Assembly: GCF_900111455.1 (NCBI RefSeq)
Contig: NZ_FOIE01000001.1
Location: 632,376-696,375, forward strand
Length of the DNA: 64,000 nucleotides
Direction: 5' to 3'
Source of the DNA: Geodermatophilus poikilotrophus
GTDB taxonomy: Bacteria > Actinomycetota > Actinomycetes > Mycobacteriales > Geodermatophilaceae
Shown here: in pieces, positions 1 to 64,000 of the stretch
Numbering within the stretch: position 1 is the stretch's first letter
Layout of the letters: every line of letters begins with the position of its first letter
Notes under the pieces: generated by a model
Told to the model about the DNA's origin: nothing
The model's database searches: none
What the model saw: only the letters and a program-made list of their open reading frames with translations
Made by a program: the position numbers and the translations under genes

Positions 1-429
1 GCCGCCGGCCGCCGCGGCAGGGCGTGGCAGAAGGTCAAGCCGGTGCACACCCTCGACCTGGTCGTGCTCGGCGCGGAGTGGGGGTACGGGCGGCGCTCGG
101 GGAAGTTGTCCAACATCCACCTCGGCGCCCGCGACCCCGACGGCGGCGGGCCGGTGATGGTCGGCAAGACCTTCAAGGGGATGACCGACGAGCTGCTGGA
201 CTGGCAGACGGCCACCTTCCCCGACCTCGCCCGCGAGCAGCACGAGTGGGGCGTACTGCTGGACCCGGAGCTGGTCGTCGAGGTCGCCCTGGACGGCGCC
301 CAGCGCAGCCCGCGCTACCCCGGCGGCGTCGCGCTGCGCTTCGCCCGGGTGCTGCGCTACCGACCGGACAGGTCCCCGGCCGACGCCGACACGCTCGACG
401 CCGTGCGCGCGCTGCTCGCCGGCGGTTGA
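1..429 (+). CDS. ligB: ATP-dependent DNA ligase, C-terminal part (5' end outside window)
   Basis: The frame is open from the first base, so only the last 142 residues are present. ATP-dependent ligases seal nicks in duplex DNA through a lysyl-AMP intermediate. The visible part starts just before motif V (residues AWQKVKP), whose lysines contact the adenylate, and continues into the OB-fold domain with [30 protein letters not shown] and [17 protein letters not shown], which is the typical ending of the actinobacterial LigB group. The adenylation lysine (motif I) lies upstream of the window. An internal GTG at 43 opens the same frame but is not a sensible start because motif V precedes it. LigB is normally dispensable beside the NAD-dependent LigA. 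A small inverted repeat covers the stop codon. Confidence 0.88.
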
Positions 430-439
430 CCGCGGGGCC

Positions 440-1618
440 TCAGGCCGGGACGGCGGGGGCGTCCCAGTCGACGGAGTGGGCCCGCATCCAGGCCTGCGGG
501 TCCCGGCGCCGCAGCACGAACGGCATGACCAGGTCGCGGGCGACCCGGCCGACGGCGGGCGGCGACTTGGCGCTGCTCGTGCGGAAGCCCTGGGCGACGA
601 CCCGCTCCGCCCGCGCCCGGCGCAGACCCTCGAACGCCTCCAGGGCCGCGCGCGGCGGCAGGTCGCGCAGGCAGCGGGCGAGGACGATGGCGTCCTCGAC
701 GGCGAGCGAGGACCCCTGGCCGGCCGCGGGCGAGGTGGCGTGCGCGGCGTCCCCGATCAGCACCATGCGGCCGGCGGACCACCGGCGCACGGTCGGGACG
801 TCGTACGTCGTCCACCCGCGCAGCGGACCCGGCGTGGCCTCGACCAGGGCCAGGATCGGCGAGCGGTCGCCGCGGTGCAGCTCGGAGAGCCGGGCCCGCC
901 ACTCCGCGTCCGGGGTGCCCGCCACCTCGCCGGCCGGCGGCTCGCGGTCCAGCGGCGGGTTGGCGAACCACCAGGTCCCCCCGGACGGCGGCACGAGGTA
1001 CCCGGCGAACCCGCGCCGGCCGAACACCATGGTCAGCCGGCCGACCTCGGCCCCGGGCGGGACGTGCTCGGAGTACCCGGCGGTGTTGAGCACCGGGACG
1101 AAGCGGGGCGCCGCCGCCCCCGGGTCCACCAGGGACCGGACGGTGGAGCGGACGCCGTCGGCCCCGACCAGGAGGTCCGCGGACTCGGTCGTGCCGTCGG
1201 CGAAGACCGCCGTCACGTCCGAGGCGGTGCAGCGGGCGTCGACCAGGCGGGAGCCGTAGCGGAACCGGACACCGCGGCGCAGGGCCTCGGCGTGCAGCGC
1301 CCGGTAGAGGTCGGAGCGCCGCATCGACAGGCCGGAGCTCCCGCCGGGGCCCGAGGTGGGCAGTGCGCCCAGCACGGTGCCGGTCCAGCTGCGGAACTCG
1401 ATGACCGGCGTCGGGAAGCCCACGCCGGCGACCGCGTGCTCCGCGTCGATCGCCCGGAGCGCGTCGAGCCCGTTGACCTGCAGGCCCAGCCACGCGCCGA
1501 CGTCGCCCGCAGGGCCGGCGTGCGCCTCGTGCACCGTGGCCTCGATGCCGGCCTTCTGCAGGGCCATCGCCGCCACCGGGCCGGCGACCCCGCCGCCGAC
1601 GACGATCGCTCGGGTCAT
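440..1618 (-). CDS. FAD-dependent aromatic-type monooxygenase
   Basis: A 392-residue class A flavoprotein monooxygenase, predicted to use NAD(P)H and O2 to hydroxylate a small substrate in the cytosol. The Rossmann GGGVAGPVAAMAL motif is at the N-terminus, the central GADGVRSTVR (DG motif) follows near residue 155, and LIGDAAHATSPAAGQG (GD motif, FAD ribityl contact) sits near residue 285. The ATG at 1618 has a GGAGGT ribosome site 6 bases upstream; the same frame runs far upstream, but only as a shadow of the MFS gene. It lies 83 bp downstream of that exporter on the same strand, an arrangement often seen for antibiotic or aromatic modification plus export. The substrate cannot be read from sequence. 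Confidence 0.87.
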   Translation of the reverse strand: MTRAIVVGGGVAGPVAAMALQKAGIEATVHEAHAGPAGDVGAWLGLQVNGLDALRAIDAEHAVAGVGFPTPVIEFRSWTGTVLGALPTSGPGGSSGLSMRRSDLYRALHAEALRRGVRFRYGSRLVDARCTASDVTAVFADGTTESADLLVGADGVRSTVRSLVDPGAAAPRFVPVLNTAGYSEHVPPGAEVGRLTMVFGRRGFAGYLVPPSGGTWWFANPPLDREPPAGEVAGTPDAEWRARLSELHRGDRSPILALVEATPGPLRGWTTYDVPTVRRWSAGRMVLIGDAAHATSPAAGQGSSLAVEDAIVLARCLRDLPPRAALEAFEGLRRARAERVVAQGFRTSSAKSPPAVGRVARDLVMPFVLRRRDPQAWMRAHSVDWDAPAVPA

Positions 1619-1701
1619 GCCGGCACCTCCGCGTCGTCCGTCCCGCCCTGGCATCTCCCCACAGGCCGGCGCCGGACGCCAGCCCTGCGCACCCGGCGGT
1701 G

Positions 1702-2901
1702 CTACCGGGCGGACGCGGCACCGGCCCGCGCCGGCCAGCTCACCGACCCCGCGACCGCGCCGAGGACGGCGACGGCGCACAGCAGCCCCACGCAGGCGCC
1801 CCACCCCACAGCCTCGAACAGCGGCGCCGGGACGACCGCACCGACGCCCCCACCCGCGTAGTAGCAGGACAGGTACAGCCCCACCGCGCTCGACCGCGCC
1901 GCGCCCCCGCTCGACGCCGCCTGCGCCGTGGCACAGGCCTGGGCGGCGAACACGCCGGTGCAGGCCCCCGCGAGCCCGGCGACGACGGCGGCGGTCGCGG
2001 GCACGAGCGTCAGGGCCAGCCCGGCCAGCACGGCCCCGGTGGCCAGGACGAGCACCACCCGGCGGCCGACCCGCGACACCAGCCGCCCGGTCAGCGGCGT
2101 GACGACGACGGCGACGAGGAACACCGCGAACACCGCGCCGACCTGCGCCGTGCCCAGCCCGAACGGCGGCCCGGCCAGGTGCAGCCCCGCGTAGGTGAAG
2201 GCGCCGACCTGCACGAACAGCACCGACGCGCCGACCGCGCAGGTGCCCAGCAGCGGCCCGTTGCGCAGCTGACCCGCGATGCCGCGCACCCCGCGGAGCG
2301 CGCCGGACGAGGGTGAGAAGCGCCTCTCCCGCGGCAACCAGGCCGCGACCGCCCCCAGCACGAGCAGCAGGACCAGCGCCAGCGCGACGAACGACGCCCG
2401 CCAGCCGAGCGCGCCGGCCACCGCCCCCGACAGGAACCGGCCGAGGAAGCCGCCGAACGCCGTCCCGGAGACGTACAGGCCGTTGACCGCGGCCGCGCGG
2501 GAGCCGGCGACCTCCTCGGCCACGTAGGCGACCGCGACCGCGAACACGAACGAGATCGCCAGGCCCTGCGCCGCGCGGGCGGCCATCAGCGTGGAGAGGC
2601 CGGGCGCGGCCGCGCAGGCGAGCGTCGCCAGCGCCGTCGCGGCGATGGCCGCCAGCATCACCCGCTTGCGGCCCAGCCGGTCCGACACCGCCCCCGCCAG
2701 CGGCGCGGCCACCGCCACGCCCAGGGCGGTGGCGCTCACCGTCCAGGCGGCGCCGGTCGCGGAGACACCGAGATCGGCTGCCAGCTCGGGCAGCAGCGGC
2801 TGCGTCGAGTAGGTGGTGAGCAGCGCGGACAGGCCGAGCAGGAACACCGCGGCAGGCTGCCGACCGCCGTCCCCCCGCGCCACGGCCCCACCGCACCACA
2901 C
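1702..2901 (-). CDS. MFS transporter (DHA1-type drug exporter)
   Basis: A 399-residue integral membrane protein with about 12 hydrophobic segments. The motif DRLGRKRVML between TM2 and TM3 is the MFS motif A, and TM4 carries an R in AARAAQGLA as in proton-coupled exporters. Likely a proton-driven efflux pump for small molecules. No clear ribosome site precedes the ATG at 2901; a GTG six codons later (2883) is an equally plausible start. It is probably the first gene of a two-gene unit with the FAD monooxygenase downstream, suggesting a shared substrate. The divergent neighbour starting at 3003 leaves about 100 bp for both promoters. Confidence 0.85.
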   Translation of the reverse strand: MWCGGAVARGDGGRQPAAVFLLGLSALLTTYSTQPLLPELAADLGVSATGAAWTVSATALGVAVAAPLAGAVSDRLGRKRVMLAAIAATALATLACAAAPGLSTLMAARAAQGLAISFVFAVAVAYVAEEVAGSRAAAVNGLYVSGTAFGGFLGRFLSGAVAGALGWRASFVALALVLLLVLGAVAAWLPRERRFSPSSGALRGVRGIAGQLRNGPLLGTCAVGASVLFVQVGAFTYAGLHLAGPPFGLGTAQVGAVFAVFLVAVVVTPLTGRLVSRVGRRVVLVLATGAVLAGLALTLVPATAAVVAGLAGACTGVFAAQACATAQAASSGGAARSSAVGLYLSCYYAGGGVGAVVPAPLFEAVGWGACVGLLCAVAVLGAVAGSVSWPARAGAASAR

Positions 2902-3002
2902 CGGGGCCGGGACGCCAGGGCCGGGTCCGAGCGGTCCCGGCGGTCGTCGGGGGGACGGCCCGGGCAGCCCGTGCCCGGGGACGACTCGCCTACCGTCGAC
3001 GC

Positions 3003-3632
3003 ATGGCGATCATCCACCGGGCCACGCTGCGACCGTCGAAGCTCGAGCTGGTGGCCGGCTGGGCCCCCGGCCGCCCGTGGGGTGCCGCGGCCGCAGGTGC
3101 CGCACTCGAGCAGGTCGCCGCCTACCGCTTCGACGACCCGGCCGGCGAGGTCGGCACCGAGACCTTGGTGCTGCGCGCCGGCGACACCCTGCTGCACGTG
3201 CCGCTGACCTACCGCGGCGCGCCCGTCCCGGAGCAGGAGGAGCACCTCGTGGGGACGACGGAGCACTCGGTGCTCGGCCGGCGCTGGGTCTACGACGCCT
3301 GCGCCGACCCGGTGTACGTCGCCGCGCTGGCCGCCGTGGTGCTCGGCGGCGCACCCCAGGCCGAGGAGTACGTCCACGTCGACGGGCGGCGGGAGCGCCG
3401 CGACCCCACCGCCCGCGTGACCGGCAGCGGCGGGGCCGCGGACGTCGGGCCGCTGGGCGCGCCCAGCCCCACCGACGGCGCCGACGCGACGACCGTCCGC
3501 GCCGGGCACCTGGAGCTGGTCGTGCGGCGGGTCCTGACGCCGGGCGCTCCGGTGGACGGCGGCGCCACGCTCACCGGCACCTGGGCCGACCAGGCCGACC
3601 CGATCGTGCTGGTGAGCGCTCGGCGGCTCTGA
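3003..3632 (+). CDS. Maltokinase N-terminal cap-like domain protein
   Basis: A 209-residue cytosolic protein beginning AIIHRATLRPSKLELVAGW, the signature of the cap domain that precedes the kinase core in actinobacterial maltokinases (Mak). The kinase domain is absent, so this is a free-standing cap-like protein of unknown activity; such proteins are sometimes mislabelled as branching enzymes. The central segment contains LLHVPLTYRG and EHSVLGRRWVYDACADPVY, which are conserved in this group. A TACCGT hexamer at 2991-2996 lies six bases before the ATG and there is no Shine-Dalgarno sequence, so the message is probably leaderless. It converges on the LLM gene with only 3 bp between them. Confidence 0.72.
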   Translation: MAIIHRATLRPSKLELVAGWAPGRPWGAAAAGAALEQVAAYRFDDPAGEVGTETLVLRAGDTLLHVPLTYRGAPVPEQEEHLVGTTEHSVLGRRWVYDACADPVYVAALAAVVLGGAPQAEEYVHVDGRRERRDPTARVTGSGGAADVGPLGAPSPTDGADATTVRAGHLELVVRRVLTPGAPVDGGATLTGTWADQADPIVLVSARRL

Positions 3633-3635
3633 GCG

Positions 3636-4664
3636 CTACGCCTCGGCGACCCGGGGAGCGACCTCCGTGCCCAGCAGCTCGATACCGCGCAGCAGGTCGG
3701 CGTGCGCCAGGCGCGGGTTCGTCATCTGGATCGCGACCCGGTCGACCCCGCCCAGCTGGTCGGAGACCCGCACCAGCTTGTCCGCCACGGTGTCCGGGTC
3801 GCCCATGAAGAAGGCGCCGTCGGGCCCGCTGGTCGCGTCGAACTGGGCCCGCGTCGGCTGGGCGAAGCCGCGCTCACGGGAGACCTTGGTGAACATCTCG
3901 TGCCAGCCGGGGTAGATGGTGTCGGCGGCGGCCCGCGTGCTCTCGGCGACGTAACTGAAGACGTGCAGCCCCACCTGCAGCCGCTCGGGCGCGTGGCCGG
4001 CCTGCGCCCCGGCCCGGCGGTACAGATCCACGAGCGGCGCGAACTGCCGCGGCTCCCCACCGATGACGGCGACCATCAGCGGGAGGCCGAGCAGCCCGGC
4101 GCGGACGAAGGACTCCGGCGTCCCGCCGACGCCGACCCAGATCGGCAGCGGGTCCTGCAGCGGCCGCGGGTAGACACCCTGCCCGGTGAGCGCGGGGCGG
4201 TGCCGGCCGGACCAGCTCACCTGCTCGGACTCGCGCAGCCGCAGCAGCAGGTCGAGCTTCTCCTCGAACAGCTCGTCGTAGTCGGCCAGCGACAACCCGA
4301 ACAGCGGGAACGCCTCGATGAACGAGCCCCGGCCTACGACCAGGTCGACGCGGCCCCGTGAGACGAGGTCGAGCGTGGCGAACTGCTGGAAGACGCGGAC
4401 CGGGTCGGCGGCGCTGAGCACGGTGACCGCGCTGCCCAGCCGGATCCGCGAGGTGCGCGCGGCCGCGGCGCCCAGGATCACCGGCGGGGCCGAGTCGTAG
4501 TACTCCGGGCGGTGGTGCTCACCGATCCCGAAGGAGTAGAGCCCCACCTCGTCGGCGAGGGCGATCTCCTCGAGCAGGTGCGCCATCCGCTCCTCCGGAC
4601 CGACCAGGCGCTCGGTCGAGGGGTCGGTCACCGCTGCGACGAAACTGTCGACGCCGACGTGCAC
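3636..4664 (-). CDS. LLM-class F420/FMN-dependent oxidoreductase
   Basis: A 342-residue luciferase-like TIM-barrel oxidoreductase. Visible family features are FGIGEHHRPEYYDSAPPVILGAAAARTSRIRLGSAVTVL near the N-terminus, VDLVVGRGSFIEAFPLFG in the middle, and QDPLPIWVGVGGTPES, which lines the flavin pocket. The frame opens at 4751, but the GTG at 4664 is preferred because AGGAGG lies six bases upstream and the product then starts VHVGVDSF, as in relatives. The substrate is unknown; Actinobacteria carry many such enzymes using F420 or FMNH2. It is divergent from the DHA2 exporter across a 383-bp gap. Confidence 0.85.
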   Translation of the reverse strand: MHVGVDSFVAAVTDPSTERLVGPEERMAHLLEEIALADEVGLYSFGIGEHHRPEYYDSAPPVILGAAAARTSRIRLGSAVTVLSAADPVRVFQQFATLDLVSRGRVDLVVGRGSFIEAFPLFGLSLADYDELFEEKLDLLLRLRESEQVSWSGRHRPALTGQGVYPRPLQDPLPIWVGVGGTPESFVRAGLLGLPLMVAVIGGEPRQFAPLVDLYRRAGAQAGHAPERLQVGLHVFSYVAESTRAAADTIYPGWHEMFTKVSRERGFAQPTRAQFDATSGPDGAFFMGDPDTVADKLVRVSDQLGGVDRVAIQMTNPRLAHADLLRGIELLGTEVAPRVAEA

Positions 4665-5047
4665 GGCTGTCCTCCTCACGGGTGGGGCCGCCACCGGCGA
4701 CGGTCCAGTGTTCAACCAGTCAACCAGGTCCCGGCGACGGCCCTCACCCACCGACGCGGGTACCGCCCCCTTGCACGTACGGCGCGCGGGGCAGCGATCG
4801 CGGAGGCGGTTGCGCTCGCCCCCGGCCGCTCCCCATGCTGGCGCGGTCCGGCACGAGCCCGCCCCCGACCAGCGTCCCGACCCGCACGCCGCACGCGCGC
4901 GACCGGGGAGTGCGGGAGCCGGACGCCTGGTGGGACCGGCCGCGGCCCGGGCCCACCTCCCGGGACGGCGTCGTCCTCGACCGACCGGTCGCTGCCCGGC
5001 GACCCGAGCGCGTCCGTGCCCCCCGCCCCCGTCCCGGGAGTGATCGC
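4665..5047. other. Intergenic region between divergent LLM and DHA2 genes
   Basis: This 383-bp stretch separates two divergent genes and should hold both promoters. The only clear structure is an 8-bp direct repeat TCAACCAG at 4712-4719 and 4720-4727, a possible regulator half-site pair. Reading frames run through it on the plus strand in phase with the DHA2 gene, but they have the arginine/proline-rich composition of shadow frames and no ribosome site. Confidence 0.4.
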
Positions 5048-7639
5048 ATGCCCCCCAGCCGCCCCGCCGCCACCGGATCCGTGGAGGACGTCGTCCCCGG
5101 GGACGGCACCTTCTCCCACCGGCAGGTGCTGACCGTCCTGGCCGGGCTGATGACGGCGATGTTCCTGGCCGCGCTGGACCAGACCGTCGTGGCGACCGCC
5201 GTCCGCACCGTCGCCGACGACCTGCAGGGCTACGACATGCAGGCCTGGGCCACCACGGCCTTCCTCGTCACCTCGACGATCTCCACCCCGCTGTACGGCA
5301 AGCTCTCCGACGTCTACGGACGACGGCCGTTCTACCTGTTCGCGATCTCGGTGTTCGTCCTCGGCTCGGTGCTGTGCGCCGTCGCCGGGTCGATGTACCA
5401 GCTGGCGGCCGCCCGGGCGGTGCAGGGGGTCGGCGCCGGGGGGCTGCTGTCGCTGGCGCTGGCGATCATCAGCGACCTGGTGCCGCCACGGGAACGCGCG
5501 CGCTACCAGGGCTACACCATGGCCGTCTGGGGCGGCTCCAGCGTGCTCGGCCCGGTCGTCGGCGGCTTCCTCGCCGGCCAGGCGTCCCTGCTCGGCATCG
5601 ACGGGTGGCGGTGGATCTTCCTCGTCAACGTCCCGCTGGGCGCGCTGGCCTTCGCCATCGTGTTCCGGGTGCTGCACCTGCCGCACGAACGGCGCGAGCA
5701 CCGCATCGACTGGCCCGGTGCGCTGGCGCTGAGCACCTGCGTCGTGCCGCTGCTCGTCGTCGCCGAGCAGGGCCGCACGTGGGGCTGGACGTCCCCGGTG
5801 GCGCTGGCCTGCTACGGGACCGGGGCCGTCGGTCTGGTCTGGTTCGTGCTGGCCGAACGGGCCCACGGGGACGACGCGCTGCTGCCGCTGCGGCTGTTCG
5901 GCAACCGCAGCTTCACCGTCACCGCCCTGGGCAGCGTCGTCCTGGGCGCGGGGATGCTGGGCGGCCTGCTGCTGGTCCCGCAGTACCTGCAGATCGTGCA
6001 CGGCTCGAGCGCGACCGCCGCCGGCCTGCAGATGCTCCCGCTGGTCGCCGGGATCATGCTCGGGGCGAGGGGCTCGGGCGTCGCGATCTCCCGGACGGGC
6101 CGCTACCGGCAGTTCCCGCTGCTCGGGGTGGCACTGATGGCCACCGCGCTCCTCGGCCTCTCCCTGGTCGCCGGCGCGGGCACCCCCTACGGGCTGCTCG
6201 TGCCGTTCCTGGCACTGTTCGGCACGGGCGTGGGCTGCACGTTCCAGCCGGTCGTCGTGGCGGTGCAGAGCGCCGTGCACCCCCGCGAGATCGGGGTGGC
6301 CACCTCCTCGGTGGCCTTCTTCCGCCAGATGGGCGCCACCGCGGGCACCGCGGCGTTCCTCTCCCTGCTGTTCGCCCGGCTGCCCGTCGAGATCGACGGC
6401 GCGGTGCAGGACGCCGTCCGCGCCGACCCCGGGCTGGCGCCCCGGCTGCAGGCGCTCGACGGGATCGGCCACGACCTCTCCGACAGCTCCTTCGTCCAGC
6501 AGCTCCCCGACGCGGTTGCCCAGCCCTTCCGGGCCGGCTTCGCCGGGTCCGTGGAGCTGGTGCTGCTCGTCGTCGCCGGCGTGGTGGCCGTGGGCGCCGC
6601 CGTCTTCCTGTTCCTGCCGCAGCTCACGCTGTCGGCCGAGTCCGGCATCCAGGCCCGCCGGAACGCGGCCCGGGTTGCCGGTTCTCCGCCCCCCGCGGCC
6701 CCCGCTGCGGCTCCTCCCGCCCGCCACGGCACCCGGGGCCGGCCAGGGGTCGTCCCCGGCCTCCCGGCGCACCGGCACGCAGCCTCCGCGGCGACGGTCG
6801 CGCCCCGGCGGTGGCCCGTCCGGGAACGGGTCCTGGCCGGCGCGGCCGCGCTCGGGCTCCTGCTGGGGCTCGGCGGGGTGGCGCTGGGCTCCCGCCCCCC
6901 GGCCACCGGGGAGGGGTCGCAGGACTCCGGGCTCCCCGACGGGTCGCCGCCGGCCGCACCCCTCTCCGGCTCGGTCCCCGGCGGGGGCCAGGCGGCTCCC
7001 GACGGCGGGACGCAGGAGGCACCGTCACCGCGGGCGAGGTCGCAACGCCCGGCCGCGGCGCCGGGCACCCCCACGACGACGACCGCGTCCCCGACCCCCG
7101 GCGGTGCCGTCGAGAGCCCGGCCCCGCTCGGCAGCAGCAGCGGTCCGGCGAGCTCCGGCACGAGCGCGGCCGCGACCGGCGGCGGGGCCACGAGCGCGGG
7201 TTCGGCGAGCTCAGGCAGCACGAGCTCCGGGACGACGAGCTCCAGGACGACGAGCTCCGGCACGACGAGCTCCGGCACGACGAGCTCCGGCACCCCCGCG
7301 GGGACCCCGTCCGGCGCGGCGGCCACGTCCACGCCGGGACCCAGCCCCACACCGACCCAGCAACCGACCCAGCAACCGACCGCGACCACAACGACGACAG
7401 CGCCGGCCACCGCAACGGCATCAGCCACCGCAACGGCATCGCCGACCGAGACTCCCGAGCCGACCGCGACCGCGGAGCCGACTCGGACCGCGGAACCGGC
7501 CGAGACCACAGCGCCAGCCGAGACCACATCGCCGGCCGAGACCACAGCGCCGACCGAGACCACAGCGCCGACCGAGACGGAGACACCCACCGGGACGGGG
7601 ACACCCACCGGGACGGGGACACCCACGGCCACGCCCTGA
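5048..7639 (+). CDS. MFS DHA2 (14-TM) exporter with extra TM and repetitive extracellular tail
   Basis: An 863-residue protein. Residues 1-530 are a complete DHA2/EmrB-type major facilitator with 14 membrane segments, including ALDQTVVATAVRTVADDL in TM1, the DVYGRRP loop, and AARAVQGVGAGGLLSLALAIISD in TM4-5. After a Pro/Ala linker, a further hydrophobic helix (about residues 590-612) precedes some 250 residues made of Ser, Thr, Pro, Ala and Gly with short tandem repeats. With 14 helices plus one, the tail should lie outside the membrane; such tails are often O-mannosylated in Actinobacteria. The ATG at 5048 has GGGAG seven bases upstream; upstream in-frame codons look non-coding. Usual family length is about 500, so the tail is an accretion. 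Confidence 0.85.
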   Translation: MPPSRPAATGSVEDVVPGDGTFSHRQVLTVLAGLMTAMFLAALDQTVVATAVRTVADDLQGYDMQAWATTAFLVTSTISTPLYGKLSDVYGRRPFYLFAISVFVLGSVLCAVAGSMYQLAAARAVQGVGAGGLLSLALAIISDLVPPRERARYQGYTMAVWGGSSVLGPVVGGFLAGQASLLGIDGWRWIFLVNVPLGALAFAIVFRVLHLPHERREHRIDWPGALALSTCVVPLLVVAEQGRTWGWTSPVALACYGTGAVGLVWFVLAERAHGDDALLPLRLFGNRSFTVTALGSVVLGAGMLGGLLLVPQYLQIVHGSSATAAGLQMLPLVAGIMLGARGSGVAISRTGRYRQFPLLGVALMATALLGLSLVAGAGTPYGLLVPFLALFGTGVGCTFQPVVVAVQSAVHPREIGVATSSVAFFRQMGATAGTAAFLSLLFARLPVEIDGAVQDAVRADPGLAPRLQALDGIGHDLSDSSFVQQLPDAVAQPFRAGFAGSVELVLLVVAGVVAVGAAVFLFLPQLTLSAESGIQARRNAARVAGSPPPAAPAAAPPARHGTRGRPGVVPGLPAHRHAASAATVAPRRWPVRERVLAGAAALGLLLGLGGVALGSRPPATGEGSQDSGLPDGSPPAAPLSGSVPGGGQAAPDGGTQEAPSPRARSQRPAAAPGTPTTTTASPTPGGAVESPAPLGSSSGPASSGTSAAATGGGATSAGSASSGSTSSGTTSSRTTSSGTTSSGTTSSGTPAGTPSGAAATSTPGPSPTPTQQPTQQPTATTTTTAPATATASATATASPTETPEPTATAEPTRTAEPAETTAPAETTSPAETTAPTETTAPTETETPTGTGTPTGTGTPTATP
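7139..7637 (+). repeat. Tandem-repeat tract encoding the Ser/Thr/Pro tail
   Basis: This tract inside the DHA2 gene contains several in-frame microrepeats: about five copies of a 15-bp unit resembling ACGACGAGCTCCGGC around 7219-7293 (TSSGT), two 12-bp copies near 7355-7378 (PTQQ), two 18-bp copies near 7407-7442, 15-bp units encoding AETTAP/TETTAP, and two 18-bp copies encoding TPTGTG near the end. All unit lengths are multiples of three, so copy-number changes would keep the frame. Confidence 0.8.
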
Positions 7640-7930
7640 CCAGCTGCCGGCGAGCCGGGCTGCACCCGGCCGGTGGGGCGCCCTCGACTCGGCGCCGCCG
7701 GTCCTCCCACCGGGGCGGACCCGTGCCCGAACCGTCACTCCCGGGTGCGGTGCCGGTCGACCCGCACGTCACCGCGCTGCTCACCGTGCCCACCGCCAGC
7801 GGCATGCCGCCCGTGCACGGGGGGACGGCGGAGGCCGACCGGACCTGCGCGGCCTCCGAGAGCCGCTGCACCGCTGAGCCGGGGTCCCCCGGGACGGCGG
7901 AGAGTCGTTGCGCGGGGACGCCGCCCCTGC

Positions 7931-8491
7931 TCAGCCGGCGGCGTACCGAGAGTAGGTGACGCCGCCGCGGAAGCCCCGGCACTCGACCAGCCGCAGCCGG
8001 CCCTCCGCGGCGCCGTCGGGGAACAGCCGCCGGCCGCGGCCCTGGACGACCGGGTAGGTGAACAACCGGTACTCGTCGACCAGCCCGGCCCCGATCAGCG
8101 CGTGGCACAGGGTGATGCTGCCGGTGACGACGATGTCCGCGCCGGGCTGCTCCTTCAGCGCGCGCACCTGGTCGACCGGGTCGCCGTCCAGCACGGTGGT
8201 GTGCTGCCAGCCGGGCTCGGTGAGCGTCGAGGAGATGACGTACTTCTGCACCCGGTCCAGGTAGGCGCTGATGCCGGTCGGGTCGTCGGTCCGCCCCGGC
8301 CAGTAGCTGCGGAAGTCCTCGAAGGTCTGCCGGCCGAGGAGGAGGGCGTCGGCGCGCTCGTCCTGGCGGTGGATCTCCTCGACCAGGTCGGAGTCGTCCA
8401 CCCCCGCCTGGCCCTGCGGCTCGAACCAGTCGCCGAGCATCTCCACCGCGCCGTCGACGGTCGTGTTCTGGGTGATCGCGAGCGTGCGCAC
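7931..8491 (-). CDS. Dihydrofolate-reductase-like (RibD C-terminal family) protein
   Basis: A 186-residue cytosolic NAD(P)H-binding protein of the DHFR/RibD-C superfamily. It starts with a beta strand (RTLAITQNTTVDG), has ADALLLGRQTFEDFRSYWP, the cofactor-loop segment GADIVVTGSITLCHALIGAGLVDEYRL, and the C-terminal strand seen in the family. These proteins are not true folate enzymes and their substrates are mostly unknown. The GTG at 8491 is chosen because GGGAGG lies five bases upstream and a promoter-like motif ends at 8519; codons farther upstream are arginine-rich shadow. It is a likely member of the stress-type regulon described at the promoter entry. Confidence 0.85.
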   Translation of the reverse strand: MRTLAITQNTTVDGAVEMLGDWFEPQGQAGVDDSDLVEEIHRQDERADALLLGRQTFEDFRSYWPGRTDDPTGISAYLDRVQKYVISSTLTEPGWQHTTVLDGDPVDQVRALKEQPGADIVVTGSITLCHALIGAGLVDEYRLFTYPVVQGRGRRLFPDGAAEGRLRLVECRGFRGGVTYSRYAAG

Positions 8492-8518
8492 CGTGCCTCC
8501 CGGGTCGGTTCCAACGCA

Positions 8519-8551
8519 GTTCCGACCCCGCCGGCGCCCGGAACTCATCGC
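8519..8551 (-). promoter_or_regulatory. ECF-type promoter candidate (copy 1)
   Basis: On the minus strand GCGATGAGT (8551-8543) is followed after 16 bases by GTCGGAAC (8526-8519), 28 bases before the GTG of the DHFR-like gene. The first box and the spacing match copies at 29872 and 31560 exactly; the second box shares only its first three bases. Confidence 0.55.
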
Positions 8552-8656
8552 CGGGGTCCCGTCCGGTCTGCCGCGGTGGTCGCGCGCGCGTGGACGCACC
8601 CGCCCCCGTCGAGGCGTCCACACACGCGCCGGCGGCTGCGGGGACTCGACGCCCGG

Positions 8657-9052
8657 TCAGGGGCGCCAGGCCGGCCGGTAGTCGGGGTGCGCGGCGTGGG
8701 GCAGCGCGAGCAGCGCCAGGGTGAGCGCGGCGAGCTGGTGCTGGTCGGTGGGCGGAAGCGGGAAGTCCAGGCCCGCCGGGCGGGCGCCCAGCAGCCGCAG
8801 GTCGGGCCGGATGTCGCGGCAGGCCAGCACGAGCCGCCGCTTGGCCGCGCAGTCGGCGAGCACCCGCGCCGGGTCGTGGTGCGCGACGTGGTCGGTGGCG
8901 CCGTGCGGCGCGGTCACGCCGGCGTCCCACTCCTCCCGTCCGGTCGCCTGGGCGGCCTCGGCCGCCAGCCGCTGGTCCTCGGCGATGCGGGCCAGCAGGA
9001 AACCGTCGAGATCGGGTTCCAGATCGGGTTCGAGGCCGGGCGAGGCGTCCAT
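8657..9052 (-). CDS. DUF6221 family protein
   Basis: A 131-residue protein of unknown function. It shows the family pattern: FLLARIAEDQRLAAEAAQ near the N-terminus, HHDPARVLADCAAKRRLVLAC in the middle, and the invariant ending HPDYRPAWRP. Such proteins occur in many actinobacterial genomes, frequently as scattered single genes. The ATG at 9052 is preferred over an upstream GTG at 9076 because of a weak AGGA site seven bases upstream and the better fit to relatives. An unusual feature is the short acidic repeat EPDLEPDLD before the family domain. It is divergent from the ABC transporter. Confidence 0.78.
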   Translation of the reverse strand: MDASPGLEPDLEPDLDGFLLARIAEDQRLAAEAAQATGREEWDAGVTAPHGATDHVAHHDPARVLADCAAKRRLVLACRDIRPDLRLLGARPAGLDFPLPPTDQHQLAALTLALLALPHAAHPDYRPAWRP

Positions 9053-9126
9053 GCCGGCATCCTGCGCCGCCGGCACGCGCGCCGGTACGGGCTGCGGCCC
9101 GGCTGCGGTCCTACGGTGGACGGGCC

Positions 9127-9825
9127 ATGCGGAACGGAATGGGATCGCTCGACCTGCTCGTCGTCGAGGAGCTCTCCGTGGGGCACGGCAGCGCCCCCGT
9201 GTGCGCGCCGGTGGACCTCCGCCTCGGACCGGGGCGGGCGCTCGCCGTCGTCGGCCCGAACGGCTCGGGCAAGTCCACGCTGCTGCGCACGCTCGTCGGC
9301 CTGCTGGAGCCGCTCGCCGGCACCGTCGCCTTCGACGGCGCTCCGGTCGACGAGCGGGCCGCCGCCTTCCGCCGCGACGTCGCCGCCGTCCTGGACGACG
9401 ACGCCTTTTTCATCTCCCTGACCGGCCGCGAGCACCTGCTGCTGACCGCGCGCGGGCACGGGGTGGCCGCGGCCGAGGAGGCGGTGGACGACGAGGTCGA
9501 GGCCTTCGGGCTGGGCGACCGGGCCGACGCGCTGCCCTCGGCGCTCTCCTCGGGCCAGCGGCGTCGGCTGGCGCTGGCCGCCGCCTTCGTCCGACCCGCC
9601 CGGCTGCTGGTCCTCGACGAGCCCGAGCGCCGGCTCGACGCCGGCATGCGGGCCCGGCTGGCGGCCCGGCTGGGATCGCTGCGGGACGCCGGCACCGCCG
9701 TGCTGCTCGCCAGCCACGACGCCGACGTGGTCGCCACGGTCGCCGACGAGGTCCTCGTGGTCGACGACGACGCCTGCCGGCTGCTGGACCCGGTCGAGGC
9801 CGCCGGCCGGATCGCGGAGCTCTGA
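9127..9825 (+). CDS. ABC transporter ATP-binding protein
   Basis: A 232-residue nucleotide-binding subunit. Walker A is VGPNGSGKST near residue 42, the signature is the slightly unusual LSSGQRRRLALA, and Walker B is RLLVLDEPERRLD, followed by the switch histidine in LLASHDAD. The D-loop residues after Walker B differ from the usual form. A TACGGT hexamer at 9112-9117 sits nine bases before the ATG and there is no ribosome site, suggesting a leaderless message; Met5 at 9139 is an alternative start. It is followed after four bases by the membrane subunit. Confidence 0.88.
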   Translation: MRNGMGSLDLLVVEELSVGHGSAPVCAPVDLRLGPGRALAVVGPNGSGKSTLLRTLVGLLEPLAGTVAFDGAPVDERAAAFRRDVAAVLDDDAFFISLTGREHLLLTARGHGVAAAEEAVDDEVEAFGLGDRADALPSALSSGQRRRLALAAAFVRPARLLVLDEPERRLDAGMRARLAARLGSLRDAGTAVLLASHDADVVATVADEVLVVDDDACRLLDPVEAAGRIAEL

Positions 9826-9829
9826 GCCG

Positions 9830-11386
9830 GTGACCACCAGCACCACGGTCGCCCCGCTGGACGGCGCGGCGGTGCGCCGGCTGACCCGCCGGGCGACGGC
9901 GGCCCGGGCGCGGACGACGCTGGGCGAGCGGATCTCCGAGGCGTGGGGCGGGCTCGTCTCGGCCGGCATCGGCGTGGCGGTCGCCGGCGGCAGCCTCGCG
10001 TCCCTGCGCGAGAGCATCGCGCTGGCCGGCGCACCGGTCACCGGGACGACGCTGCCCGCCTCCCTCACCTCCGCCGCGCTGGCGCTGCTGGCGCTGGCCG
10101 GCGTGGTCGTCGTCCTGGCCCGGCTGGGGCCGGTGAGCGCCACGCCGGCGGCCGCGGCGTGGTGGCTGCCGCTGCCCGCCGACCGCCGCGGCCTGCTCCG
10201 CGGCGAGCTGGTGCGGCTGACCGCGGCCGGCGGATCCGTCGCGCTGCTGCTGGCGCTGCCGCTGGTGTTCGGCGCCGCCGCCGCGCCGACGGCGGCCTCG
10301 GTGCTCGGCGGCCTGGGCTGGGCCGGCGCGCTCGCCATCGCCGCGGTCGGCGGGACGGCGCTGCTGCAGACCCGGCGCCGCGGCCGAGGTGTGGCCGGGC
10401 TCGCCGGTGCGGTCGCGGGCGCGGCGGCCGTCGTCCCCGCGGTCGCCGGCACCCTCGCCGCCGCGGGCGGGTGGGCTGTCGGCGTCCCGGCCGCCGGGAC
10501 GCTCCCGGGGTGGGTGCTCGCCGTGGCAGCGGTCGCCGCCGGGGCCCTGCTGGTGCAGGCCGACCGGGGGCTGGGCCGGCTGGACGCCGCCCGGCTGCTC
10601 GCGGGCGGGGCGACGGCCCGCTACGCCGGCGGCTCGCTGCTGTCGATGGACACCCGGCAGCTGGGCCGCGCGCTGGCCGGCCGGGACCGGCCGCCCCGCC
10701 GCAGCCGCCGCTTCCGCCGGGTGCGACGCCCCTGGCAGGCGGTGGTGGCCACCGACCTCGCCGTCCTGACGCGCGGCCGGTGGCAGCTCGGCCAGCTCGC
10801 CGTCGCCGCCGCCGTCCCGGTGGTCGTCGCCCGCACCGGGGGACTGGGCGCGCTGCCGCCGGCGGTCTGGGCCGGCTGCCTGCTCGGCTGGGGGCTCGCC
10901 GCGACGGCGGCCGGGCGGGCCGCCCGGGAGGCGCACGGCGCGCCGGAGCTCGACCGGCTGTTCGCGCTGTCGGCCGCCGCCGTGGTGCGCAGCCGCGCCG
11001 TCGTCCCGCTGGGCGGAACGGTGCTGGTCTGCGCCCTCAGCGGGCTGCTGGTCGGCGTCGGCACGGGGGCGGTGGGCACCTGGGCGCTGTTCGGGCTGGC
11101 GGCGGCGCCGGCGTGGGCGGCCGCCTCGCTGCGCGGGGCGCTGCGCCCGGACCCGGACTGGTCCGGGCCGGTCGTCTCCACCCCGATGGGCGTGCTGCCG
11201 GCCGGGGTCGGCGCCACCCTCGTGCAGGGGGTGGACGTCGGCGTCGTCGGCACCCTGCCGCTGCTCGCCGCGCTGGTCAGCGGGGGTCCGACCCCGCTGC
11301 TGGTCGCCGTCCAGGCGGCGTGGGCGCTGCTGCTGGCCGCGGCGGTGCTGGTGCAGCTCGGCCGGCGGCGGTCGCAGGAGGGCTGA
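9830..11386 (+). CDS. Integral membrane ABC permease-like protein (DUF6297-like)
   Basis: A 518-residue membrane protein starting at a GTG four bases after the ATPase stop, so the two are translationally coupled. It has an N-terminal amphipathic Arg-rich segment (RRLTRRATAARART), then about ten to twelve hydrophobic helices with Arg-rich loops, including RDRPPRRSRRFRRVRRPW near the centre. The layout resembles the DUF6297 proteins of Actinobacteria that pair with ABC ATPases; that assignment is from memory of the family and cannot be tested here. The transported substrate is unknown. The stop codon lies in the 5' arm of a strong hairpin. Confidence 0.65.
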   Translation: MTTSTTVAPLDGAAVRRLTRRATAARARTTLGERISEAWGGLVSAGIGVAVAGGSLASLRESIALAGAPVTGTTLPASLTSAALALLALAGVVVVLARLGPVSATPAAAAWWLPLPADRRGLLRGELVRLTAAGGSVALLLALPLVFGAAAAPTAASVLGGLGWAGALAIAAVGGTALLQTRRRGRGVAGLAGAVAGAAAVVPAVAGTLAAAGGWAVGVPAAGTLPGWVLAVAAVAAGALLVQADRGLGRLDAARLLAGGATARYAGGSLLSMDTRQLGRALAGRDRPPRRSRRFRRVRRPWQAVVATDLAVLTRGRWQLGQLAVAAAVPVVVARTGGLGALPPAVWAGCLLGWGLAATAAGRAAREAHGAPELDRLFALSAAAVVRSRAVVPLGGTVLVCALSGLLVGVGTGAVGTWALFGLAAAPAWAAASLRGALRPDPDWSGPVVSTPMGVLPAGVGATLVQGVDVGVVGTLPLLAALVSGGPTPLLVAVQAAWALLLAAAVLVQLGRRRSQEG

Positions 11387-11402
11387 CCCCGGGGGGTCAG
11401 CC
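11381..11402. terminator. Bidirectional hairpin covering both stop codons
   Basis: GGCTGACCCC (11381-11390) and GGGGTCAGCC (11393-11402) form a perfect 10-bp stem with a two-base centre. The stem contains the stop codon of the permease on one side and that of gamma-glutamyltransferase on the other, so it can act in both directions. There is no T-tract. Confidence 0.6.
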
Positions 11403-13208
11403 GTCGCCGGGGTGCACGACCCCGGCGCTGCCGCCGCCGCGCCGCACGGTCTCGGCCGCGGCCAGCAGCCGGCCGTCGGGCAGGAACTCCACGCCGGTGG
11501 CGGCCCCGATCTCGTCGACCGGCGCGAAGGCGTGCCCCCGGGCGGTCAGCTCGGCGCCGTACGCGTCGGTGAAGGCCGGCTCGGCGTCGGCCGTCGCGGC
11601 GTTGCGCTGGCTGGCCCGCGGAGCCGCGATCGCGTCGGCCAGGTCGGTGCCGCGGTCGAGCCGGTCCACCAGCGTCTGCAGCACGGTGGTGATGATCGTG
11701 GCCCCGCCGGGCGAGCCGAGGGCCAGCAGCGGCTCGCCGTCCTGCAGCACGATCGTCGGCGCCATGCTGCTGCGCGGCCGCTTGCCCGGTGCGGGCAGGT
11801 TGGGCTCGGGGCGGGTCGGGTCGGTGGGCGCGAAGGTGAAGTCGGTCAGCTCGTTGTTCAGCAGGAACCCGCGGTCGGGGACGGTGATCCCGCTGCCACC
11901 GGTCTGCTCGATGGTCAGCGTGTAGGCGGCGACGTTGCCCTCGGCGTCGGCCACGGTGAGGTGCGTGGTCGACGGCCCCTCCGCGCCGCCGTCGCCGGGA
12001 GGTGCGGCCGGGGCCGGGCACGGGCCGTACTCGCCGTCGGGGACGCCCGCCGGCACCGGCTTGGGCGCCGCCCGGTCCGGGTCGACCAGGCAGGCCCGCT
12101 CGGCGGCGAAGGCGTCGGACAGCAGCTCGGCCAGCGGCACCTGGGTGTAGGCCGGGTCGCCGACGTAGGCGTTGCGGTCGGCGAAGGCCAGTGCGCTCGC
12201 CTCCAGGTAGGTGTGCAGGACGTCGACCTCCGGCAGCGCGGCCAGGTCGGTGCCCTCCAGGACGTTCAGCGCCTCACCGACGGTCGAGCCACCGCTGGAC
12301 GGCGGCGCCATGCCGTAGACCTCCAGGCCCCGGTACTCGACCCGCGTCGGCTCGCGCAGCGGCGCCTCGTACGCGGCGAGGTCGGACTCCTCCAGCAGAC
12401 CGGCCCGCACCGGCGCGGCGCCGTCGGCCACCGGGGGCTCCTGGGCGGTGCGGACGACCTCCCCGCCCAGCTCCCCGGTGTAGAGGGCCTCGACGCCCTT
12501 CGCCGCCAGCAGCTCGTAGGTGCCCGCCAGGTCGGGGTTGCGGAAGACCGAGCCCACCTCGGGCAGCGCCCCGCCGGGGAGGAACAGCTCGGTGGACGAC
12601 GCGAAGCGGCGGAACCGCTCCTCGTTGTCGGCGGTCTGCTCGCGGAAGGTCTCGTCGACGACGAAGCCCTCCTCGGCGAGCTCGGTGGCGCCCCGCAGCG
12701 CCTCGGCCAGCGAGAGCGTGCCGTACTCGTCGAGCGCCCGCTGCCACGTCAGCGGGGTCCCCGGCGTGCCGACCGACAGCCCGCTCGTCACCGCCTCCTC
12801 GAAGGGCAGCGGCTCGCCGTCCTCCCCGAGGAAGGCGTCGGCCCCCATCGCCTGCGGCGCGGTCTCCCGGCCGTCGATCGTGGTGACCTCCCCGGTCGCG
12901 GCGTCGTGGTACACGAAGAAGCCGCCGCCTCCGACGCCCGCCGAGTAGGGCTCGGTCACGCCGAGCGCGGCGGCCGCGGCGACCGCCGCGTCGGCGGCGT
13001 TGCCGCCCGCGGCCAGGACCTCCAGGCCGACCCGGGTGGCGTCCGGGTCGACCGTGGCGACCGCGCCCCCGGTCCCGACCGCGCGGGGCACCTTCTCCGG
13101 CGGCGGGACGGCGGCGCCCCCGGGCGCGGCGGCCGCGGCCCCGGCCGGGACGAACCCGGCCAGGACGGCGGCGGTCAGGGCGGTCAGGGCGGTGCGTCGA
13201 CGCGGCAC
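11397..13208 (-). CDS. ggt: Gamma-glutamyltransferase, secreted
   Basis: A 603-residue Ntn-hydrolase precursor that transfers or hydrolyses gamma-glutamyl groups from glutathione-like compounds. A signal peptide is visible (RRR, a hydrophobic core, then AAAAA near residue 28). The large-subunit motif GGNAADAAVAAAAALGVTEPYSAGVGG is intact. Autocleavage should occur before Thr414 in PSTTHLTV, which becomes the catalytic nucleophile of the small subunit. Downstream GFLLNNELTDF and SSMAPTIV (substrate-binding serines) and GSPGGATIITTVLQ (oxyanion glycines) are present. The GTG start at 13208 has GAGGAG about six bases upstream. Length is normal for bacterial GGTs. It is divergent from the nitrile-hydratase-like operon. 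Confidence 0.92.
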   Translation of the reverse strand: MPRRRTALTALTAAVLAGFVPAGAAAAAPGGAAVPPPEKVPRAVGTGGAVATVDPDATRVGLEVLAAGGNAADAAVAAAAALGVTEPYSAGVGGGGFFVYHDAATGEVTTIDGRETAPQAMGADAFLGEDGEPLPFEEAVTSGLSVGTPGTPLTWQRALDEYGTLSLAEALRGATELAEEGFVVDETFREQTADNEERFRRFASSTELFLPGGALPEVGSVFRNPDLAGTYELLAAKGVEALYTGELGGEVVRTAQEPPVADGAAPVRAGLLEESDLAAYEAPLREPTRVEYRGLEVYGMAPPSSGGSTVGEALNVLEGTDLAALPEVDVLHTYLEASALAFADRNAYVGDPAYTQVPLAELLSDAFAAERACLVDPDRAAPKPVPAGVPDGEYGPCPAPAAPPGDGGAEGPSTTHLTVADAEGNVAAYTLTIEQTGGSGITVPDRGFLLNNELTDFTFAPTDPTRPEPNLPAPGKRPRSSMAPTIVLQDGEPLLALGSPGGATIITTVLQTLVDRLDRGTDLADAIAAPRASQRNAATADAEPAFTDAYGAELTARGHAFAPVDEIGAATGVEFLPDGRLLAAAETVRRGGGSAGVVHPGDG

Positions 13209-13320
13209 GGGGACTCCTCGGGCGTCGGGCGGTCGCGGTCCAGGAGCTCAGCCTGCTCCTGGCCCGGCCGGCCCGCCCGGCGAGCTGGACCGGACCGGTG
13301 CGACGGGACAGGATCGACGG

Positions 13321-13605
13321 GTGAGCCGCATCAACGACGTCGGCGGCATGATGGGCTTCCCGGCGATCGCCGAGGAGCCCGACGAGCCGGCCTTCCACGC
13401 CGACTGGGAAGCGCACGTCCTGGCCCTCAACGCCGCGCTGATCCGGCGCGGCGTCTACAACCTCGACGAGTTCCGCGACGCCATCGAGCGGATGCCGCCG
13501 GACGCGTACCTGTCGAGCTCGTACTACGAGAAGTGGTTCACGGCCATCACGACCCTGCTGGTCGAGAAGGGCATCGCCACGCCGGAGGAACTGGCCGGTG
13601 GCTGA
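13321..13605 (+). CDS. Nitrile hydratase beta-subunit N-terminal half (ScnB/ToyL-type)
   Basis: A 94-residue protein equivalent to only the N-terminal helical half of a nitrile hydratase beta subunit. It begins SRINDVGGMMGF, matching the HDxGG start of beta subunits, followed by PDEPAFHADWEAHVLALNAAL and a C-terminal helix YYEKWFTAITTLLVEKGIATPEEL. This makes a true split beta more likely than the related accessory protein. GTG at 13321 fits this start; an AGGA lies nine bases upstream. The next gene overlaps its end by eight bases, so stoichiometric synthesis of the three subunits is likely. Gene order matches scnB-scnA-scnC of thiocyanate hydrolase. Confidence 0.8.
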   Translation: MSRINDVGGMMGFPAIAEEPDEPAFHADWEAHVLALNAALIRRGVYNLDEFRDAIERMPPDAYLSSSYYEKWFTAITTLLVEKGIATPEELAGG

Positions 13606-13888
13606 CCGCTTCGCTCCCGGCGACGCGGTGCGGACCAGCACCGCCGACCCGGCGTGGCACACCCGGCTCCCGCGGTACGCCCGCGGCGCCGTCGGCCGGG
13701 TGGTCGAGGTCGCCGGGCACCACCCGCTGGCCGACGACCGGGCCCGCGGCCTGCCGGGCACGACGCGGACCGTCTACCACGTGCGGTTCGCCGCCGCGGA
13801 CCTGTTCGGCGACGGCGACCACGCCGTCACCGTGGAGCTCTGGGAGGACTACCTGGAGCCCGCCGACCCCTCGGGAGGGACACCATGA
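13598..13888 (+). CDS. Nitrile hydratase beta-subunit C-terminal half (SH3-like, ScnA-type)
   Basis: A 96-residue SH3-like barrel equivalent to the C-terminal half of a nitrile hydratase beta subunit. FAPGDAVRTSTADPAWHTRLPRYARGAVGRVVEV is the characteristic opening, and YHVRFAAADLFGDGDHAVTVELWEDYLEP the closing strand pair. In the family this domain packs over the metal site of the alpha subunit. The GTG start overlaps the preceding gene by eight bases with GGAGG inside that gene, and its stop overlaps the next ATG in an ATGA. Confidence 0.83.
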   Translation: MADRFAPGDAVRTSTADPAWHTRLPRYARGAVGRVVEVAGHHPLADDRARGLPGTTRTVYHVRFAAADLFGDGDHAVTVELWEDYLEPADPSGGTP

Positions 13889-14478
13889 GCGGGGACCACC
13901 ACGCCAGCTCGGCGATCTCCGAGCGGGTCCGGCACGTCGAGGCGCTGCTGGAGGCGCGCGGCCTCGTCGACGAGGGCGAGATCGACCGCCGCATCGACGA
14001 GTTCCTCGCCGGCGGCTCGCCGGCCAACGGCGCCCGGATCACCGCCCGCGCCTGGGTCGACCCGGGCTTCCGGGACCGGCTGCTCACCGACGCCAACGCA
14101 GCCATCAGGGAGGTCGGGCTGTCGATGGCCGGCGGCCTGCAGGAACAGCGGCTGAAGGTCGTCGCCAACACCTCGGAGGAGCACAACGTGGTGGTCTGCA
14201 CGCTGTGCTCCTGCTACCCGATCGCGCTGCTCGGCCCGTCCCCGGCCTGGTACAAGAGCGAGGCCTACCGGTCCCGGGTGGTGCGGGACCCGCGCGGGGT
14301 GCTGGCGGAGTTCGGCCTCGACCTGCCGGCGACGACGCGGATCACCGTGTGGGACGCCAGCGCGGAGTCGCGGTACATGGTGGTCCCACGCCGGCCCGAG
14401 GGGACCGAGGGGATGCCGGAGGAGGAGCTGGCCGGCGTGGTCACCCGCAAGGGCCTGATCGGGACCGCCGCCGTCTGA
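13885..14478 (+). CDS. Cobalt-type nitrile hydratase alpha / thiocyanate hydrolase gamma subunit
   Basis: A 197-residue metal-binding catalytic subunit. The claw-setting motif VCTLCSC has Cys105, Cys108 and Cys110; the threonine after the first cysteine marks the cobalt form, and the second and third cysteines would be oxidised to sulfinic and sulfenic acids. YPIALLGPSPAWYKSEAYRSRVV follows as in the family, and VWDASAESRYMVVPRRP forms the C-terminal part. The reaction is either nitrile to amide or thiocyanate to carbonyl sulfide plus ammonia; sequence alone does not decide. ATG overlaps the upstream stop, with GGGAGGG as ribosome site. No cobalt transporter is nearby. Confidence 0.88.
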   Translation: MSGDHHASSAISERVRHVEALLEARGLVDEGEIDRRIDEFLAGGSPANGARITARAWVDPGFRDRLLTDANAAIREVGLSMAGGLQEQRLKVVANTSEEHNVVVCTLCSCYPIALLGPSPAWYKSEAYRSRVVRDPRGVLAEFGLDLPATTRITVWDASAESRYMVVPRRPEGTEGMPEEELAGVVTRKGLIGTAAV

Positions 14479-14487
14479 GGCGCGGGG

Positions 14488-16053
14488 TCAGCCGGAGGAA
14501 CGCGCGCGCAGCTCGTTCTTCTGGACCTTGCCGGTGGAGGTCTTGGGCAGCTCCCCGTAGACGAACCGCTTGGGCACCTTGAACCCCGCCAGCCGTGACC
14601 GCACGAAGGCCGCGAGCTCCTCGTCGGTGACCTCGCTCCCGGGCCGCAGCGTCACGTGGGCGACCGGGACCTCGCCCCACTTCTCGTGGGGCTCGGCGAC
14701 CACGGCGGACTCCAGCACCGCGGGGTGGGCGTCCAGGGCCCGCTCGACCTCCACCGAGGAGATGTTCTCGCCGCCGGAGATGATGATGTCCTTGCTGCGG
14801 TCGCGGATCTCCAGGTAGCCGTCCGGGTGGACGACGGCGAGGTCCCCGGTGCGGAACCAGCCCGGACCGCCGTCCGGCCCCGGCAGCGTCGCCGCCGCCG
14901 TCGCCTCCTCGTCCTGGTAGTAGCCGAGCATGACGTCGTTCCCGCGGGCGACGATCTCCCCGATCGTCTCCCCGTCGCGGGGCACGTCGGTGCCGTCCTC
15001 CCCCACCACCCGCAGCGGCTGGGCGACCACGTTGGCGACACCCTGCCGGGCCTTGAGCTCGGCCTGCCGCTCGGCCGGGAGGTCGTCCCACTCCGGGTGC
15101 CACTGGTTGACCGCCACCGGCCCGTAGGTCTCGGTCAGCCCGTACAGGTGGGTGACGTCCATGTCGAGCGCGGACATCCGGGCCAGCAGGGTCGGGGTGG
15201 GCGGCGCGCCGCCGGTCTGCACCGCGACCCGCGGGGACACCGGGCCGGCCTCCGCCTCCTCGGCGTTGGCGATCATGGTGAGCACGGTCGGCGCCGCGCT
15301 GAAGTGGGTGATGCCCTCGGTGCGCAGCAGCTGCCAGATGCGGGCGGGCTCCACCCGCGGCAGGCACACGTGGGTGGCGCCGCCGGCCGACACCGCCCAG
15401 GGGAAGCACCAGCCGTCGCAGTGGAACATCGGCAGCGTCCACAGGTACTGGCTGGTGGGGCCCAGCCCGGTGTGCAGCGCCATCGCGAGCGCCTGCAGGT
15501 AGGCCCCCCGGTGGCTGTACATGACGCCCTTGGGCCGGCCGGTCGTGCCGGAGGTGTAGTTGAGCGCGAGCAGCCCCCACTCGTCGTCGCAGGGCCGCGC
15601 CAGGGGCTCGGCCGACGCCAGGAGCTGCTCGTACTCGTCGGCCTCGCCGCCGGCCACCACGACCGGGATGCCGACCGCCGCGGCGACCTCGCCGGCCGTC
15701 GCGGCGAACACGGCGTCCGCGACGAGGACCGCGGCGCCGGAGTGCCGCAGGATGTACTCCAGCTCGTTGCCCTTCAGCCGGGTGTTGAGCGGGACCAGGA
15801 CGGCTCCCGCCCACGGGACGCCGTTGTGCACCTCGAGCATCGCCGAGCTGTTCGTGCACAGCGCGGCCACCCGGTCCCCGGGCGAGACGCCGCGGGACGC
15901 GAGGGCCCCGGCGAGCCGGCGGGAGCGGTCGGCGAACTCCCGGTAGGTGAACCGCCGGTCGCCGTCGACCACGGCGGTGCGCTCGGGGAAGACCCGGGCG
16001 GAGCGCTCGAGGAAGGCGGTCGGGGTGAGCTGGGCCGAGCTGAAGGTCGCCAC
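14488..16053 (-). CDS. Acyl-CoA synthetase (AMP-forming), medium/short chain type
   Basis: A 521-residue member of the ANL superfamily that activates a carboxylic acid with ATP and CoA. The P-loop YTSGTTGRPKGVMYSHRG is near residue 170, the LYGLTETYGP motif near residue 305, the hinge region YLEIRDRSKDIIISGGENISSVEVE near 415, and the catalytic C-terminal lysine in PKTSTGKVQKNELR. The stretch MFHCDGWCFPW is typical of the subgroup named fatty-acid or 3-methylmercaptopropionyl-CoA ligases. The GTG at 16053 has AGGAG six bases upstream. It converges with the nitrile-hydratase operon nine bases away. Confidence 0.9.
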   Translation of the reverse strand: MATFSSAQLTPTAFLERSARVFPERTAVVDGDRRFTYREFADRSRRLAGALASRGVSPGDRVAALCTNSSAMLEVHNGVPWAGAVLVPLNTRLKGNELEYILRHSGAAVLVADAVFAATAGEVAAAVGIPVVVAGGEADEYEQLLASAEPLARPCDDEWGLLALNYTSGTTGRPKGVMYSHRGAYLQALAMALHTGLGPTSQYLWTLPMFHCDGWCFPWAVSAGGATHVCLPRVEPARIWQLLRTEGITHFSAAPTVLTMIANAEEAEAGPVSPRVAVQTGGAPPTPTLLARMSALDMDVTHLYGLTETYGPVAVNQWHPEWDDLPAERQAELKARQGVANVVAQPLRVVGEDGTDVPRDGETIGEIVARGNDVMLGYYQDEEATAAATLPGPDGGPGWFRTGDLAVVHPDGYLEIRDRSKDIIISGGENISSVEVERALDAHPAVLESAVVAEPHEKWGEVPVAHVTLRPGSEVTDEELAAFVRSRLAGFKVPKRFVYGELPKTSTGKVQKNELRARSSG

Positions 16054-16160
16054 CTGGTCTCCTCAGGGCGCGGTGCGGACGGGTTCCCGTGGGGGATTGT
16101 CGGCACAGTCCCGCCCCGGCCGCGCCTCGACCACGTCCCCGTCCGGCGCGCTCCCGCCGC

Positions 16161-16250
16161 TCAGGTCCGCAGCAGCGCCCACAGCACGCACAGGGTCAGC
16201 AGCACGACGCTGACCACCCAGGCCGCGGACGCCGGTCCACCGATCCGCAC
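16161..16250 (-). CDS. Putative 29-residue single-pass membrane protein
   Basis: A tiny frame that begins at a GTG two bases after the stop of the flavocytochrome gene and ends at TGA. It encodes a short polar start (RIGGPASA), one hydrophobic helix of about 19 residues (AWVVSVVLLTLCVLW) and a final ALLRT. Position and composition suggest a small membrane subunit or stabiliser translated by termination-reinitiation. The frame continues upstream inside the neighbour only as shadow. It is too short to judge by codon use, so it remains a hypothesis. Confidence 0.4.
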   Translation of the reverse strand: MRIGGPASAAWVVSVVLLTLCVLWALLRT

Positions 16251-16251
16251 C

Positions 16252-17649
16252 TCAGACCATCCCGAACTGCTCGCTGTGCACCCGGTCGGCGGGTACCCGC
16301 AGCTCGGCGAGCGCGGACCGGACGGCCTGCACCGTCTCCTCGCGGGAGCACACGAAGTACTGCAGCGACCGGGCGTGCGGCGGCAGGTGCCGGGCCAGCA
16401 GCGCCGCGTCGATCCGGCCACGCTCCCCGGGCCACTCCCCCGACGGGCGGCTGATCACGTGCACCACCGTCAGGTCCAGCCGCCCCCTCAGCCGCTCCAG
16501 CTGGCGGATGCCGGTGATCTGGTCCTCGCTGCGGTTGCCGAGGAAGAGCCAGACCGGACGCCGGTCGCCCTGGTCGGCGAGCGTGGCCAGCATGCTCAGG
16601 AACGGGGTGACGCCGACGCCGGTCGCGACGAGGACGTAGCCCATCCCGGGGTGCCGGTCGAGGGTGAACGAGCCGTGCGGGCCGTCGACGTAGACGGTGT
16701 CGCCCACCCGCAGCCGGCGGATGGAACGGGTGAAGTCGCCGACCTGCTTGATCGTGAACTCCACCCGCGGCCGCAGCGCGCTGGACGAGATCGAGAACGG
16801 GTGGTAGGTCGGGGTGAAGGGCACCCGGCCGGGGAGGATCCAGGCGAACTGACCGGCCGTGAACGACCACGGGCGCCCGCCGTGCCGGTGCGCGGGCTCC
16901 AGGCCGACGGTCACCGCGCCGCCGGGCTCGGGCCACAGCTCCACCACCCGCCAGGGACGGCGCCACAGCCGCAGTGGCTTGACCAGCCGGACCCACACCG
17001 CCAGCCACAGGAAGGCCGCGGCGTAGACGGTCCACCCGAGCCGCACCCACGGCGCGCTCATCCAGTTGTCGACGAGGAAGGCGTGCACGAGGCCGGCCAG
17101 CACGATCGTGACGCCGAGCAGCGAGTGCAGCACGTGCCAGACCTGGTACGGGATCCGCAGCGCCCGCCGCCAGATCGAGGTCACCATGAGCAGCCCGAGC
17201 GCCAGCACCGACAGCCAGGCGAACTTGGCCCGCAGCGGCGCGTCGACGACGTCGAGCAGCACCAGGTACCGGTCGTCGGCGAGGAACAGTAGCGCCGGGT
17301 GCCCGAACGCCGCCAGGACGGACAGCGCCGACATCTGCTTGTGGTAGCGCAGGACGGCGTCGATGCCGAACGGCGCCGTGGCGCGGGAGAACCGCGCGGC
17401 CAGCGCGAACTGCAGCCCCATCACCGAGAGGGCCAGGAAGCCCAGCGCCACGGAGAGGTCGACGAGGAAGCCGCGCCCGGGCCGGACGGCGGTGGCGCAG
17501 AGGGCCAGCGGGGCGGCGGCGACCAGCGCGTGCAGCGCCGTCCAGGCCACCGCCTGCGCGCGGGTCGAGGGCGCGGCCCGGCGGGTCACCGGCAGCGGGG
17601 CCTCGCCGGTGAGGTCCGAGACGCGCGGCCGGTCGAGGACCGTCGTCAC
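16252..17649 (-). CDS. Ferric-reductase-like flavocytochrome (TM heme domain + FAD/NAD reductase)
   Basis: A 465-residue membrane flavoprotein. Residues about 30-235 hold six hydrophobic segments with the histidines expected for two b hemes (YHKQM, FGHPALLF, VWHVLHSLLG, GLVHAFLVDNW). The cytosolic half has an FAD-binding barrel with TYHPFSISSS and an NAD(P)H domain with YVLVATGVGVTPFLSMLA and a C-terminal CSREETVQAV/HSEQFG. It should move electrons from NAD(P)H across the membrane to an acceptor such as ferric iron or oxygen. GTG at 17649 gives a short tail before the first helix and has GGGAG seven bases upstream; a promoter candidate lies about 220 bases upstream. Confidence 0.85.
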   Translation of the reverse strand: MTTVLDRPRVSDLTGEAPLPVTRRAAPSTRAQAVAWTALHALVAAAPLALCATAVRPGRGFLVDLSVALGFLALSVMGLQFALAARFSRATAPFGIDAVLRYHKQMSALSVLAAFGHPALLFLADDRYLVLLDVVDAPLRAKFAWLSVLALGLLMVTSIWRRALRIPYQVWHVLHSLLGVTIVLAGLVHAFLVDNWMSAPWVRLGWTVYAAAFLWLAVWVRLVKPLRLWRRPWRVVELWPEPGGAVTVGLEPAHRHGGRPWSFTAGQFAWILPGRVPFTPTYHPFSISSSALRPRVEFTIKQVGDFTRSIRRLRVGDTVYVDGPHGSFTLDRHPGMGYVLVATGVGVTPFLSMLATLADQGDRRPVWLFLGNRSEDQITGIRQLERLRGRLDLTVVHVISRPSGEWPGERGRIDAALLARHLPPHARSLQYFVCSREETVQAVRSALAELRVPADRVHSEQFGMV

Positions 17650-18054
17650 CGGTGGGCTCCCGGGGCGTTGCGGCGCCGGAGGGCAGGGTCGGGCATGAGG
17701 ACGTTCTCCAGGGCGTGCGGGCGTCGGGCGCCCCCGGGCTCCGAGCCCCGGGCGGCGGTCGTCCGGGCGACGGAGCGCTCCGGCGGGCCACCCCCGCACC
17801 GCGCGACGCGAGAGCCCCGTGGCCCTCGCGGCGTGCGGCCCCCCATGACGGGCGGTGTCCGGTCGAGGACTCTAGGTGAGTGCCGCGGAGGGCCGTCAAG
17901 CCCCGGGACGGACCGGTCCGGCAGCTGCGCAGGTCAGCGCCGAGGGTGGGTCCGCTCACACCGCTCACCGCGGTGCTCCCCGACGTGCGTGGCCCGGCGC
18001 GTCGTGTTCACCTGGGGCCGCTGCGGGGGTCAGGTGCGATGACGGGAGGGTGCC
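17650..18054. other. 405-bp divergent intergenic region
   Basis: The region lies between the flavocytochrome (minus) and asparaginase (plus). Apart from the sigma-70-like promoter at 17869-17899 and GC-rich potential hairpins near 17760-17840, nothing recognisable is present. A 66-codon frame on the minus strand (17846-17646) is arginine-rich and has no ribosome site, so it was not called. The 200-base leader of the flavocytochrome would fall here and could carry regulation. Confidence 0.4.
17869..17899 (-). promoter_or_regulatory. Sigma-70-like promoter with 19-bp spacer
   Basis: On the minus strand TTGACG (17899-17894) and TAGAGT (17874-17869) are separated by 19 bases, pointing toward the flavocytochrome gene. 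Both hexamers are close to consensus in a region otherwise devoid of A/T. The long spacer resembles activator-dependent promoters, but no clear dyad was found in it. Confidence 0.5.
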
Positions 18055-19017
18055 GTGGCACGGGTCCACCTGCTGGCGACCGGGGGCACGATCGCCAGCC
18101 GCCGCACCGACGGCGGGCTGTCGGCCACCACGCCGGCCGCCGAGCTGCTCGCCGCGGCCGGGCCGCTGCCGGACCTCGAGGTCACCGTCAGCGACCTGAC
18201 CACGGTGCCCAGCTTCGCGCTGACCGGTGCCGACGTCCGTGCGCTGGTCCGCGACGTGCGCCGGCACCTGGCCGACGGCGCCGACGGCGTCGTCGTCACC
18301 CACGGCACGGACACGATGGAGGAGTCGGCGTTCCTCGCCGACCTGGTGCACGACGACCCCCGACCGGTGGCCTTCACCGGCGCGCAGCGGCCGTTCGACG
18401 CCCCGGCCCCCGACGGCCCGGCGAACCTGGCCGACGCCCTGCGGGTGGCCGCCGACCCCGCCGCCCGGGACCTGGGTGTGCTGCTGGCCTTCGACGGCCT
18501 GGTGCTCGCCGCCCGTGGGGTGCGCAAGGTCGAGACGCTGCGCAGCGCGGCCTTCGGCGCCCCCGGCCGTGGTCCGCTGCTGCGCGTGGACGGCGGGGCC
18601 GTCGTCCCGCTCGGCCGCCCGCCGCGGCCGCCCGCGCTGCCGCTGGACCTGGACGCCGAGCTGCCGCGGGTCGACGTCGTCGCCTGCGCCCAGGGATCCG
18701 ACGACGCCCTGCTGCGCGCCGCGGTCGCGGCCGGCGCGGCCGGGGTCGTGCTCGAGGCGTTCGGCGCGGGCAACGTGCCGCCGCCGGTGGCCGCGGCGGC
18801 GGCCGAGCTGGTGGCGGGCGGCGTGCCGGTCCTGGTCTGCTCGCGGGTGCCCTCGGGTCCGGTCGCGCCGCTCTACGCCGGGGGCGGGGCGAGCCTGGCG
18901 CGCGACGGGGCGCTGTTCGGCGCGGACCTGAGCCCCTGGCAGGGGCGGCTGCTGCTGGCCGCCGCCCTGGCGCTGGACCCGCAGGACCCGCGGCGGGTCC
19001 TCGCCGGGCGGCTGTGA
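18055..19017 (+). CDS. L-asparaginase family protein
   Basis: A 320-residue cytosolic amidohydrolase that would hydrolyse asparagine, or a related amide, to the acid and ammonia. The two family signatures are intact: [11 protein letters not shown] with the nucleophilic Thr near residue 11, and [15 protein letters not shown] with the Thr-Asp pair near residue 84. The conserved Lys of the catalytic triad is in [10 protein letters not shown]. No signal peptide is visible, so a cytosolic enzyme is likely. GTG at 18055 has GGGAGGG immediately upstream. It heads a same-strand cluster with a NodB-type deacetylase and a Cys-containing protein, which suggests a shared catabolic pathway for an N-acyl or ureide compound. 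Confidence 0.87.
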
Positions 19018-19045
19018 ACACCGACGGATCGAGAGGGGAACGGGC

Positions 19046-19930
19046 ATGGCCAAGGAGATCTTCGTGTCCTTCGGCGTCGACATCGACGCCGTCGCCGGGT
19101 GGCTGGGGTCCTACGGCGGGGAGGACTCCCCCGACGACATCTCGCGCGGGCTGTTCGCCGGCGAGGTGGGCGTGCCGCGCATCCTCGAGCTGTTCCGCCG
19201 CGAGGGGCTGACCCAGACGTTCTTCTGGCCGGGGCACTCGATCGACACGTTCCCGGAGCAGTTCGACGCCTGCGTGGCGGCCGGCCACGAGATCGGCGTG
19301 CACGGCTACAGCCACGAGAACCCGATCGCGATGAGCCGGGAGCAGGAGTCCGCGGTGCTCGACCGCTGCATCGAGCTCATCGAGAAGCGGGCCGGCCGGC
19401 GGCCGACGGGCTACGTCGCGCCGTGGTGGGAGTTCTCCCCCGTCACCAACGAGCTGCTGCTCGAGCGGGGCATCACCTACGACCACTCGCTCATGCACCG
19501 GGACTTCGAGCCCTACTACGTCCGGGTCGGCGACCGCTGGACCAAGATCGACTACTCGCAGCCGGCCGACACCTGGATGCAGCCCCTGGTGCGCGGCGAG
19601 GAGACCGACCTGGTGGAGATCCCGGCGAACTGGTACCTCGACGACCTGCCGCCGATGATGTTCGTCAAGACCAGCCCGAACAGCCACGGGTTCGTCAACC
19701 CGCGCGACATCGAGCAGATGTGGACCGACCAGTTCGACTGGGTCTACCGCGAGCAGGACTACGCCGCCTTCACGATGACCATCCACCCCGACGTCGCCGG
19801 GCGGCCGCAGGTGCTGATGGCCCTGGAGCGGGTCATCGCCCACATCAAGGGACACGACGGCGTCCAGTGGGTGACCTTCGACGAGATCGCGCAGGACTTC
19901 CTGCGCCGCTCGCCGCGCACCGCCGCCTGA
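19046..19930 (+). CDS. Polysaccharide deacetylase / PuuE allantoinase-like protein
   Basis: A 294-residue NodB-fold metal hydrolase without signal peptide. It has [11 protein letters not shown] (metal-binding aspartate region), [35 protein letters not shown] (the H-x3-H-type zinc motif) and [31 protein letters not shown]. This cytosolic layout resembles PuuE allantoinases and related amidases that act on ureides or N-acetyl compounds rather than secreted chitin deacetylases. ATG at 19046 follows GAGGGGAACGGGC. It lies 28 bases after the asparaginase and five bases before the next gene. Confidence 0.83.
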
Positions 19931-19934
19931 CCCC

Positions 19935-20426
19935 GTGTGCGGCGCCTGCGGCAGCGGCCGGGTCGCCGCGCCGTGGGAGGACGTGCTCGCCGGGGCGGGA
20001 CCTGACCGGCGGGCCGCCCGGGCCGAGGCCGCCGGCCGGCTGCTGACCGGCCGGCGGCTGCGGATCACGCCCTGGCGCGGCGGCTACCTGCTGACGACGG
20101 CCACGGGGGCCGCCCGCCCGGTGGCGTCGCTGGACGAGCTCTGGACGGAGGCGGGAGGACCGCCGCCAGGAAGTCCGACGGCTCAGCGCTGGGCGCGGGC
20201 CCCGGTGCCGGCCGGCTGGGACCTGCAGGCGGCGGCCGTGTGGGTCTCGGCCGCCGCTGGGGCCGGCACGATCGCCGCGGCCGAGCTGCCCACCGGCCGC
20301 GTCGACTTCGGGGACGGCGGCGCGTCGCACGCCGTCCGCTCGTCCGGGACGGCGGAGGTCGGCGTCCTCGGGCCGGAGCCGGAGACCGCGCTCACCGACC
20401 TCCTGGAGTTCGCCGCTCACGGCTGA
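19935..20426 (+). CDS. Hypothetical protein with N-terminal CxxC
   Basis: A 163-residue protein of unknown function. It opens CGACGSGRV, a possible half zinc ribbon, followed by an Arg-rich helical segment, a beta-rich stretch RLRITPWRGGYLLTTATGAARPVASLDELW and a helical C-terminus. The GTG start is four bases after the deacetylase stop, implying translational coupling. The low-complexity Ala/Gly content fits neighbouring genes and the third positions are G/C. No homologous family is recognised; by context it could serve the asparaginase/deacetylase pathway. Confidence 0.6.
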   Translation: MCGACGSGRVAAPWEDVLAGAGPDRRAARAEAAGRLLTGRRLRITPWRGGYLLTTATGAARPVASLDELWTEAGGPPPGSPTAQRWARAPVPAGWDLQAAAVWVSAAAGAGTIAAAELPTGRVDFGDGGASHAVRSSGTAEVGVLGPEPETALTDLLEFAAHG

Positions 20427-20763
20427 CAGCGGTGTGCCGGGTGCTCGTGGACGCGGATCGCGGGATCGACGGCCGGCGCCTTGCTGTCCGCCCTGCGGTG
20501 GATCGGGTGCGGGGGCATCCCGCAGGGTGGCGCGATCGGTGGTCCCGCCGGCCGCCCGGGGATGGCGTGGCGGAGCCACCGGCAGTGGTGGCGGCGCGCA
20601 TGACCTGCAGGGCGGCCCCCGGACGACGCCGGCTCCACCCCCGCGACGGATGTGAGGCACCCCTGGGTCCACCCACGCCACCCGGCCGGGGCGGGGCGCA
20701 GGAGCACGTCACCGCCTCCTGACCGAGGATGGCCCGACGACCGCCGCACCGAGGAGCCGCCCC
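20427..20763. other. 337-bp intergenic region
   Basis: This stretch separates the Cys-containing hypothetical from the next LLM gene on the same strand. Frames crossing it are arginine/proline-rich on all strands and lack ribosome sites. It contains several short GC palindromes but no convincing terminator or promoter. The only firm element is GAGGAG eight bases before the GTG at 20764. Confidence 0.4.
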
Positions 20764-21777
20764 GTGCCCACCCCCGGGATCCCGCTGGACCAGCTCGGCT
20801 TCCTGACCATCGGCACCTTCGACCCGGCCGACCCCGCCCCCGGGCACGAGGCGACCCTCGCGATGGTCGAGCTCGGCGAGCGGCTGGGGTTCGACAGCGC
20901 GTGGCTGCGCCACCGGCACCTGCAGCCGGGCATCTCCTCGCCGGTCGCCGTCCTCGCCGCACTCACCCAGCGCACCCGCCGGATCGGGCTCGGCACGGCC
21001 GTCACGCCGCTGGCGTGGGAGAACCCGCTGCGGCTGGCCGAGGACCTCGCCACCGTCGACGTCCTCTCCGGTGGGCGGCTCAACCCGGGCGTCAGCGTCG
21101 GGCCGCCCATGCACTGGGACGACGTCAAGGACGCCCTGTACCCGGACACCGCCGACCGCGAGGACTTCAGCTACACGCGGGTGGAACGGCTGCTGCGGTT
21201 CGTCCGGGGCGAGCGGGCGTCGACCTTCGTCGGCCGGGAGGGCGTCGTCGAGGAGTGGTCCGACCGGGTGCAGCCGCAGTCCCCCGGGCTGGCCGGCCGG
21301 ATGTGGTACGGCGGGGCCAGCCTGCGCTCGGCGGCGTGGGCCGGCGAGCACGGCATGCACTTCCTGACCTCCAGCGTGGTCAGGGCCGAGGAGGCCGAGG
21401 ACTTCGCCGAGGTCCAGGCCTCGCACGTGCGGGCGTTCCGGGCCGCGAACCCCACCGGCCGGGTCTCGCAGGGCCTGGTGGTGATCCCCACCGACACCGC
21501 GACCCCCGAGCAGCGGGCGCGGTACGCCGCCTACGTCGCGGCCCGCACCCCGCGGACGACGGCGCCGCAGGGCCCGGCGCGGATGCTCTTCGCCCGGGAC
21601 CTGCTGGGCAGCTCCGAGGAGATCGCCGAGGCCCTCTACGCGCACGCCGGCTTCCGCGAGGTCACCGAGGTCGTCTTCGCGCTGCCGTTCGACTTCGCGC
21701 CCGCCGACTACGAGCAGATCCTGACCGACACGGCCACCCGGCTCGGCCCCGCGCTGGGCTGGCACCCCCGGGCCTGA
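20764..21777 (+). CDS. LLM-class flavin-dependent oxidoreductase
   Basis: A 337-residue luciferase-like enzyme, only distantly similar to the one at 3636. Typical elements are ERLGFDSAWLRHRHLQPGISSPVAVLAAL, TRRIGLGTAVTPLAWENPLRLAEDLATVDVLSGGRLNPGVSVG and RMWYGGASLRSAAWAGEHGMHFLTS. The family reduces or oxidises small organic substrates with FMNH2 or F420. GTG at 20764 is preceded by GAGGAG with eight-base spacing. It is followed by a gene on the opposite strand, so it appears to be a single-gene unit. Confidence 0.85.
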   Translation: MPTPGIPLDQLGFLTIGTFDPADPAPGHEATLAMVELGERLGFDSAWLRHRHLQPGISSPVAVLAALTQRTRRIGLGTAVTPLAWENPLRLAEDLATVDVLSGGRLNPGVSVGPPMHWDDVKDALYPDTADREDFSYTRVERLLRFVRGERASTFVGREGVVEEWSDRVQPQSPGLAGRMWYGGASLRSAAWAGEHGMHFLTSSVVRAEEAEDFAEVQASHVRAFRAANPTGRVSQGLVVIPTDTATPEQRARYAAYVAARTPRTTAPQGPARMLFARDLLGSSEEIAEALYAHAGFREVTEVVFALPFDFAPADYEQILTDTATRLGPALGWHPRA

Positions 21778-21923
21778 CCTCAGCGGCCGGACGGTGTGCG
21801 GCCGTGGCGCACTCCGCCGCCCGGATGGGCCACCGAGGCACACTGCTGAGCTCCGGGCGGACGGCTGGGCGCCGGCCGCCCCGGGACCGGCCGGCGTGCA
21901 CACGGCACGCCGGCCGGGGTTCC

Positions 21924-22547
21924 TCACGCCATCTCGGGGACGTGCAGGTGGGCCATCGCGAGGTCGAACTCGGCGACCTCGGTGATCGTCGAGCCCGTCG
22001 CCCGGCTGAACTCCTCGCGGATCGCGGCACCCTGCTCCCGGGTCCGTTCCAGGGCGGCCCGGTCCTCGTAGGTCACGGCCGCCACGCCGCGCTGGCCGGG
22101 CCGGTCGACCAGCAGGCTGACGCTGCAGAAGCCGGGCAGGTCCTCGAGCCTCGGCAGCAGGCTCATCCGGAAGGCGTCGATCATGCCGTCGACCTGCCCG
22201 GCCGGGATGTCGACCCAGGTGCCCCGGACGCACGCCGCGTCCCCCGCCGGCCGGGACCGGTGCAGGACGGCGATCTCCCACTCGGCGATGTCGACGGCCT
22301 CGGCGCGCATCACCTCGGCCGCCTGCCGCCGCGACTCCCGGACCGCGTCGGCGCTGGCCCGCATGGCGTCCTCGTCGGCCCAGGCGGTGGTGACGATGCA
22401 CCGCCCCGCCTCGCGGTCGGCGAGCATCGACATCCCGATGCAGCCGTCCATCCGCTCGACCATCGGCCAGACGTCGTTCCGGATGAAGGCGATCCCGTCG
22501 TCGACCGCGCGCGGGTCGCCGCGGACTGTGGTCGTCCTGGCGTACAT
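21924..22547 (-). CDS. Double antibiotic-biosynthesis-monooxygenase (ABM) domain protein
   Basis: A 207-residue protein built from two dimeric alpha/beta-barrel (ABM-like) repeats. The first holds ARTTTVRGDPRAVDDGIAFIRNDVWP and GCIGMSMLADREAGRCIVTTAWADEDAMRAS; the second repeats the pattern with QVDGMIDAFRMSLLPRLEDLPGFCSVSLLVD and RGVAAVTYEDRAAL. Single ABM domains normally dimerise; here the tandem could form the barrel in one chain. Role unknown, possibly cofactor-free oxygenation or quinone handling. ATG at 22547 has GGAGG eight bases upstream. Confidence 0.75.
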   Translation of the reverse strand: MYARTTTVRGDPRAVDDGIAFIRNDVWPMVERMDGCIGMSMLADREAGRCIVTTAWADEDAMRASADAVRESRRQAAEVMRAEAVDIAEWEIAVLHRSRPAGDAACVRGTWVDIPAGQVDGMIDAFRMSLLPRLEDLPGFCSVSLLVDRPGQRGVAAVTYEDRAALERTREQGAAIREEFSRATGSTITEVAEFDLAMAHLHVPEMA

Positions 22548-22587
22548 GACCGGTCTCCTCCCCGACGGTGCCGGGTGGCACCGCCAC

Positions 22588-22605
22588 GCGAGGGAATGTC
22601 CTCGC
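22588..22605. promoter_or_regulatory. Inverted repeat upstream of the ABM gene
   Basis: GCGAGG (22588-22593) and CCTCGC (22600-22605) flank a six-base AT-richer loop GAATGT, 41 bases before the ABM start codon. The interruption of surrounding GC sequence suggests an operator or a leader hairpin, but no regulator can be named. Confidence 0.25.
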
Positions 22606-22745
22606 TCGCACCGGGGTCGGCGGCGTTCGAGGCGCCCCGTCGGGCCGGGCGGGGCCGGGCGCGGCGCGTGCGGACCGTGCGCACGCCGGCGGGCACGCAT
22701 CCCGCGGATCCCCGTCGACCGGTCGGGTGGAGGAGGGTGTTGCCA

Positions 22746-23318
22746 GTGGCGAGCGGAACCGGGGGGATCGTCCTGAGCACGGAGGAACTCCGCGAGGTCG
22801 CCCGTTGTGCCGCGGAGAGCGCGCAGGAGGTCCTGGAGGTCTTCGAGCGCGCACACCCGGGCGACTCCCGGCCTCGGGATGCGCTCGCCGCCGCACAGGC
22901 GTTCGCCCGGGGCGGCGAGCGCGGGAAGGCCCTGCGCGACACCGCGTGGGCGGCGCTCCGAGCTGCCCGCGACGCGGGGACCACGGCCGCGGGCCATGCC
23001 GCGCGAGCCGCGATGGCCGCGGCGTCCGCTGCGTACCTGCACCCGCTGGCCGACGCCCACCAGGTGGAGCACGTGCTGGGGGCGGCGGCCCACGCGGCGA
23101 GGGCGGCCGAGCTCGCCGTGGGCGGTGATCGGGGTGTCGGTGCTGCTCACGTCGAGCGAGCTCGCCGGCGCGCGACACCGGTCGTGGTCGACGTGCTCAG
23201 CCGCTACCCCGCGGCGCCGCCGGGTGGAGGGCGGGTCGGGGAGCTGCTCCGCGACCTGGACGAGGCCCTCCGCAGCTCTCCCGGCCCCGTGCCCGACGTC
23301 CCTGCTCAGCGCCCCTAG
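22746..23318 (+). CDS. Imm5-like putative immunity-type protein
   Basis: A 190-residue all-helical protein. The conserved pattern of the Imm5-like family is readable: LSTEELREVARCAAESAQEVL, FERAHPGDSRPRDALAAAQAFARGG, then Ala-rich helices ending AAASAAYLHPLADAHQVEHVLGAAAHAARAAEL. The name derives from polymorphic-toxin immunity genes, yet no toxin gene is adjacent here and many actinobacterial members stand alone, so real function is unknown. GTG at 22746 is chosen because AGGAGG lies nine bases upstream; TTG at 22740 is an alternative. Its stop overlaps the stop of the convergent lipoprotein gene. Confidence 0.72.
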   Translation: MASGTGGIVLSTEELREVARCAAESAQEVLEVFERAHPGDSRPRDALAAAQAFARGGERGKALRDTAWAALRAARDAGTTAAGHAARAAMAAASAAYLHPLADAHQVEHVLGAAAHAARAAELAVGGDRGVGAAHVERARRRATPVVVDVLSRYPAAPPGGGRVGELLRDLDEALRSSPGPVPDVPAQRP

Positions 23319-23806
23319 TCGACGGGGCCGGGGCCGGGGGTGACCGGCACGTCGAGGACCACCTCACCGGCCGTCGCGAAGGTGAAGGTGACCCGGACGG
23401 TGTCGGTGGGGGCGATCGGTGCGGTCACCTGCTCCAGTTGCATCCGCACGGCCTCGCTGACCGCCTCCACCTGGCCGCCGGCCGGCAGCTCGATGCCGTC
23501 GGCGCTCGGTGCGCCGGACTCGTCGAGCAGCTGGACGGACTCCGCCGCCGGGGTGCTGACGCCGACGAGCCGGTCGGCCTGCTCGGCGTCGTTCGTCAGC
23601 ACGCCGCGCAGCGGGACGGAGGCCCCCGCCTCGACGGTGTCCTCGGCGTCGAGGAAGACGTCGTCCAGCGAGACCTCACCGACCGTGCCGTCGACCCCTG
23701 CGACGTCCGGGGTCTCCTGTGCCGTCTCGGCCTCCTGCCCGGCGGCGCAGCCACCCAGGACCAACAGGGAGGTGAGCGCCCACGCAGGAGGAAGAGTCCG
23801 TCGCAC
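23315..23806 (-). CDS. PCuAC-like lipoprotein
   Basis: A 163-residue exported lipoprotein. The signal peptide ends in the lipobox LGGC with Cys20 as the lipidation site. The mature part has VSLDDVFLDAED, LRGVLTNDAEQADRLVGVSTPAAESVQLL and PTDTVRVTFTFATAGEVVLDVPVT, which follow the cupredoxin-like PCu(A)C fold also seen in mycobacterial LpqE. The copper-binding His/Met ligands of true PCuAC proteins are not present, so metal delivery is doubtful. No strong ribosome site precedes the start at 23806. Confidence 0.7.
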   Translation of the reverse strand: MRRTLPPAWALTSLLVLGGCAAGQEAETAQETPDVAGVDGTVGEVSLDDVFLDAEDTVEAGASVPLRGVLTNDAEQADRLVGVSTPAAESVQLLDESGAPSADGIELPAGGQVEAVSEAVRMQLEQVTAPIAPTDTVRVTFTFATAGEVVLDVPVTPGPGPVD

Positions 23807-23985
23807 GAGAGCGCACGATCCCGACGCGACCGGCCCGGCACCAGGGGCGTGGGGCCCTGGCCGGACGCACGCGCAGCGATGGCCGCCCGCCCCGAGCGCA
23901 GCGACCCACCGGCGGGACCGCGGCCGCCGGCGGCCGGAGCTGCCGAGGCGGCCGCACGGGCCGGGGGCCTCCCCATCATGGCCCG

Positions 23986-26900
23986 ATGGTCAGCGAGACC
24001 GACGTCGCCGGGCGGAGCGCCGGACAGCGCGCGCACCGGCTGGCCAAGCTGCAGGCCCTGCGCGACCGGGGCACCGCCGCCTACCCCTACCGTTGGCCAC
24101 CGGACGCCACCGCCGCCGGCATCCGTGCGGCCCACACCGACCTGGCCCCCGACGTGCGGACGACGGACCGCGTGCGGGTCGCCGGCCGGGTGGAGCTGAT
24201 CCGCCGGCAGGGCTGGCTGACCTTCGCCACGCTGCGCGACCGCACCGGCGCGGTCCAGCTCTACGTCGACAGCTCCGTCCTCGGCCCCGAGCGGCACGCC
24301 GAGTTCGACGACGTCGACCGCGGCGACTGGATCGGCGCCGAGGGCACCGTGATGACCACGAAGCGCGGCGAGCTGTCGGTGTGCGTCGAGGACTTCGCCG
24401 TCCTCGGCAAGGCACTGCACGCGCCGCCGCCGGAGCACGCCGGCCTGACCGACGTCGAGACCCGCTACCGGCAGCGGTACGTGGACCTGGAGGTCAACGA
24501 GCGCACCCGGCAGGTCTTCCGCATCCGGCACGCCGCCATCCGCGCGATCCGCCGGCACCTGGAGGACCTCGACTTCACCGAGGTCGAGGGCCCGGTGCTG
24601 CAGACCATCCAGGGCGGGGCCAGCGCGCGACCGTTCGTCACCCACTCCAACGCCCTCGACCTGGACCTCTACCTGCGGATCGCCCTCGAGCTGCACCTCA
24701 AGCGGCTGATCGTCGGCGGCCTGGAGCGGGTCTTCGAGATCGGCCGGGTGTTCCGCAACGAGGGCGTGGACACCAGGCACAACCCCGAGTTCACGCTGCT
24801 GGAGGCCTACCAGGCCTTCGGCGACATCACCGACATGATGGAGCTGACCGAGGGGCTCGTCACCGCCGCGGCGCGGGCGGCCCTCGGGGACGACCTCACC
24901 GTCCACCACGCGGGTCACGCGATCGACCTGTCCGCGACGCCGTGGCCGCGGAAGCGGTTCGCCGACATGATCGCCGACGCCACCGGCGCGCAGATGCACC
25001 CGGCGATGCCGATCGCCGACGCCCGCGCCGTGCTCGACCGGCTCGGCATCCCCTACGAGGCCTCCTGGGGCGCCGGGCGGCTGATGAAGGAGGTCTACGA
25101 CGAGAAGGTGCAGCACTCCGTCGTCGGGCCGGTGTTCTGCGTCGACTACCCGCGCGAGGTCTCGCCGCTGGCGCGGGTGCACCGCGACGACCCCGCCTAC
25201 GTCGAGCGCTTCGAGCTGATCGTCGCCGGCTTCGAGCTGTGCAACGCCTACTCCGAGCAGAACGACCCGGTCGAGCAGCTCGCCGCCTTCGAGGCCGAGG
25301 CCCGCGCCAAGTCGCACGGCGACCCGGAGGCCGGCGACGTCGACACCGACTACGTGCGCGCGCTCGAGTGCGGCATGCCCTGTACCGGCGGGCTGGGCAT
25401 CGGCATCGACCGGCTGGTCATGCTGCTGGCCGGCGTCGACTCCATCCGCGAGGTCATCCTCTTCCCGACCCTGCGGCCCGAGGTCCCGGGCACCGGCCCC
25501 GACGGGGCGGTGCGCCCGCTGGTGGCGCCCACCCCGGTGCCCGCCGGTGGCACGGCCGGACCCGACGGCGCGGGGACGGCGGCCGGCTCGGTCGTCGCGC
25601 TGCCGTCGATGGCACCCTCGGCCGGCCCGATCCCGGCACCCCCGCCGACGGCGGGCACCCACCCGCTGGCCGTGCAGGCGCTCGCCGGGCTGACCGCGCT
25701 CTCCGGCGTCCTGCAGCTGCTCACCGCGCTGCCCGTGGTGCACGAGCGGCTCGTCGGCCGGGGTGCGGCGTTCGGCCCGCTGTGGGTGCCGGTGAGCGGG
25801 GCGGTCGCGTCGGTGGTGGTCGGGCTGCTGCTCCTGCTGCTGTCCGACCAGCTGGCCCGGCGCAAGGCGCTGGCCTGGCGGCTGGCCGTGGGGCTGTTCG
25901 CCGTCGGTGCGGTCGCGCACGTGGTCAAGGGCCCGCACCCGGTCGCCGTGGCGCTGTGCCTGGTGCTGCTCGCCGGGCTGGTGCGGTACCGGACGGCGTT
26001 CCGCGCGCCGGCCGACCCGCCGTCCCTGCTGCGCGTGCTCCGGTTCGTCCCGCTGTACCTGGCCGGGGTGCTGCTGTTCGGCCTGGCCGCGCTGTGGGCC
26101 GAGCGGTCGCGGATCGACCCGCCGCTCACCCTCGGCGGAGCGCTGCAGACGGTGCTCGCCGGGCTGGTCGGCCTCGACGGTCCCTACACCTACGGCTCAC
26201 GGTTCTTCGCGGCGTTCTACCCCGCGGCGCTGCTCGCGCTGGGGGTCGCCGGGCTGGTCGTGCTCGCGGTGCTGCTGTTCCGGCCGCTGGCCGCCGCCCG
26301 CCGTCCGCACACCGAGGACGACTGGGCGCACGCGTCCCGGCTGGTGCACACCTACGGCTGGGACACCCTCGCGTACTTCGCCCTGCGCGACGACAAGACG
26401 TTCTTCTTCTCCCGGGACGGGGAGGCCTTCCTCGCCTACACCTACCTCGGGGGCTACGCGCTGGTCTCCGGTGACCCGATCGGGTCCCGGGAGTCCGTTC
26501 CGCGCGTGCTCGACGAGTTCCTCGCGATGTGCGACGAGCGGGGCTGGACGCCGGCCCTGCTGGCCGCGCGCGAGGCGAGCATGCCGCTGTACTCCTCGCG
26601 CGGGTTCCGCGCGTTCTACCTCGGCGACGAGGCGGTGATCGACTGCCGCCGGTTCTCCCTCGACGGCCCGGGGCGCAAGGGGCTGCGCGGCGCCGTCCGG
26701 CGGGTGGGGCGGAGCCACCGCTTCCGGCTCGTCGCCGAGACCGACGCCCCGCCGGCGCTGGTCGACCAGCTCAACGCGATCAGCGCCCGCTGGCGCGGCA
26801 AGCACCCCGAGCGCGGCTTCACGATGTCGCTGTCCCAGGACGTGCGCGGCCCCGGCGCCGACCCCGGGTTCCTGCTGTGCGTCGCGGAGGACGCCGAGGG

Positions 26901-27384
26901 CCGAGCCGGCGGCTTCCTGCGGCTGGTGCCCGCCTACGGGCCGTCGTTCGGCTACACGCTGGACCTGATGCGGCACGACCCGGACGCGCCGAACGGCATG
27001 ACCGAGTTCCTCATCGCCTCCACCGCGACCGCGCTGGGCGCCCGCGGCGTCGCCCGGTTGTCGATGAACTTCGCGATGTGGGGCCGGCTGTTCTCCGACG
27101 ACGTGCCGTTCACCCCCGCCCAGCGCGCGGCCCGGTGGGCGGTCGGCGTGCTGAACCCGTTCTTCCAGATCCAGTCGCTGCACGACTTCAACGCCCGCTT
27201 CGACCCCGAGTGGCTGCCCCGCGTCCTGGCCTACCGGCACCCTGCCGACCTGCCGCGGGTGGGGCTGCGCTACGCCGGCGCCGAGGGCTTCCTGGCGCTG
27301 CCCGGCCTCGGCGAGCTGCTCGTCCCCAGGGCCGTCGGCGGCGTGCCCTCGCCCTCGGCGCCGCAGCAGCGGTCCGCGGCGTGA
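23986..27384 (+). CDS. lysX: LysX-type fusion: lysyl-tRNA synthetase followed by MprF-like lysyltransferase
   Basis: A 1132-residue two-enzyme protein. Residues 1-495 form a class II lysyl-tRNA synthetase: OB-fold RVAGRVELIRRQGWLTFATLRDR, motif 2 RVFEIGRVFRNEG (about 248) and motif 3 GLGIGIDRLVMLL (about 468). A Pro/Ala/Gly linker leads to six or seven membrane helices (about 561-775) and a C-terminal DUF2156 aminoacyltransferase domain that would add lysine from Lys-tRNA to phosphatidylglycerol. Together they make positively charged lipids that resist cationic peptides. In the mycobacterial LysX I know, the membrane/transferase half comes first and the synthetase last, so the order is inverted here. 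The start at 23986 lacks a clear ribosome site. Confidence 0.88.
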   Translation: MVSETDVAGRSAGQRAHRLAKLQALRDRGTAAYPYRWPPDATAAGIRAAHTDLAPDVRTTDRVRVAGRVELIRRQGWLTFATLRDRTGAVQLYVDSSVLGPERHAEFDDVDRGDWIGAEGTVMTTKRGELSVCVEDFAVLGKALHAPPPEHAGLTDVETRYRQRYVDLEVNERTRQVFRIRHAAIRAIRRHLEDLDFTEVEGPVLQTIQGGASARPFVTHSNALDLDLYLRIALELHLKRLIVGGLERVFEIGRVFRNEGVDTRHNPEFTLLEAYQAFGDITDMMELTEGLVTAAARAALGDDLTVHHAGHAIDLSATPWPRKRFADMIADATGAQMHPAMPIADARAVLDRLGIPYEASWGAGRLMKEVYDEKVQHSVVGPVFCVDYPREVSPLARVHRDDPAYVERFELIVAGFELCNAYSEQNDPVEQLAAFEAEARAKSHGDPEAGDVDTDYVRALECGMPCTGGLGIGIDRLVMLLAGVDSIREVILFPTLRPEVPGTGPDGAVRPLVAPTPVPAGGTAGPDGAGTAAGSVVALPSMAPSAGPIPAPPPTAGTHPLAVQALAGLTALSGVLQLLTALPVVHERLVGRGAAFGPLWVPVSGAVASVVVGLLLLLLSDQLARRKALAWRLAVGLFAVGAVAHVVKGPHPVAVALCLVLLAGLVRYRTAFRAPADPPSLLRVLRFVPLYLAGVLLFGLAALWAERSRIDPPLTLGGALQTVLAGLVGLDGPYTYGSRFFAAFYPAALLALGVAGLVVLAVLLFRPLAAARRPHTEDDWAHASRLVHTYGWDTLAYFALRDDKTFFFSRDGEAFLAYTYLGGYALVSGDPIGSRESVPRVLDEFLAMCDERGWTPALLAAREASMPLYSSRGFRAFYLGDEAVIDCRRFSLDGPGRKGLRGAVRRVGRSHRFRLVAETDAPPALVDQLNAISARWRGKHPERGFTMSLSQDVRGPGADPGFLLCVAEDAEGRAGGFLRLVPAYGPSFGYTLDLMRHDPDAPNGMTEFLIASTATALGARGVARLSMNFAMWGRLFSDDVPFTPAQRAARWAVGVLNPFFQIQSLHDFNARFDPEWLPRVLAYRHPADLPRVGLRYAGAEGFLALPGLGELLVPRAVGGVPSPSAPQQRSAA

Positions 27385-27400
27385 GCCGGGTGGACCCCGC

Positions 27401-28810
27401 GTGACCCGGCCGGGCGCTCCGGCTCGCCTGGGCGTCCTGTCGCTGGCCATGGTCAACATCGCCTCGATCGTCAGCGCCCGGAACCTGCCGGTCATGGCGG
27501 AGTACGGCTGGTCGATGCTCGTGCTGTTCGCGCTGGCGATCGGCGTCTTCCTGGTCCCGGTGTCGATGGCCGCCGCCGAGCTGGGCACCGCCTGGCCGCA
27601 GGAGGGCGGCGTCTACGCCTGGGTCAAGCAGGCCTTCGGCGGCCGGACCGGCGCGCTGGCGGTGTGGTGCGACTACGCGGAGAACGTGGCCTGGTTCCCC
27701 ACGGTGCTCTCGTTCATCGCCGCCTCGCTGGCCTACGCGTTCGACCCCGCCCTGGCGGGCGACCGGTTCTTCCTCGTCACGGTCATGCTCGTCGTCTTCT
27801 GGGGCACCACGGCCGCCGCGCTGGGCGGGGTGCGGACGTCGTCGGTGATCGGCGCGGTCGGCACGGTCGCGGGCTCCATCCTGCCCGCCGTCCTCGTCGT
27901 CGCCCTCGGCGCGGCGTTCCTGCTGCGCGGCGACCGCTCGGAGATCCCGTTCTCCGCCGGCGCGCTGGTCCCCGACGTCTCGCTCGGCAACATGGCCTTC
28001 CTCGGCGGGGTCATCCTGCTGTTCACCGGCATGGAGATGGCCGGCTTCCACGCCCGGGAGACCGCCGACCCCGGGCGGACGGTGCCGCGGGCCATCGCGC
28101 TGGCCGTGGCCGTCACCGTCGCCTTCTCCGTGCTCGGCTCGCTGTTCATGGCGTTCGTGGTGCCGCAGCGGGAGATCGACCTGGTGTCCGGGACGATGGA
28201 GCTGTTCTCGAGCGTGCTGGACCGGCTGGACATCGGCTGGCTGCTCGTCCCGCTGGCCGTGGTGGTCGCGCTGGGCGGCGTCGCCCACCTGACCCCGTGG
28301 GTGCTGGGGCCGGCGAAGGGGGTCGGCGCGGTCGCCCGCGAGGGGCTGGCCCCGGCGCGGCTGGGGCGGGTCAACGGCAACGACGTCCCGGTGGCGTTGC
28401 TGGTCGTGCAGGCCGTCGCCGGCTCGGTGTTCGCCCTGCTCTTCGCGCTGGTGCCCAGCGTCAGCACCTCCTACTGGATGCTCTCGGCGGTCACCGCGCA
28501 GGTGATCGTGGTGATGTACGCGCTGGTGTTCGCCTCGGTCATCCGGCTGCGGCACACCCAGCCCGACGTCCCCCGCCCCTACCGCATCCCCGGCGGGCTG
28601 CCCGGCGTGTGGCTCGTCGGCGGGGTCGGCCTGGCCGGCTGCGTCGTCTCCTTCCTGCTCGGTTTCGTCCCGCCGGCCCAGCTGCAGACCGGCAACCCGG
28701 TCGTCTACGTGCTCCTGCTGGCGCTGGCCACGGTGGTGCTGTCGCTGCCGCCGTTCGTCTTCGCCCTGCTGGAGCGCCGGCGCCGCGCCACGCCGGCCAC
28801 GACGGGGTGA
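27401..28810 (+). CDS. APC-family amino acid permease (glutamate:GABA antiporter-like)
   Basis: A 469-residue transporter with 12 predicted membrane helices. TM1 has the broken-helix LSLAMVNIASIVSARNLP, TM6 region reads ILLFTGMEMAGFHARETADPGRTVPRAI, and PRPYRIPGGLPG appears before the last helices; all fit the glutamate:GABA antiporter branch (GadC-like). It should exchange amino acids or their decarboxylation products. GTG start 16 bases after the lysX stop suggests cotranscription. No decarboxylase gene is beside it. Confidence 0.85.
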   Translation: MTRPGAPARLGVLSLAMVNIASIVSARNLPVMAEYGWSMLVLFALAIGVFLVPVSMAAAELGTAWPQEGGVYAWVKQAFGGRTGALAVWCDYAENVAWFPTVLSFIAASLAYAFDPALAGDRFFLVTVMLVVFWGTTAAALGGVRTSSVIGAVGTVAGSILPAVLVVALGAAFLLRGDRSEIPFSAGALVPDVSLGNMAFLGGVILLFTGMEMAGFHARETADPGRTVPRAIALAVAVTVAFSVLGSLFMAFVVPQREIDLVSGTMELFSSVLDRLDIGWLLVPLAVVVALGGVAHLTPWVLGPAKGVGAVAREGLAPARLGRVNGNDVPVALLVVQAVAGSVFALLFALVPSVSTSYWMLSAVTAQVIVVMYALVFASVIRLRHTQPDVPRPYRIPGGLPGVWLVGGVGLAGCVVSFLLGFVPPAQLQTGNPVVYVLLLALATVVLSLPPFVFALLERRRRATPATTG

Positions 28811-28873
28811 GGGCGCTGGACCCGGGTGGCAGGGTGCTCCCGTGCTGCCCTCGCCCATCGCGTCCCTGCTGCC

Positions 28874-29770
28874 GTGAGGTTCCTCGACGCGGACGCCGTC
28901 GCCGCACTCGGACCCGCGGCGGCGGTCCGGGCCATCACCGACGCCCTGCGCGGTGGGGTCGACCCGGCCGCCGACCCGCCCCGCATCCCGGTCGGCCTGA
29001 CGCGGGGCCAGTTCCTGCTGATGCCGTCGGAGGCGTCCGCCGCGGCCGGGGTGAAGGTCGTGACCGTCGCCCCGGACAACCCGGCCTCCGGGCTGCCCCG
29101 CATCCAGGCCGCGTACCTGCTGTTCGACCGGGAGACCCTCGCGCTGCGCGCGGTGCTCGACGGGACAGCGCTGACCACGCTGCGCACCCCGGCGGTCTCG
29201 GTCGCCGCCGTCCTCGAGCGGCTGCCGGAGCGTCCGCTGCGGGTCGCGGTGGTCGGTGCCGGTCCGCAGGCCACCGGCCACGTCGCCACGCTGGCCGCCG
29301 TCCGCCCGCTCGCGGACGTCACGCACCTGGTGCGCGACCCGTCTCGGACCCCGCTCGACGCGGTCGGGCTCGGATCGCCCGGGGCCGACGAGGCGCTGCG
29401 GGCGGCCGACGTCGTCGTCTGCGCGACCTCGGCACGGTCGCCGGTGTTCGACTCCGCTCTGCTGCGCGACGACGCCGTGGTCGTCGCCGTCGGCTCGCAC
29501 GAGCCCGACGCCCGGGAACTCGACGCAGCGCTGCTCGGGCGCGCCACCGTGGTCGTCGAGGACGTCGCCACCGCCCTGCGGGAGGCCGGCGACGTGGTGC
29601 TGGCGATCGCCGAGGGCACGCTGGACGCCGACGACCTGGTGCCGCTGCGCGACGTCCTGACCGGTGCGGTCGCCGTGCCCGCCGACCGTCCGCTGGTGTT
29701 CAAGAGCGTCGGGATGTCGTGGCAGGACCTCGTCGTCGCCGCGGCGGTCGTGGCACGCAGCGGAGGCTGA
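28874..29770 (+). CDS. Ornithine cyclodeaminase / mu-crystallin family protein
   Basis: A 298-residue NAD(P)H-binding enzyme. Key parts are VRFLDADAVAAL at the N-terminus, QFLLMPSEASAAAGVKVVTV with the substrate lysine, GTALTTLRTPAVSVAA, and the Rossmann VVGAGPQATGHVATLA. The family includes ornithine cyclodeaminases, ketimine reductases and amino-acid dehydrogenases; substrate cannot be assigned. GTG at 28874 gives the standard N-terminus; an earlier start at 28826 would add 16 residues without a better ribosome site. Same strand as the permease, 63 bases downstream, so an amino-acid or ketimine substrate is plausible. Confidence 0.83.
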   Translation: MRFLDADAVAALGPAAAVRAITDALRGGVDPAADPPRIPVGLTRGQFLLMPSEASAAAGVKVVTVAPDNPASGLPRIQAAYLLFDRETLALRAVLDGTALTTLRTPAVSVAAVLERLPERPLRVAVVGAGPQATGHVATLAAVRPLADVTHLVRDPSRTPLDAVGLGSPGADEALRAADVVVCATSARSPVFDSALLRDDAVVVAVGSHEPDARELDAALLGRATVVVEDVATALREAGDVVLAIAEGTLDADDLVPLRDVLTGAVAVPADRPLVFKSVGMSWQDLVVAAAVVARSGG

Positions 29771-29871
29771 CCGGGTCCTGCGGCGCACGAGAGTGCCCGG
29801 CGGCGCCGCGGTCCCCGGCTCACGTGACCACGGTGGCGATCGGCGGCGACTGCCGGGCGGCCGCCCCTGCC

Positions 29872-29904
29872 GCGATGAGTTCCGGCCGGGTCGCGGGTCT
29901 GTCC
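29872..29904 (+). promoter_or_regulatory. ECF-type promoter candidate (copy 2)
   Basis: GCGATGAGT (29872-29880), 16 bases, then GTCTGTCC (29897-29904), 60 bases before the DUF899 start codon. Boxes and spacing match copy 3 at 31560-31592 in 15 of 17 box positions or better, while the spacers differ. Confidence 0.65.
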
Positions 29905-29964
29905 TGGTGACCGTCGCAGGACGTCGTCCGACGCTGCCCGGCACGAGACGCCACGGAGGAGACC

Positions 29965-30747
29965 ATGACGACCACGTCGAGGAACCCGGCCACCGCGCTG
30001 CCCGGCCGCCCGCCCATCGTCGACCTCGCCACCTGGCAGGCCGCCCGGGACGAGCTCCTGGTCCGCGAGAAGGCCCACACCCGCGCGGGCGACGCCCTCG
30101 CCGCGGCCCGCCGCCGGCTGCCGATGGTGGAGCTCGACGGGACGGTCGAGGTCGTCGGACCCGACGGCCCGGTCCCATTCCTGGACCTGTTCCAGGGTCG
30201 CGACGAGCTCCTGGTCTACAAGCACATGTGGTACGACGGCGCGCCGCACCAGGGGCAGTGCGAGGGCTGCACCATGACGACCTGGCAGCTGAGGGACGCC
30301 GTCTACCTCAACGCCCGCGGCGTCTCGTTCGCCGTCCTGACCACGGGCCGGTGGGACGAGGTGGCGGCCTACGTCGAGTTCATGGGCTACACGCAGCCCT
30401 GGTACTCGGTGCGCGGTGTGGCGGAGCCGGTCGGCGGGGAGATGGGCCACCTCACCTGCTTCCTGCGCGACGGCGACCGCGTGTTCCTCACCTACTCCAC
30501 GACGGGCCGTGGCAACGAGCCGGTCGCCGCGTCCTTCGGCCTGCTCGACAGGACGCCCTACGGCCGCGGCGAGGCGTGGGAGGACACCCCCGAGGGCTGG
30601 CCCGAGGGGCGCCACGCGTGCTGGTACTGGCGCGCGGACGCGGACGGGAACGCCACCTGGGGCCCGACCAGCCGCCCCGTGCCGCAGTGGACCCGCCCCG
30701 GTGCGACCCCAGTGGAGACCCTCGGCCGGCACGGCGACCACTCCTGA
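29965..30747 (+). CDS. DUF899 thioredoxin-like protein
   Basis: A 260-residue cytosolic protein. After a helical start (IVDLATWQAARDELLVREKAHTRAGDALAAARRRLPM) comes the DUF899 core: LDLFQGRDELLVYKHMWYD, the CEGCTM motif where thioredoxin-like relatives have CxxC, ARGVSFAVLTTGRWDEV and WYWRAD. Members are often induced by stress through ECF sigma factors, but their reaction is unknown. ATG at 29965 has GGAGGA five bases upstream. A bipartite promoter shared with two DHFR-like genes lies in front. Confidence 0.85.
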   Translation: MTTTSRNPATALPGRPPIVDLATWQAARDELLVREKAHTRAGDALAAARRRLPMVELDGTVEVVGPDGPVPFLDLFQGRDELLVYKHMWYDGAPHQGQCEGCTMTTWQLRDAVYLNARGVSFAVLTTGRWDEVAAYVEFMGYTQPWYSVRGVAEPVGGEMGHLTCFLRDGDRVFLTYSTTGRGNEPVAASFGLLDRTPYGRGEAWEDTPEGWPEGRHACWYWRADADGNATWGPTSRPVPQWTRPGATPVETLGRHGDHS

Positions 30748-30900
30748 CGCGCCGTCGCCGACGGCGTCGGGCACAGGTGTCGAGCCGGTACCGAGGGCTC
30801 CACCCGCCTGACGCCGACCGTCGTCCTCCGGTCCCTCGTGACCCCCGTCGACCGCCGATGGCGTCGTACCCGGCGGATCAGGTCTGGGCGGACCTGCCGG

Positions 30901-31515
30901 TCATCCGAGCCGGCTCACGCTGGCGCCGGTCGACGGCTCTGGGAGGGGGTCGGCAGCAGGCACCGCGTAGCGCACCCGGAGCGAGCCGCCGGGCCAGGTC
31001 TCGCTGTCCCGCAGGGTCAGACACACGGTGGGCCCGGCCGGATCGAGCAGCGGCGTGCCGGTGCCGAGCAGCACCGGTGCGACGAACAGCTCGAGGTCGT
31101 CCACCAGCTCGGCGCGCAGCAGAGCACGCATCACGGTGGTGCTGCCCCACACGATCGTGGTCCCGGTCGTGCCGGCCGTGCGGCGTGACCGGATGTGCTC
31201 GACGGCGTCGGGGACGATCCGCGCCGGTGGGTGTCCACCCCACGGCGCGGCGCCGAGCGTGGTGGACGCGACGGTCTTGGGCAGGGCGTTGACGAGTGGG
31301 GCCAGCGCTTCGCCCTCGGCCGTGGGCCAGAACTGGACGAACTCCTCGTAGGTGCGCCTGCCCAGCAGCACCTCGTCGACGGAGTCGAGCAGCGCCGTGT
31401 TGTGCTGGTCCGAGGCGGAGAAGTCGGGGACGGCGTCGAGGACGTCGGTCTCCCCGTTCGGGCCGGCGACCATGCCGTCGACGGAGACCCACTGCTGGAC
31501 CAGGACCCGGCGCAT
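30901..31515 (-). CDS. Dihydrofolate-reductase-like (RibD C-terminal family) protein
   Basis: A 204-residue protein of the same superfamily as the one at 7931 but of a different subgroup. It has QQWVSVDGMVAGPNGETDVLDAVPDFS, LLGRRTYEEFVQFWP, and the cofactor segment TTIVWGSTTVMRALLRAELVDDLELFVAPVLLG. A nucleotide-reducing or xenobiotic-reducing role is possible but unproven. ATG at 31515 has GAGG close upstream. Preceded by the third copy of the GCGATGAGT promoter motif, and the adjacent DUF899 gene shares that motif. Confidence 0.86.
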   Translation of the reverse strand: MRRVLVQQWVSVDGMVAGPNGETDVLDAVPDFSASDQHNTALLDSVDEVLLGRRTYEEFVQFWPTAEGEALAPLVNALPKTVASTTLGAAPWGGHPPARIVPDAVEHIRSRRTAGTTGTTIVWGSTTVMRALLRAELVDDLELFVAPVLLGTGTPLLDPAGPTVCLTLRDSETWPGGSLRVRYAVPAADPLPEPSTGASVSRLG

Positions 31516-31559
31516 GCGACCTCGCTCCGCGCGTTCCGCGGCCGGTCCGCGGACTCACT

Positions 31560-31592
31560 GCACAGACCGCCCGAGGCCCGCGCACTCATCGC
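31560..31592 (-). promoter_or_regulatory. ECF-type promoter candidate (copy 3)
   Basis: On the minus strand GCGATGAGT (31592-31584) is followed after 16 bases by GTCTGTGC (31567-31560), 44 bases before the DHFR-like start codon. Confidence 0.65.
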
Positions 31593-31756
31593 TCCCCGTG
31601 GCCACGCACCGTCCCGCGTGCGCTCGACGGCGCAGCACGGTCCTCCCCGTGTCCCTGCAGCCGCCCTCTCGCGCAGTCCGCCGGAGCCGGTCGAACGGCC
31701 GGCTCCCGGACGTCCCCGCCGTCGACACCGAGCGGCAGCCGAAGCGCAGCCGCGGG

Positions 31757-32725
31757 TCAGGTGTGCGGCCGTTCCGCCGGGATCCGCGACGGAGGAGAGC
31801 CGGGGTGGTGCACCGTCCGCTTCCCACGGGGGCGTGGCCGCAGCTCGCTGACGAGCACGCCGGCGACGATGAGCGCAGCTCCGGCGAGGGCCAGGCCCGG
31901 CAACCGGTCGCCGGCGAGGCGGCCGACGATCCCGCCCCACACCGGCTCCCCGGCGTAGATCACCGTCGCTCGCGTCGGGGACACCGACTGCTGCGCCCAG
32001 TTCATCGTCAGCTGGATGAGGCAGCTGGCCGCCCCGAGCCCGACCGCGGCCAGCAGCCACACCCAGGAGAAGGCCGGGACGGCCTCGCCGGCGACGGGCA
32101 TGACCGCCAGCGACAGACCGCCGCCGACGAGCAGCTGGACGACGGTGACCCGGCCGAGGTCGACGGTGCCGGCGAACACGCCGATGAGGACGATCTCCGC
32201 CGCGATCGCCACGGTGCTGACCAGCGTCACGACCTCGCCGGCGCTGAGGCTGAGCCCGGTGGCGCCCGGGCCGGCGAGCAGGACCAGCCCGGCGAAGGCC
32301 AGCGCCACGCCGGCCAGCGCCGCGGGCCGTGGGGCGCGGCGGAACACCGCCCACTGCAGCAGCGGCACGATCGGGACGTAGAGCGCGGTGAGGAACGCCG
32401 ACGTGCTGCTGGGGATCGTCTGCAGGCCCAGGGTCTGCAGCGCGTAACCGAGGAAGATGGTCACCCCGATCGCCGCGCCTGCCCCGAGCTCACGCCGGGT
32501 GAGCCCGGCCAGCGTCCGGCGGAACACGACCACGCTGATCAGGCCGGCCGTGAGGAACCGCAGGCCGACGAAGAACAGCGGCCCGCTGTGCTGCACCGCC
32601 AGGTGGACGACGAGGAACGTCGCACCCCACAGGGCGGTGATGCCCACCAGCGCGAGCTCCTGCCGGGTGAGCGACGGCGCCGACCAGCGGGAAGGCGTGC
32701 GAGGACCGGACCGGGTGTGCAGCAT
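31757..32725 (-). CDS. EamA/DMT family transporter
   Basis: A 322-residue protein with ten hydrophobic helices in two EamA repeats. Typical pieces are ALWGATFLVVHLAVQHSGPLFFVGLRFL in the first repeat and TVIYAGEPVWGGIVGRLAGDRLPGLALAGAALIVAGV in the second. It probably exports metabolites or amino acids. ATG at 32725 is preferred because TACCGT on the minus strand (32738-32733) ends seven bases upstream, fitting a leaderless message, and operator 1 spans it; ATG at 32755 would add ten residues. It is divergent from an XRE-cupin regulator, which most likely controls it. Confidence 0.84.
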   Translation of the reverse strand: MLHTRSGPRTPSRWSAPSLTRQELALVGITALWGATFLVVHLAVQHSGPLFFVGLRFLTAGLISVVVFRRTLAGLTRRELGAGAAIGVTIFLGYALQTLGLQTIPSSTSAFLTALYVPIVPLLQWAVFRRAPRPAALAGVALAFAGLVLLAGPGATGLSLSAGEVVTLVSTVAIAAEIVLIGVFAGTVDLGRVTVVQLLVGGGLSLAVMPVAGEAVPAFSWVWLLAAVGLGAASCLIQLTMNWAQQSVSPTRATVIYAGEPVWGGIVGRLAGDRLPGLALAGAALIVAGVLVSELRPRPRGKRTVHHPGSPPSRIPAERPHT

Positions 32726-32733
32726 TCTGCACA
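32716..32733. promoter_or_regulatory. Operator 1 of the XRE/EamA divergon
   Basis: TGTGCAG-CATT-CTGCACA is a perfect 7-bp inverted repeat over the EamA start codon. Its core fits TGYANNATNNTGCA, shared with operator 2. Confidence 0.6.
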
Positions 32734-32740
32734 CGGTAGG

Positions 32741-32754
32741 TGTAGGATCCTGCA
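32741..32754. promoter_or_regulatory. Operator 2 of the XRE/EamA divergon
   Basis: TGTAGGATCCTGCA is a near-perfect palindrome fitting TGYANNATNNTGCA, centred 23 bp (about two helical turns) from operator 1. It overlaps TAGGAT (32743-32748), the likely -10 of the regulator gene, so the regulator would repress itself. Confidence 0.55.
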
Positions 32755-32755
32755 T

Positions 32756-33307
32756 GTGCAAACGCCGCGCCGGGACGTGCTGGTCCACGTCGGGGAGAAC
32801 CTGCGCCGGCTCCGCCAGGCCGCCGGCCTGAGCCAGACGGCCCTGGCCGAGGCCTCGGGCATCAGCCGGCGCACGATCATCAACCTCGAGGCCGGCGAGG
32901 CCAACGTCAGCCTGTCCGGCCTCGACCGGCTGGCCGAGGCGCTGGGCGCCGGCTTCGTCGACCTCGTCGCCGCGCCGGCCGCGTCGACGCACGACATCGG
33001 AGCGGTGGCCTGGCGCGGCTCGGCGCCGGAGAGCGAGGCGGTGCTGCTTGGCAGCGCACCCGCCCGCTCCGAGGTGCAGCTGTGGTCGTGGGCGCTCGGC
33101 CCGGGTGAGCGCTACGACGCCGAACCTGACCCGGCGGGATGGCACGAGATGGTCGTCGTCACCGGGGGCCGGCTCCGCATCGAGCGCGACGACGGCCCGG
33201 TGACCCTCGAGACCGGTGGTCACGCCACCTACTCCAGCGCCCAGACCTACGCCTACGTCAACGCGCACGACGGCGTCACCCGGTTCATCCGCAACGTCGT
33301 CTCGTGA
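32756..33307 (+). CDS. XRE-family regulator with cupin sensor domain
   Basis: A 183-residue two-domain regulator. Residues about 8-65 form the helix-turn-helix (GENLRRLRQAAGLSQTALAEASGISRRTIINLEAGEANVSLSGLDRLAEAL). Residues about 100-180 form a cupin beta barrel (WSWALGPGERYDAEPDPAGWHEMVVVTGGRLRIERDDG). Such proteins sense small ligands and control adjacent transporters or catabolic genes. GTG at 32756 directly follows operator 2 and has a TAGGAT -10 seven bases upstream, so it is probably leaderless; GTG at 32777 is an alternative. The cupin lacks a full set of metal histidines. Confidence 0.88.
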   Translation: MQTPRRDVLVHVGENLRRLRQAAGLSQTALAEASGISRRTIINLEAGEANVSLSGLDRLAEALGAGFVDLVAAPAASTHDIGAVAWRGSAPESEAVLLGSAPARSEVQLWSWALGPGERYDAEPDPAGWHEMVVVTGGRLRIERDDGPVTLETGGHATYSSAQTYAYVNAHDGVTRFIRNVVS

Positions 33308-33388
33308 CGCCGGAGTCCCGGGAGCTGCCTCCAGGACGCGGGTGCCGCGCCTGATCCCGGTGCGGCGTCATCGCACCGTCCGCCGTGC

Positions 33389-34252
33389 TCAGGCGGGGAC
33401 GAGAGCGGCGTCCCGGGCCGCGGCTCGGGCCAGCGCGACCGTCGCGGCGGCCATCACGACGACGAGGACGCCGATGAGCGCCCACTCCGCGCCATCGGCC
33501 CGCAGCCGCTCCCCCAGCACCCCGATGCCCAGCGCGACGGCGACCACCGGCTCGCCCACCGTCACCGCCGGCAGCGACGCCTCCAGCGCGCCGGCCTGGT
33601 AGGCCGACTGCTGCAGCAGCGTGCCGCCGACCAGCGCGACGGCGAGCAGCCAGGTCTCCCAGCTGGTCAGCAGCGCGAGCAGGCCGTCGTCCAGCCGGCT
33701 CACCACTCCCTTGGTGAGCGCCGCCCCCACCCCGTAGGCCACGCCCGCGGCGACGGCGAGCAGCACCGCCCGCGCCGTCCCCCGGCGGACCGCTGCACCG
33801 GCCAGGCAGCCGCCGACCAGCAGGCCGAGGACGATCCACGCCGGCAGCCACGACCGCCAGCCGGCCCGGTCGACGCCCGCCGTCGGCCCTCCCACCACCG
33901 CGAACACGGCCAGCGCGAGCACGAGCAGTGCCGCCCACACCCAGTCCGACCGGCGCAGCCGCCGACCGCCCCAGCGGGCGCCGAGCGGCAGCGCGACCAG
34001 CAGGGTGGTGACCAGCAGCGGCTGGACCAGCAGCAGCGACCCCAGGCCGAGCGCCGCCGCCTGGGCGGCGAACCCGGCGGTGTCGCTGAGGGTCCCGGCC
34101 CACCACCGGGGCCGGCGGGCCAGCGCGAGCAGCAGCCGCACGCCGCCGGCGTCGGTGTCGGGGACGTCGGCGGCCGACCGCTGCTGCACCGCCGAGGCCA
34201 CGGCGAACAGGACGGCGGCGAGGAGCGCGAGCGCTGCGGCCAGGCCGTCCAC
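33389..34252 (-). CDS. DMT-superfamily transporter (NIPA-like)
   Basis: A 287-residue membrane protein with nine or ten helices. It begins DGLAAALALLAAVLFAVASAVQQRSAAD, a hallmark of the NIPA/DMT-like actinobacterial group, and includes LSDTAGFAAQAAALGLGSLLLVQPLLVTTLL and LQQSAYQAGALEASLPAVTVGEPVVAVALGIGVLGERL. Function could be magnesium or metabolite transport. The GTG at 34252 gives the family N-terminus; the frame itself continues upstream for thousands of bases as non-coding shadow, so its long open length is not evidence of a bigger gene. An overlapping ATG at 34260 belongs to another frame. Confidence 0.8.
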   Translation of the reverse strand: MDGLAAALALLAAVLFAVASAVQQRSAADVPDTDAGGVRLLLALARRPRWWAGTLSDTAGFAAQAAALGLGSLLLVQPLLVTTLLVALPLGARWGGRRLRRSDWVWAALLVLALAVFAVVGGPTAGVDRAGWRSWLPAWIVLGLLVGGCLAGAAVRRGTARAVLLAVAAGVAYGVGAALTKGVVSRLDDGLLALLTSWETWLLAVALVGGTLLQQSAYQAGALEASLPAVTVGEPVVAVALGIGVLGERLRADGAEWALIGVLVVVMAAATVALARAAARDAALVPA

Positions 34253-34432
34253 CGCGCCATGCTCCCGGTCCCCCGCCCGGCGCGGAACCCCCGCGCGCGG
34301 CCTCACGGAGCCGGTCGGCCCCCTCGCCGCCCGGCACGACCCGCGAGCGCGCGGTCGCACGCGGCGCCGGCGGGTGCCGCCGGCTGCCCCCGCGCGGCAT
34401 CGTCGTCCGCCTGACCCGGGGAGGTGACGGCC

Positions 34433-35611
34433 GTGCGCCGCCTGTTCACCGACGAGGACTTCGACGTCGCCACCCGCAACGTGCTCGGCGGCGTGTTCGC
34501 CGGGGCCGCCGACGTCGGCGAGGTGCTCACCACCGTCGACCGGATCTCGGACGGCCGAGCCCGGTCCTGGGTCGACGAGTGGTCCGCGACCGCCGACCGG
34601 CTGCTGGCCGAGGACGGCAGCTCCGCCTCGACCGCGGCTCGGGCCCTGCGCGCCGCGAACTACCTCGCCGCCGCGACCGGAGCGGCCGACCGCACGGACG
34701 CGGCGGGTCTCTTCGGCGAGGTGTGGGAGCGGCACCGGAGGGCCTGGGACGCGTTCGTCGACGCCACCGACCTCCCCGTCGAGCGGCTCGAGATCCCGTA
34801 CGAGGGCACCACGCTGCCCGGCTACCTGTTCCGTTCCGACAGGGCCGACGAGCCGCGCCGCACGCTGGTCTACAACAACGGCAGCGACGGGTCGGTGGTC
34901 GGCGCCTGGGTGCGGGGGATCTCCGGCGCCCTGGCCCGCGGGTGGAACGCGATGACCTTCGACGGCCCGGGCCAGAACGCCGCGCTCGTCCGCCAGGGGT
35001 TGCACTTCCGGCCCGACTGGGAGCACGTCGTCACCCCGGTCGTCGACGCCCTGGTCGCCCGGCCGGACGTCGACCCGCGGCGGGTGGCCCTGGTCGGCGT
35101 CAGCCAGGGCGGCTACTGGGTGCCGCGCGCGGTGGCCTTCGAGCACCGCGTCGCCGCCGCGGTCGCCGATCCCGGGGTGGTCGACGTGGCCACCGCGATG
35201 CTCGCGCACCTGCCGAAGCACCTCGTGCGGCTGCTGGACTCCGGGGACCGGGAGGTCTTCGACAAGGAGATGGCGTGGGGCCTGCGCCTGGCCCCGCGCG
35301 TCCAGGCGGTGCTCACCTGGCGGATGCGGCCCTACGGCACCACCTCGCCGTTCGACTTCTTCACCGCCGGCCGCGGCTACACGCTGACCGACGACGTCGT
35401 CGGGCAGATCACCTGCCCGGTCCTGGTCACCGATCCCGAGGACGAGCAGTTCTGGCCGGGGCAACCCCGCCGGCTGCACGACATGCTGCCCGGGGACAAG
35501 GCGCTGGTGCGCTTCACCGCCGACGAGGGTGCGAGCGGCCACTGCGAACCGCTGGCCGTCGGCCTGCGCGGCGAGCGCATCCTCGACTGGCTGGAGCGGC
35601 AGGTCGGCTAA
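34433..35611 (+). CDS. Alpha/beta hydrolase (pseudooxynicotine-hydrolase/FrsA-like)
   Basis: A 392-residue cytosolic hydrolase with an N-terminal helical cap. The nucleophile elbow is GVSQGGYW (Ser near residue 224), the oxyanion region is LVYNNGSDGSVVGAW, the acid is probably in CPVLVTDPEDEQFWPG and the histidine in GASGHCEPLAVG. It resembles C-C bond hydrolases of the 2,6-dihydroxypseudooxynicotine hydrolase type. GTG at 34433 is preferred over 34424 because GGGAGG then lies eight bases upstream. Its stop overlaps that of the convergent membrane protein. Confidence 0.83.
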   Translation: MRRLFTDEDFDVATRNVLGGVFAGAADVGEVLTTVDRISDGRARSWVDEWSATADRLLAEDGSSASTAARALRAANYLAAATGAADRTDAAGLFGEVWERHRRAWDAFVDATDLPVERLEIPYEGTTLPGYLFRSDRADEPRRTLVYNNGSDGSVVGAWVRGISGALARGWNAMTFDGPGQNAALVRQGLHFRPDWEHVVTPVVDALVARPDVDPRRVALVGVSQGGYWVPRAVAFEHRVAAAVADPGVVDVATAMLAHLPKHLVRLLDSGDREVFDKEMAWGLRLAPRVQAVLTWRMRPYGTTSPFDFFTAGRGYTLTDDVVGQITCPVLVTDPEDEQFWPGQPRRLHDMLPGDKALVRFTADEGASGHCEPLAVGLRGERILDWLERQVG

Positions 35612-37473
35612 CCGAGCTCCTCGACCGGGCTGCCGGTCGCGTCGGGCTCCCAGCCGCCGCCGTCCGCCCGCGCCCACGCCTGCCCCGGACGCAGCAGCTC
35701 CACCAGGTCCCCGCCGTCCACGGTGCGGTGCGCGATCCGCCGCTCCCAGCGGGCGCCGGGGCCGTCGTCCCCCGGGAGGCGGGCCGCCAGGCCGACCGCG
35801 AGCACGCCGTCGGCGGGGAGCACCACCGCCGACGGGTCGGACGGCGCCGCACCGGGTGCGGCCACGGTCCAGGTGACCTCGCCCGACGGGTCCAGCGGCT
35901 GCTCGTGGGTGCGGTCGCCCGCCCGGAGGTAAGCGACGGCCCCTGCTGCGCCGGGCGGGGCGGTCAGCCGCAGCCGGAGCGGAACGGTCGGGCCGGCGTC
36001 CACCCGCAGGGACTCCACGACCGTCGAGCCGTCGTCGTCCGACAGCCGGTGCAGGGCACGGTCGGGGAAGCGCTCGGCCAGCGCGAGGTCCGCCGCGCCG
36101 CGCTGCTCGGCGTAGAGCACCGGCTGCCGCAGCGACGGGTCGTTCTGCAGGAACGGGGTGTCGCTCTCGAAGCCGAGGTCCCCCCGCCGCGGCAGGAACA
36201 GCAGCGCGTCGTCGAGGTCCGCGGCCGCGACGGCCCGCTGCACCGCCCGGTACTCCTCGGTCACCGCCCGGTTCCCGGCCACCGGACCGGGCACGGCGAG
36301 CGCGGTGAGCCCGACCATCGCCGCGACGACGACGGCGGCGGCCAGGGACCGCCTCCGTCGCACCACCCAGGTCAGGCCGGCGGCACCGAACACGGCCAGC
36401 GGGACGACCACCGGCAGCCAGTAGAACGGGCCGAACAGCTCCAGGCCCTCCCACTGCGCGCTGATCGCCCAGGGACCCCAGAACGGCAGGTAGCCCAGCG
36501 GCACGACGACGGCCAGCGCCGCGACCGCCCACCGCCCGGCGCCGCGCGTCCGGGCCAGGCCGAGGGCCGCCAGCGCCACGAGCACCACCCCGCCGGCGAC
36601 CCAGCCGGGCGTCGCGACGGCGTTGGCCAGCAGGCCGGTCACCCCGTCGGCGGCGGTGAAGTGCACGGTGTACTGCGGGAAGACGCCGCGGTCGCCGAAG
36701 CCGAAGGTGTCCTGCGGGCCGGTGACGGTGAACGGGAGCCGGAACGGGCCGCCCACGACGACGGCGTTGTAGACGAGCGTCAGCGCGAGCACCGGCAGCG
36801 CCCCGGCCGCGACCCGGAGGACGACGCCGAGCCGGGACAGCCCGCCGCGCTCCCCGGCGAGCAGGGCGGCGAGCGCGAACGGCGCCACGGTCAGCAGCGC
36901 GTCGAAGGGCCGCGCGAAGGCCGCGACACCGGCCACCACGCCGGCCGCGACCAACCGGGGGGTCGAGCCGAGCCTCGTCCCCGACAGCAGCAGGACGGCG
37001 GCGCCCAGGCCGAGCGCCAGTGAGAACAGGTAGGGCAGGAACGTGCCGCTCTGCACGACGACCACCGGTGACAGCGCGAACAGCGCACCGGCGGCGACGG
37101 CGACGACCCGGTCGCGGAACACCTCGGCGGTCAGCAGCGCCACGAGCACCGCGGCCGCCGCGGCGCTGACCGCCAGGGCCGCCCGCGGCGAGCCGGTGAG
37201 CAGGTCGCCGGCCGCGATCACGGCCGGCCAGGGCGGGGTGTACTTCAGCACCACCCGGTCGCCGACCACTGCCGAGGCCCAGGGCCGGAAGGCGTCGGCG
37301 TCGGCGGGGAGGGTGACCGCGCCGGTCTGGATCAGCCGGGCCATGGCGACGTAGACGGAGTCGTCGCGGTTGAACGAGTAGAGCGGGAAGAGCGCCAGGT
37401 TGGTGAGCACGGCGGCCGCGCCGGCGACCAGCGCGAGGACGGCGAGCGCCGCCCGCCACCTCCCCGTCGTCAT
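35608..37473 (-). CDS. GT-C-type membrane glycosyltransferase-like protein
   Basis: A 621-residue protein with about 11 membrane helices (residues 10-400) and a C-terminal soluble domain. After TM1 comes YSFNRDDSVYVAMARLIQTGAVTLP, whose paired aspartates match the catalytic acidic residue of GT-C/GT39/ArnT-like lipid-linked sugar transferases. The C-terminal 200 residues are beta-rich. No exact family can be given. The ATG at 37473 is preceded by TAGACT (minus strand 37488-37483) eight bases upstream, indicating a leaderless message. The acceptor could be a cell-wall or glycoprotein component. Confidence 0.75.
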   Translation of the reverse strand: MTTGRWRAALAVLALVAGAAAVLTNLALFPLYSFNRDDSVYVAMARLIQTGAVTLPADADAFRPWASAVVGDRVVLKYTPPWPAVIAAGDLLTGSPRAALAVSAAAAAVLVALLTAEVFRDRVVAVAAGALFALSPVVVVQSGTFLPYLFSLALGLGAAVLLLSGTRLGSTPRLVAAGVVAGVAAFARPFDALLTVAPFALAALLAGERGGLSRLGVVLRVAAGALPVLALTLVYNAVVVGGPFRLPFTVTGPQDTFGFGDRGVFPQYTVHFTAADGVTGLLANAVATPGWVAGGVVLVALAALGLARTRGAGRWAVAALAVVVPLGYLPFWGPWAISAQWEGLELFGPFYWLPVVVPLAVFGAAGLTWVVRRRRSLAAAVVVAAMVGLTALAVPGPVAGNRAVTEEYRAVQRAVAAADLDDALLFLPRRGDLGFESDTPFLQNDPSLRQPVLYAEQRGAADLALAERFPDRALHRLSDDDGSTVVESLRVDAGPTVPLRLRLTAPPGAAGAVAYLRAGDRTHEQPLDPSGEVTWTVAAPGAAPSDPSAVVLPADGVLAVGLAARLPGDDGPGARWERRIAHRTVDGGDLVELLRPGQAWARADGGGWEPDATGSPVEELG

Positions 37474-37544
37474 CGGGCGCGAGTCTAGAGAAGGGACCCC
37501 CTCGCCCCCCAACCGCTCGCGAGCTCGCGGCGGGCCGGGGTCCG

Positions 37545-38255
37545 TCACCGGTGCACGGCGGCCGCGGCGAGCGCTCCGAGCGAGTTCGTGGCCAGGTGCA
37601 GCAGGGCCGGCGCGAGCAGGCTGCCGCTGCGCAGCCGCAGCTCCGCGAAGAGGACGCCGGCGGCCGCGGTGCCCAGGCAGGCCAGCACGACCGCGCCGGT
37701 GCGCGCCAGCGGACCACCGGCCAGGTCGTTGGCCGCCAGCGCACCCAGCGTGGGCCGGACGTGCCACAAGCCGAACAGGGCGGCGGAGATCCCGGTCGCG
37801 CTGCGCCGGGACACCAGCCTGCCCAGCGCGGCCAGCAGCACGCCGCGGAAGGCGACCTCCTCCCACAGGACCGTCCCGAGCGGGATCCGGACCAGCACCT
37901 GCCCGGCGAGCTCCCCGCCGTCGAGGCCGGCCACCCGGGCGTCGCCGAGCAGTGGCCGGAGGGCCGGGACCGCCAGCGCCGTGCCGTAACCCGCCGCGAC
38001 GACCGCGGCGCACGCCCCGCCCCACCGCGCACCCGCCGCCAGCCGCCGCCGGGCGAGCCCGAGGTCGGCCCAGGACAGGCCGCTCGCACGGGCCGCCGCG
38101 AGCAGGACAGCCGCCGCCGCGACGTTGGCCACGACGTAGGACCCGGGCCGGCCCGGGATCCGGTGCACGACCAGGTTGTTCCAGGCGCCGAGCACCGGGA
38201 CCAGCGCCACGGCGAGGACGAGCACCCTCCTGCGGTCGGCTGCGCCAGCATGCAC
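37545..38255 (-). CDS. CPBP-family intramembrane metalloprotease
   Basis: A 236-residue membrane protein with six to eight helices. All three CPBP (Abi/CAAX-protease) motifs are visible: LWEEVAFRGVLLAALG (EExxxR), AALFGLWHVRPT (FxxxH), and LLHLATNSLGAL (HxxxN/B). These are glutamate-dependent intramembrane proteases or scaffolds; substrate unknown. The called start is GTG at 38255, only two bases from the ATG of the divergent gene; a GTG ten codons inside (38225), with AGGAGG overlapping it, leaves open that the true start is internal. Confidence 0.85.
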   Translation of the reverse strand: MHAGAADRRRVLVLAVALVPVLGAWNNLVVHRIPGRPGSYVVANVAAAAVLLAAARASGLSWADLGLARRRLAAGARWGGACAAVVAAGYGTALAVPALRPLLGDARVAGLDGGELAGQVLVRIPLGTVLWEEVAFRGVLLAALGRLVSRRSATGISAALFGLWHVRPTLGALAANDLAGGPLARTGAVVLACLGTAAAGVLFAELRLRSGSLLAPALLHLATNSLGALAAAAVHR

Positions 38256-38257
38256 GG

Positions 38258-38644
38258 ATGCGGTGTTCCCGCTCCGCGCGCCGGCTCACCTGCGCCGCGG
38301 CGGCCGTCTCCTGCGCCGCCGCGGTGGCCGTCGCCGGCGAGCTGTCGACGGTCGCGCTGCTCGCCGTGCTTGCCGCCGGTGCCGTCGTCGCCACGGCGGC
38401 CCTGGCCCGGCGGGCGGGCGCCGCCGCGGCGCCGGTCGGCCGGCGCGGGCTGCCGTGGCTCGGCTGGCTGGCAGCCGCAGTCACCTGGGAGCTGGCCACC
38501 CTGGCCGCCGACGACCTGCCCACGCTCAGCGACCTGGCCGACCCGGTCCTCGCCTCCCCGGTGCTGCGCGGCGGAGCGACCCTCGTCTGGCTGGCGGCGG
38601 GTGCCTGGCTGGTCACCCGGGCCGGTCCCCGGCGGCCGGGGTGA
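38258..38644 (+). CDS. Small hypothetical membrane protein
   Basis: A 128-residue protein with an Arg-containing start, then two or three hydrophobic segments (LTCAAAAVSCAAAVAVAG, ELSTVALLAVLAAGAVVATAALA, and GGATLVWLAAGAWLVT) and a loop GLPWLGWLAAAVTWELATLAADDLPTLSDLADPVL. No family recognised. The last four bases overlap the start of the next small membrane protein (GTGA), so the two are translated together. The WELATLAADDLPTLSDL segment is the best conserved-looking part and resembles actinobacterial proteins of unknown function. Confidence 0.6.
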   Translation: MRCSRSARRLTCAAAAVSCAAAVAVAGELSTVALLAVLAAGAVVATAALARRAGAAAAPVGRRGLPWLGWLAAAVTWELATLAADDLPTLSDLADPVLASPVLRGGATLVWLAAGAWLVTRAGPRRPG

Positions 38645-38826
38645 CCGGCGTCGCCGGGTTCGCCGTCCTGCTGGTCGCCGCCGTGGCACTGGAGGCCGCG
38701 GCGCGGCGCGGCGCGGGGCCGGCGACCGTCGGTGAGGCGGTCGGCGCCGCCATGCGGACGACACCGGGACGGGTCGCCGTGCTCCTCGCCTGGGTGTGGC
38801 TCGGCGTGCACTTCCTCGCCCGCTGA
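38641..38826 (+). CDS. DUF6186-like small membrane protein
   Basis: A 61-residue protein with two hydrophobic helices separated by ATVGEAVGAAMRTTPGRVAVLLAWVWLGVHFLAR, which resembles the DUF6186 pattern. Its GTG overlaps the previous stop. These proteins pair with a slightly larger membrane partner in several Actinobacteria (from memory), and function is unknown. Confidence 0.68.
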   Translation: MTGVAGFAVLLVAAVALEAAARRGAGPATVGEAVGAAMRTTPGRVAVLLAWVWLGVHFLAR

Positions 38827-39063
38827 GGCCCGGCCCGCTGAGGCCCGGAGGCGCCGGGTCCGGGTCCGTGGGAGGCCTCCCGGCTCGACCGGCGGGACTC
38901 GCGCCGGGGTGCCGCCTCCACGTACCGTCCCGGGCGTCGGTCAGCCCCGGCCGCCGCTGCTCCTCCCCGCGGAGGTCGCCATGGCCCACCCGACCGTCGC
39001 CGCCCCGCGGGTCCGGGTGCCGCCGGACGCCGGCGCGCGACGCACCCGCCTCCACCTCACCCC

Positions 39064-40626
39064 GTGCCCGTGAGCGAGTGGTGGCGGCGCGGCGCGGTCT
39101 ACCAGGTCTACCCGCGGTCGTTCGCCGACTCCGACGGTGACGGCGTCGGCGACCTGCGCGGCCTGCGGGCGCACCTGGACCACCTCGCCGGGCTGTCCGT
39201 CGCCGCCGTCTGGCTCTCGCCGGTGTTCCGCTCCCCCATGGCCGACTTCGGCTACGACGTCTCCGACCTCTGCGACGTCGACCCGGTGTTCGGCACGCTG
39301 GCCGACCTCGACGACCTCGTCGCCGACTGCCACGCCCGGGGCATCCGCGTGGTCCTGGACTGGGTGCCCAACCACACCTCCGACCAGCACCCGTGGTTCC
39401 TCGCCTCCCGCTCCTCGCGGGAGGACCCGAAGCGGAGCTGGTACGTCTGGCGGGACGGCGCCCCCGACGGCGGGCCGCCCAACGACTGGCGCTCGGAGTT
39501 CGCCGCCGTCGGCCCGGCGTGGACGCACGACGAGCGCACCGGCCAGTGGTACCTGCACTCCTACACGCCGCAGCAGCCCGACCTGAACTGGGAGGACCCC
39601 GCCGTCGTGGCGGCCATGCACGACGTCGTCCGGTTCTGGCTGGGCCGCGGGGTGGACGGGCTGCGCATCGACGCCCTGCAGCGGCTGGCCAAGGACCCGC
39701 TGCTGCGCAGCAACGCCGGGTCCGACCGCCGGCACGACCAGGACTGGGAGACCGCGCACGAGCGGCTGCGCGGCATCCGGCGGGTCGTCGACGAGTTCCC
39801 CGACCGCATGATCGTCGGCGAGGTCTACCTGCTCGACCTGCCGCGTGTGATCGCCTACCTGGCCGGCGGTGACCAGCTGCACCTGGCGCACAACTTCGTG
39901 TTCGTCCACCTGCCGTGGGACGCCGCCGCGTTCCGCGCCGCGATCGAGGAGTTCGAGGCGCTCGCCGAGCCCGGGGCCTGGCCGGCCTGGTTCCTCGGCA
40001 ACCACGACCACTCCCGCATCGCCACCCGCTACGACACCGATGACGGGGGCGACGGCGGGCACGGGCCGGCCCGCGCCCGGGCGGTCGCGCTGCTACTGAC
40101 CGCGCTGCGCGGCACGCCCTTCCTCTACCAGGGCGACGAGCTGGGCCTGCCGGACGCCGTCGTCCCGCCGGACCGGGTGGTCGACGTCGACGGCCGCGAC
40201 CCCGAGCGGGCCCCGATCCCGTGGCGGCCGCCGTCGGTGGCCGGTCCCGGCGCGGGCTTCACCACCGGGGAGCCGTGGCTGCCGCTCGTGGCCGACGCGG
40301 AACGGCTGTGCGTCGAGCGCCAGGCCGCGGACGCCTCTTCCACGCTGTCGCTGGTGCGCCGGCTCGCCGCGCTGCGCGCCGGCTCGCCGACCCTGCAGAC
40401 CGGCCGGCAGCGGATGGTCGACGCCGGGCCCGGCGTGCTGGCCTGGCTGCGGGAGGACGACGACGACCGGCTGCTGGCCGCCGTCAACTTCACCTCCGAG
40501 CCCCGCGCGCTCCCCGTCGGCGGCGAGGCCACCCTGCTCGTCTCCACCGACCCCGGCCGGGCGCCGGGGCGGGCCGTGGAGCTGGGTCCGGACGAGGCCG
40601 TGCTGCTGCGCCTGACCGGCGGCTGA
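39064..40626 (+). CDS. GH13 alpha-glucosidase
   Basis: A 520-residue cytosolic glycoside hydrolase that cleaves alpha-glucosidic bonds of oligosaccharides. The conserved regions run in order: WWRRGAVYQVYPRSF, LDWVPNHTSDQHPWF (region I), GVDGLRIDALQRLAKD (nucleophile Asp near 200), MIVGEVYLLDLPRV (acid/base Glu near 243) and WFLGNHDHSRIATR (transition-state Asp near 305). The 500-550 residue length matches oligo-1,6-glucosidase/maltase types. GTG at 39064 has no strong ribosome site; GTG at 39070 is an alternative that gives the common MSEWWRR start. It stands alone, with no sugar transporter nearby. Confidence 0.9.
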   Translation: MPVSEWWRRGAVYQVYPRSFADSDGDGVGDLRGLRAHLDHLAGLSVAAVWLSPVFRSPMADFGYDVSDLCDVDPVFGTLADLDDLVADCHARGIRVVLDWVPNHTSDQHPWFLASRSSREDPKRSWYVWRDGAPDGGPPNDWRSEFAAVGPAWTHDERTGQWYLHSYTPQQPDLNWEDPAVVAAMHDVVRFWLGRGVDGLRIDALQRLAKDPLLRSNAGSDRRHDQDWETAHERLRGIRRVVDEFPDRMIVGEVYLLDLPRVIAYLAGGDQLHLAHNFVFVHLPWDAAAFRAAIEEFEALAEPGAWPAWFLGNHDHSRIATRYDTDDGGDGGHGPARARAVALLLTALRGTPFLYQGDELGLPDAVVPPDRVVDVDGRDPERAPIPWRPPSVAGPGAGFTTGEPWLPLVADAERLCVERQAADASSTLSLVRRLAALRAGSPTLQTGRQRMVDAGPGVLAWLREDDDDRLLAAVNFTSEPRALPVGGEATLLVSTDPGRAPGRAVELGPDEAVLLRLTGG

Positions 40627-40698
40627 CCCGCTTGTCGGCGGGCACCCGCCGGCACCACCATCGGCGACGGCCGGGGTCCGCGGGCGCGGAGGTGGTGG

Positions 40699-41454
40699 GT
40701 GGACGTCGATCTGGAGATCGTCCCCGGCCTGGCCGGGCACCGGGCCGTCGTCGGCTGGATGGTGCTGGCGTTCCTGGTGACGTTCCTGCTGACCCGGCTG
40801 GTCACCCGGGCCATCCGGACCGGCCGCGGGCCGTTCCGCGACGCGAGCGTCGGCGGCGTGCACCTGCACCACGAGGTCTACGGCATCTTCCTGCTGCTCG
40901 GCACCGGCACCCTGGAGTTCACCTACCGGCCCGGACCGCCGTGGGTGCAGGTGCTGGCCGTGCTGTTCGGTGCCGGTGCCGCCCTCACCCTCGACGAGTT
41001 CGCGCTGTGGCTGCACCTGGAGGACGTCTACTGGAGCCGGGAGGGCCGCAGCTCGATCGACGCCGTCCTCGTGGCGCTGGTCGTCGGGGGGCTGCTGCTC
41101 GTCGGTGCCAACCCGTTCGACGCGGACGACGCCGACAGCGAGGTGTTGTTGTGGATGACGGTCGCGGTGAACCTGGTCCTCGCCCTCGCCGCGATCCTCA
41201 AGGGCCGGGTCGTGCTGGGCGTCGTCGGAGTCTTCGTCCCGCTGGTCGCGCTGGTCGGAGCGGTGCGGCTGGCCCGGCCCGGCTCGTTCTGGGCCCACCG
41301 CCGCTACCGGCCGGGCTCCCGGCAGCGGGCTCGCGCCGAGGCCCGCTTCCCCGCCGACCGGCGCACCCGCTGGGACGCGCTGGTCGACCTGTTCACCGAG
41401 GTGCCGCCGCGGCCCGCCCCTCCGGCCGCAGCGCCGCCCGTTCCGCCCGGGTGA
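40699..41454 (+). CDS. Conserved integral membrane protein
   Basis: A 251-residue protein with about six helices. Signature stretches are VGGVHLHHEVYGIFLLLGTG, with three histidines in the membrane-proximal part, and GAGAALTLDEFALWLHLEDVYWSREGRSSIDAVLVALVVGG. The histidine and acidic residues could bind a metal. The family is widespread in Actinobacteria without known function. The C-terminal 60 residues are soluble and Pro-rich. GTG at 40699 has GGAGG five bases upstream. Confidence 0.72.
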   Translation: MDVDLEIVPGLAGHRAVVGWMVLAFLVTFLLTRLVTRAIRTGRGPFRDASVGGVHLHHEVYGIFLLLGTGTLEFTYRPGPPWVQVLAVLFGAGAALTLDEFALWLHLEDVYWSREGRSSIDAVLVALVVGGLLLVGANPFDADDADSEVLLWMTVAVNLVLALAAILKGRVVLGVVGVFVPLVALVGAVRLARPGSFWAHRRYRPGSRQRARAEARFPADRRTRWDALVDLFTEVPPRPAPPAAAPPVPPG

Positions 41455-41490
41455 GCGCGTGCCCCCGTCGCCGCGCGAGCAGCACCTCCG

Positions 41491-41931
41491 CTACAGCTGC
41501 ACCGCGACGGTCGCGGCCAGCTCGCGGACGGCCTCGAGGTCGGCCGGGCCGGGCGCGCCGGTGAGGCTCAGCGGCGCGGCGACCTGCTTCCACCGCAGCG
41601 CGCCGGTGATCTTCTCGATGCTGCGCAGCGCGCCCGCGGTGTCGTCGTTGCCGTGCACGTACACGCCGTACGGGAGACCGACGGTGGCGTCCAGGCACGG
41701 GTAGTAGACGGTGTCGAAGAAGTGCTTGAGCGCTCCGGACATGTAACCGATGTTGGCCGGCGTCCCGAGCAGGACACCGTCGGCCGCGAGCAGGTCGGCG
41801 GCCCCGGCCGACAGCGCGGGGCGGACGTCGAGCTCGACCTCCTCGACCAGCGCGACGCCCTCCCGCACCGCCTCGAGCACGGCCTGCAGGGACGGCGAGG
41901 GCGTGTGGTGGACGACGAGCAGCCGGGGCAC
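41491..41931 (-). CDS. Flavodoxin-like NAD(P)H-dependent oxidoreductase
   Basis: A 146-residue FMN-binding protein of the NADPH-dependent FMN-reductase/WrbA type. PRLLVVHHTPSPSLQAVLEAV begins the phosphate loop (T-P-S), GVLLGTPANIGYMSGALKHFFDTVYY contains the isoalloxazine-contacting loop, and YGVYVHGNDDTAGALRSIEKI follows. Likely an electron carrier or quinone reductase. The GTG start has GGGAGG nine bases upstream. It lies 22 bases downstream of the alpha/beta hydrolase gene on the same strand, so the two probably form an operon. Confidence 0.82.
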   Translation of the reverse strand: MPRLLVVHHTPSPSLQAVLEAVREGVALVEEVELDVRPALSAGAADLLAADGVLLGTPANIGYMSGALKHFFDTVYYPCLDATVGLPYGVYVHGNDDTAGALRSIEKITGALRWKQVAAPLSLTGAPGPADLEAVRELAATVAVQL

Positions 41932-41953
41932 GCGGGCATCCTCCCCCGCCCGC

Positions 41954-42844
41954 TCAGGGGCGCAGCGCCTCGTACACCTCCGCCGCGTGGTCGAAGACGG
42001 CGAAGTGCCCCTCGCCGACCAGCCAGTGCGCCGTGCAGTCGGGCAGCATCGCGGCCAGCACCCGGCCGAGCGCCACCGGCACCTGCCAGTCCTGCGTCCC
42101 GTGCCACAGGTGGACGTGCTGGCGCACCTCCGTCAGCGGAAACCCCCAGGGACGGAACAGCAGCGCCCGGTCCTCGGCGAGCGGCGCGGTCCCGTTGCGC
42201 AGGCCCTCGGTGAAGGTGTCGGCCAGGATGCGCCGGACCTCCGGGCGCCCGATCACCCGGCGGTCGGCCGGGTTGAGCCGTGCCTGCAGGTAGCGCGGGA
42301 TCGCCGCCGGGCGCTGGGCGATCGGGGCGAACACCGGCCGCAGCAGCGCCGCCGCCGGCGACGGCCGGTGTGCGGCCGCCCGCAGCCGCCGCGGCACCCA
42401 GCCCGGCCACGGCCACGGGACGTCCGGCGGGGTTGCCCCGCCGAGGACGCCGACGCTGCGCACCCGGGAGTCGAAGGCGTGCGCGCAGGCCAGGGCGTAG
42501 GCGGCGCCACCGGAGAGGCTGAGGACGGCGAAGTCCTCGACCCCGAGGGAGTCCAGCAGCGGCGCGACGTCGTCCGGCCAGTCGGCCACCCGCCGTCCCG
42601 GCAGCGGGTCGGAGCGGCCGAAGCCCGGCCGGTCGGGGACGACGAAGCGCACGCCCCAGCGCCGGTAGTCCTCGGGGTCCTCGACGTGGCGCTCCAGCCG
42701 CGAGCTCGGCGAGCCGTGGCAGCCGAGCACGACCCGGCCCGCCGGGTCGCCGTACTCGGCGTAGGCCAGCGTCCGCCCGTCGGGCAGCCGGACGCTGCCC
42801 TCCCGTGGTCCGGGTCGTCCGCCGTGGCCTGGTCGCTCCCGCAT
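41954..42844 (-). CDS. Alpha/beta hydrolase
   Basis: A 296-residue serine hydrolase. The oxyanion HGSPSSRLE motif, nucleophile LSLSGGAAYAL (Ser near residue 120), acid region HLWHGTQDWQVPV and histidine in LVGEGHFAVFDH form a full catalytic set. A helical lid (about residues 140-215) sits between strands 6 and 7. It resembles epoxide-hydrolase/esterase-type enzymes; substrate unknown. It precedes the flavodoxin-like gene by 22 bases. Confidence 0.85.
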   Translation of the reverse strand: MRERPGHGGRPGPREGSVRLPDGRTLAYAEYGDPAGRVVLGCHGSPSSRLERHVEDPEDYRRWGVRFVVPDRPGFGRSDPLPGRRVADWPDDVAPLLDSLGVEDFAVLSLSGGAAYALACAHAFDSRVRSVGVLGGATPPDVPWPWPGWVPRRLRAAAHRPSPAAALLRPVFAPIAQRPAAIPRYLQARLNPADRRVIGRPEVRRILADTFTEGLRNGTAPLAEDRALLFRPWGFPLTEVRQHVHLWHGTQDWQVPVALGRVLAAMLPDCTAHWLVGEGHFAVFDHAAEVYEALRP

Positions 42845-42916
42845 GCCGGGCCCCTACCCCGCTCCGCGGCGTGACGACCACCCCGCCCGGGAGCGGACGT
42901 CCCTAGCCTGCGGTGG

Positions 42917-43522
42917 GTGCGCACCGACCGGGGCCTGGACCGGCTGATCACCTTCCTCGACGCGGTCGTGGCCATCGCGATCACGCTGCTGGTCCTGCCG
43001 CTGGTCGACGTCATCCCGGCGGAGGGGCGCGACGTCGACCTCGGCGACCTGCTCGCCGACGAGGCCGGCCGGTTCGGCGCCTTCGCGCTGAGCTTCGCGG
43101 TGATCGCGCAGCTGTGGCTGGTGCACCACCGGATCGTCGAGCGGGTCGGCTCCTACGACCGGCCGTTCGTGCTGGTGAACCTGCTCTGGACGCTGACGAT
43201 CGTGCTGCTGCCCTTCGCCACCGAGGTGGCGGCCGTCTACGGGAACGACACCCGCCTGGGGATCGCGCTCTACATCGGGACGATGGCACTGAGCTCGGCC
43301 TGCCTGACCGTGCTGAGCCTGATGGTCTCCGGCCGGCCGCACCTGCGTCGGCACGGCTACGACGGCGCCGAGGACGACCCGACCGGTTCCCTGCTCACCA
43401 CGGCCGCCTTCGGGGTCGCCCTCGTCCTCGGTGTCGCCTTCCCCGCGGTCGGCTACCTCGCGCTGCTGCTGCTCCTCCTCCCCGACCCGGTGCGCCGGTT
43501 GCTCTCCCGCGGCGCGCGCTGA
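42917..43522 (+). CDS. TMEM175-family membrane protein (DUF1211)
   Basis: A 201-residue protein with six helices, the size of a single bacterial TMEM175 repeat, which tetramerises into a potassium channel. The first helix reads DRLITFLDAVVAIAITLLVLPL; the family motif is RxxxFSD, so the serine is leucine here. VIAQLWLVHHRIVERVGSYDRPFVLVNLLWTLTIVLLPFATEV is typical. GTG at 42917 follows TAGCCT (42904-42909) by seven bases without a ribosome site, indicating leaderless translation. Its stop lies in a hairpin shared with ltrA. Confidence 0.85.
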   Translation: MRTDRGLDRLITFLDAVVAIAITLLVLPLVDVIPAEGRDVDLGDLLADEAGRFGAFALSFAVIAQLWLVHHRIVERVGSYDRPFVLVNLLWTLTIVLLPFATEVAAVYGNDTRLGIALYIGTMALSSACLTVLSLMVSGRPHLRRHGYDGAEDDPTGSLLTTAAFGVALVLGVAFPAVGYLALLLLLLPDPVRRLLSRGAR

Positions 43523-43540
43523 CCCGGCGGCCGCGGGTCA
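43520..43540. terminator. Bidirectional hairpin covering both stop codons
   Basis: TGACCCG (43520-43526) and CGGGTCA (43534-43540) form a 7-bp stem with a 7-base loop GCGGCCG. Each arm includes one stop codon: TMEM175 on the plus strand and LtrA on the minus strand. Confidence 0.55.
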
Positions 43541-44737
43541 CACCTCCTCGACGCCCATCCGTCCGGTGGCCCGCTCGACCAACCCCACGACCACCACGGC
43601 GACGACCACCGCGGCCAGGGCGCCGACCACGACGGCGGCCGGCAGCTCCAGCGCGACGTCCACGACGGCGACGGCGGCCGCGGCGACCGGCCACCACCAG
43701 CCGCGCCGTGCCCCCCGCTTGGACATCCCCACCTCGGTGAGGGACACCGACAACAGGTAGACCACCACCCCGCCGGCCAGCACCAGCCGGGTGCCGGTCG
43801 GCACCTCACCCTCGCCGCTCTGCACGACGGCCAGCTCCAGCCCCGCGCCGACGGTGGCCAGCGCCAGGGTCAGCGGCAGCTGCCCGAAGACGTACACGTC
43901 GTGCGAGTGGTCGCTGCGCTCCCCGCCCACCTCGCTGAGCAGCTGCTTGGCGCGGGCCCCGGCCAGGTCGAAGTAGCTCCACCACAGTGCCACGGCCAGG
44001 ACGAAGCCGAGCGCCGCGACCAGCAGGCCGGAGCCGGTCCAGTGGGCGGTGTGCAGCCCGTGGGCGATGCCGGCCACCGACTCGCCGAGCACCAGGATCA
44101 CGAAAAGCGCGAACCGCTCGGGCAGGTGCTCGACGTGCAGGGGCACGTCGGCCGACGAGCGGGTGGCCACCAGCGGCACCAGCACCTCGACCAGGACGGC
44201 GGCGGCCCACAGGGCGAACCCGATCGGCCGTGGCACCGCGAGGGACACCGCCCACAGCAGCGCCCCGATCGCGGTGCCGATCATGTACAGCCGGGCGATC
44301 GGCCGGGCACCGGCCAGGTGCCGGTACGCGCGGAGGTACTGGAGGAACAGCATCGCCCGCAGCACCAGCTGGCAGCCGACGAAGATGCCGAAGTAGGTGC
44401 CGGTCGCCTCGGTGGCCGTGGCGGCCATCCCGACGACGGCGGCCATGCTGCCGAGCTTGAGCAGGCGGTAGACGACGTCGTCGTGGTCGAAGCGGTTGGC
44501 GTAGAGGGTCGAGCTGACCCACGCCCACCAGACGGTGGTGAACAGCCCGGCGAACACCAGCTCCCCGTGCCAGGTCACGTCGGCACGGAAGTCGATGGCC
44601 AGCTCCGCGACGACGAGGACGAAGGCCAGGTCGAAGAAGAGCTCCAGGCGGGAGGCGGACCGATCGTCGTCGGTGCGCAGCTCGGGCGCGCGGATCAGGC
44701 CGCCGAGGATGGATCGGGGTGCGGTGCGGTCGGTCAC
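43538..44737 (-). CDS. ltrA: Low temperature requirement protein A family
   Basis: A 399-residue membrane protein with about 12 helices. The LtrA family signature is complete: RSASRLELFFDLAFVLVVAELA near the N-terminus, WHGELVFAGLFTTVWWAWVSSTLYANRF, and PERFALFVILVLGESVAGIAHGLH. LtrA was named from a cold-sensitive Listeria mutant; its molecular role is unknown. GTG at 44737 has GGGAG five bases upstream. A single-gene unit by spacing. Confidence 0.9.
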   Translation of the reverse strand: MTDRTAPRSILGGLIRAPELRTDDDRSASRLELFFDLAFVLVVAELAIDFRADVTWHGELVFAGLFTTVWWAWVSSTLYANRFDHDDVVYRLLKLGSMAAVVGMAATATEATGTYFGIFVGCQLVLRAMLFLQYLRAYRHLAGARPIARLYMIGTAIGALLWAVSLAVPRPIGFALWAAAVLVEVLVPLVATRSSADVPLHVEHLPERFALFVILVLGESVAGIAHGLHTAHWTGSGLLVAALGFVLAVALWWSYFDLAGARAKQLLSEVGGERSDHSHDVYVFGQLPLTLALATVGAGLELAVVQSGEGEVPTGTRLVLAGGVVVYLLSVSLTEVGMSKRGARRGWWWPVAAAAVAVVDVALELPAAVVVGALAAVVVAVVVVGLVERATGRMGVEEV

Positions 44738-44805
44738 GACGCTCCCTGGGGACGAGAGGATCCCCGTCGACTACCCCGGCGCGGCGTTCCCACGCGGGGT
44801 CGTCG

Positions 44806-44967
44806 TCAGCGGCGGAAGTCGTGCGCCTCGTCGTAGCCGTGGTCGCCGGCGTCGTCCACCGGGGCGGTCTGCGGGGCCCCCTCCTGCGGTCGGGGCCTGT
44901 CGCCGGTCACCTCGTGCGCCGTGTCGTAGCCGAGGTCTCCGGTCGGTTCGCGCGGGTCGGGCTCCAT
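44806..44967 (-). CDS. 53-residue protein with two GYDxAH motifs
   Basis: A short, highly charged soluble protein. The motifs GDLGYDTAHEVT and GDHGYDEAHDFRR occur at each end, joined by a Pro/Gln-rich linker, so it looks like an internal duplication of a peptide motif. ATG at 44967 has AGGAGG seven bases upstream. The same frame stays open to another ATG at 45063, also with GGAGG and good spacing, giving an 85-residue form starting MIVRTHNTG. No family or function recognised. Confidence 0.6.
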   Translation of the reverse strand: MEPDPREPTGDLGYDTAHEVTGDRPRPQEGAPQTAPVDDAGDHGYDEAHDFRR

Positions 44968-45155
44968 GTCGGTTCCTCCTCGTCGGGTGCGCCAGGTCGA
45001 CCATGCTCGGCCGCCGGGGGGGAGCGACACGAGGACTCCCGTGTTGTGTGTTCGTACGATCATGCTGCTCCTCCGGACGGCGGGCGGTGCAGGCAGCGTG
45101 CTCCCGGCCACCGACACGAACGGTGCTCGCACCGGGCCCGGCGCCGCCTCTGCAC

Positions 45156-46100
45156 TCACGTACGGCTGCCGTCGTCCCCTCGTTCAGATCCTCCTCGGGG
45201 TTCTCCCCCCGCAGTGCCGATGACGGTGCGGACGGCGTACAGCTCGGGGAAGAAGGTGAGGTCGAGGGCCCGGCGCAGGAAGCCCACCCCGGAGGAGCCG
45301 CCGGTCCCGGTCTTCGCGCCGATGGTCCGCTGCACCGTGCGCAGGTGGCGGAACCGCCAGAGCTGCCAGTTGTCCTCGACGTCGACCAGGCTCTCGCAGG
45401 CCTCGTAGACCCCCCACGGCGTGCCCGTCGACTCGTAGACCTCGCGGAAGACCGGGACCAGGTCCGGCTGGAACGTCCACGGCTGGCGCACGTCCCGCTG
45501 CAGGACGGCCGCCGGCACCGGGAGGCCGAGCCGGGCCATCAACCGGAGGAACTCGTCGTAGAGCGTCGGCGCCGCGAGCAGCTCCGCCAGCAGCGCCCGT
45601 GCGGCGGGCTCGCCGTCGAAGACCGCGAGCATGCCGGGGTGCTTGTTGCCGAGGACGAACTCGACCGCGCGGTACTGGTGCGACTGGAAGCCCGACGCGT
45701 TGCCGAGCGCGCCGCGGAACTGGGCGTACTCCCGCGGGGTCAGCGTGGCCAGGACCGACCACTGCTCGATGAGCGTCCGCTCCACGTTCTTGACCCGGGC
45801 CAGGCACTTGAGCGCCGGTGCCGGCGCGTCGCCGGCCAGGTGGCGGCAGGCGGCCCGCAGCTCGTGCAGCACGAGCTTCAGCCACAGCTCGCTGGTCTGG
45901 TGCTGGACGATGAACAGCAGCTCGTCGTGGTGCTCGGGGCGGCTGCGCGGGTGCTGGGCGGCCAGCAGGCGGTCCAGGTCGAGGTAGGCGGCGTAGGTCA
46001 TCGCGCCGCCGAGGTCGGTGCGGATGGAGTCCTCCAGCGGCCGCACCGATCCCGACGGGTCGTGGTCCGACGGCACCACGGCCGTCACCGTAGTCCTCAT
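45156..46100 (-). CDS. kynA: Tryptophan 2,3-dioxygenase
   Basis: A 314-residue heme enzyme that opens the tryptophan ring to N-formylkynurenine, the first step of the kynurenine pathway. The family stretch ELLFIVQHQTSELWLKLVLHEL holds the distal-site residues, LGNASGFQSHQYRAVEFVLGNK follows, and the proximal heme histidine lies in WRFRHLRTVQRTIGAKTGTGGSSGVGFL. The ATG overlaps the stop of the upstream permease (ATGA), so it is translated with an ABC exporter. No kynureninase or formamidase gene is visible in the window, which is unusual for kynA loci. Confidence 0.93.
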   Translation of the reverse strand: MRTTVTAVVPSDHDPSGSVRPLEDSIRTDLGGAMTYAAYLDLDRLLAAQHPRSRPEHHDELLFIVQHQTSELWLKLVLHELRAACRHLAGDAPAPALKCLARVKNVERTLIEQWSVLATLTPREYAQFRGALGNASGFQSHQYRAVEFVLGNKHPGMLAVFDGEPAARALLAELLAAPTLYDEFLRLMARLGLPVPAAVLQRDVRQPWTFQPDLVPVFREVYESTGTPWGVYEACESLVDVEDNWQLWRFRHLRTVQRTIGAKTGTGGSSGVGFLRRALDLTFFPELYAVRTVIGTAGGEPRGGSERGDDGSRT

Positions 46101-46930
46101 CGGCTCCGGTAGAGGCGGGTCGTGACCGGGAGGAACACCGCGGTCAGGGCCGCGGCCACGGCCAGGGAGACCGCGATCGCGGTGCCGTCGGGGTCACCGG
46201 CCATGAGCGAGCGGGATGCGGTGGCCAGCACCGAGATCGGGTTGACCTCCACGAACACCTGCAGCGGGCCGGGCAGCGTGGCCGGGTCGACGAAGACGTT
46301 GGACAGGAACGTCAGCGGGAAGAGCACCGTGAAACCGCCGTTCAGGACGGCGCTCGGTGAGCGCAGCACCAGGCCGAGCGCGGAGTACACCCACGAGAGC
46401 CCGAACGAGAACAGGACCACCAGCCCGAGCGCCAGCAGCGCCCCGGCCACCCCGCCTGCCGGCCGGTACCCCAGGACGACGCCCAGCACGAGGATCACCG
46501 TGCCGGCGACGACGTACCGGACGCTGTCGCCGAGCAGGGCGCCCAGCAGCGGCGCCGGCCGCCAGATCGGCAGCGAGCGGAACCTGTCGACGACGCCCTT
46601 GGTGAGGTCGGTGTTCAGCGCGACGCCGGAGTAGACGGTGGTGAAGACGACCGACATGACGAGGATGCCGGGCAGCACGTACTGCAGGTAGGCGCTGGTC
46701 GAGCCGGCCAGCGCCCCACCGAACAGGTAGGTGAACATCAGCACGAACAGCACCGGCGTGATGGTGACGTCCATCAGCTGCTCGGGGACGTGCTTGATCT
46801 TGAGCATCCCGCGCCAGCCGAAGGTCAGCGCGGTCGCCAGCGGTCCCGGCCGGGGCGGCCGCGCGGTGGAGGCGATCGCCCGGCGAACCGCGGCGGTGTC
46901 GGTGCCGCCGGGGGTGGTGGTGGCGGTCAT
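46097..46930 (-). CDS. DrrB-like ABC-2 exporter permease
   Basis: A 277-residue permease with six helices. After a soluble start, [38 protein letters not shown] is characteristic of DrrB/ABC-2 exporters, followed by [42 protein letters not shown], the conserved coupling segment. It forms an exporter with the upstream ATPase. ATG overlaps the ATPase stop and its own stop overlaps kynA, each as ATGA. In Streptomyces such pairs confer anthracycline resistance; the substrate here is unknown. Confidence 0.9.
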
Positions 46931-47910
46931 GACGCCTGCTCCTCGAGGGTCGCGCTGGGCGGCTCCTCGGCCGCGTGGCCGGTGAGGCCCAGGAAGACCT
47001 CGTCCAGGCTGGGCTGGCCGAGGGAGAACTCGGCGATGCCGAGGCCGGCGCGGCCCAGCTCGCCCATGCCGAGGGCGGCGAGCCGGGCGTCGGGGCAGAC
47101 CGCCGAGAGCGCGGCCGGGTCGGGCTCGAGCACCACGGTGCCGACCGCGGCCTCGAGGACCCGGGCGGCCGCCGCGCGCTGGGCCGGGTCGAGCAGCCGC
47201 ACGTGCAGCGAGCCGGTGCCCACCGAGGCCTTGAGCTGGCCCGGGGTGCCCTCGGCGATGACCCGGCCGTGGTCGATGACCACGATCCCGTCGGCCAGCT
47301 GGTCGGCCTCCTCCAGGTACTGCGTGCAGAGCAGGACCGTCGTCCCCTCGGCCACCAGCGCCCGGACGATCTCCCAGACCTGACCGCGCGAGCGGGGGTC
47401 CAGCCCGGTCGTGGGCTCGTCGAGGAAGGCCAGCTGCGGGGTGACCACGATGCTCGCGGCGATGTCGAGCCGCCGGCGCATGCCCCCGGACCAGTGCTTC
47501 ACCAGCTTGCCGGCGGCGGAGGCGATGCCGAAGGCGTCGAGGAGCTCGTCGGCCCGAGCGCGGGCCGCGGCCCGGCGGTGGCCCAGCAGCCGCCCGATGA
47601 GCACCAGGTTCTCCCGGCCGGTGAGCTCCTCGTCCACCGAGGCCAGCTGGCCGGTGAGGCTGACCAGGCCGCGCACGGCGTCGGCCTCGGCGACCACGTC
47701 GTGGCCGAGGACCCGGGCACTGCCGGCATCGGGCGGGACGATCGTGGCCAGCATCCGGATCGTCGTGGTCTTGCCCGCGCCGTTGGGCCCGAGCACGCCG
47801 TAGATGGCACCCGCCGGGACGGCGAGGTCGATACCGGCCACGGCCCGGGTGGTCCCGAACGACTTGGCCAGGCCGGTCGCCTCGATGGCGAGCGCGCTCC
47901 CTGCGGTCAT
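46927..47910 (-). CDS. DrrA-like ABC exporter ATP-binding protein
   Basis: A 327-residue ATPase of the daunorubicin-resistance type. Walker [19 protein letters not shown], signature [15 protein letters not shown], Walker [17 protein letters not shown] and the [15 protein letters not shown] switch region are intact, and the C-terminal domain (about 220-327) is the usual DrrA extension. ATG has GAGGGAGTC upstream. A promoter with a MerR-type dyad lies about 100 bases upstream. Confidence 0.92.
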
Positions 47911-48010
47911 CGCGACTCCCTCGAGCGGTGTGTGCGTCGCAGCGTCCTCTGCACCTCCGACCGAATGTGCGCGTCGGAGTCATCGGACCGCCACCGGATT
48001 TCCCGCCGCG

Positions 48011-48041
48011 ATCGTCGGACCTCGAGCGCACTGGAGGTCAA
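48011..48041 (-). promoter_or_regulatory. MerR-type promoter of the exporter-kynA operon
   Basis: On the minus strand TTGACC (48041-48036) and GACGAT (48016-48011) are separated by 19 bases, and the spacer holds the dyad ACCTCCAG..CTCGAGGT (48038-48019, 8 of 10 half-site bases symmetric). Long spacer plus dyad between the hexamers is the layout activated by MerR-family regulators such as SoxR. It points toward the exporter gene. Confidence 0.6.
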
Positions 48042-48154
48042 GCCCCGCCGGACCGGCGGGATCGGCGGTCTCGCACGGTCCCGGTCGCGCAGCCGTGCGA
48101 GTCCGGCGATCCCGCTCGCTGGACAGGGACCGGGCGACGGCTCCCCGCCGCGGG

Positions 48155-49138
48155 TCAGGCCCCGTCGTCCTGGGAGTCGAAGTGGACGTCGACCTCCTGG
48201 TGCTTCACCGCCCGCTGGGCGCGCGCGGCCTCCGAGTAGACCCGCTCGTCGCCCTCGGTCAGGTCCTGGTGGTCGACGAAGGGCGTGAGCAGCGCCCGGG
48301 GGTACAGGGAGTCGACCCGGACCACGTCGATCTCCACGCACAACATGAGCGCGACCGCGGCCAGGTAGATGAACGCGATGAGCCCGAGGACCAGGGCGAA
48401 GACCGCGTCGACGGCGCTGGCGTTGGCCACCACGCGGGCGACGTAGACGCCGCCGAAGGACTGCAGCAGCTGCCACACCACCGCAGCGGTCACGGCACCG
48501 GGCAGCACCTCCCGGGTGGTGAGCCGGCGGGCCGTGGTGATGCGGAACCCCAGCACGAAGACGGCGGCGTTGGCCAGCACCGAGGCGACGGTGAGCAGCA
48601 CGTGCAGCCAGCCGCTGAACCCGCCGCCGTAGGCGGCCGCACCCGTGCCCAGCGCGGAGAGCAGGGTGCTCGCCAGCAGGAGCAGGCCCAGGGTGAACAG
48701 CAGCAGCAGGCTGCGCCCGCGGGCGCTGATCGGGTCCGGCCGGCTGTGCCGCGGCACCGCCCACACCGTGTTCATCGCGTGCTGGATGGCCTGCCCCATG
48801 CCCAGGGCCCCGTAGAGGGCGACCAGCCCGCCGACCACGATCCCGGTGACCCCGCCGCCGAGCCCCTCCGGCCGGGCCAGCTGCGGCCCGATCACCGGGA
48901 ACTCCGCCAGCGCGGAGTCCAGCAGCCGCTGCTGCAGCCCCGGGTCCCCGGCCAGCACCAGGCCCAGCACGGTGGCCAGCAGGAGCAGCGTCGGGAACAG
49001 CGACAGGAAGCCGTAGTAGGTGATCAACGCGGCGAGGAAGTGGGCGTCGTCGTCCATGAACTTGTAGACCACCGCGATCGGGAACCCGGCCGCCGGGTGC
49101 CGCCGCTGGAACCGGTCGACCCGCTCGGTCCACCCCAT
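48155..49138 (-). CDS. YihY/BrkB-family membrane protein
   Basis: A 327-residue inner-membrane protein with six helices. FMDDDAHFLAALITYYGFLSLFPTLLLLATVLGL is the family start, and LYGALGMGQAIQHAMNTVWAVPRHSRPDP plus LPGAVTAAVVWQLLQSFGGVYVARVVANASAVDAVFALVLGLIAFIYLAAVALMLCVEIDVVR complete the UPF0761 pattern. Function is unknown. The C-terminal tail (about 270-327) is soluble and charged. ATG at 49138 has only a weak ribosome site. Confidence 0.88.
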   Translation of the reverse strand: MGWTERVDRFQRRHPAAGFPIAVVYKFMDDDAHFLAALITYYGFLSLFPTLLLLATVLGLVLAGDPGLQQRLLDSALAEFPVIGPQLARPEGLGGGVTGIVVGGLVALYGALGMGQAIQHAMNTVWAVPRHSRPDPISARGRSLLLLFTLGLLLLASTLLSALGTGAAAYGGGFSGWLHVLLTVASVLANAAVFVLGFRITTARRLTTREVLPGAVTAAVVWQLLQSFGGVYVARVVANASAVDAVFALVLGLIAFIYLAAVALMLCVEIDVVRVDSLYPRALLTPFVDHQDLTEGDERVYSEAARAQRAVKHQEVDVHFDSQDDGA

Positions 49139-49215
49139 GGCCCACCCCGATCGCCCCGGGTGCCCGCCGCGGCACCCCCGGTCCAGCTTGCCGCGCCAGG
49201 CGGTAGGAAGGGGGC

Positions 49216-49686
49216 ATGGCCGACTCCTTCCCGTCCCTCGCCGAGCTCGCCGCCGAGGAGGAGCAGCTGCGCTTCGACGGTTTCACCAACGACGACGCCT
49301 GGGACCTCGGCTCGGCGATCGTGGCGGTCGCCCGGCGGGACGGCGCCCCGGTGGCGGTCGACGTCAGCCGGCACGGCCACCAGCTCTTCCACGCCGCGCT
49401 GCCCTGGACCAGCCCGGACAACGACTCCTGGATCCAGCGCAAGGCCCGCGTCGTCCACCGCTTCGGGCACAGCAGCCTCTTCGTGCGGCAGGCCTCCATC
49501 GAGCGGGGGACGACCTTCGAGGAGCAGTTCGGCCTGGACCCCCAGCTCTACGCCGCCCACGGCGGCGCGTTCCCCGTCGTCGTCCGCTCGGTGGGGCCGG
49601 TCGGCGCCGTCGTCGTCTCCGGGCTCCCGCAGCTGGAGGACCACCGCATGGTGGTCGCCGCCATCCGGGCGCACCTGGGCCGGTGA
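49216..49686 (+). CDS. HbpS-like heme-degrading domain protein (UPF0303 type)
   Basis: A 156-residue cytosolic protein. FTNDDAWDLGSAIVAVARRDGAPVAVDVSRHGHQLFHAAL and NDSWIQRKARVVHRFGHSSLFV followed by VRSVGPVGAVVVSGLPQLEDHRMVVAAI match the HbpS-like/UPF0303 proteins, some of which bind or break down heme. The extra-cytoplasmic signal of streptomycete HbpS is absent. ATG follows AAGGGGG. It converges on the TIGR03086 gene across a good hairpin. Confidence 0.8.
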   Translation: MADSFPSLAELAAEEEQLRFDGFTNDDAWDLGSAIVAVARRDGAPVAVDVSRHGHQLFHAALPWTSPDNDSWIQRKARVVHRFGHSSLFVRQASIERGTTFEEQFGLDPQLYAAHGGAFPVVVRSVGPVGAVVVSGLPQLEDHRMVVAAIRAHLGR

Positions 49687-49693
49687 CCGCTCT

Positions 49694-49714
49694 CCCGCGC
49701 CGGCTGAGCGCGGG
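49694..49714. terminator. Hairpin terminator between convergent genes
   Basis: CCCGCGC (49694-49700) and GCGCGGG (49708-49714) pair around the loop CGGCTGA. It lies between the HbpS-like gene and the TIGR03086 gene, which end on either side, so it can serve both strands. Confidence 0.5.
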
Positions 49715-50284
49715 TCAGCCGCGGCCCAGCCGGGCGAGCACCCGGGTCGTGCGGTCAGCGTCCGCGGGCGACTCGGTCCCGGGGCGGCAGATGCCGTCCA
49801 TGTAGAGCGCGTCGCCGAAGGAGTCCGCGCCGGCCTCCACGCGGTCCAGTTCGGCGTCGGTGAGCGCGGGGTCCGCGCCGACCGACCGTGCGACGTCCCA
49901 GCGGTGCACCACCATGTCCCACACGTAGACCTGCTCGAGGGTGGCGCCGACCGTCGTCGGCCCGAAGAAGCCGTCGTACGCCTGCTCCGCGACGGCCTCG
50001 TCGGCGAGGGCCGCCGCGACCCGCCGCGCGTGGGCCCGCCACGCCGCCGCCGGGTCGGCGTCGACGTCCGGCTCCTCCCCCAGCTCGACGCCGCGCTCGG
50101 TGAGGAACTCCCGCTGGGTCCGCACGAGGTGCCGGACGACGTCGCGCACGGTCCACCCCTCGCAGGTCGAGGGCCGGTCCCACGCGTCGGGCGGGACGGC
50201 GCCGAGGACGGCGGTCAGCGGGCGGTCGGCCGCGGCGTAGGCGGTGGCGGTCGAGGTGCTGGGTGTGGTCGTCGGTGAGGTCAT
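49715..50284 (-). CDS. TIGR03086-family (DinB-like, mycothiol-dependent maleylpyruvate isomerase-type) protein
   Basis: A 189-residue helical protein. PSTCEGWTVRDVVRHLVRTQREFL is the opening of the MDMPI/DinB group with the metal-binding histidine, and VGATLEQVYVWDMVVHRWDVARSVG supplies further ligands. Members use zinc and often mycothiol; many are annotated only as TIGR03086. The ATG at 50284 is chosen over 50335 because the shorter form fits family length and leaves a 37-bp gap to the divergent regulator. That regulator could control it. Confidence 0.83.
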   Translation of the reverse strand: MTSPTTTPSTSTATAYAAADRPLTAVLGAVPPDAWDRPSTCEGWTVRDVVRHLVRTQREFLTERGVELGEEPDVDADPAAAWRAHARRVAAALADEAVAEQAYDGFFGPTTVGATLEQVYVWDMVVHRWDVARSVGADPALTDAELDRVEAGADSFGDALYMDGICRPGTESPADADRTTRVLARLGRG

Positions 50285-50321
50285 GGCCGGGACGGTAGGG
50301 GGCCGGGCAGGGTGGGTCTTG

Positions 50322-51158
50322 ATGGAACCCGACACCGCGCCCCGCCCCCTCGACCACGTCGAGCGCGCGCACCTGCGCTCCCCCGGCGACGCCTCGCACG
50401 TGATGCACCGCTACGACGCGGCGCCGGAGTTCGGCGGCCTGCTGGAGCGCTTCTGGATCCCGGTCTGGTCGGTGCCGCCCGGCCGGGAGGCACCGCAGCA
50501 GGTGCTGCAGTACCCGGTCACGCTGCTCGTGGTCTCCGGGGACTACGCCCGCTTCTACGGCGTCGTCGCGGGCCTGTCGACGACCACGCTGACCGGCGAC
50601 GGCTGGGCGGTCGGGGTCATGTGCGCCCCGGCCGCCGGCGGGCTCGTCGCCCGCGGCTCGGTGGCGCCGTACACCGACCGGCACGTCGACCTGGCCGAGG
50701 TGCTCGGTGGCGACGGCGAGCGGCTGACCGCGCGGGTGCGCGGCGCGATGGCCGCCGACCCGACGTCCCCCGCGGCGCACGCGGTCGCCATGGCGGCCTT
50801 CGGCGACGCGCTGCGGCCGCTGCTGCCCGTCGACGCCGAGGGGGACCTGGTCAACCGGGTGGTCGCCTTCGTGGAGGGCGACCGCGAGGTCGTCCGGGTG
50901 GCCCAGGTCTGCGCGGAGTTCGGCCTGTCCGAGCGGGCGCTGCAGCGGCTCGTGCAGCGCCGGCTGGGGCTGACGCCGAAGTGGCTCATCCAGCGCCGCC
51001 GGCTGCAGGAGGCCGCCGAGCGCCTCCGCGGTCGCGGCACCACCCTCGCCGAGGTCGCGGCGCTGCTCGGGTACGCCGACCAGCCGCACTTCAGCCGGGA
51101 CTTCTCCCGGGTCACCGGGATGACGCCGGGCGCGTTCGCGGCCCGCTACGCGAGCTGA
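50322..51158 (+). CDS. AraC-family transcriptional regulator
   Basis: A 278-residue regulator. The N-terminal half has a cupin-like sensor fold (QQVLQYPVTLLVVSGDYARFYGVVAGLSTTTLTGDGWAVGVMCAPAA); residues about 190-278 are the double helix-turn-helix (VRVAQVCAEFGLSERALQRLVQRRLGLTPKWLIQRRRLQEAAERL, then LAEVAALLGYADQPHFSRDFSRVTGMTPGAF). The ATG at 50322 fits the sensor start. It is divergent from the TIGR03086 gene, its likely target. The last 13 bases overlap the convergent P-type ATPase gene. Confidence 0.9.
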   Translation: MEPDTAPRPLDHVERAHLRSPGDASHVMHRYDAAPEFGGLLERFWIPVWSVPPGREAPQQVLQYPVTLLVVSGDYARFYGVVAGLSTTTLTGDGWAVGVMCAPAAGGLVARGSVAPYTDRHVDLAEVLGGDGERLTARVRGAMAADPTSPAAHAVAMAAFGDALRPLLPVDAEGDLVNRVVAFVEGDREVVRVAQVCAEFGLSERALQRLVQRRLGLTPKWLIQRRRLQEAAERLRGRGTTLAEVAALLGYADQPHFSRDFSRVTGMTPGAFAARYAS

Positions 51159-54100
51159 GCAGCCGACCGTTCACGCAGCCGCGCGACCAGCACCGGCACC
51201 ACCTCGGCGCCGGCCGTGCCGGCCGCGGCGCAGCCGAGCACGACGAGCCAGGCCAGCGGGTCCAGCGGCGTGCAGCCGAAGAACCGGCTGAGCCCCGGGG
51301 TCTGGACGACGGCGGCCAGGACGGCGAGCGAGCCGGCGGCGGTGACCAGCACCAGCGGGCTGCGCCGGCCGGCCCACGCCGTCTGCCCCAGCTGGGTGGT
51401 GATGAGGGCGGCCAGGCCCATCGTCCCGGCCCGGCCGCGGAAGCCGGTGAGCCGGCCGGTGGCCCAGGCGGCGGTCGCGCCGGCGGTGGTCGCCGCTCCG
51501 CGGACCAGCACCATCCGGCGCACCTCCCGCGCGAAGCCGCGCCGCGGCCCGGCCTCGAGCACCGTGGCCAGCGGGTGCCCGGCCAGCGGGCCGTCGTCCC
51601 CGCCGGTCGCGGCACCGCGGGGCGCGGCCACGGCGACGGCCAGCGCGGGGAACATGTCGGTGAGCAGGTTGACCAGCAGCAGCTGGCGGGTGTTCAGCGG
51701 CGCCCGCCCGCCGAACGCGGTGCCGAGCACGGTGAACGCCACCTCGCCGGCGTTGCCGCCGACCAGCACCGAGACGGCGTCCTGCACCCGCGTCCACATC
51801 GCCCGGCCCTCGCCGATCGCGTCGACCAGCCGGGTCAGGTCCAGGTCGGTGAGCACCAGGTCGGCGGCGGCCCGGGCGGCGGGCGACTCGGCGCCCGAGA
51901 CGCCCACCCCCACGTCGGCCAGCCGGATCGCCGCGGCGTCGTTCACGCCGTCGCCGGTCATCGCCAGGGTCGCCCCGGCCCGGCGCAGCGCGGCGACCAG
52001 CGACACCTTCTGCTCCGGCGACAGCCGGGCGAACACCGCGGTCTCGCGCACCATCCGGGCGCGCTCGGCCTCCGAGGCGCGGGCGAACTCCGCGCCGGTC
52101 ACCACCCGGTCGGCGTCCGGGATGCCGGCCTGCCGGGCGATGGCGCTGGCCGTCTCCGGGTGGTCGCCGGTGGCCACCAGGACCCGGACGCCGGCGGCCC
52201 GCAGCTGCTCCACGGCCGCGACCGAGGACCCCCGTACCGTGTCGGCCAGCCCGACCAGCCCGCGCAGCGTGAGGTCCCGGGCCCCCTCCTCCAGGTCGCC
52301 CGCACCGCCGTCCCACTCGCGGTCGGCGACGGCGAGCACCCGCAGCCCCTCGGCGGCGAGCGCCTGCACCCGCCCGGTGAGGTCCCCGGCGTCCCGGCAG
52401 CGGCCGGCCACCACCTCGGGCGCGCCCTTGACCACCAGCCGGCCCTCGCGCACGGCCGCGGAGAAGCCGCGCCCGGCGGCGAACGGCAGGCTCTCCCCCG
52501 CGTCGCCGTCGGGGCACACGCCGCGCTCCTCGGCGGCCTCCACGACCGCCCGGTCGGTCTCGTGCGCCCGGTCGTCGCCGTTGCCGACACCGGCCGCGAC
52601 CAGCCGCAGCAGCGCGTCCTCGTCCAGCTCGCCGTCCACCGGGACGAGGCCGGCCACCCGCAGCCGGTTCTCCGTCAGCGTCCCGGTCTTGTCGAAGCAG
52701 ACTGTGTCGACCCGGCCGAGGGCCTCCAGCACCCGGGCGCTGCGGACGACGGCACTCCGTCGGGACAGCCGCCGGGCCGCGGCCTGCTGCGCCACGGTCG
52801 CCACCAGCGGCAGCCCCTCGGGCACCGCGGCGACCGCGACCGCCACGCCGTCCCGGACGGCGTCGCGCAGCGGGCGGCGCCACAGCACACCGAGGGCGGT
52901 GACCGCCGCGCCCCCGGCCAGGGTCAGCGGCAGCACCGACCGGGTCAGCTCGCCCAGCCGCGCCTGCACGCCGACCGGTGGCGCCGCGCCGCCGGCGGCC
53001 CGGGCCGCGCGCCCGGCCTGGGTGGCCTCCCCCACCGCGACGACGACGGCCCGCCCGCGCCCGGCGACCACGGTGGTGCCGTCGAAGAGCACGCAGGTGC
53101 GGTCGGCGACCTCGGCCCCCGGCGTGGCCGGGACCGACTTGCCGACCGACAGCGACTCCCCGGTCAGGTTGGATTCGTCGACCTCCAGGTCGACGGCCTC
53201 CAGCAGGCGGGCGTCGCAGGCGAGCACGTCCCCGGGCTCGACCTGGACGACGTCCCCGACCCGCAGCGCGCTGCCGGGCACCTCCTCGCGACCGCCGTCG
53301 GTCTCGCGGTGGACGGCGACGTCCTGCTCGAGCAGCAGGGACTCCAGCGCGGTCTCCGCCCGGAACCGCTGCAGGCCGCTGACCAGCGAGTTGGCGACGG
53401 TCACGCTGCCGACGAGGACGGCGTCGGTGGCCTCGCCGAGCATCGCCGTGGCCGCGGCGCCGGTGCCGAGGACCGGGGTGAGCGGATCGGCGAGCTCGGC
53501 GGCGACGGTGCGGGCGAACCGGGACGGCCCGCGCACCACCGGGTGCGCGCGGAGCCGGCGGAACCGGACCGGCCGGCCCTCCTCCCCGGCCGGGAGCTCG
53601 GCCAGCCGGCGCACCACGTCGTCGGGGTCCAGCGCGTGCCAGGGGGTGTGCACCGTGGGCGGCGGGACCGGGCGGCCGGCGGCCCGGACCGCGGCCCAGG
53701 TGCCGCCCAGCATCGCGACGGTGGTGGCCGTCTTCCCGGGCGAGGTCGCCCGCTGCTGCCCGTACCGCGCACTGCCGACGGCGGCCAGCAGCGCGCCGAG
53801 GACGTTGCCGGTGAGCGCCGCCTGCACCGAGCGCCGGCTGACCGTGCGGGCCGCCGCCGTCGCCGCGACCACCCGGCAGGCGTCGGTCAGCCCGGGCCGG
53901 GTGACCAGGTCGGCGCCCCACGCGGGCGCGCAGCCGGGCCGCACGGGCGCGACGGACACGTCCGCCGCCAGCAGCGCGGGGCCGTCGGTGTCGCTGACCA
54001 GCAGGACGCCGCGCCCGTCCGCCTGCAGTCGCCGCACCGTCTCCACCAGCGCCTCGTCCGCGGGGGCCACCTCGTCGGCGGCGGCGGCCACCTCCCGGGT

Positions 54101-55636
54101 GCCGGCGTGCGCGGTCAGCACCAGCCGCGTGCCGGCGGCGGCCGCCGCCGAGAGCAGCGCCTCGGCGTGCGGGTCCAGCTCGCGGGCGACGGTCACCGTG
54201 CCCACCCGGCGGCGACCCTGGTACACCCCACGGGTCTCGGCCCCGGGGGCGTCGTCGGCGTCGGTGGCCGGCCCGACCCGCAGGCCCTCCTCGGGCTCCT
54301 CGCCCTCCAGGGCGCCGACCAGCCGCGCGGCGGCCGACCAGACGCGGGCGTCGTCCCACCCCTCGGCCTGCGCGGTCGCCTCGAGCACCACCGGCGGGCC
54401 GGTGCACAGCGCGTCGCCGTCGACCACGACGGCGTCCACCCGGTCCAGCCGGCGGTAGGCCGCGCCGTCCATCGGCAGCACGTCGCGGCGGCACAGCAGC
54501 AGGTCCAGCGTCGTGGCGAACGCCGCCCGGCCGTGGAAGGCGGCCTTCGGGCTCAGCGCCTTGAGCAGGTCGGCCGAGCGGCCGGGGCGGCCGGTGAGCG
54601 CCAGCAGGCCGAGCGCGGCGGCCAGCTCGGTGGGTCCCAGCCGCTCGGTGTAGGTCTCGACCGGCCCCGGCGGCAGCGGCACGGGCCGGTCGCCGGGTGG
54701 CGTCAGGGGCTCGCGCTCGCCGTCGTCGGGGTCCGGGCGGCACAGCTCCCACTCGCGGCGCCGCCACACCTGCCGGTGGGCGCGCATCTCCAGGAACTCC
54801 TGCAGCGCGGCGGCGGCGTTGAGCGCGGGCACCGAGGGGCTCTGGGTGAGCGCGTGCAGCAGGGCGCTGACGCCGGAGAACGCCAGCTCGGTGCCGGTCG
54901 GTCCCACGCGCCGGTACAGCTCGCGCTGGAGCCACGTCTGGGACTCCAGCAGCACGACGGCGAGGGTCGCGTGGCGGGTGAGCGCCGGGATCGGCGACAG
55001 CTTGGCCGCGTAGGCGACACCGACGGCCGCGACGTGGATCCCGACCGCGGTGAGCGCCGCCAGCAGCGGCTCCAGGTCGGCCGGGTGGTCCTCCCGCGCC
55101 GGGAACAGCCCCTTCCCGCCGCGGGCCTTCTCGATGGCGGTCACCGTGCCGACGAGGTCCTCGACGCTGACCCGCCGCTCGTCGAAGGCGACCAGGACCC
55201 GGCCGACCACGTCGTTGACGGTCGCCCACTCCACGCCCTCGAGCCGTTCCAGGTGCCGGCGCAGCGCGGAGCGGACCTCCGGGGACTCCTCCGCGTCCGG
55301 TGCGACCAGCTCGACCTGGACCCGGCCCCGGTCGGCCCAGACCCGGCGGGTGTGCCGCGCCGGCGGGGGCTCGACCATGCCCCGGGCGGCGTCCAGCAGG
55401 TCGTGCAGCCGCCCGTCGGGCAGCGGGTCGGCGCCGGTGAGCAGGGTGCCGACGGCGCGGGTGCCGCTGACCGCGGCGGAGTGGGCCCGGGACAGCGAGG
55501 CCCGGGCGGCCCCCTCCACCAGCCCGGCGGTGCCGCCGACGAGCCCGGCCGTGACCCCCGCGCCGGCCACCACGCCGGCACCGGCCAGCGCCGCGGCCGC
55601 ACCGAGCGCGCTGCCGATCCGGCGTCTGATGGCCAT
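51146..55636 (-). CDS. Large cation-transporting P-type ATPase (CtpI-like)
   Basis: A 1496-residue membrane pump, much longer than the usual 700-900. The core is normal: LTGESLSVGKS (actuator, near 829), CFDKTGTLTENRL with the phosphorylated Asp (near 982), and MTGDGVNDAAAIRLADVGVG (near 1235), with several helices following (LLLVNLLTDMFPALAVAVAAP). The N-terminal 750 residues hold a ferredoxin-fold heavy-metal-like domain without CxxC, and a degenerate half that includes DAVVVDGDALCTGPPVVLEA. This layout matches mycobacterial CtpI, of unknown ion. ATG has GGGAGAG upstream. Confidence 0.9.
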   Translation of the reverse strand: MAIRRRIGSALGAAAALAGAGVVAGAGVTAGLVGGTAGLVEGAARASLSRAHSAAVSGTRAVGTLLTGADPLPDGRLHDLLDAARGMVEPPPARHTRRVWADRGRVQVELVAPDAEESPEVRSALRRHLERLEGVEWATVNDVVGRVLVAFDERRVSVEDLVGTVTAIEKARGGKGLFPAREDHPADLEPLLAALTAVGIHVAAVGVAYAAKLSPIPALTRHATLAVVLLESQTWLQRELYRRVGPTGTELAFSGVSALLHALTQSPSVPALNAAAALQEFLEMRAHRQVWRRREWELCRPDPDDGEREPLTPPGDRPVPLPPGPVETYTERLGPTELAAALGLLALTGRPGRSADLLKALSPKAAFHGRAAFATTLDLLLCRRDVLPMDGAAYRRLDRVDAVVVDGDALCTGPPVVLEATAQAEGWDDARVWSAAARLVGALEGEEPEEGLRVGPATDADDAPGAETRGVYQGRRRVGTVTVARELDPHAEALLSAAAAAGTRLVLTAHAGTREVAAAADEVAPADEALVETVRRLQADGRGVLLVSDTDGPALLAADVSVAPVRPGCAPAWGADLVTRPGLTDACRVVAATAAARTVSRRSVQAALTGNVLGALLAAVGSARYGQQRATSPGKTATTVAMLGGTWAAVRAAGRPVPPPTVHTPWHALDPDDVVRRLAELPAGEEGRPVRFRRLRAHPVVRGPSRFARTVAAELADPLTPVLGTGAAATAMLGEATDAVLVGSVTVANSLVSGLQRFRAETALESLLLEQDVAVHRETDGGREEVPGSALRVGDVVQVEPGDVLACDARLLEAVDLEVDESNLTGESLSVGKSVPATPGAEVADRTCVLFDGTTVVAGRGRAVVVAVGEATQAGRAARAAGGAAPPVGVQARLGELTRSVLPLTLAGGAAVTALGVLWRRPLRDAVRDGVAVAVAAVPEGLPLVATVAQQAAARRLSRRSAVVRSARVLEALGRVDTVCFDKTGTLTENRLRVAGLVPVDGELDEDALLRLVAAGVGNGDDRAHETDRAVVEAAEERGVCPDGDAGESLPFAAGRGFSAAVREGRLVVKGAPEVVAGRCRDAGDLTGRVQALAAEGLRVLAVADREWDGGAGDLEEGARDLTLRGLVGLADTVRGSSVAAVEQLRAAGVRVLVATGDHPETASAIARQAGIPDADRVVTGAEFARASEAERARMVRETAVFARLSPEQKVSLVAALRRAGATLAMTGDGVNDAAAIRLADVGVGVSGAESPAARAAADLVLTDLDLTRLVDAIGEGRAMWTRVQDAVSVLVGGNAGEVAFTVLGTAFGGRAPLNTRQLLLVNLLTDMFPALAVAVAAPRGAATGGDDGPLAGHPLATVLEAGPRRGFAREVRRMVLVRGAATTAGATAAWATGRLTGFRGRAGTMGLAALITTQLGQTAWAGRRSPLVLVTAAGSLAVLAAVVQTPGLSRFFGCTPLDPLAWLVVLGCAAAGTAGAEVVPVLVARLRERSAAQLA

Positions 55637-55719
55637 CGGCTCTCCCGGAACTCGGTCCCCGGAACAAGGTGGACCCGGACGCTACGCCCGTCGCCGCGCA
55701 CCCGCGCCCCCGAGCGTCC

Positions 55720-56511
55720 TCACCCCTCGCCGAGCCAGTCCACGGCCGCCACCGCCACCTCCGGCGGGACGGTGTGCCCGCCGGCGAACTCCCGGTAGGT
55801 GACGTCGTAGCCGTCGTCGCGGAGGGCCGGCACGATGCGCCGGCTGGTCCGGTCGACCGGCAGGACGTCGTCGGCGTCGCCGTGCGACACGAACACCGCC
55901 GGCCGCCCCTCCCGCGACGACCCGGGGACGAAGCCCGGCGAGAAGGCGACCACCCGCCCGAACAGGTCCCCGTTGGCCAGGCCGAGGCCCAGGGCGTACG
56001 AGGCGCCGTCGGAGAACCCGGCCACCGCGGTGCGCCTGGCGTCGACCGGCACGGTGGAGAACACCCGGGCCAGGGCCCGGTCCAGCAGGGCGGCGTCCTC
56101 GGCGGAGCCGCCGGTGACGGCGTCCCACGTCGACCCGCGGGAGGCCGGGGCGAGGACGAGCAGGCCCCGCTCGTCGGCCAGGCCGCCGAGGACGCCCAGT
56201 CCGGCCTCGGCGTTCCCGCCGGCGCCGTGCAGGGCCACCACGAGCGGCGCCGTGCTGCCCGGCGCGAGCCCGGGCGGCACGTGCAGCAGCGGCGGCCGCT
56301 CCACCCCCAGGTCCAGCGGCTGCGTCCCCGGCGCAGGGAGCCCGGCGGGAGGCTCGGGCTGCGGGCGGGCGGTGAGCCGGGCAGCCGCGTCCGTGCCCCC
56401 GGGTGTCCCCGGCAGCCGCGCGCCGCAGCCGGCGAGGACGCCCGCACCGGCGAGCGCCGCGGCCGCGCCCAGCAGCCGCCGGCGGGTCCAGCCGGGGTCC
56501 GGGGGCGGCAC
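55720..56511 (-). CDS. Exported esterase (PHB-depolymerase/LpqC-like) lipoprotein
   Basis: A 263-residue serine hydrolase. RRRLLGAAAALAGAGVLAGCG is a Tat-like/lipobox signal with Cys as the lipidation site. LVVALHGAGGNAEAG (oxyanion), AVAGFSDGASYALG (nucleophile Ser), FVSHGDADDVLPVDRT (Asp) and EFAGGHTVP (His) complete the triad. It resembles polyhydroxybutyrate depolymerase-like lipoproteins. GTG at 56511 follows the stop of the SGNH gene by two bases, so the two are coupled. Confidence 0.85.
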   Translation of the reverse strand: MPPPDPGWTRRRLLGAAAALAGAGVLAGCGARLPGTPGGTDAAARLTARPQPEPPAGLPAPGTQPLDLGVERPPLLHVPPGLAPGSTAPLVVALHGAGGNAEAGLGVLGGLADERGLLVLAPASRGSTWDAVTGGSAEDAALLDRALARVFSTVPVDARRTAVAGFSDGASYALGLGLANGDLFGRVVAFSPGFVPGSSREGRPAVFVSHGDADDVLPVDRTSRRIVPALRDDGYDVTYREFAGGHTVPPEVAVAAVDWLGEG

Positions 56512-56513
56512 CG

Positions 56514-57233
56514 TCAGCCGCCGCTGTGCAGGGCCGCCCAGAAGGCCGCGCGGACGCCGTCGGCACCCCAGGCGTTGGGCTCGATGAGGGAGCAGAACCA
56601 CAGGTCGCGCTGCTCCGGCCGGGCCTCGCGGCGCCGCGGGTCACCGGCCGCCAGCCCGTGGCCGCGGAAGCGCTCGGCGATCTCGGCCACCGCGGCGCCG
56701 CGCCGCGCCGCGCCCCGGCGCAGGGCGTCGTTCAGCTCGCCGATCAGCGCGACGGCGTCCGGCCAGGGCGGCAGGCCGAGCCGCTCCGCGTCGGCGGTGC
56801 CGTCGCTCGGGTCGTAGACCGTGCCCACGACGACCTGGCCGCCCGGGGCCAGGGTCTCGCCGATCGCGGCCAGGGCCCGGTCGAGCGCGGCCGCGACGCG
56901 GGCGACCACCGCGCGGGCGGCCGCGGTGTCCCCGTAGGCGCCGAGGAGGTCGTTCCCGCCGATCGTCAGGGTGACCAGCGCGGGCCGCTCCGGCAGCGCC
57001 GCGAGCCGGGGCAGCTGCCGGTCCAGCAGCGTGCCGGTGGTCGCGCCGTCGGTCGCCAGCAGCGCGAACGTCGTCCCGGGCGCCGTGCTGCGCAGGTCGC
57101 GCCCGCGCCAGTCCGGGAAGTCCTCGTCCCGGTTGGCGTACAGCAGGCTGGCCCCGCCGCGGCCCGGGCCGCCGGAGTAGTCGTCGATGGAGATCGAGTC
57201 GCCGAGCGCGACGTACCCTCCGGCGCCGGTCAC
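56514..57233 (-). CDS. SGNH/GDSL hydrolase
   Basis: A 239-residue esterase. Block I is VALGDSISIDDYSG with the catalytic Ser, block III is TIGGNDLLGAYG with the oxyanion Asn, and the Asp/His pair would be near the C-terminal EPNAWGADGVRAAFWAAL, where the usual DxxH is not clean (E-P-N-A-W-G-A). That substitution makes the activity uncertain. GTG at 57233 starts at the beta-strand before the Ser. It overlaps operon-style with the downstream esterase. Confidence 0.8.
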   Translation of the reverse strand: MTGAGGYVALGDSISIDDYSGGPGRGGASLLYANRDEDFPDWRGRDLRSTAPGTTFALLATDGATTGTLLDRQLPRLAALPERPALVTLTIGGNDLLGAYGDTAAARAVVARVAAALDRALAAIGETLAPGGQVVVGTVYDPSDGTADAERLGLPPWPDAVALIGELNDALRRGAARRGAAVAEIAERFRGHGLAAGDPRRREARPEQRDLWFCSLIEPNAWGADGVRAAFWAALHSGG

Positions 57234-57258
57234 CCCGCCATGGTGCGCCAGGAGCCGG

Positions 57259-58907
57259 TCAGCCGCGCCCCGCCCGCCGCGCGCTCCCGCGGCGGGGCCC
57301 GCCCCTGCCCCCGGACCGGCGGCTCCCGGCGTCCTCACGGCGGGCCGGGGCCCCCCGCCGGACCGGGGCCCCGCGCCGGGCGCCGCGCGCCGCGCACGCC
57401 CGGCAGGTGGGGAACCGCGGGGCGACCGACACGCCGCAGTCGGCGCACCGGCCCGGCCCGGCCGCGGCGATCGCGCCGGGGAGCAGCTCGGTGATGCGGG
57501 CGGCACACCGCTGCTCCAGCCGGGCCGCGTCCTCGGCGGTGAGCCCGGCGACGCCCGGGAAGGAGCGCAGCAGCGTCGACGCGTCGCGCGCGGCGGCGGC
57601 CGCCTGCTCGAAGTCCTCCACCGGTCCCCGCCGCGGCAGCGCCGGCAGCACCGTCTGCGGCGGGACCCGGTGCCCGGCTCCGTGCAGCAGCGAGGCGCGG
57701 ACCAGGGTGAGCCAGCGGGTGCGGCGCGGCGGCTCGAAGTCGATGGGCAGGGTGACCAGGCGCCAGACGGTCCCCAGGTCGGTGCTCTCCCCGACCAGCC
57801 CCGCCAGCAGCGGCAGCAGCGCCTCAGCCCGCTCGACCAGCCCGCTGACGTCGTCGCCCGTCACCGCCTCGTCCCGGGTGGCCGTCCGGGCCCACCGCGC
57901 CCACCGGCCCAGGGCCTCGGGGATGTCGACCGGCGCGAGCGCGCCCAGGTCGTCGAGCTCGGGGCGGAGCCGGGGGGTGCGCCGGGGCAGGTCGCTGGCC
58001 ACCGTGCCGCGGGCCACCGCGGCGCCGGTGGCGACCAGGGCGGCGTCCGGCCGCAGACCCGGCACGCCGGTGAGCACGCCGACCGTGCCGTGACTCGTGA
58101 GCAGGTGGCGGCCGGCGCGGCCGGCGATCTGCGCGGCCTCCACGTCCGCAGCGGACGGCGCTCGACCCCGTCGAACTTGGTCGTCTCGGCGAACAGCACG
58201 GTCGCTGCCGGCACGTTGATGCCGTGCCCGATGACGTCGGTGGTGACCAGCACGTCGAGCTCGCCGCGGCTGAACCGGTCGATCACCTCGCGCCGGGTGG
58301 CCGGCGGGAGGGCACCGTAGAGGACGCCGGTGCGCCCCGGCCGGACCGCCTCCAGCACCGCCGCGGTGGCGTAGACGGCCTTGCGGGAGAAGGCGACGAC
58401 CAGCGTCCGCGGCCGCACGCCCGAGGGCCGCACCGGGGCCGGCAGGACGTCGAGCCGGGACAGCCGCCCGTGGCGGACGACCTCGACGTCGGCGACGTCG
58501 GCGACCAGCGGCTCGAGCACCGGCAGCGCCTCGGCGGCCGAGACCACCCGGACCTCGCGGTACTCGCCGGTGAGCAGCAGACGCGCCCAGGTGTGCCCGC
58601 GGTCGGGGTCGGTGACCCAGTGCGCCTCGTCGAGGACGAGCAGCCCGCCGCGCGGCGGCGCCTTCTCGACGGTGCAGCAGAGGACCGGCGCCATCGGCTC
58701 GATCTGCTCCTCGCCGGTGGACAGGCCGACGGTGCCCGGTGGCAGCTGTGCCGACAGCCGGGCGTACGCCTCGTGGGCCAGCTGCCGCAGCGGAGCCGCG
58801 TAGGTGCCGGCACCGGCCTCGGCGAGGGCGGCCAGCGCGTCGTGGGTCTTGCCGGAGTTCGTGGGGCCGAGGTGGAACACGACCCGCTGCGGCGGGGTGC
58901 CGCGCAC
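57259..58907 (-). pseudogene. SUV3-like RNA helicase, frameshifted
   Basis: Two frames together make one helicase similar to mitochondrial SUV3. The first (58907 down to about 58143) has Walker A FHLGPTNSGKTHDAL, Walker B LLVLDEAHWVTDPDRG, and VLVTTDVIGHGINVPAATVLFAETTKFDGVERRPLRT. At 58143 the frame must shift by one to reach VEAAQIAGRAGRHLL (motif VI with the arginine finger) and the C-terminal region that ends near 57259 with a CxxC pair and an Arg/Gly/Pro-rich tail. The joint reads ACGTGGAG where ACGGTGGAG would restore phase, so one G appears missing. No slippery heptamer is seen. It is either a recent pseudogene or a sequencing error. Confidence 0.8.
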
Positions 58908-59180
58908 CGGCAGCGCCGGACCCGCGCCGGCGGGGAGCGCGTCCTCGGAGACGGACCGGGGGTGGAGGGAGGCAGGCAGGACGTCGTCCTTCGTCGGGTG
59001 CGGGAGGGGCGGCGGGCCGAACGCCCTCGGCGGGGGTCCGTCCAGGCCCGGGGGGACAACAGCCGGGAGCTCGCGCGCATGCCCGGGGTGTGCGACGTCG
59101 CCCCGGGTCCTCAGGCGCCGGCCCCGCCGACCTGGCTACCGTGGTAGGGCATCGGCGGCCGCACGCGAGGGGACGGACAG

Positions 59181-60152
59181 GTGGACACGGCGCTTCCGCA
59201 CGGGGTCGTCCCCGCGCCTGGCCCGCGCTACGTGCACGACGCGCTGTTCTTCTCCTCCCCTGACGAGCTGGCCGCCGCGACGGTTCCCTTCGTGCAGCAG
59301 GGTCTGGCTGCCGGGGACGCCGTCGTCGTCACCGCCTCCCCCGCCACCGCCGACGTCGTCCGGACGGCCGTGGACGACGACCGGGTCAGGGTCCTGGCAT
59401 GGGTCGAGGCCTACGCCCGGCGCACGCCCGCGGCGGTCACCGCGTTCCGACGGCTGGCCGACGAGCTCACCGCCACCGGCGCGCGTCGCGTCCGGGTGCT
59501 CGGCGAGACCGACTTCGGGCGGACCGAGCGCGAGCAGCTGGAGTGGCAGCGCTACGAGGCCGTGGTGAACCACGCCCTCGCCGACCGGCCGCTGTGGGGA
59601 CTGTGCCTCTTCGACACCACGCGGCTGCCCGACCAGGTGCTGGAGTCCGTCGCCCGCACCCACCCGACCGTCGTGACCGGCTCCGCGCGCACGCCGAACC
59701 CCCGATTCGTCGACCCCGCGGAGTACCTGCGCGGCCTCCCGGTGCCGGTGGAACCGCTGCAGGCGGCGGCCCCGCGGCTGGCGGTGGACGAGGTCGCCGA
59801 CCCGATCGCGCTGCGGCACGCCGTCGCCTCCGCGCTGGCCGACACCGGTGGGCCGCGCGACGTGGTCGAGGACTTCCTGCTCGCGGTCGACGAGACCACC
59901 TCCAACGCCGTCCGGCACGGGAGGCCGCCGCTGGGTCTGCGGCTGTGGACGTCGGCCGAGCGGCTGGTGTGCACCGTCACCGACCACGGGCCGGGGATGG
60001 ACGACCCGTTCGCCGGCTACGGCCCGGCGCACGGCGACGACCTCTCGCGCGGCGGCATGGGCGTGTGGCTGGCCCGCCAGCTGTGCGACCACGTCGACAT
60101 CAGCTCCGGCCCGGACGGCGTCACGGTCCGGTTGACGACCGCGCTGCGCTGA
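59181..60152 (+). CDS. MEDS-domain / HATPase anti-sigma-type sensor
   Basis: A 323-residue cytosolic protein. Residues 1-180 match the MEDS sensory domain (HDALFFSSPDELAAATVPFVQQGLAAGDAVVVTASP; RVLGETDFGRTEREQLEWQRYEAVVNHALADRPLWGLCLFDT). Residues about 215-323 are a GHKL/HATPase_c_2 domain with N box LLAVDETTSNAVRHG, G1 TDHGPGMDDP and GGMGVWLARQL. Such fusions act as anti-sigma or sensor kinases for general stress control. GTG start has GAGGGGAC upstream. Confidence 0.86.
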   Translation: MDTALPHGVVPAPGPRYVHDALFFSSPDELAAATVPFVQQGLAAGDAVVVTASPATADVVRTAVDDDRVRVLAWVEAYARRTPAAVTAFRRLADELTATGARRVRVLGETDFGRTEREQLEWQRYEAVVNHALADRPLWGLCLFDTTRLPDQVLESVARTHPTVVTGSARTPNPRFVDPAEYLRGLPVPVEPLQAAAPRLAVDEVADPIALRHAVASALADTGGPRDVVEDFLLAVDETTSNAVRHGRPPLGLRLWTSAERLVCTVTDHGPGMDDPFAGYGPAHGDDLSRGGMGVWLARQLCDHVDISSGPDGVTVRLTTALR

Positions 60153-60175
60153 CCCGCCCCTGGGAGACTGGCCGC

Positions 60176-60445
60176 GTGCACCTGGTCCTGGAGTACGCGC
60201 TGGCCGACGACTACCTACAGCGCCGGGCGGCCCTGCGCGAGGAACACCTGGCGCTCCTGCGGGCAGCCCACGAGCGCGGCGAGCTGCTGATGGCCGGCGC
60301 GCTGCCCGACCCGTACGACCGCGCGCTGCTGGTGTGGACCGCACCCCGCGAGGTGGTCGAGCGCTTCGCCGAGTCCGACCCCTACGTCGTCCAGGGGCTG
60401 GTGACCGGCTGGACCATCCGGCAGTGGGACGTCGTCGTCGGCTGA
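60176..60445 (+). CDS. YciI-family protein
   Basis: An 89-residue single YCII domain. HLVLEYALADDYLQRRAALREEHLALLRAAHERGELLMAGALPDP and ALLVWTAPREVVERFAESDPYVVQGLVTGWTIRQWDVV are complete, including the conserved His-Asp dyad. Function: probable small hydrolase or dehalogenase-like enzyme; family often lies in stress loci. GTG start, 23 bases after the MEDS gene, so likely cotranscribed. Confidence 0.85.
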   Translation: MHLVLEYALADDYLQRRAALREEHLALLRAAHERGELLMAGALPDPYDRALLVWTAPREVVERFAESDPYVVQGLVTGWTIRQWDVVVG

Positions 60446-60486
60446 CCGGGAGCGGGCCGGGCGCTGGGGACGACCCGGTCAGGTGG

Positions 60487-61545
60487 TCATCGGGGCTGCA
60501 CCAGAATCTTGACGTTCTGCTCCTTGTTGTCGATGAGCTCGCGGAAACCCTCCTCGACGATGCCGTCGAGCCCGATCCGCCCGGTGATGAACTGGAACGG
60601 GTCCACCCGGCCGGACGCCACCATGTCGATCGTCGCCGGGTGGTCGTGCGCGTAGGCGAGGCTGCCCAGCACGCTCACCTCGCGGAACACCAGGTCGTTC
60701 ATCGCGACCCGGGCCTCGTGTCCCCAGATCGCGACGTTGACGCAGGTGCCGCCGGCGCGGGTCGAGCGGATGGCCGTCGCGAGCACCTGGTCGACGCCGG
60801 CGCACTCGAAGGTGACGTCGGCGCCGCGGCCCCCGGTGAGCTCGTCGACGGCCGCCACGACGTCGACCGCCCGCGGGTCGAGCACCGTGGCGGCGCCGGC
60901 TCCCGCGGCCTTGTGCTTGCGGGCCTCGGCGGGCTCCACCACGACCACCTGCTCCACGCCGGCGGCGGTCAGGGCGGCGGTGGTGACGAGTCCGATGGGG
61001 CCGGCCCCGAACACCACGGCGGAGTGTCCCGGCCGGGCGCCGGAGAGCCGGACGGCGTGGGCGGCGACGGCGAGCGGCTCGATCAGCGCCCCGACGTCGG
61101 TGCCCAGGTCGCCCAGTGGGTGCACCCACCGCCGCTCGGCGACGACGTACCGCGAGAAGCCCCCGCCGCCGCCGGAGAGCCCCACGAAGCCGAGGGTGCG
61201 GCAGACGTTGTAGCGACCCTGCCGGCAGGCGTCGCAGCGCCCGCAGACGACGTAGGGCTCCACGACCACCCGGTCGCCCAGCCGTACGTCGTCCACCCCG
61301 GGGCCGACCTCCGCCACCACGCCGGCGAACTCGTGGCCGAGGGTCACCGGCATGCCCTCGCCGGTCAGCGGGTGCGGCGCCTCGGCCGTCGGCACGAAGA
61401 TCGGGCCCTCGAGGTACTCGTGCAGGTCGGTGCCGCAGATGCCGCACCACTCCACCTCGACGGCGACCGTCCCCGGGCGCACCTGGGGGTCCGGCACCTC
61501 CTCGACCCGGATGTCGCCGCGACCGTGGAACCGGGCTGCCTTCAT
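60487..61545 (-). CDS. Zinc-dependent 2,3-butanediol-type dehydrogenase
   Basis: A 352-residue MDR-superfamily alcohol dehydrogenase using NAD(H). Catalytic zinc residues are in EWCGICGTDLHEY, TLGHEFAGVV and the structural zinc cysteines in CGRCDACRQGRYNVC. Rossmann motif is VFGAGPIGLVTTAAL. FGAGPIGL and LGSLAYAHDHPATIDMVASGRV match 2,3-butanediol dehydrogenases. ATG has GGAGA upstream. Confidence 0.88.
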   Translation of the reverse strand: MKAARFHGRGDIRVEEVPDPQVRPGTVAVEVEWCGICGTDLHEYLEGPIFVPTAEAPHPLTGEGMPVTLGHEFAGVVAEVGPGVDDVRLGDRVVVEPYVVCGRCDACRQGRYNVCRTLGFVGLSGGGGGFSRYVVAERRWVHPLGDLGTDVGALIEPLAVAAHAVRLSGARPGHSAVVFGAGPIGLVTTAALTAAGVEQVVVVEPAEARKHKAAGAGAATVLDPRAVDVVAAVDELTGGRGADVTFECAGVDQVLATAIRSTRAGGTCVNVAIWGHEARVAMNDLVFREVSVLGSLAYAHDHPATIDMVASGRVDPFQFITGRIGLDGIVEEGFRELIDNKEQNVKILVQPR

Positions 61546-61688
61546 GGCGTCGTCTCCGTCCGTCGGTGGACCTCCGCGCGGGAGGCTGCCGACAGGACAC
61601 CGCGTGACGCCCGCCCCGGGGAGCGTTGCAGCGAGTTGCAGCCGCGGCTCGTCCCCAGGAGGACGGTGGCCACCCTTCACGGTCCCGC

Positions 61689-61707
61689 GCCGCGCCTGCG
61701 AGGCGCG
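61689..61707. terminator. Hairpin downstream of the 61728 gene
   Basis: CCGCGCC (61689-61695) and GGCGCGG (61701-61707) pair around TGCGA. It lies 20 bases downstream of the minus-strand stop at 61728 and before the dehydrogenase, so it can separate the two units. Confidence 0.5.
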
Positions 61708-61727
61708 GGGGGAAGGGTGGTCCTCCC

Positions 61728-62315
61728 TCAGTCGGGCAGCAGCCGCCGCAGGACGCCCTTCGCCGTCGCGCCGGCCCGGTAGGACTGCACCAGCCAGGAG
61801 TTGCACACGATGTTCGCGCCGGCCAGCGCGGGCACCAGGAACTGCGTCACCCGCTGGCGGCTCTGCCACTTCTGGATCTCCGGACTGGTGCCCGCGGTGG
61901 GCAGGGTGGCGTCCTTGACCTCCACCGTCTCCCCGCGCTGCTGGGCCTGCTCGGCCAGCTTGCCGATCTGGGCGCCGCTGTACGCGGCGTAGGCGGTGGC
62001 GCCCGCACCGGCCACGGCCAGCCCGGCCTTGAGCCCGCCGACCGTGCCGAAGCCCTGCTGCAGCGCGATGCGCCGTCCGCCCACCTGGGTCAGCCGGAGC
62101 CCCGCGAGCAGGGTGGCCGCGATGCCACCGAACTGGGCCGGCTGGAAGCGGCTCCACGCCGAGCTGGCCACCCGGATCCGGTCGATGCCCTGGGACAGGT
62201 CGCTGCCGGACTTGTTGACGCCGGCGATGCCCATCACCGCCCCGCCGAACCAGAGGGCCGAGCCGAGGTCGTGCACGGCCTGGGCCACGAAGTGGTTGTC
62301 GGTGTTGCCGGTCAT
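61728..62315 (-). CDS. Conserved hypothetical membrane-associated protein
   Basis: A 195-residue protein with about three or four hydrophobic stretches (SALWFGGAVMGIAGVN; FGGIAATLLAGLRL; LKAGLAVAGAGATAYAAYSG; QFLVPALAGANIVCNSWLV) and charged loops. HFVAQAVHDLGSALWFGGAVMGIAGVNKSGSDL looks conserved in actinobacterial hypotheticals. Function unknown. ATG at 62315 has GGAGG five bases upstream; in-frame codons further upstream are shadow. Confidence 0.72.
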   Translation of the reverse strand: MTGNTDNHFVAQAVHDLGSALWFGGAVMGIAGVNKSGSDLSQGIDRIRVASSAWSRFQPAQFGGIAATLLAGLRLTQVGGRRIALQQGFGTVGGLKAGLAVAGAGATAYAAYSGAQIGKLAEQAQQRGETVEVKDATLPTAGTSPEIQKWQSRQRVTQFLVPALAGANIVCNSWLVQSYRAGATAKGVLRRLLPD

Positions 62316-62504
62316 CTGTTCCTCCGGTGCATCGGGTCTCCCTCTTGAGTGGCCGCCCCTACCCGGGTCCGCGGACCGGTAACGGGCAATGCCGTGACAC
62401 GCCGGAGAAAGCGGCGGGGCGGGTGGGAGCGACTCCGGCGGGGTAGGCGACGTGGCGGCCGCCGTTCGGGCAGTCGGACCGGCCTGAGCCCCGCGGAGAC
62501 CACC

Positions 62505-62717
62505 ATGACGCGCCCAGCCGTTCCCGTGTCCGAGATCGACCGAGGCATCGTCGAGGCGCACCGCGACCTCGGCGCGGCCCGGTCGGCGTTCGCGCAGTCC
62601 CCGAGCGGTGCCGCGATCACCGCCTGCCAGGCGGCGGAGGCGCGGCTCAACGAGCTGCTCGACGTCCGGTTCGACCGCATGACCGCCGCCCGCCCGCCCG
62701 CCGCGTCCGCGGCGTGA
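62505..62717 (+). CDS. Small helical hypothetical protein
   Basis: A 70-residue protein predicted to be a helical hairpin ([23 protein letters not shown], then [23 protein letters not shown]). No family recognised. ATG at 62505 has GCGGAGA seven bases upstream; the frame extends upstream to 62349 only as Arg-rich shadow. Confidence 0.55.
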
Positions 62718-62735
62718 CCACTGTCCCGACGGGTG

Positions 62736-62756
62736 CCCGCCCGCGCGCGCGGCGGG
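62736..62756. terminator. GC hairpin after the small hypothetical gene
   Basis: CCCGCC (62736-62741) and GGCGGG (62751-62756) enclose an alternating CG loop, 19 bases after the stop at 62717 and 107 bases before the cold-shock gene. It may terminate the upstream gene or structure the cold-shock leader. Confidence 0.4.
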
Positions 62757-62862
62757 TGGAGGAGGCTGGAGGCTGCGGCCGCGCCTCCCCGAGGGGGCAG
62801 CGGGGCCGGAGGACGGTCGGTGGGACGGGCTCGCCGGCGACGAGCAGTGCAGGAGCAGTTGG

Positions 62863-63783
62863 ATGCCGCAGGGCACGGTGAAGTGGTTCAACGCCGAGAA
62901 GGGGTTCGGGTTCATCGCACCCGACGACGGAGGGCAGGACGTCTTCGTCCACTTCTCCGCGATCGCCGACGAGGGCGGGTTCCGGACCCTCGACGAGGGC
63001 CAGCAGGTGGAGTTCGAGGCCAGCCAGGGCCAGCGCGGGCTGCAGGCGGACTCGGTGCGGCCGGTCGGCGGCGCCCCGCGACGCCAGGACGCCGGGTACG
63101 GCCAGGAGCGTGACCGCGGGCGCGACGACCGCGATCGGGGTCGCGGGCGGGACGACGACCGGGGCCGTGGACGCGACAGCGACCGCGGCCGGTCCTCGTC
63201 GCGGGCCGGGCGCAGCACCGGCACGGTCACCTGGTTCGACAACGACAAGGGCTTCGGGTTCATCCAGCCCGACGAGGACGGCCCGGACGTCTTCGTGCAC
63301 TTCTCGCAGATCGCCGACAGCGGCGGCTACCGGAGCCTCGACGAGGGCCAGCGGGTCGAGTTCGACGTCACCCAGGGCCAGCGCGGGCCGCAGGCCGAGG
63401 ACGTGCGGTCCGCCGAGCGCGGCGGGGGCGGCTCCCGGGACGCCGGCCCGCGGGGCGGGTACCGCGACCGCGACTCCGGCGGGTACCGCGACCGGGACGG
63501 CGGGGGGTACCGCGACGGTGGCCGGGACGCCGGGCGCGGCGGCGGCGGCGCAGGTCGCCGTCCCTCGGGCGGTGGCCGGGCCAACGGCACGGTGAAGTGG
63601 TTCAACGCCGAGAAGGGCTTCGGGTTCATCGAGCCCGACGACGGCGGCCCGGACGTGTTCGTGCACTTCTCGGCCATCTCCGACCGCGGTGGCTTCCGCA
63701 GCCTCGACGAGGGCCAGCGGGTCGAGTTCGAGGCCAGCGAGGGCCAGCGCGGCCGGCAGGCCGACCGGGTCGACCCGGCTTGA
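62863..63783 (+). CDS. Triple cold-shock-domain protein with RG/RD-rich linkers
   Basis: A 306-residue protein with three complete cold-shock domains: residues 1-67, about 118-183 and about 242-306. Each has the RNP1-like KGFGFI and RNP2-like DVFVHFS; the first and third start [15 protein letters not shown] and the second [15 protein letters not shown]. Linkers of about 50-60 residues are rich in Arg, Asp, Gly and Tyr (repeats such as RDRGRGRDD and GGYRDRD). Single-domain Csp proteins are about 67 residues and act as RNA chaperones; a three-domain form could bind longer RNA or several RNAs, and the linkers resemble RGG tracts. ATG has AGGAG eight bases upstream. Confidence 0.92.
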
Positions 63784-63845
63784 AGAAGGACCCCGTCCTC
63801 CCCACCCCTGGCAAGCTCGGGGCGGTGCCCTGGACGGGGCCTGCG

Positions 63846-63881
63846 CGCCGGCGCCGCGCCCTCCGGGGTGCGGCGCCGGCG
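63846..63881. terminator. Strong hairpin between convergent genes
   Basis: A perfect 12-bp stem, CGCCGGCGCCGC (63846-63857) with GCGGCGCCGGCG (63870-63881), encloses a 12-base loop. It lies between the cold-shock gene and the convergent oxidoreductase gene and can terminate both. Confidence 0.65.
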
Positions 63882-63891
63882 GGCCGGCCTG

Positions 63892-64000
63892 TCACAGCTG
63901 CCGGACGTCGGCCTCCACGGCCTCGAAGGCCTTGCGCGCGGCGATGAGCACCGGGTCCCAGACCGGTGAGAACGGCGGGGCGTAGGAGAGGTCGAGCGAG
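63892..64000 (-). CDS. CoA-disulfide-reductase/NADH-oxidase-like protein, C-terminal end (partial)
   Basis: An open frame enters from the right edge and stops at 63892. The visible 35 residues, ending VEADVRQL and containing DLSYAPPFSPVWDPV, match the C-terminal end of FAD/NAD-dependent CoA-disulfide reductases and NADH oxidases, where the YAPPFS segment is near the dimer interface. The FAD and NAD domains lie outside the window. Confidence 0.72.
   Translation of the reverse strand, partial: SLDLSYAPPFSPVWDPVLIAARKAFEAVEADVRQL

Follow-up and report, generated by a model that had tools for sequence, protein, structure and literature searches.

The closest known counterpart of the promoters studied here belongs to the Mycobacterium tuberculosis sigma factor SigG, for which the motif CGATGA(N18)GTCNNTA was obtained by aligning the 5'-RACE start of Rv0887c with Rv0911, that is, from two promoters of which one has a mapped start (Gaudion et al. 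2013, PMC3776920). Both genes encode glyoxalase-like proteins and are the ones most induced by SigG, and sigG itself is driven by a RecA-independent DNA-damage promoter (PMC3776920). The RecA-independent damage promoter RecA-NDp (P1) has the consensus tTGTCRgtg-N8-TannnT (PMC5656591). A 2021 review places SigG in the PafBC regulon and calls its own regulon 'less well understood' (PMC8223512). In Streptomyces tsukubaensis, the motif reported for the ECF56 sigma factor SigG1 is a different one (CCG, 17 bp, CCCTCC), its reported targets lie in metal balance and development, and its anti-sigma factor, RsfG, carries no Pfam domain; a second ECF56 gene of that species, sigG2, encodes a protein 47% identical to M. 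tuberculosis SigG, the focus of the paper being sigG1 (PMC7730460). SigG1 resembles the two ECF56 sigma factors of the genome studied here in its group and its SnoaL_2 extension, but its motif and targets differ from those described below (PMC7730460). Given this other reported motif, there is probably more than one promoter specificity within ECF56. The promoter class and the sigma group are thus already known.

Our starting point was an earlier note on the window, the whole stretch of 64,000 nucleotides of Geodermatophilus poikilotrophus DNA that was analysed, which proposed that three unlinked genes share an ECF-type promoter. All three sites have exactly the form GCGATGAGT-N16-GTC, with the same first box and the same 16-base spacing, and no match to this form arose in 100 dinucleotide shuffles of the window. 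Putative promoter 1 (8551-8524, minus strand; GCGATGAGT at 8551-8543, 16-base spacer, GTC at 8526-8524) lies upstream of a RibD_C gene (8491-7931, minus strand, GTG start; translation matching Pfam PF01872, E 2.6e-20), with 32 nt between the GTC and the start codon. Promoter 2 (29872-29899, plus strand; GCGATGAGT at 29872-29880, 16-base spacer, GTC at 29897-29899) would serve a DUF899 gene (29965-30747, plus strand, ATG start; PF05988, E 6.8e-64) at a distance of 65 nt, and promoter 3 (31592-31565, minus strand; GCGATGAGT at 31592-31584, 16-base spacer, GTC at 31567-31565) a second RibD_C gene (31515-30901, minus strand, ATG start; PF01872, E 2.4e-12) at 49 nt. These Pfam matches agree with the gene identities first given, RibD_C being the family described there as 'DHFR-like', and the second box reads GTCTGTSC at two of the three sites, as had been noticed, and GTCGGAAC at the third.

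The earlier observation that GATGAGT has no fourth copy in the window also holds. That count is ordinary (shuffle mean 2.4, with 43 of 100 shuffles reaching three), so what is unusual is the presence of both boxes at a fixed spacing. CGATGA, the N18 spacing and GTC are each present at all three sites, and CGATGA-N18-GTC occurs four times in the window, against a shuffle mean of 0.52 and with none of 100 shuffles reaching four. A weaker candidate, CGATGACT-N16-GTC at 47985-47959 on the minus strand, is followed after 48 nt by a gene for an ABC-transporter ATPase (47910-46927) and is an uncertain member of the regulon. The resemblance to SigG-type promoters suggested in the earlier note was borne out in CGATGA, in GTC and in the N18 that separates them (PMC3776920) and failed for the final TA, which is present at none of the three window sites. 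Because the T and the A are minority bases also at the 53 sites found beside ECF56 genes (see below), we did not treat NNTA as defining. The likeness to the M. tuberculosis system extends to glyoxalase-type targets and to an ECF sigma factor of the same group, whereas the SigG-dependent genes named in that paper include no RibD_C, DUF899 or DUF1905 target (PMC3776920).

Across the 4.83-Mb genome, GCGATGAGT-N16-GTC matches the three window sites only, CGATGAGT-N16-GTC (the same form without the leading G) matches 12 sites, and CGATGA-N18-GTC matches 42. The earlier note had named random placement through the genome as the outcome that would count against a promoter; the CGATGAGT-N16-GTC form did not show that outcome, since a coding-like ORF starts 8-65 nt downstream of 11 of the 12 sites, the exception being C17:43594, and one of the 11 (C12:351691) also falls inside a coding-like open frame on the opposite strand. 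By Pfam, the 11 ORFs comprise three RibD_C, two glyoxalase, one DUF899, one DUF1905, one alpha/beta hydrolase, one beta-lactamase fold and one MDMPI_N protein, and one without a family. Of the other 30 CGATGA-N18-GTC sites, a further six stand before genes of the same general kinds, namely RibD_C (three), glyoxalase, 3-dmu-9_3-mt and alpha/beta hydrolase, bringing the candidate targets to as many as 17 (11 plus six). The three genes first proposed understate the scale, which we put at about 11 to 17 targets. The remaining 24 sites include intragenic ones and ones followed by genes of other kinds (polysaccharide deacetylase, ABC ATPase, DUF2469), so the bare CGATGA-N18-GTC form is not specific. 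At five of the 12 CGATGAGT sites the start codon follows the GTC by 8-9 nt, which suggests leaderless messages, and the genes of these five sites are probably leaderless.

The fixed spacing was examined with the form CGATGAGT-N(12-20)-GGTC. A shifted-spacing control was preferred because reversing the pattern seems to give a poor null here, with far fewer counts at any spacing; a search with CGATGA-N(16-20)-GTC was abandoned as uninformative (710 matches). In the G. poikilotrophus genome 10 of 15 matches fall at one spacing (p about 5e-7), and over this genome and seven others of the genus 102 of 134 do (p about 9e-69), one of the eight, G008, having no clear spike (2/8). The eight come from a search of 21 genomes; three others with complete counts, the order-level genomes G014, G017 and G020, were left out of this test and have no clear spike either (2/10, 0/1 and 0/1 at that spacing).

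The sites are also retained upstream of orthologues, which we sampled in 26 genomes of the genus. The DUF899 orthologue is present in 15 of these, and CGATGA-N18-GTC is kept before 14 of the 15, counting our own, in 13 cases as CGATGAGT; the fifteenth has CGACGAGT instead of the motif, and no CGATGA-N18-GTC was found upstream of a 52%-identical DUF899 paralogue. In the 14-row alignment of this promoter, GCGATGAG and GTC are invariant, but conservation also covers much of the spacer, which leaves only a moderate contrast between boxes and spacer. For the first RibD_C gene, homologues occur in seven of the 26 genomes (E 1e-60), and five of the seven, our own included, have the motif upstream (four as CGATGAGT, one as CGATGACT); one of the two homologues without it has CGACGAGT. 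The second RibD_C gene is found in two of the 26 genomes, ours among them, both with the motif.

The G. poikilotrophus genome has 28 sigma-70 region-2 hits, from which the two bearing SnoaL domains were picked by eye and scanned. Both score above the NF006089 and TIGR02960 cut-offs as ECF56 sigma factors and carry SnoaL_2: sigma A (G000:C12:284579-285553; L102:2580-3554), which is 91% identical to a Geodermatophilus pulveris protein, and sigma B (G000:C7:198738-199754), which is 52% identical to sigma A. In a tree of 70 proteins whose deep forks are weakly supported, sigma A groups with Geodermatophilus and Blastococcus sequences, sigma B lies in a second clade, and a third clade holds four proteins of a same-order family (f8) together with those of G190 and G104. 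At one f8 locus (L169), the sigma gene is followed by genes for a pirin and a membrane-type protein, and a gene for a lipase-type hydrolase diverges from it. Since this is the sigG layout described in M. tuberculosis (PMC3776920), f8 probably corresponds to the mycobacterial family, and it was by this synteny that we assigned the SigG clade. The four genomes with a single ECF56 hit placed in this third clade, G019, G093, G104 and G190, have 3, 5, 8 and 6 motif sites, respectively. A strict one-to-one orthology of sigma A with SigG was not supported; because the clades are separate in this tree, weak as its deep forks are, sigma A is better described as a member of the SigG group.

In a survey of 198 genomes of the phylum, occurrence of the motif follows that of ECF56, and occurrence of a one-base-longer control does not, phylogeny being ignored. 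With the motif in its GGTC form and ECF56 defined by matches to sigma A or B at E 1e-40, the 47 genomes with ECF56 have 152 motif and 61 control sites, and the 151 without it have 33 and 111 (raw counts, ignoring phylogeny and genome size). At least two motif sites are present in 27 of 47 ECF56 genomes and 5 of 151 others, and at least two control sites in 15 of 47 and 25 of 151 (again raw counts that ignore phylogeny). The GGTC form is absent from 10 of the 39 genomes with a better sigma A match, several of which have another CGATGA-N18-GTC form near the sigma gene, such as one ending in CGTC.

We also looked beside the ECF56 genes themselves, using the best 80 of 585 relatives in named genomes, a choice that makes the set lean towards sigma A. 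The form CGATGAGT-N16-GTC lies within the 2.5-kb flanks of 46 of these 80 loci, with 53 sites at this spacing against four at eight other spacings together. At three loci (L140, L207, L285) it directly precedes the sigma gene, and at many, unexpectedly, a small ORF convergent with the sigma gene lies behind it. Such ORFs make up a cluster of 38, of which 36 come from named loci, and both members that were scanned match STAS_2. Other neighbours of ECF56 genes look like glyoxalase, alpha/beta hydrolase, MFS and RibD_C genes by sequence resemblance, and one scanned neighbour is AHSA1. No CGATGA-N18-GTC was found within the 6.5-kb stretch around our own sigma A gene, and autoregulation of sigma A through the motif was not seen there.

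Fixed spacing, placement before gene starts, conservation upstream of orthologues, and co-occurrence with and adjacency to ECF56 all support the original proposal that scattered genes share an ECF-type promoter. We consider it very probable that the three window sites are promoters of RNA polymerase carrying an ECF56 sigma factor, that their regulon comprises about 11 to 17 genes scattered over the genome, and that sigma A is the likeliest cognate factor. Within sigma A, CGATGAGT would be recognised by region 4 and the (G/C)GTC box by region 2.

The alternative that survives best, though we think it improbable, keeps the promoters and gives them to sigma B or to both paralogues. Sigma B is of the ECF56 type as well and shares half its residues with sigma A, and the end of its gene overlaps with a near-motif, CGATGAGT-N16-GTT, that precedes a SnoaL_3 gene. 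Against it, CGATGA-N18-GTC was found within 1.5 kb of only one (L166) of six sigma-B-clade loci (five relatives and our own), and the eight ECF56 genomes that match sigma A weakly (below 250 bits) have four motif sites and six control sites.

We regard it as quite unlikely that the sites bind an ordinary transcription factor near some different promoter and are not sigma promoters at all. Our promoter reading is itself drawn from sequence, and the conserved spacer upstream of DUF899 would suit such a bipartite site, but the boxes are asymmetric and kept at one spacing, several start codons lie 8-9 nt after the GTC, and the motif is linked to ECF56 genes. Equally unlikely, in our estimate, is that another of the 28 sigma factors reads the motif and that ECF56 merely co-occurs with it by lineage. 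The co-occurrence counts ignore phylogeny, and the motif was compared with ECF56 sigma factors only. ECF41 and ECF42 factors would be examples; they resemble our ECF56 factors in having C-terminal extensions, and the genome seems to encode several (L015 and L024, with the ECF41 linker motif, and L017, L025 and L026 by eye). ECF41 and ECF42 promoter motifs begin with TGTC, and we found nothing tying these groups to CGATGA-N18-GTC, whereas the motif physically adjoins ECF56 genes and the published SigG promoter matches it (PMC3776920). Chance recurrence of a GC-rich word, to which the many bare genomic matches that are intragenic or precede unrelated genes might point, was rejected as extremely improbable on the shuffles, the spacing test and the orthologue conservation.

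If ECF56 sigma factors read these promoters, the promoters of the sigma genes may indicate the signal. The region scanned for RecA-NDp/PafBC-type promoters with at most two mismatches began 200 nt before each match and ended 30 nt inside it. Unexpectedly, such a site was found for 45 of the 80 ECF56 genes in the set drawn from 585 relatives, whereas the controls gave 1 of 80 with shuffled sequence and 0 of 80 each with the reverse complement and with sequence from within the gene; in this same set, 31 of 80 loci have both the damage promoter and the motif, and 20 of 80 have neither. At this cut-off, three of seven third-clade genes have a site and none of six in the sigma B clade do, our own sigma B included. 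Unlike those 45 genes, our own sigma A has a degenerate RecA-NDp-like site, about 50 nt before its start, with three mismatches and without the -10 A, so the damage link in this strain is only suggested; four relatives in the family have similar sites with two to four mismatches.

In the mechanism we envisage, damage to DNA or metabolites would raise the level of the ECF56 sigma factor, and the raised sigma factor would turn on clean-up enzymes, the regulon consisting mostly of small enzymes that appear to be of a detoxification or repair type. The chain from damage through sigma factor to enzymes is proposed because the sigma gene lies under a RecA-independent damage promoter in M. tuberculosis and, as predicted here, in many relatives. 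What we observed is the sequence pattern, its placement, conservation and co-occurrence with ECF56, and its adjacency to ECF56 genes; from these we infer that the sigma factor recognises the sites, that sigma A does so rather than sigma B, that damage is the signal in this strain and that the regulon serves detoxification. More tentatively, and with less than even confidence, we suggest that a two-step response could operate across the Actinobacteria, and also in MAGs filed as Chloroflexota and Acidobacteriota, in which PafBC would activate ECF56, and ECF56 would act through CGATGAGT-N16-GTC (extended, CGATGAGTT...GGTCTACC) on a detoxification regulon, with the convergent STAS-domain gene as an early target in many lineages.

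Among open-licence papers, we found no report of the wide regulon, of DUF899 and RibD_C targets or of the STAS neighbour; the open-licence PMC literature yielded nothing on DUF899 with an ECF sigma factor and, among the titles listed, no evident description of CGATGAGT as a sigma-factor promoter. If the two-step response is real, the STAS-domain neighbour would provide an ECF sigma factor with feedback from within its own locus, a role known from SigB-type partner switching. Judged from sequence, the same core promoter recurs in many actinobacterial lineages and ties the orphan families RibD_C, DUF899 and DUF1905 to one regulon that is probably linked to damage. The spacing-exact motif can be taken to experiment in Geodermatophilus or Streptomyces, which are harmless, and would make a poorly understood stress regulon testable.

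Upstream of the genes for ECF56, the sigma factor group of SigG, a RecA-NDp/PafBC-type promoter, associated with RecA-independent DNA-damage expression, was found with at most two mismatches in 45 of 80 loci from named genomes (L221-L300, the best 80 of 585 relatives). In Streptomyces ECF56 loci this promoter often reads TTGTCAGTG-N8-TAGCTT.

In many loci the ECF56 gene is also adjoined by a small convergent ORF, whose cluster holds 38 proteins and is called STAS_2-type from the two that were scanned. The start codon of this ORF often lies 8-9 nt downstream of the GTC of the candidate SigG-type motif, CGATGA-N18-GTC; examples are the ORFs 3' of the minus-strand motif sites at 3768 in locus L262 and at 3829 in L293.

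The window holds a fourth CGATGA-N18-GTC, of the form CGATGACT, on the minus strand (47959-47985), and 48 nt past it starts a gene for an ABC-transporter ATPase, whose C-terminal part matches the DrrA type weakly.

Upstream of the promoter of the DUF899 orthologue in genome G002 (locus L307), the GGGGCGATGAGTCCCGC-type -35 stretch occurs in about three tandem copies.

Elsewhere in the window's own genome, at the end of the gene for sigma B, the second of two ECF56 proteins, a CGATGAGT-N16-GTT near-motif (L103:3753-3781, contig G000:C7) overlaps the stop codon, and a SnoaL_3 gene lies downstream, at 3830 of the same locus. A CGATGA-N18-GTC on this contig (G000:C7:705436-705462, locus L072) is followed by ATG and a 53-codon ORF, which, judged by eye, looks like the remnant of a SnoaL-like gene.
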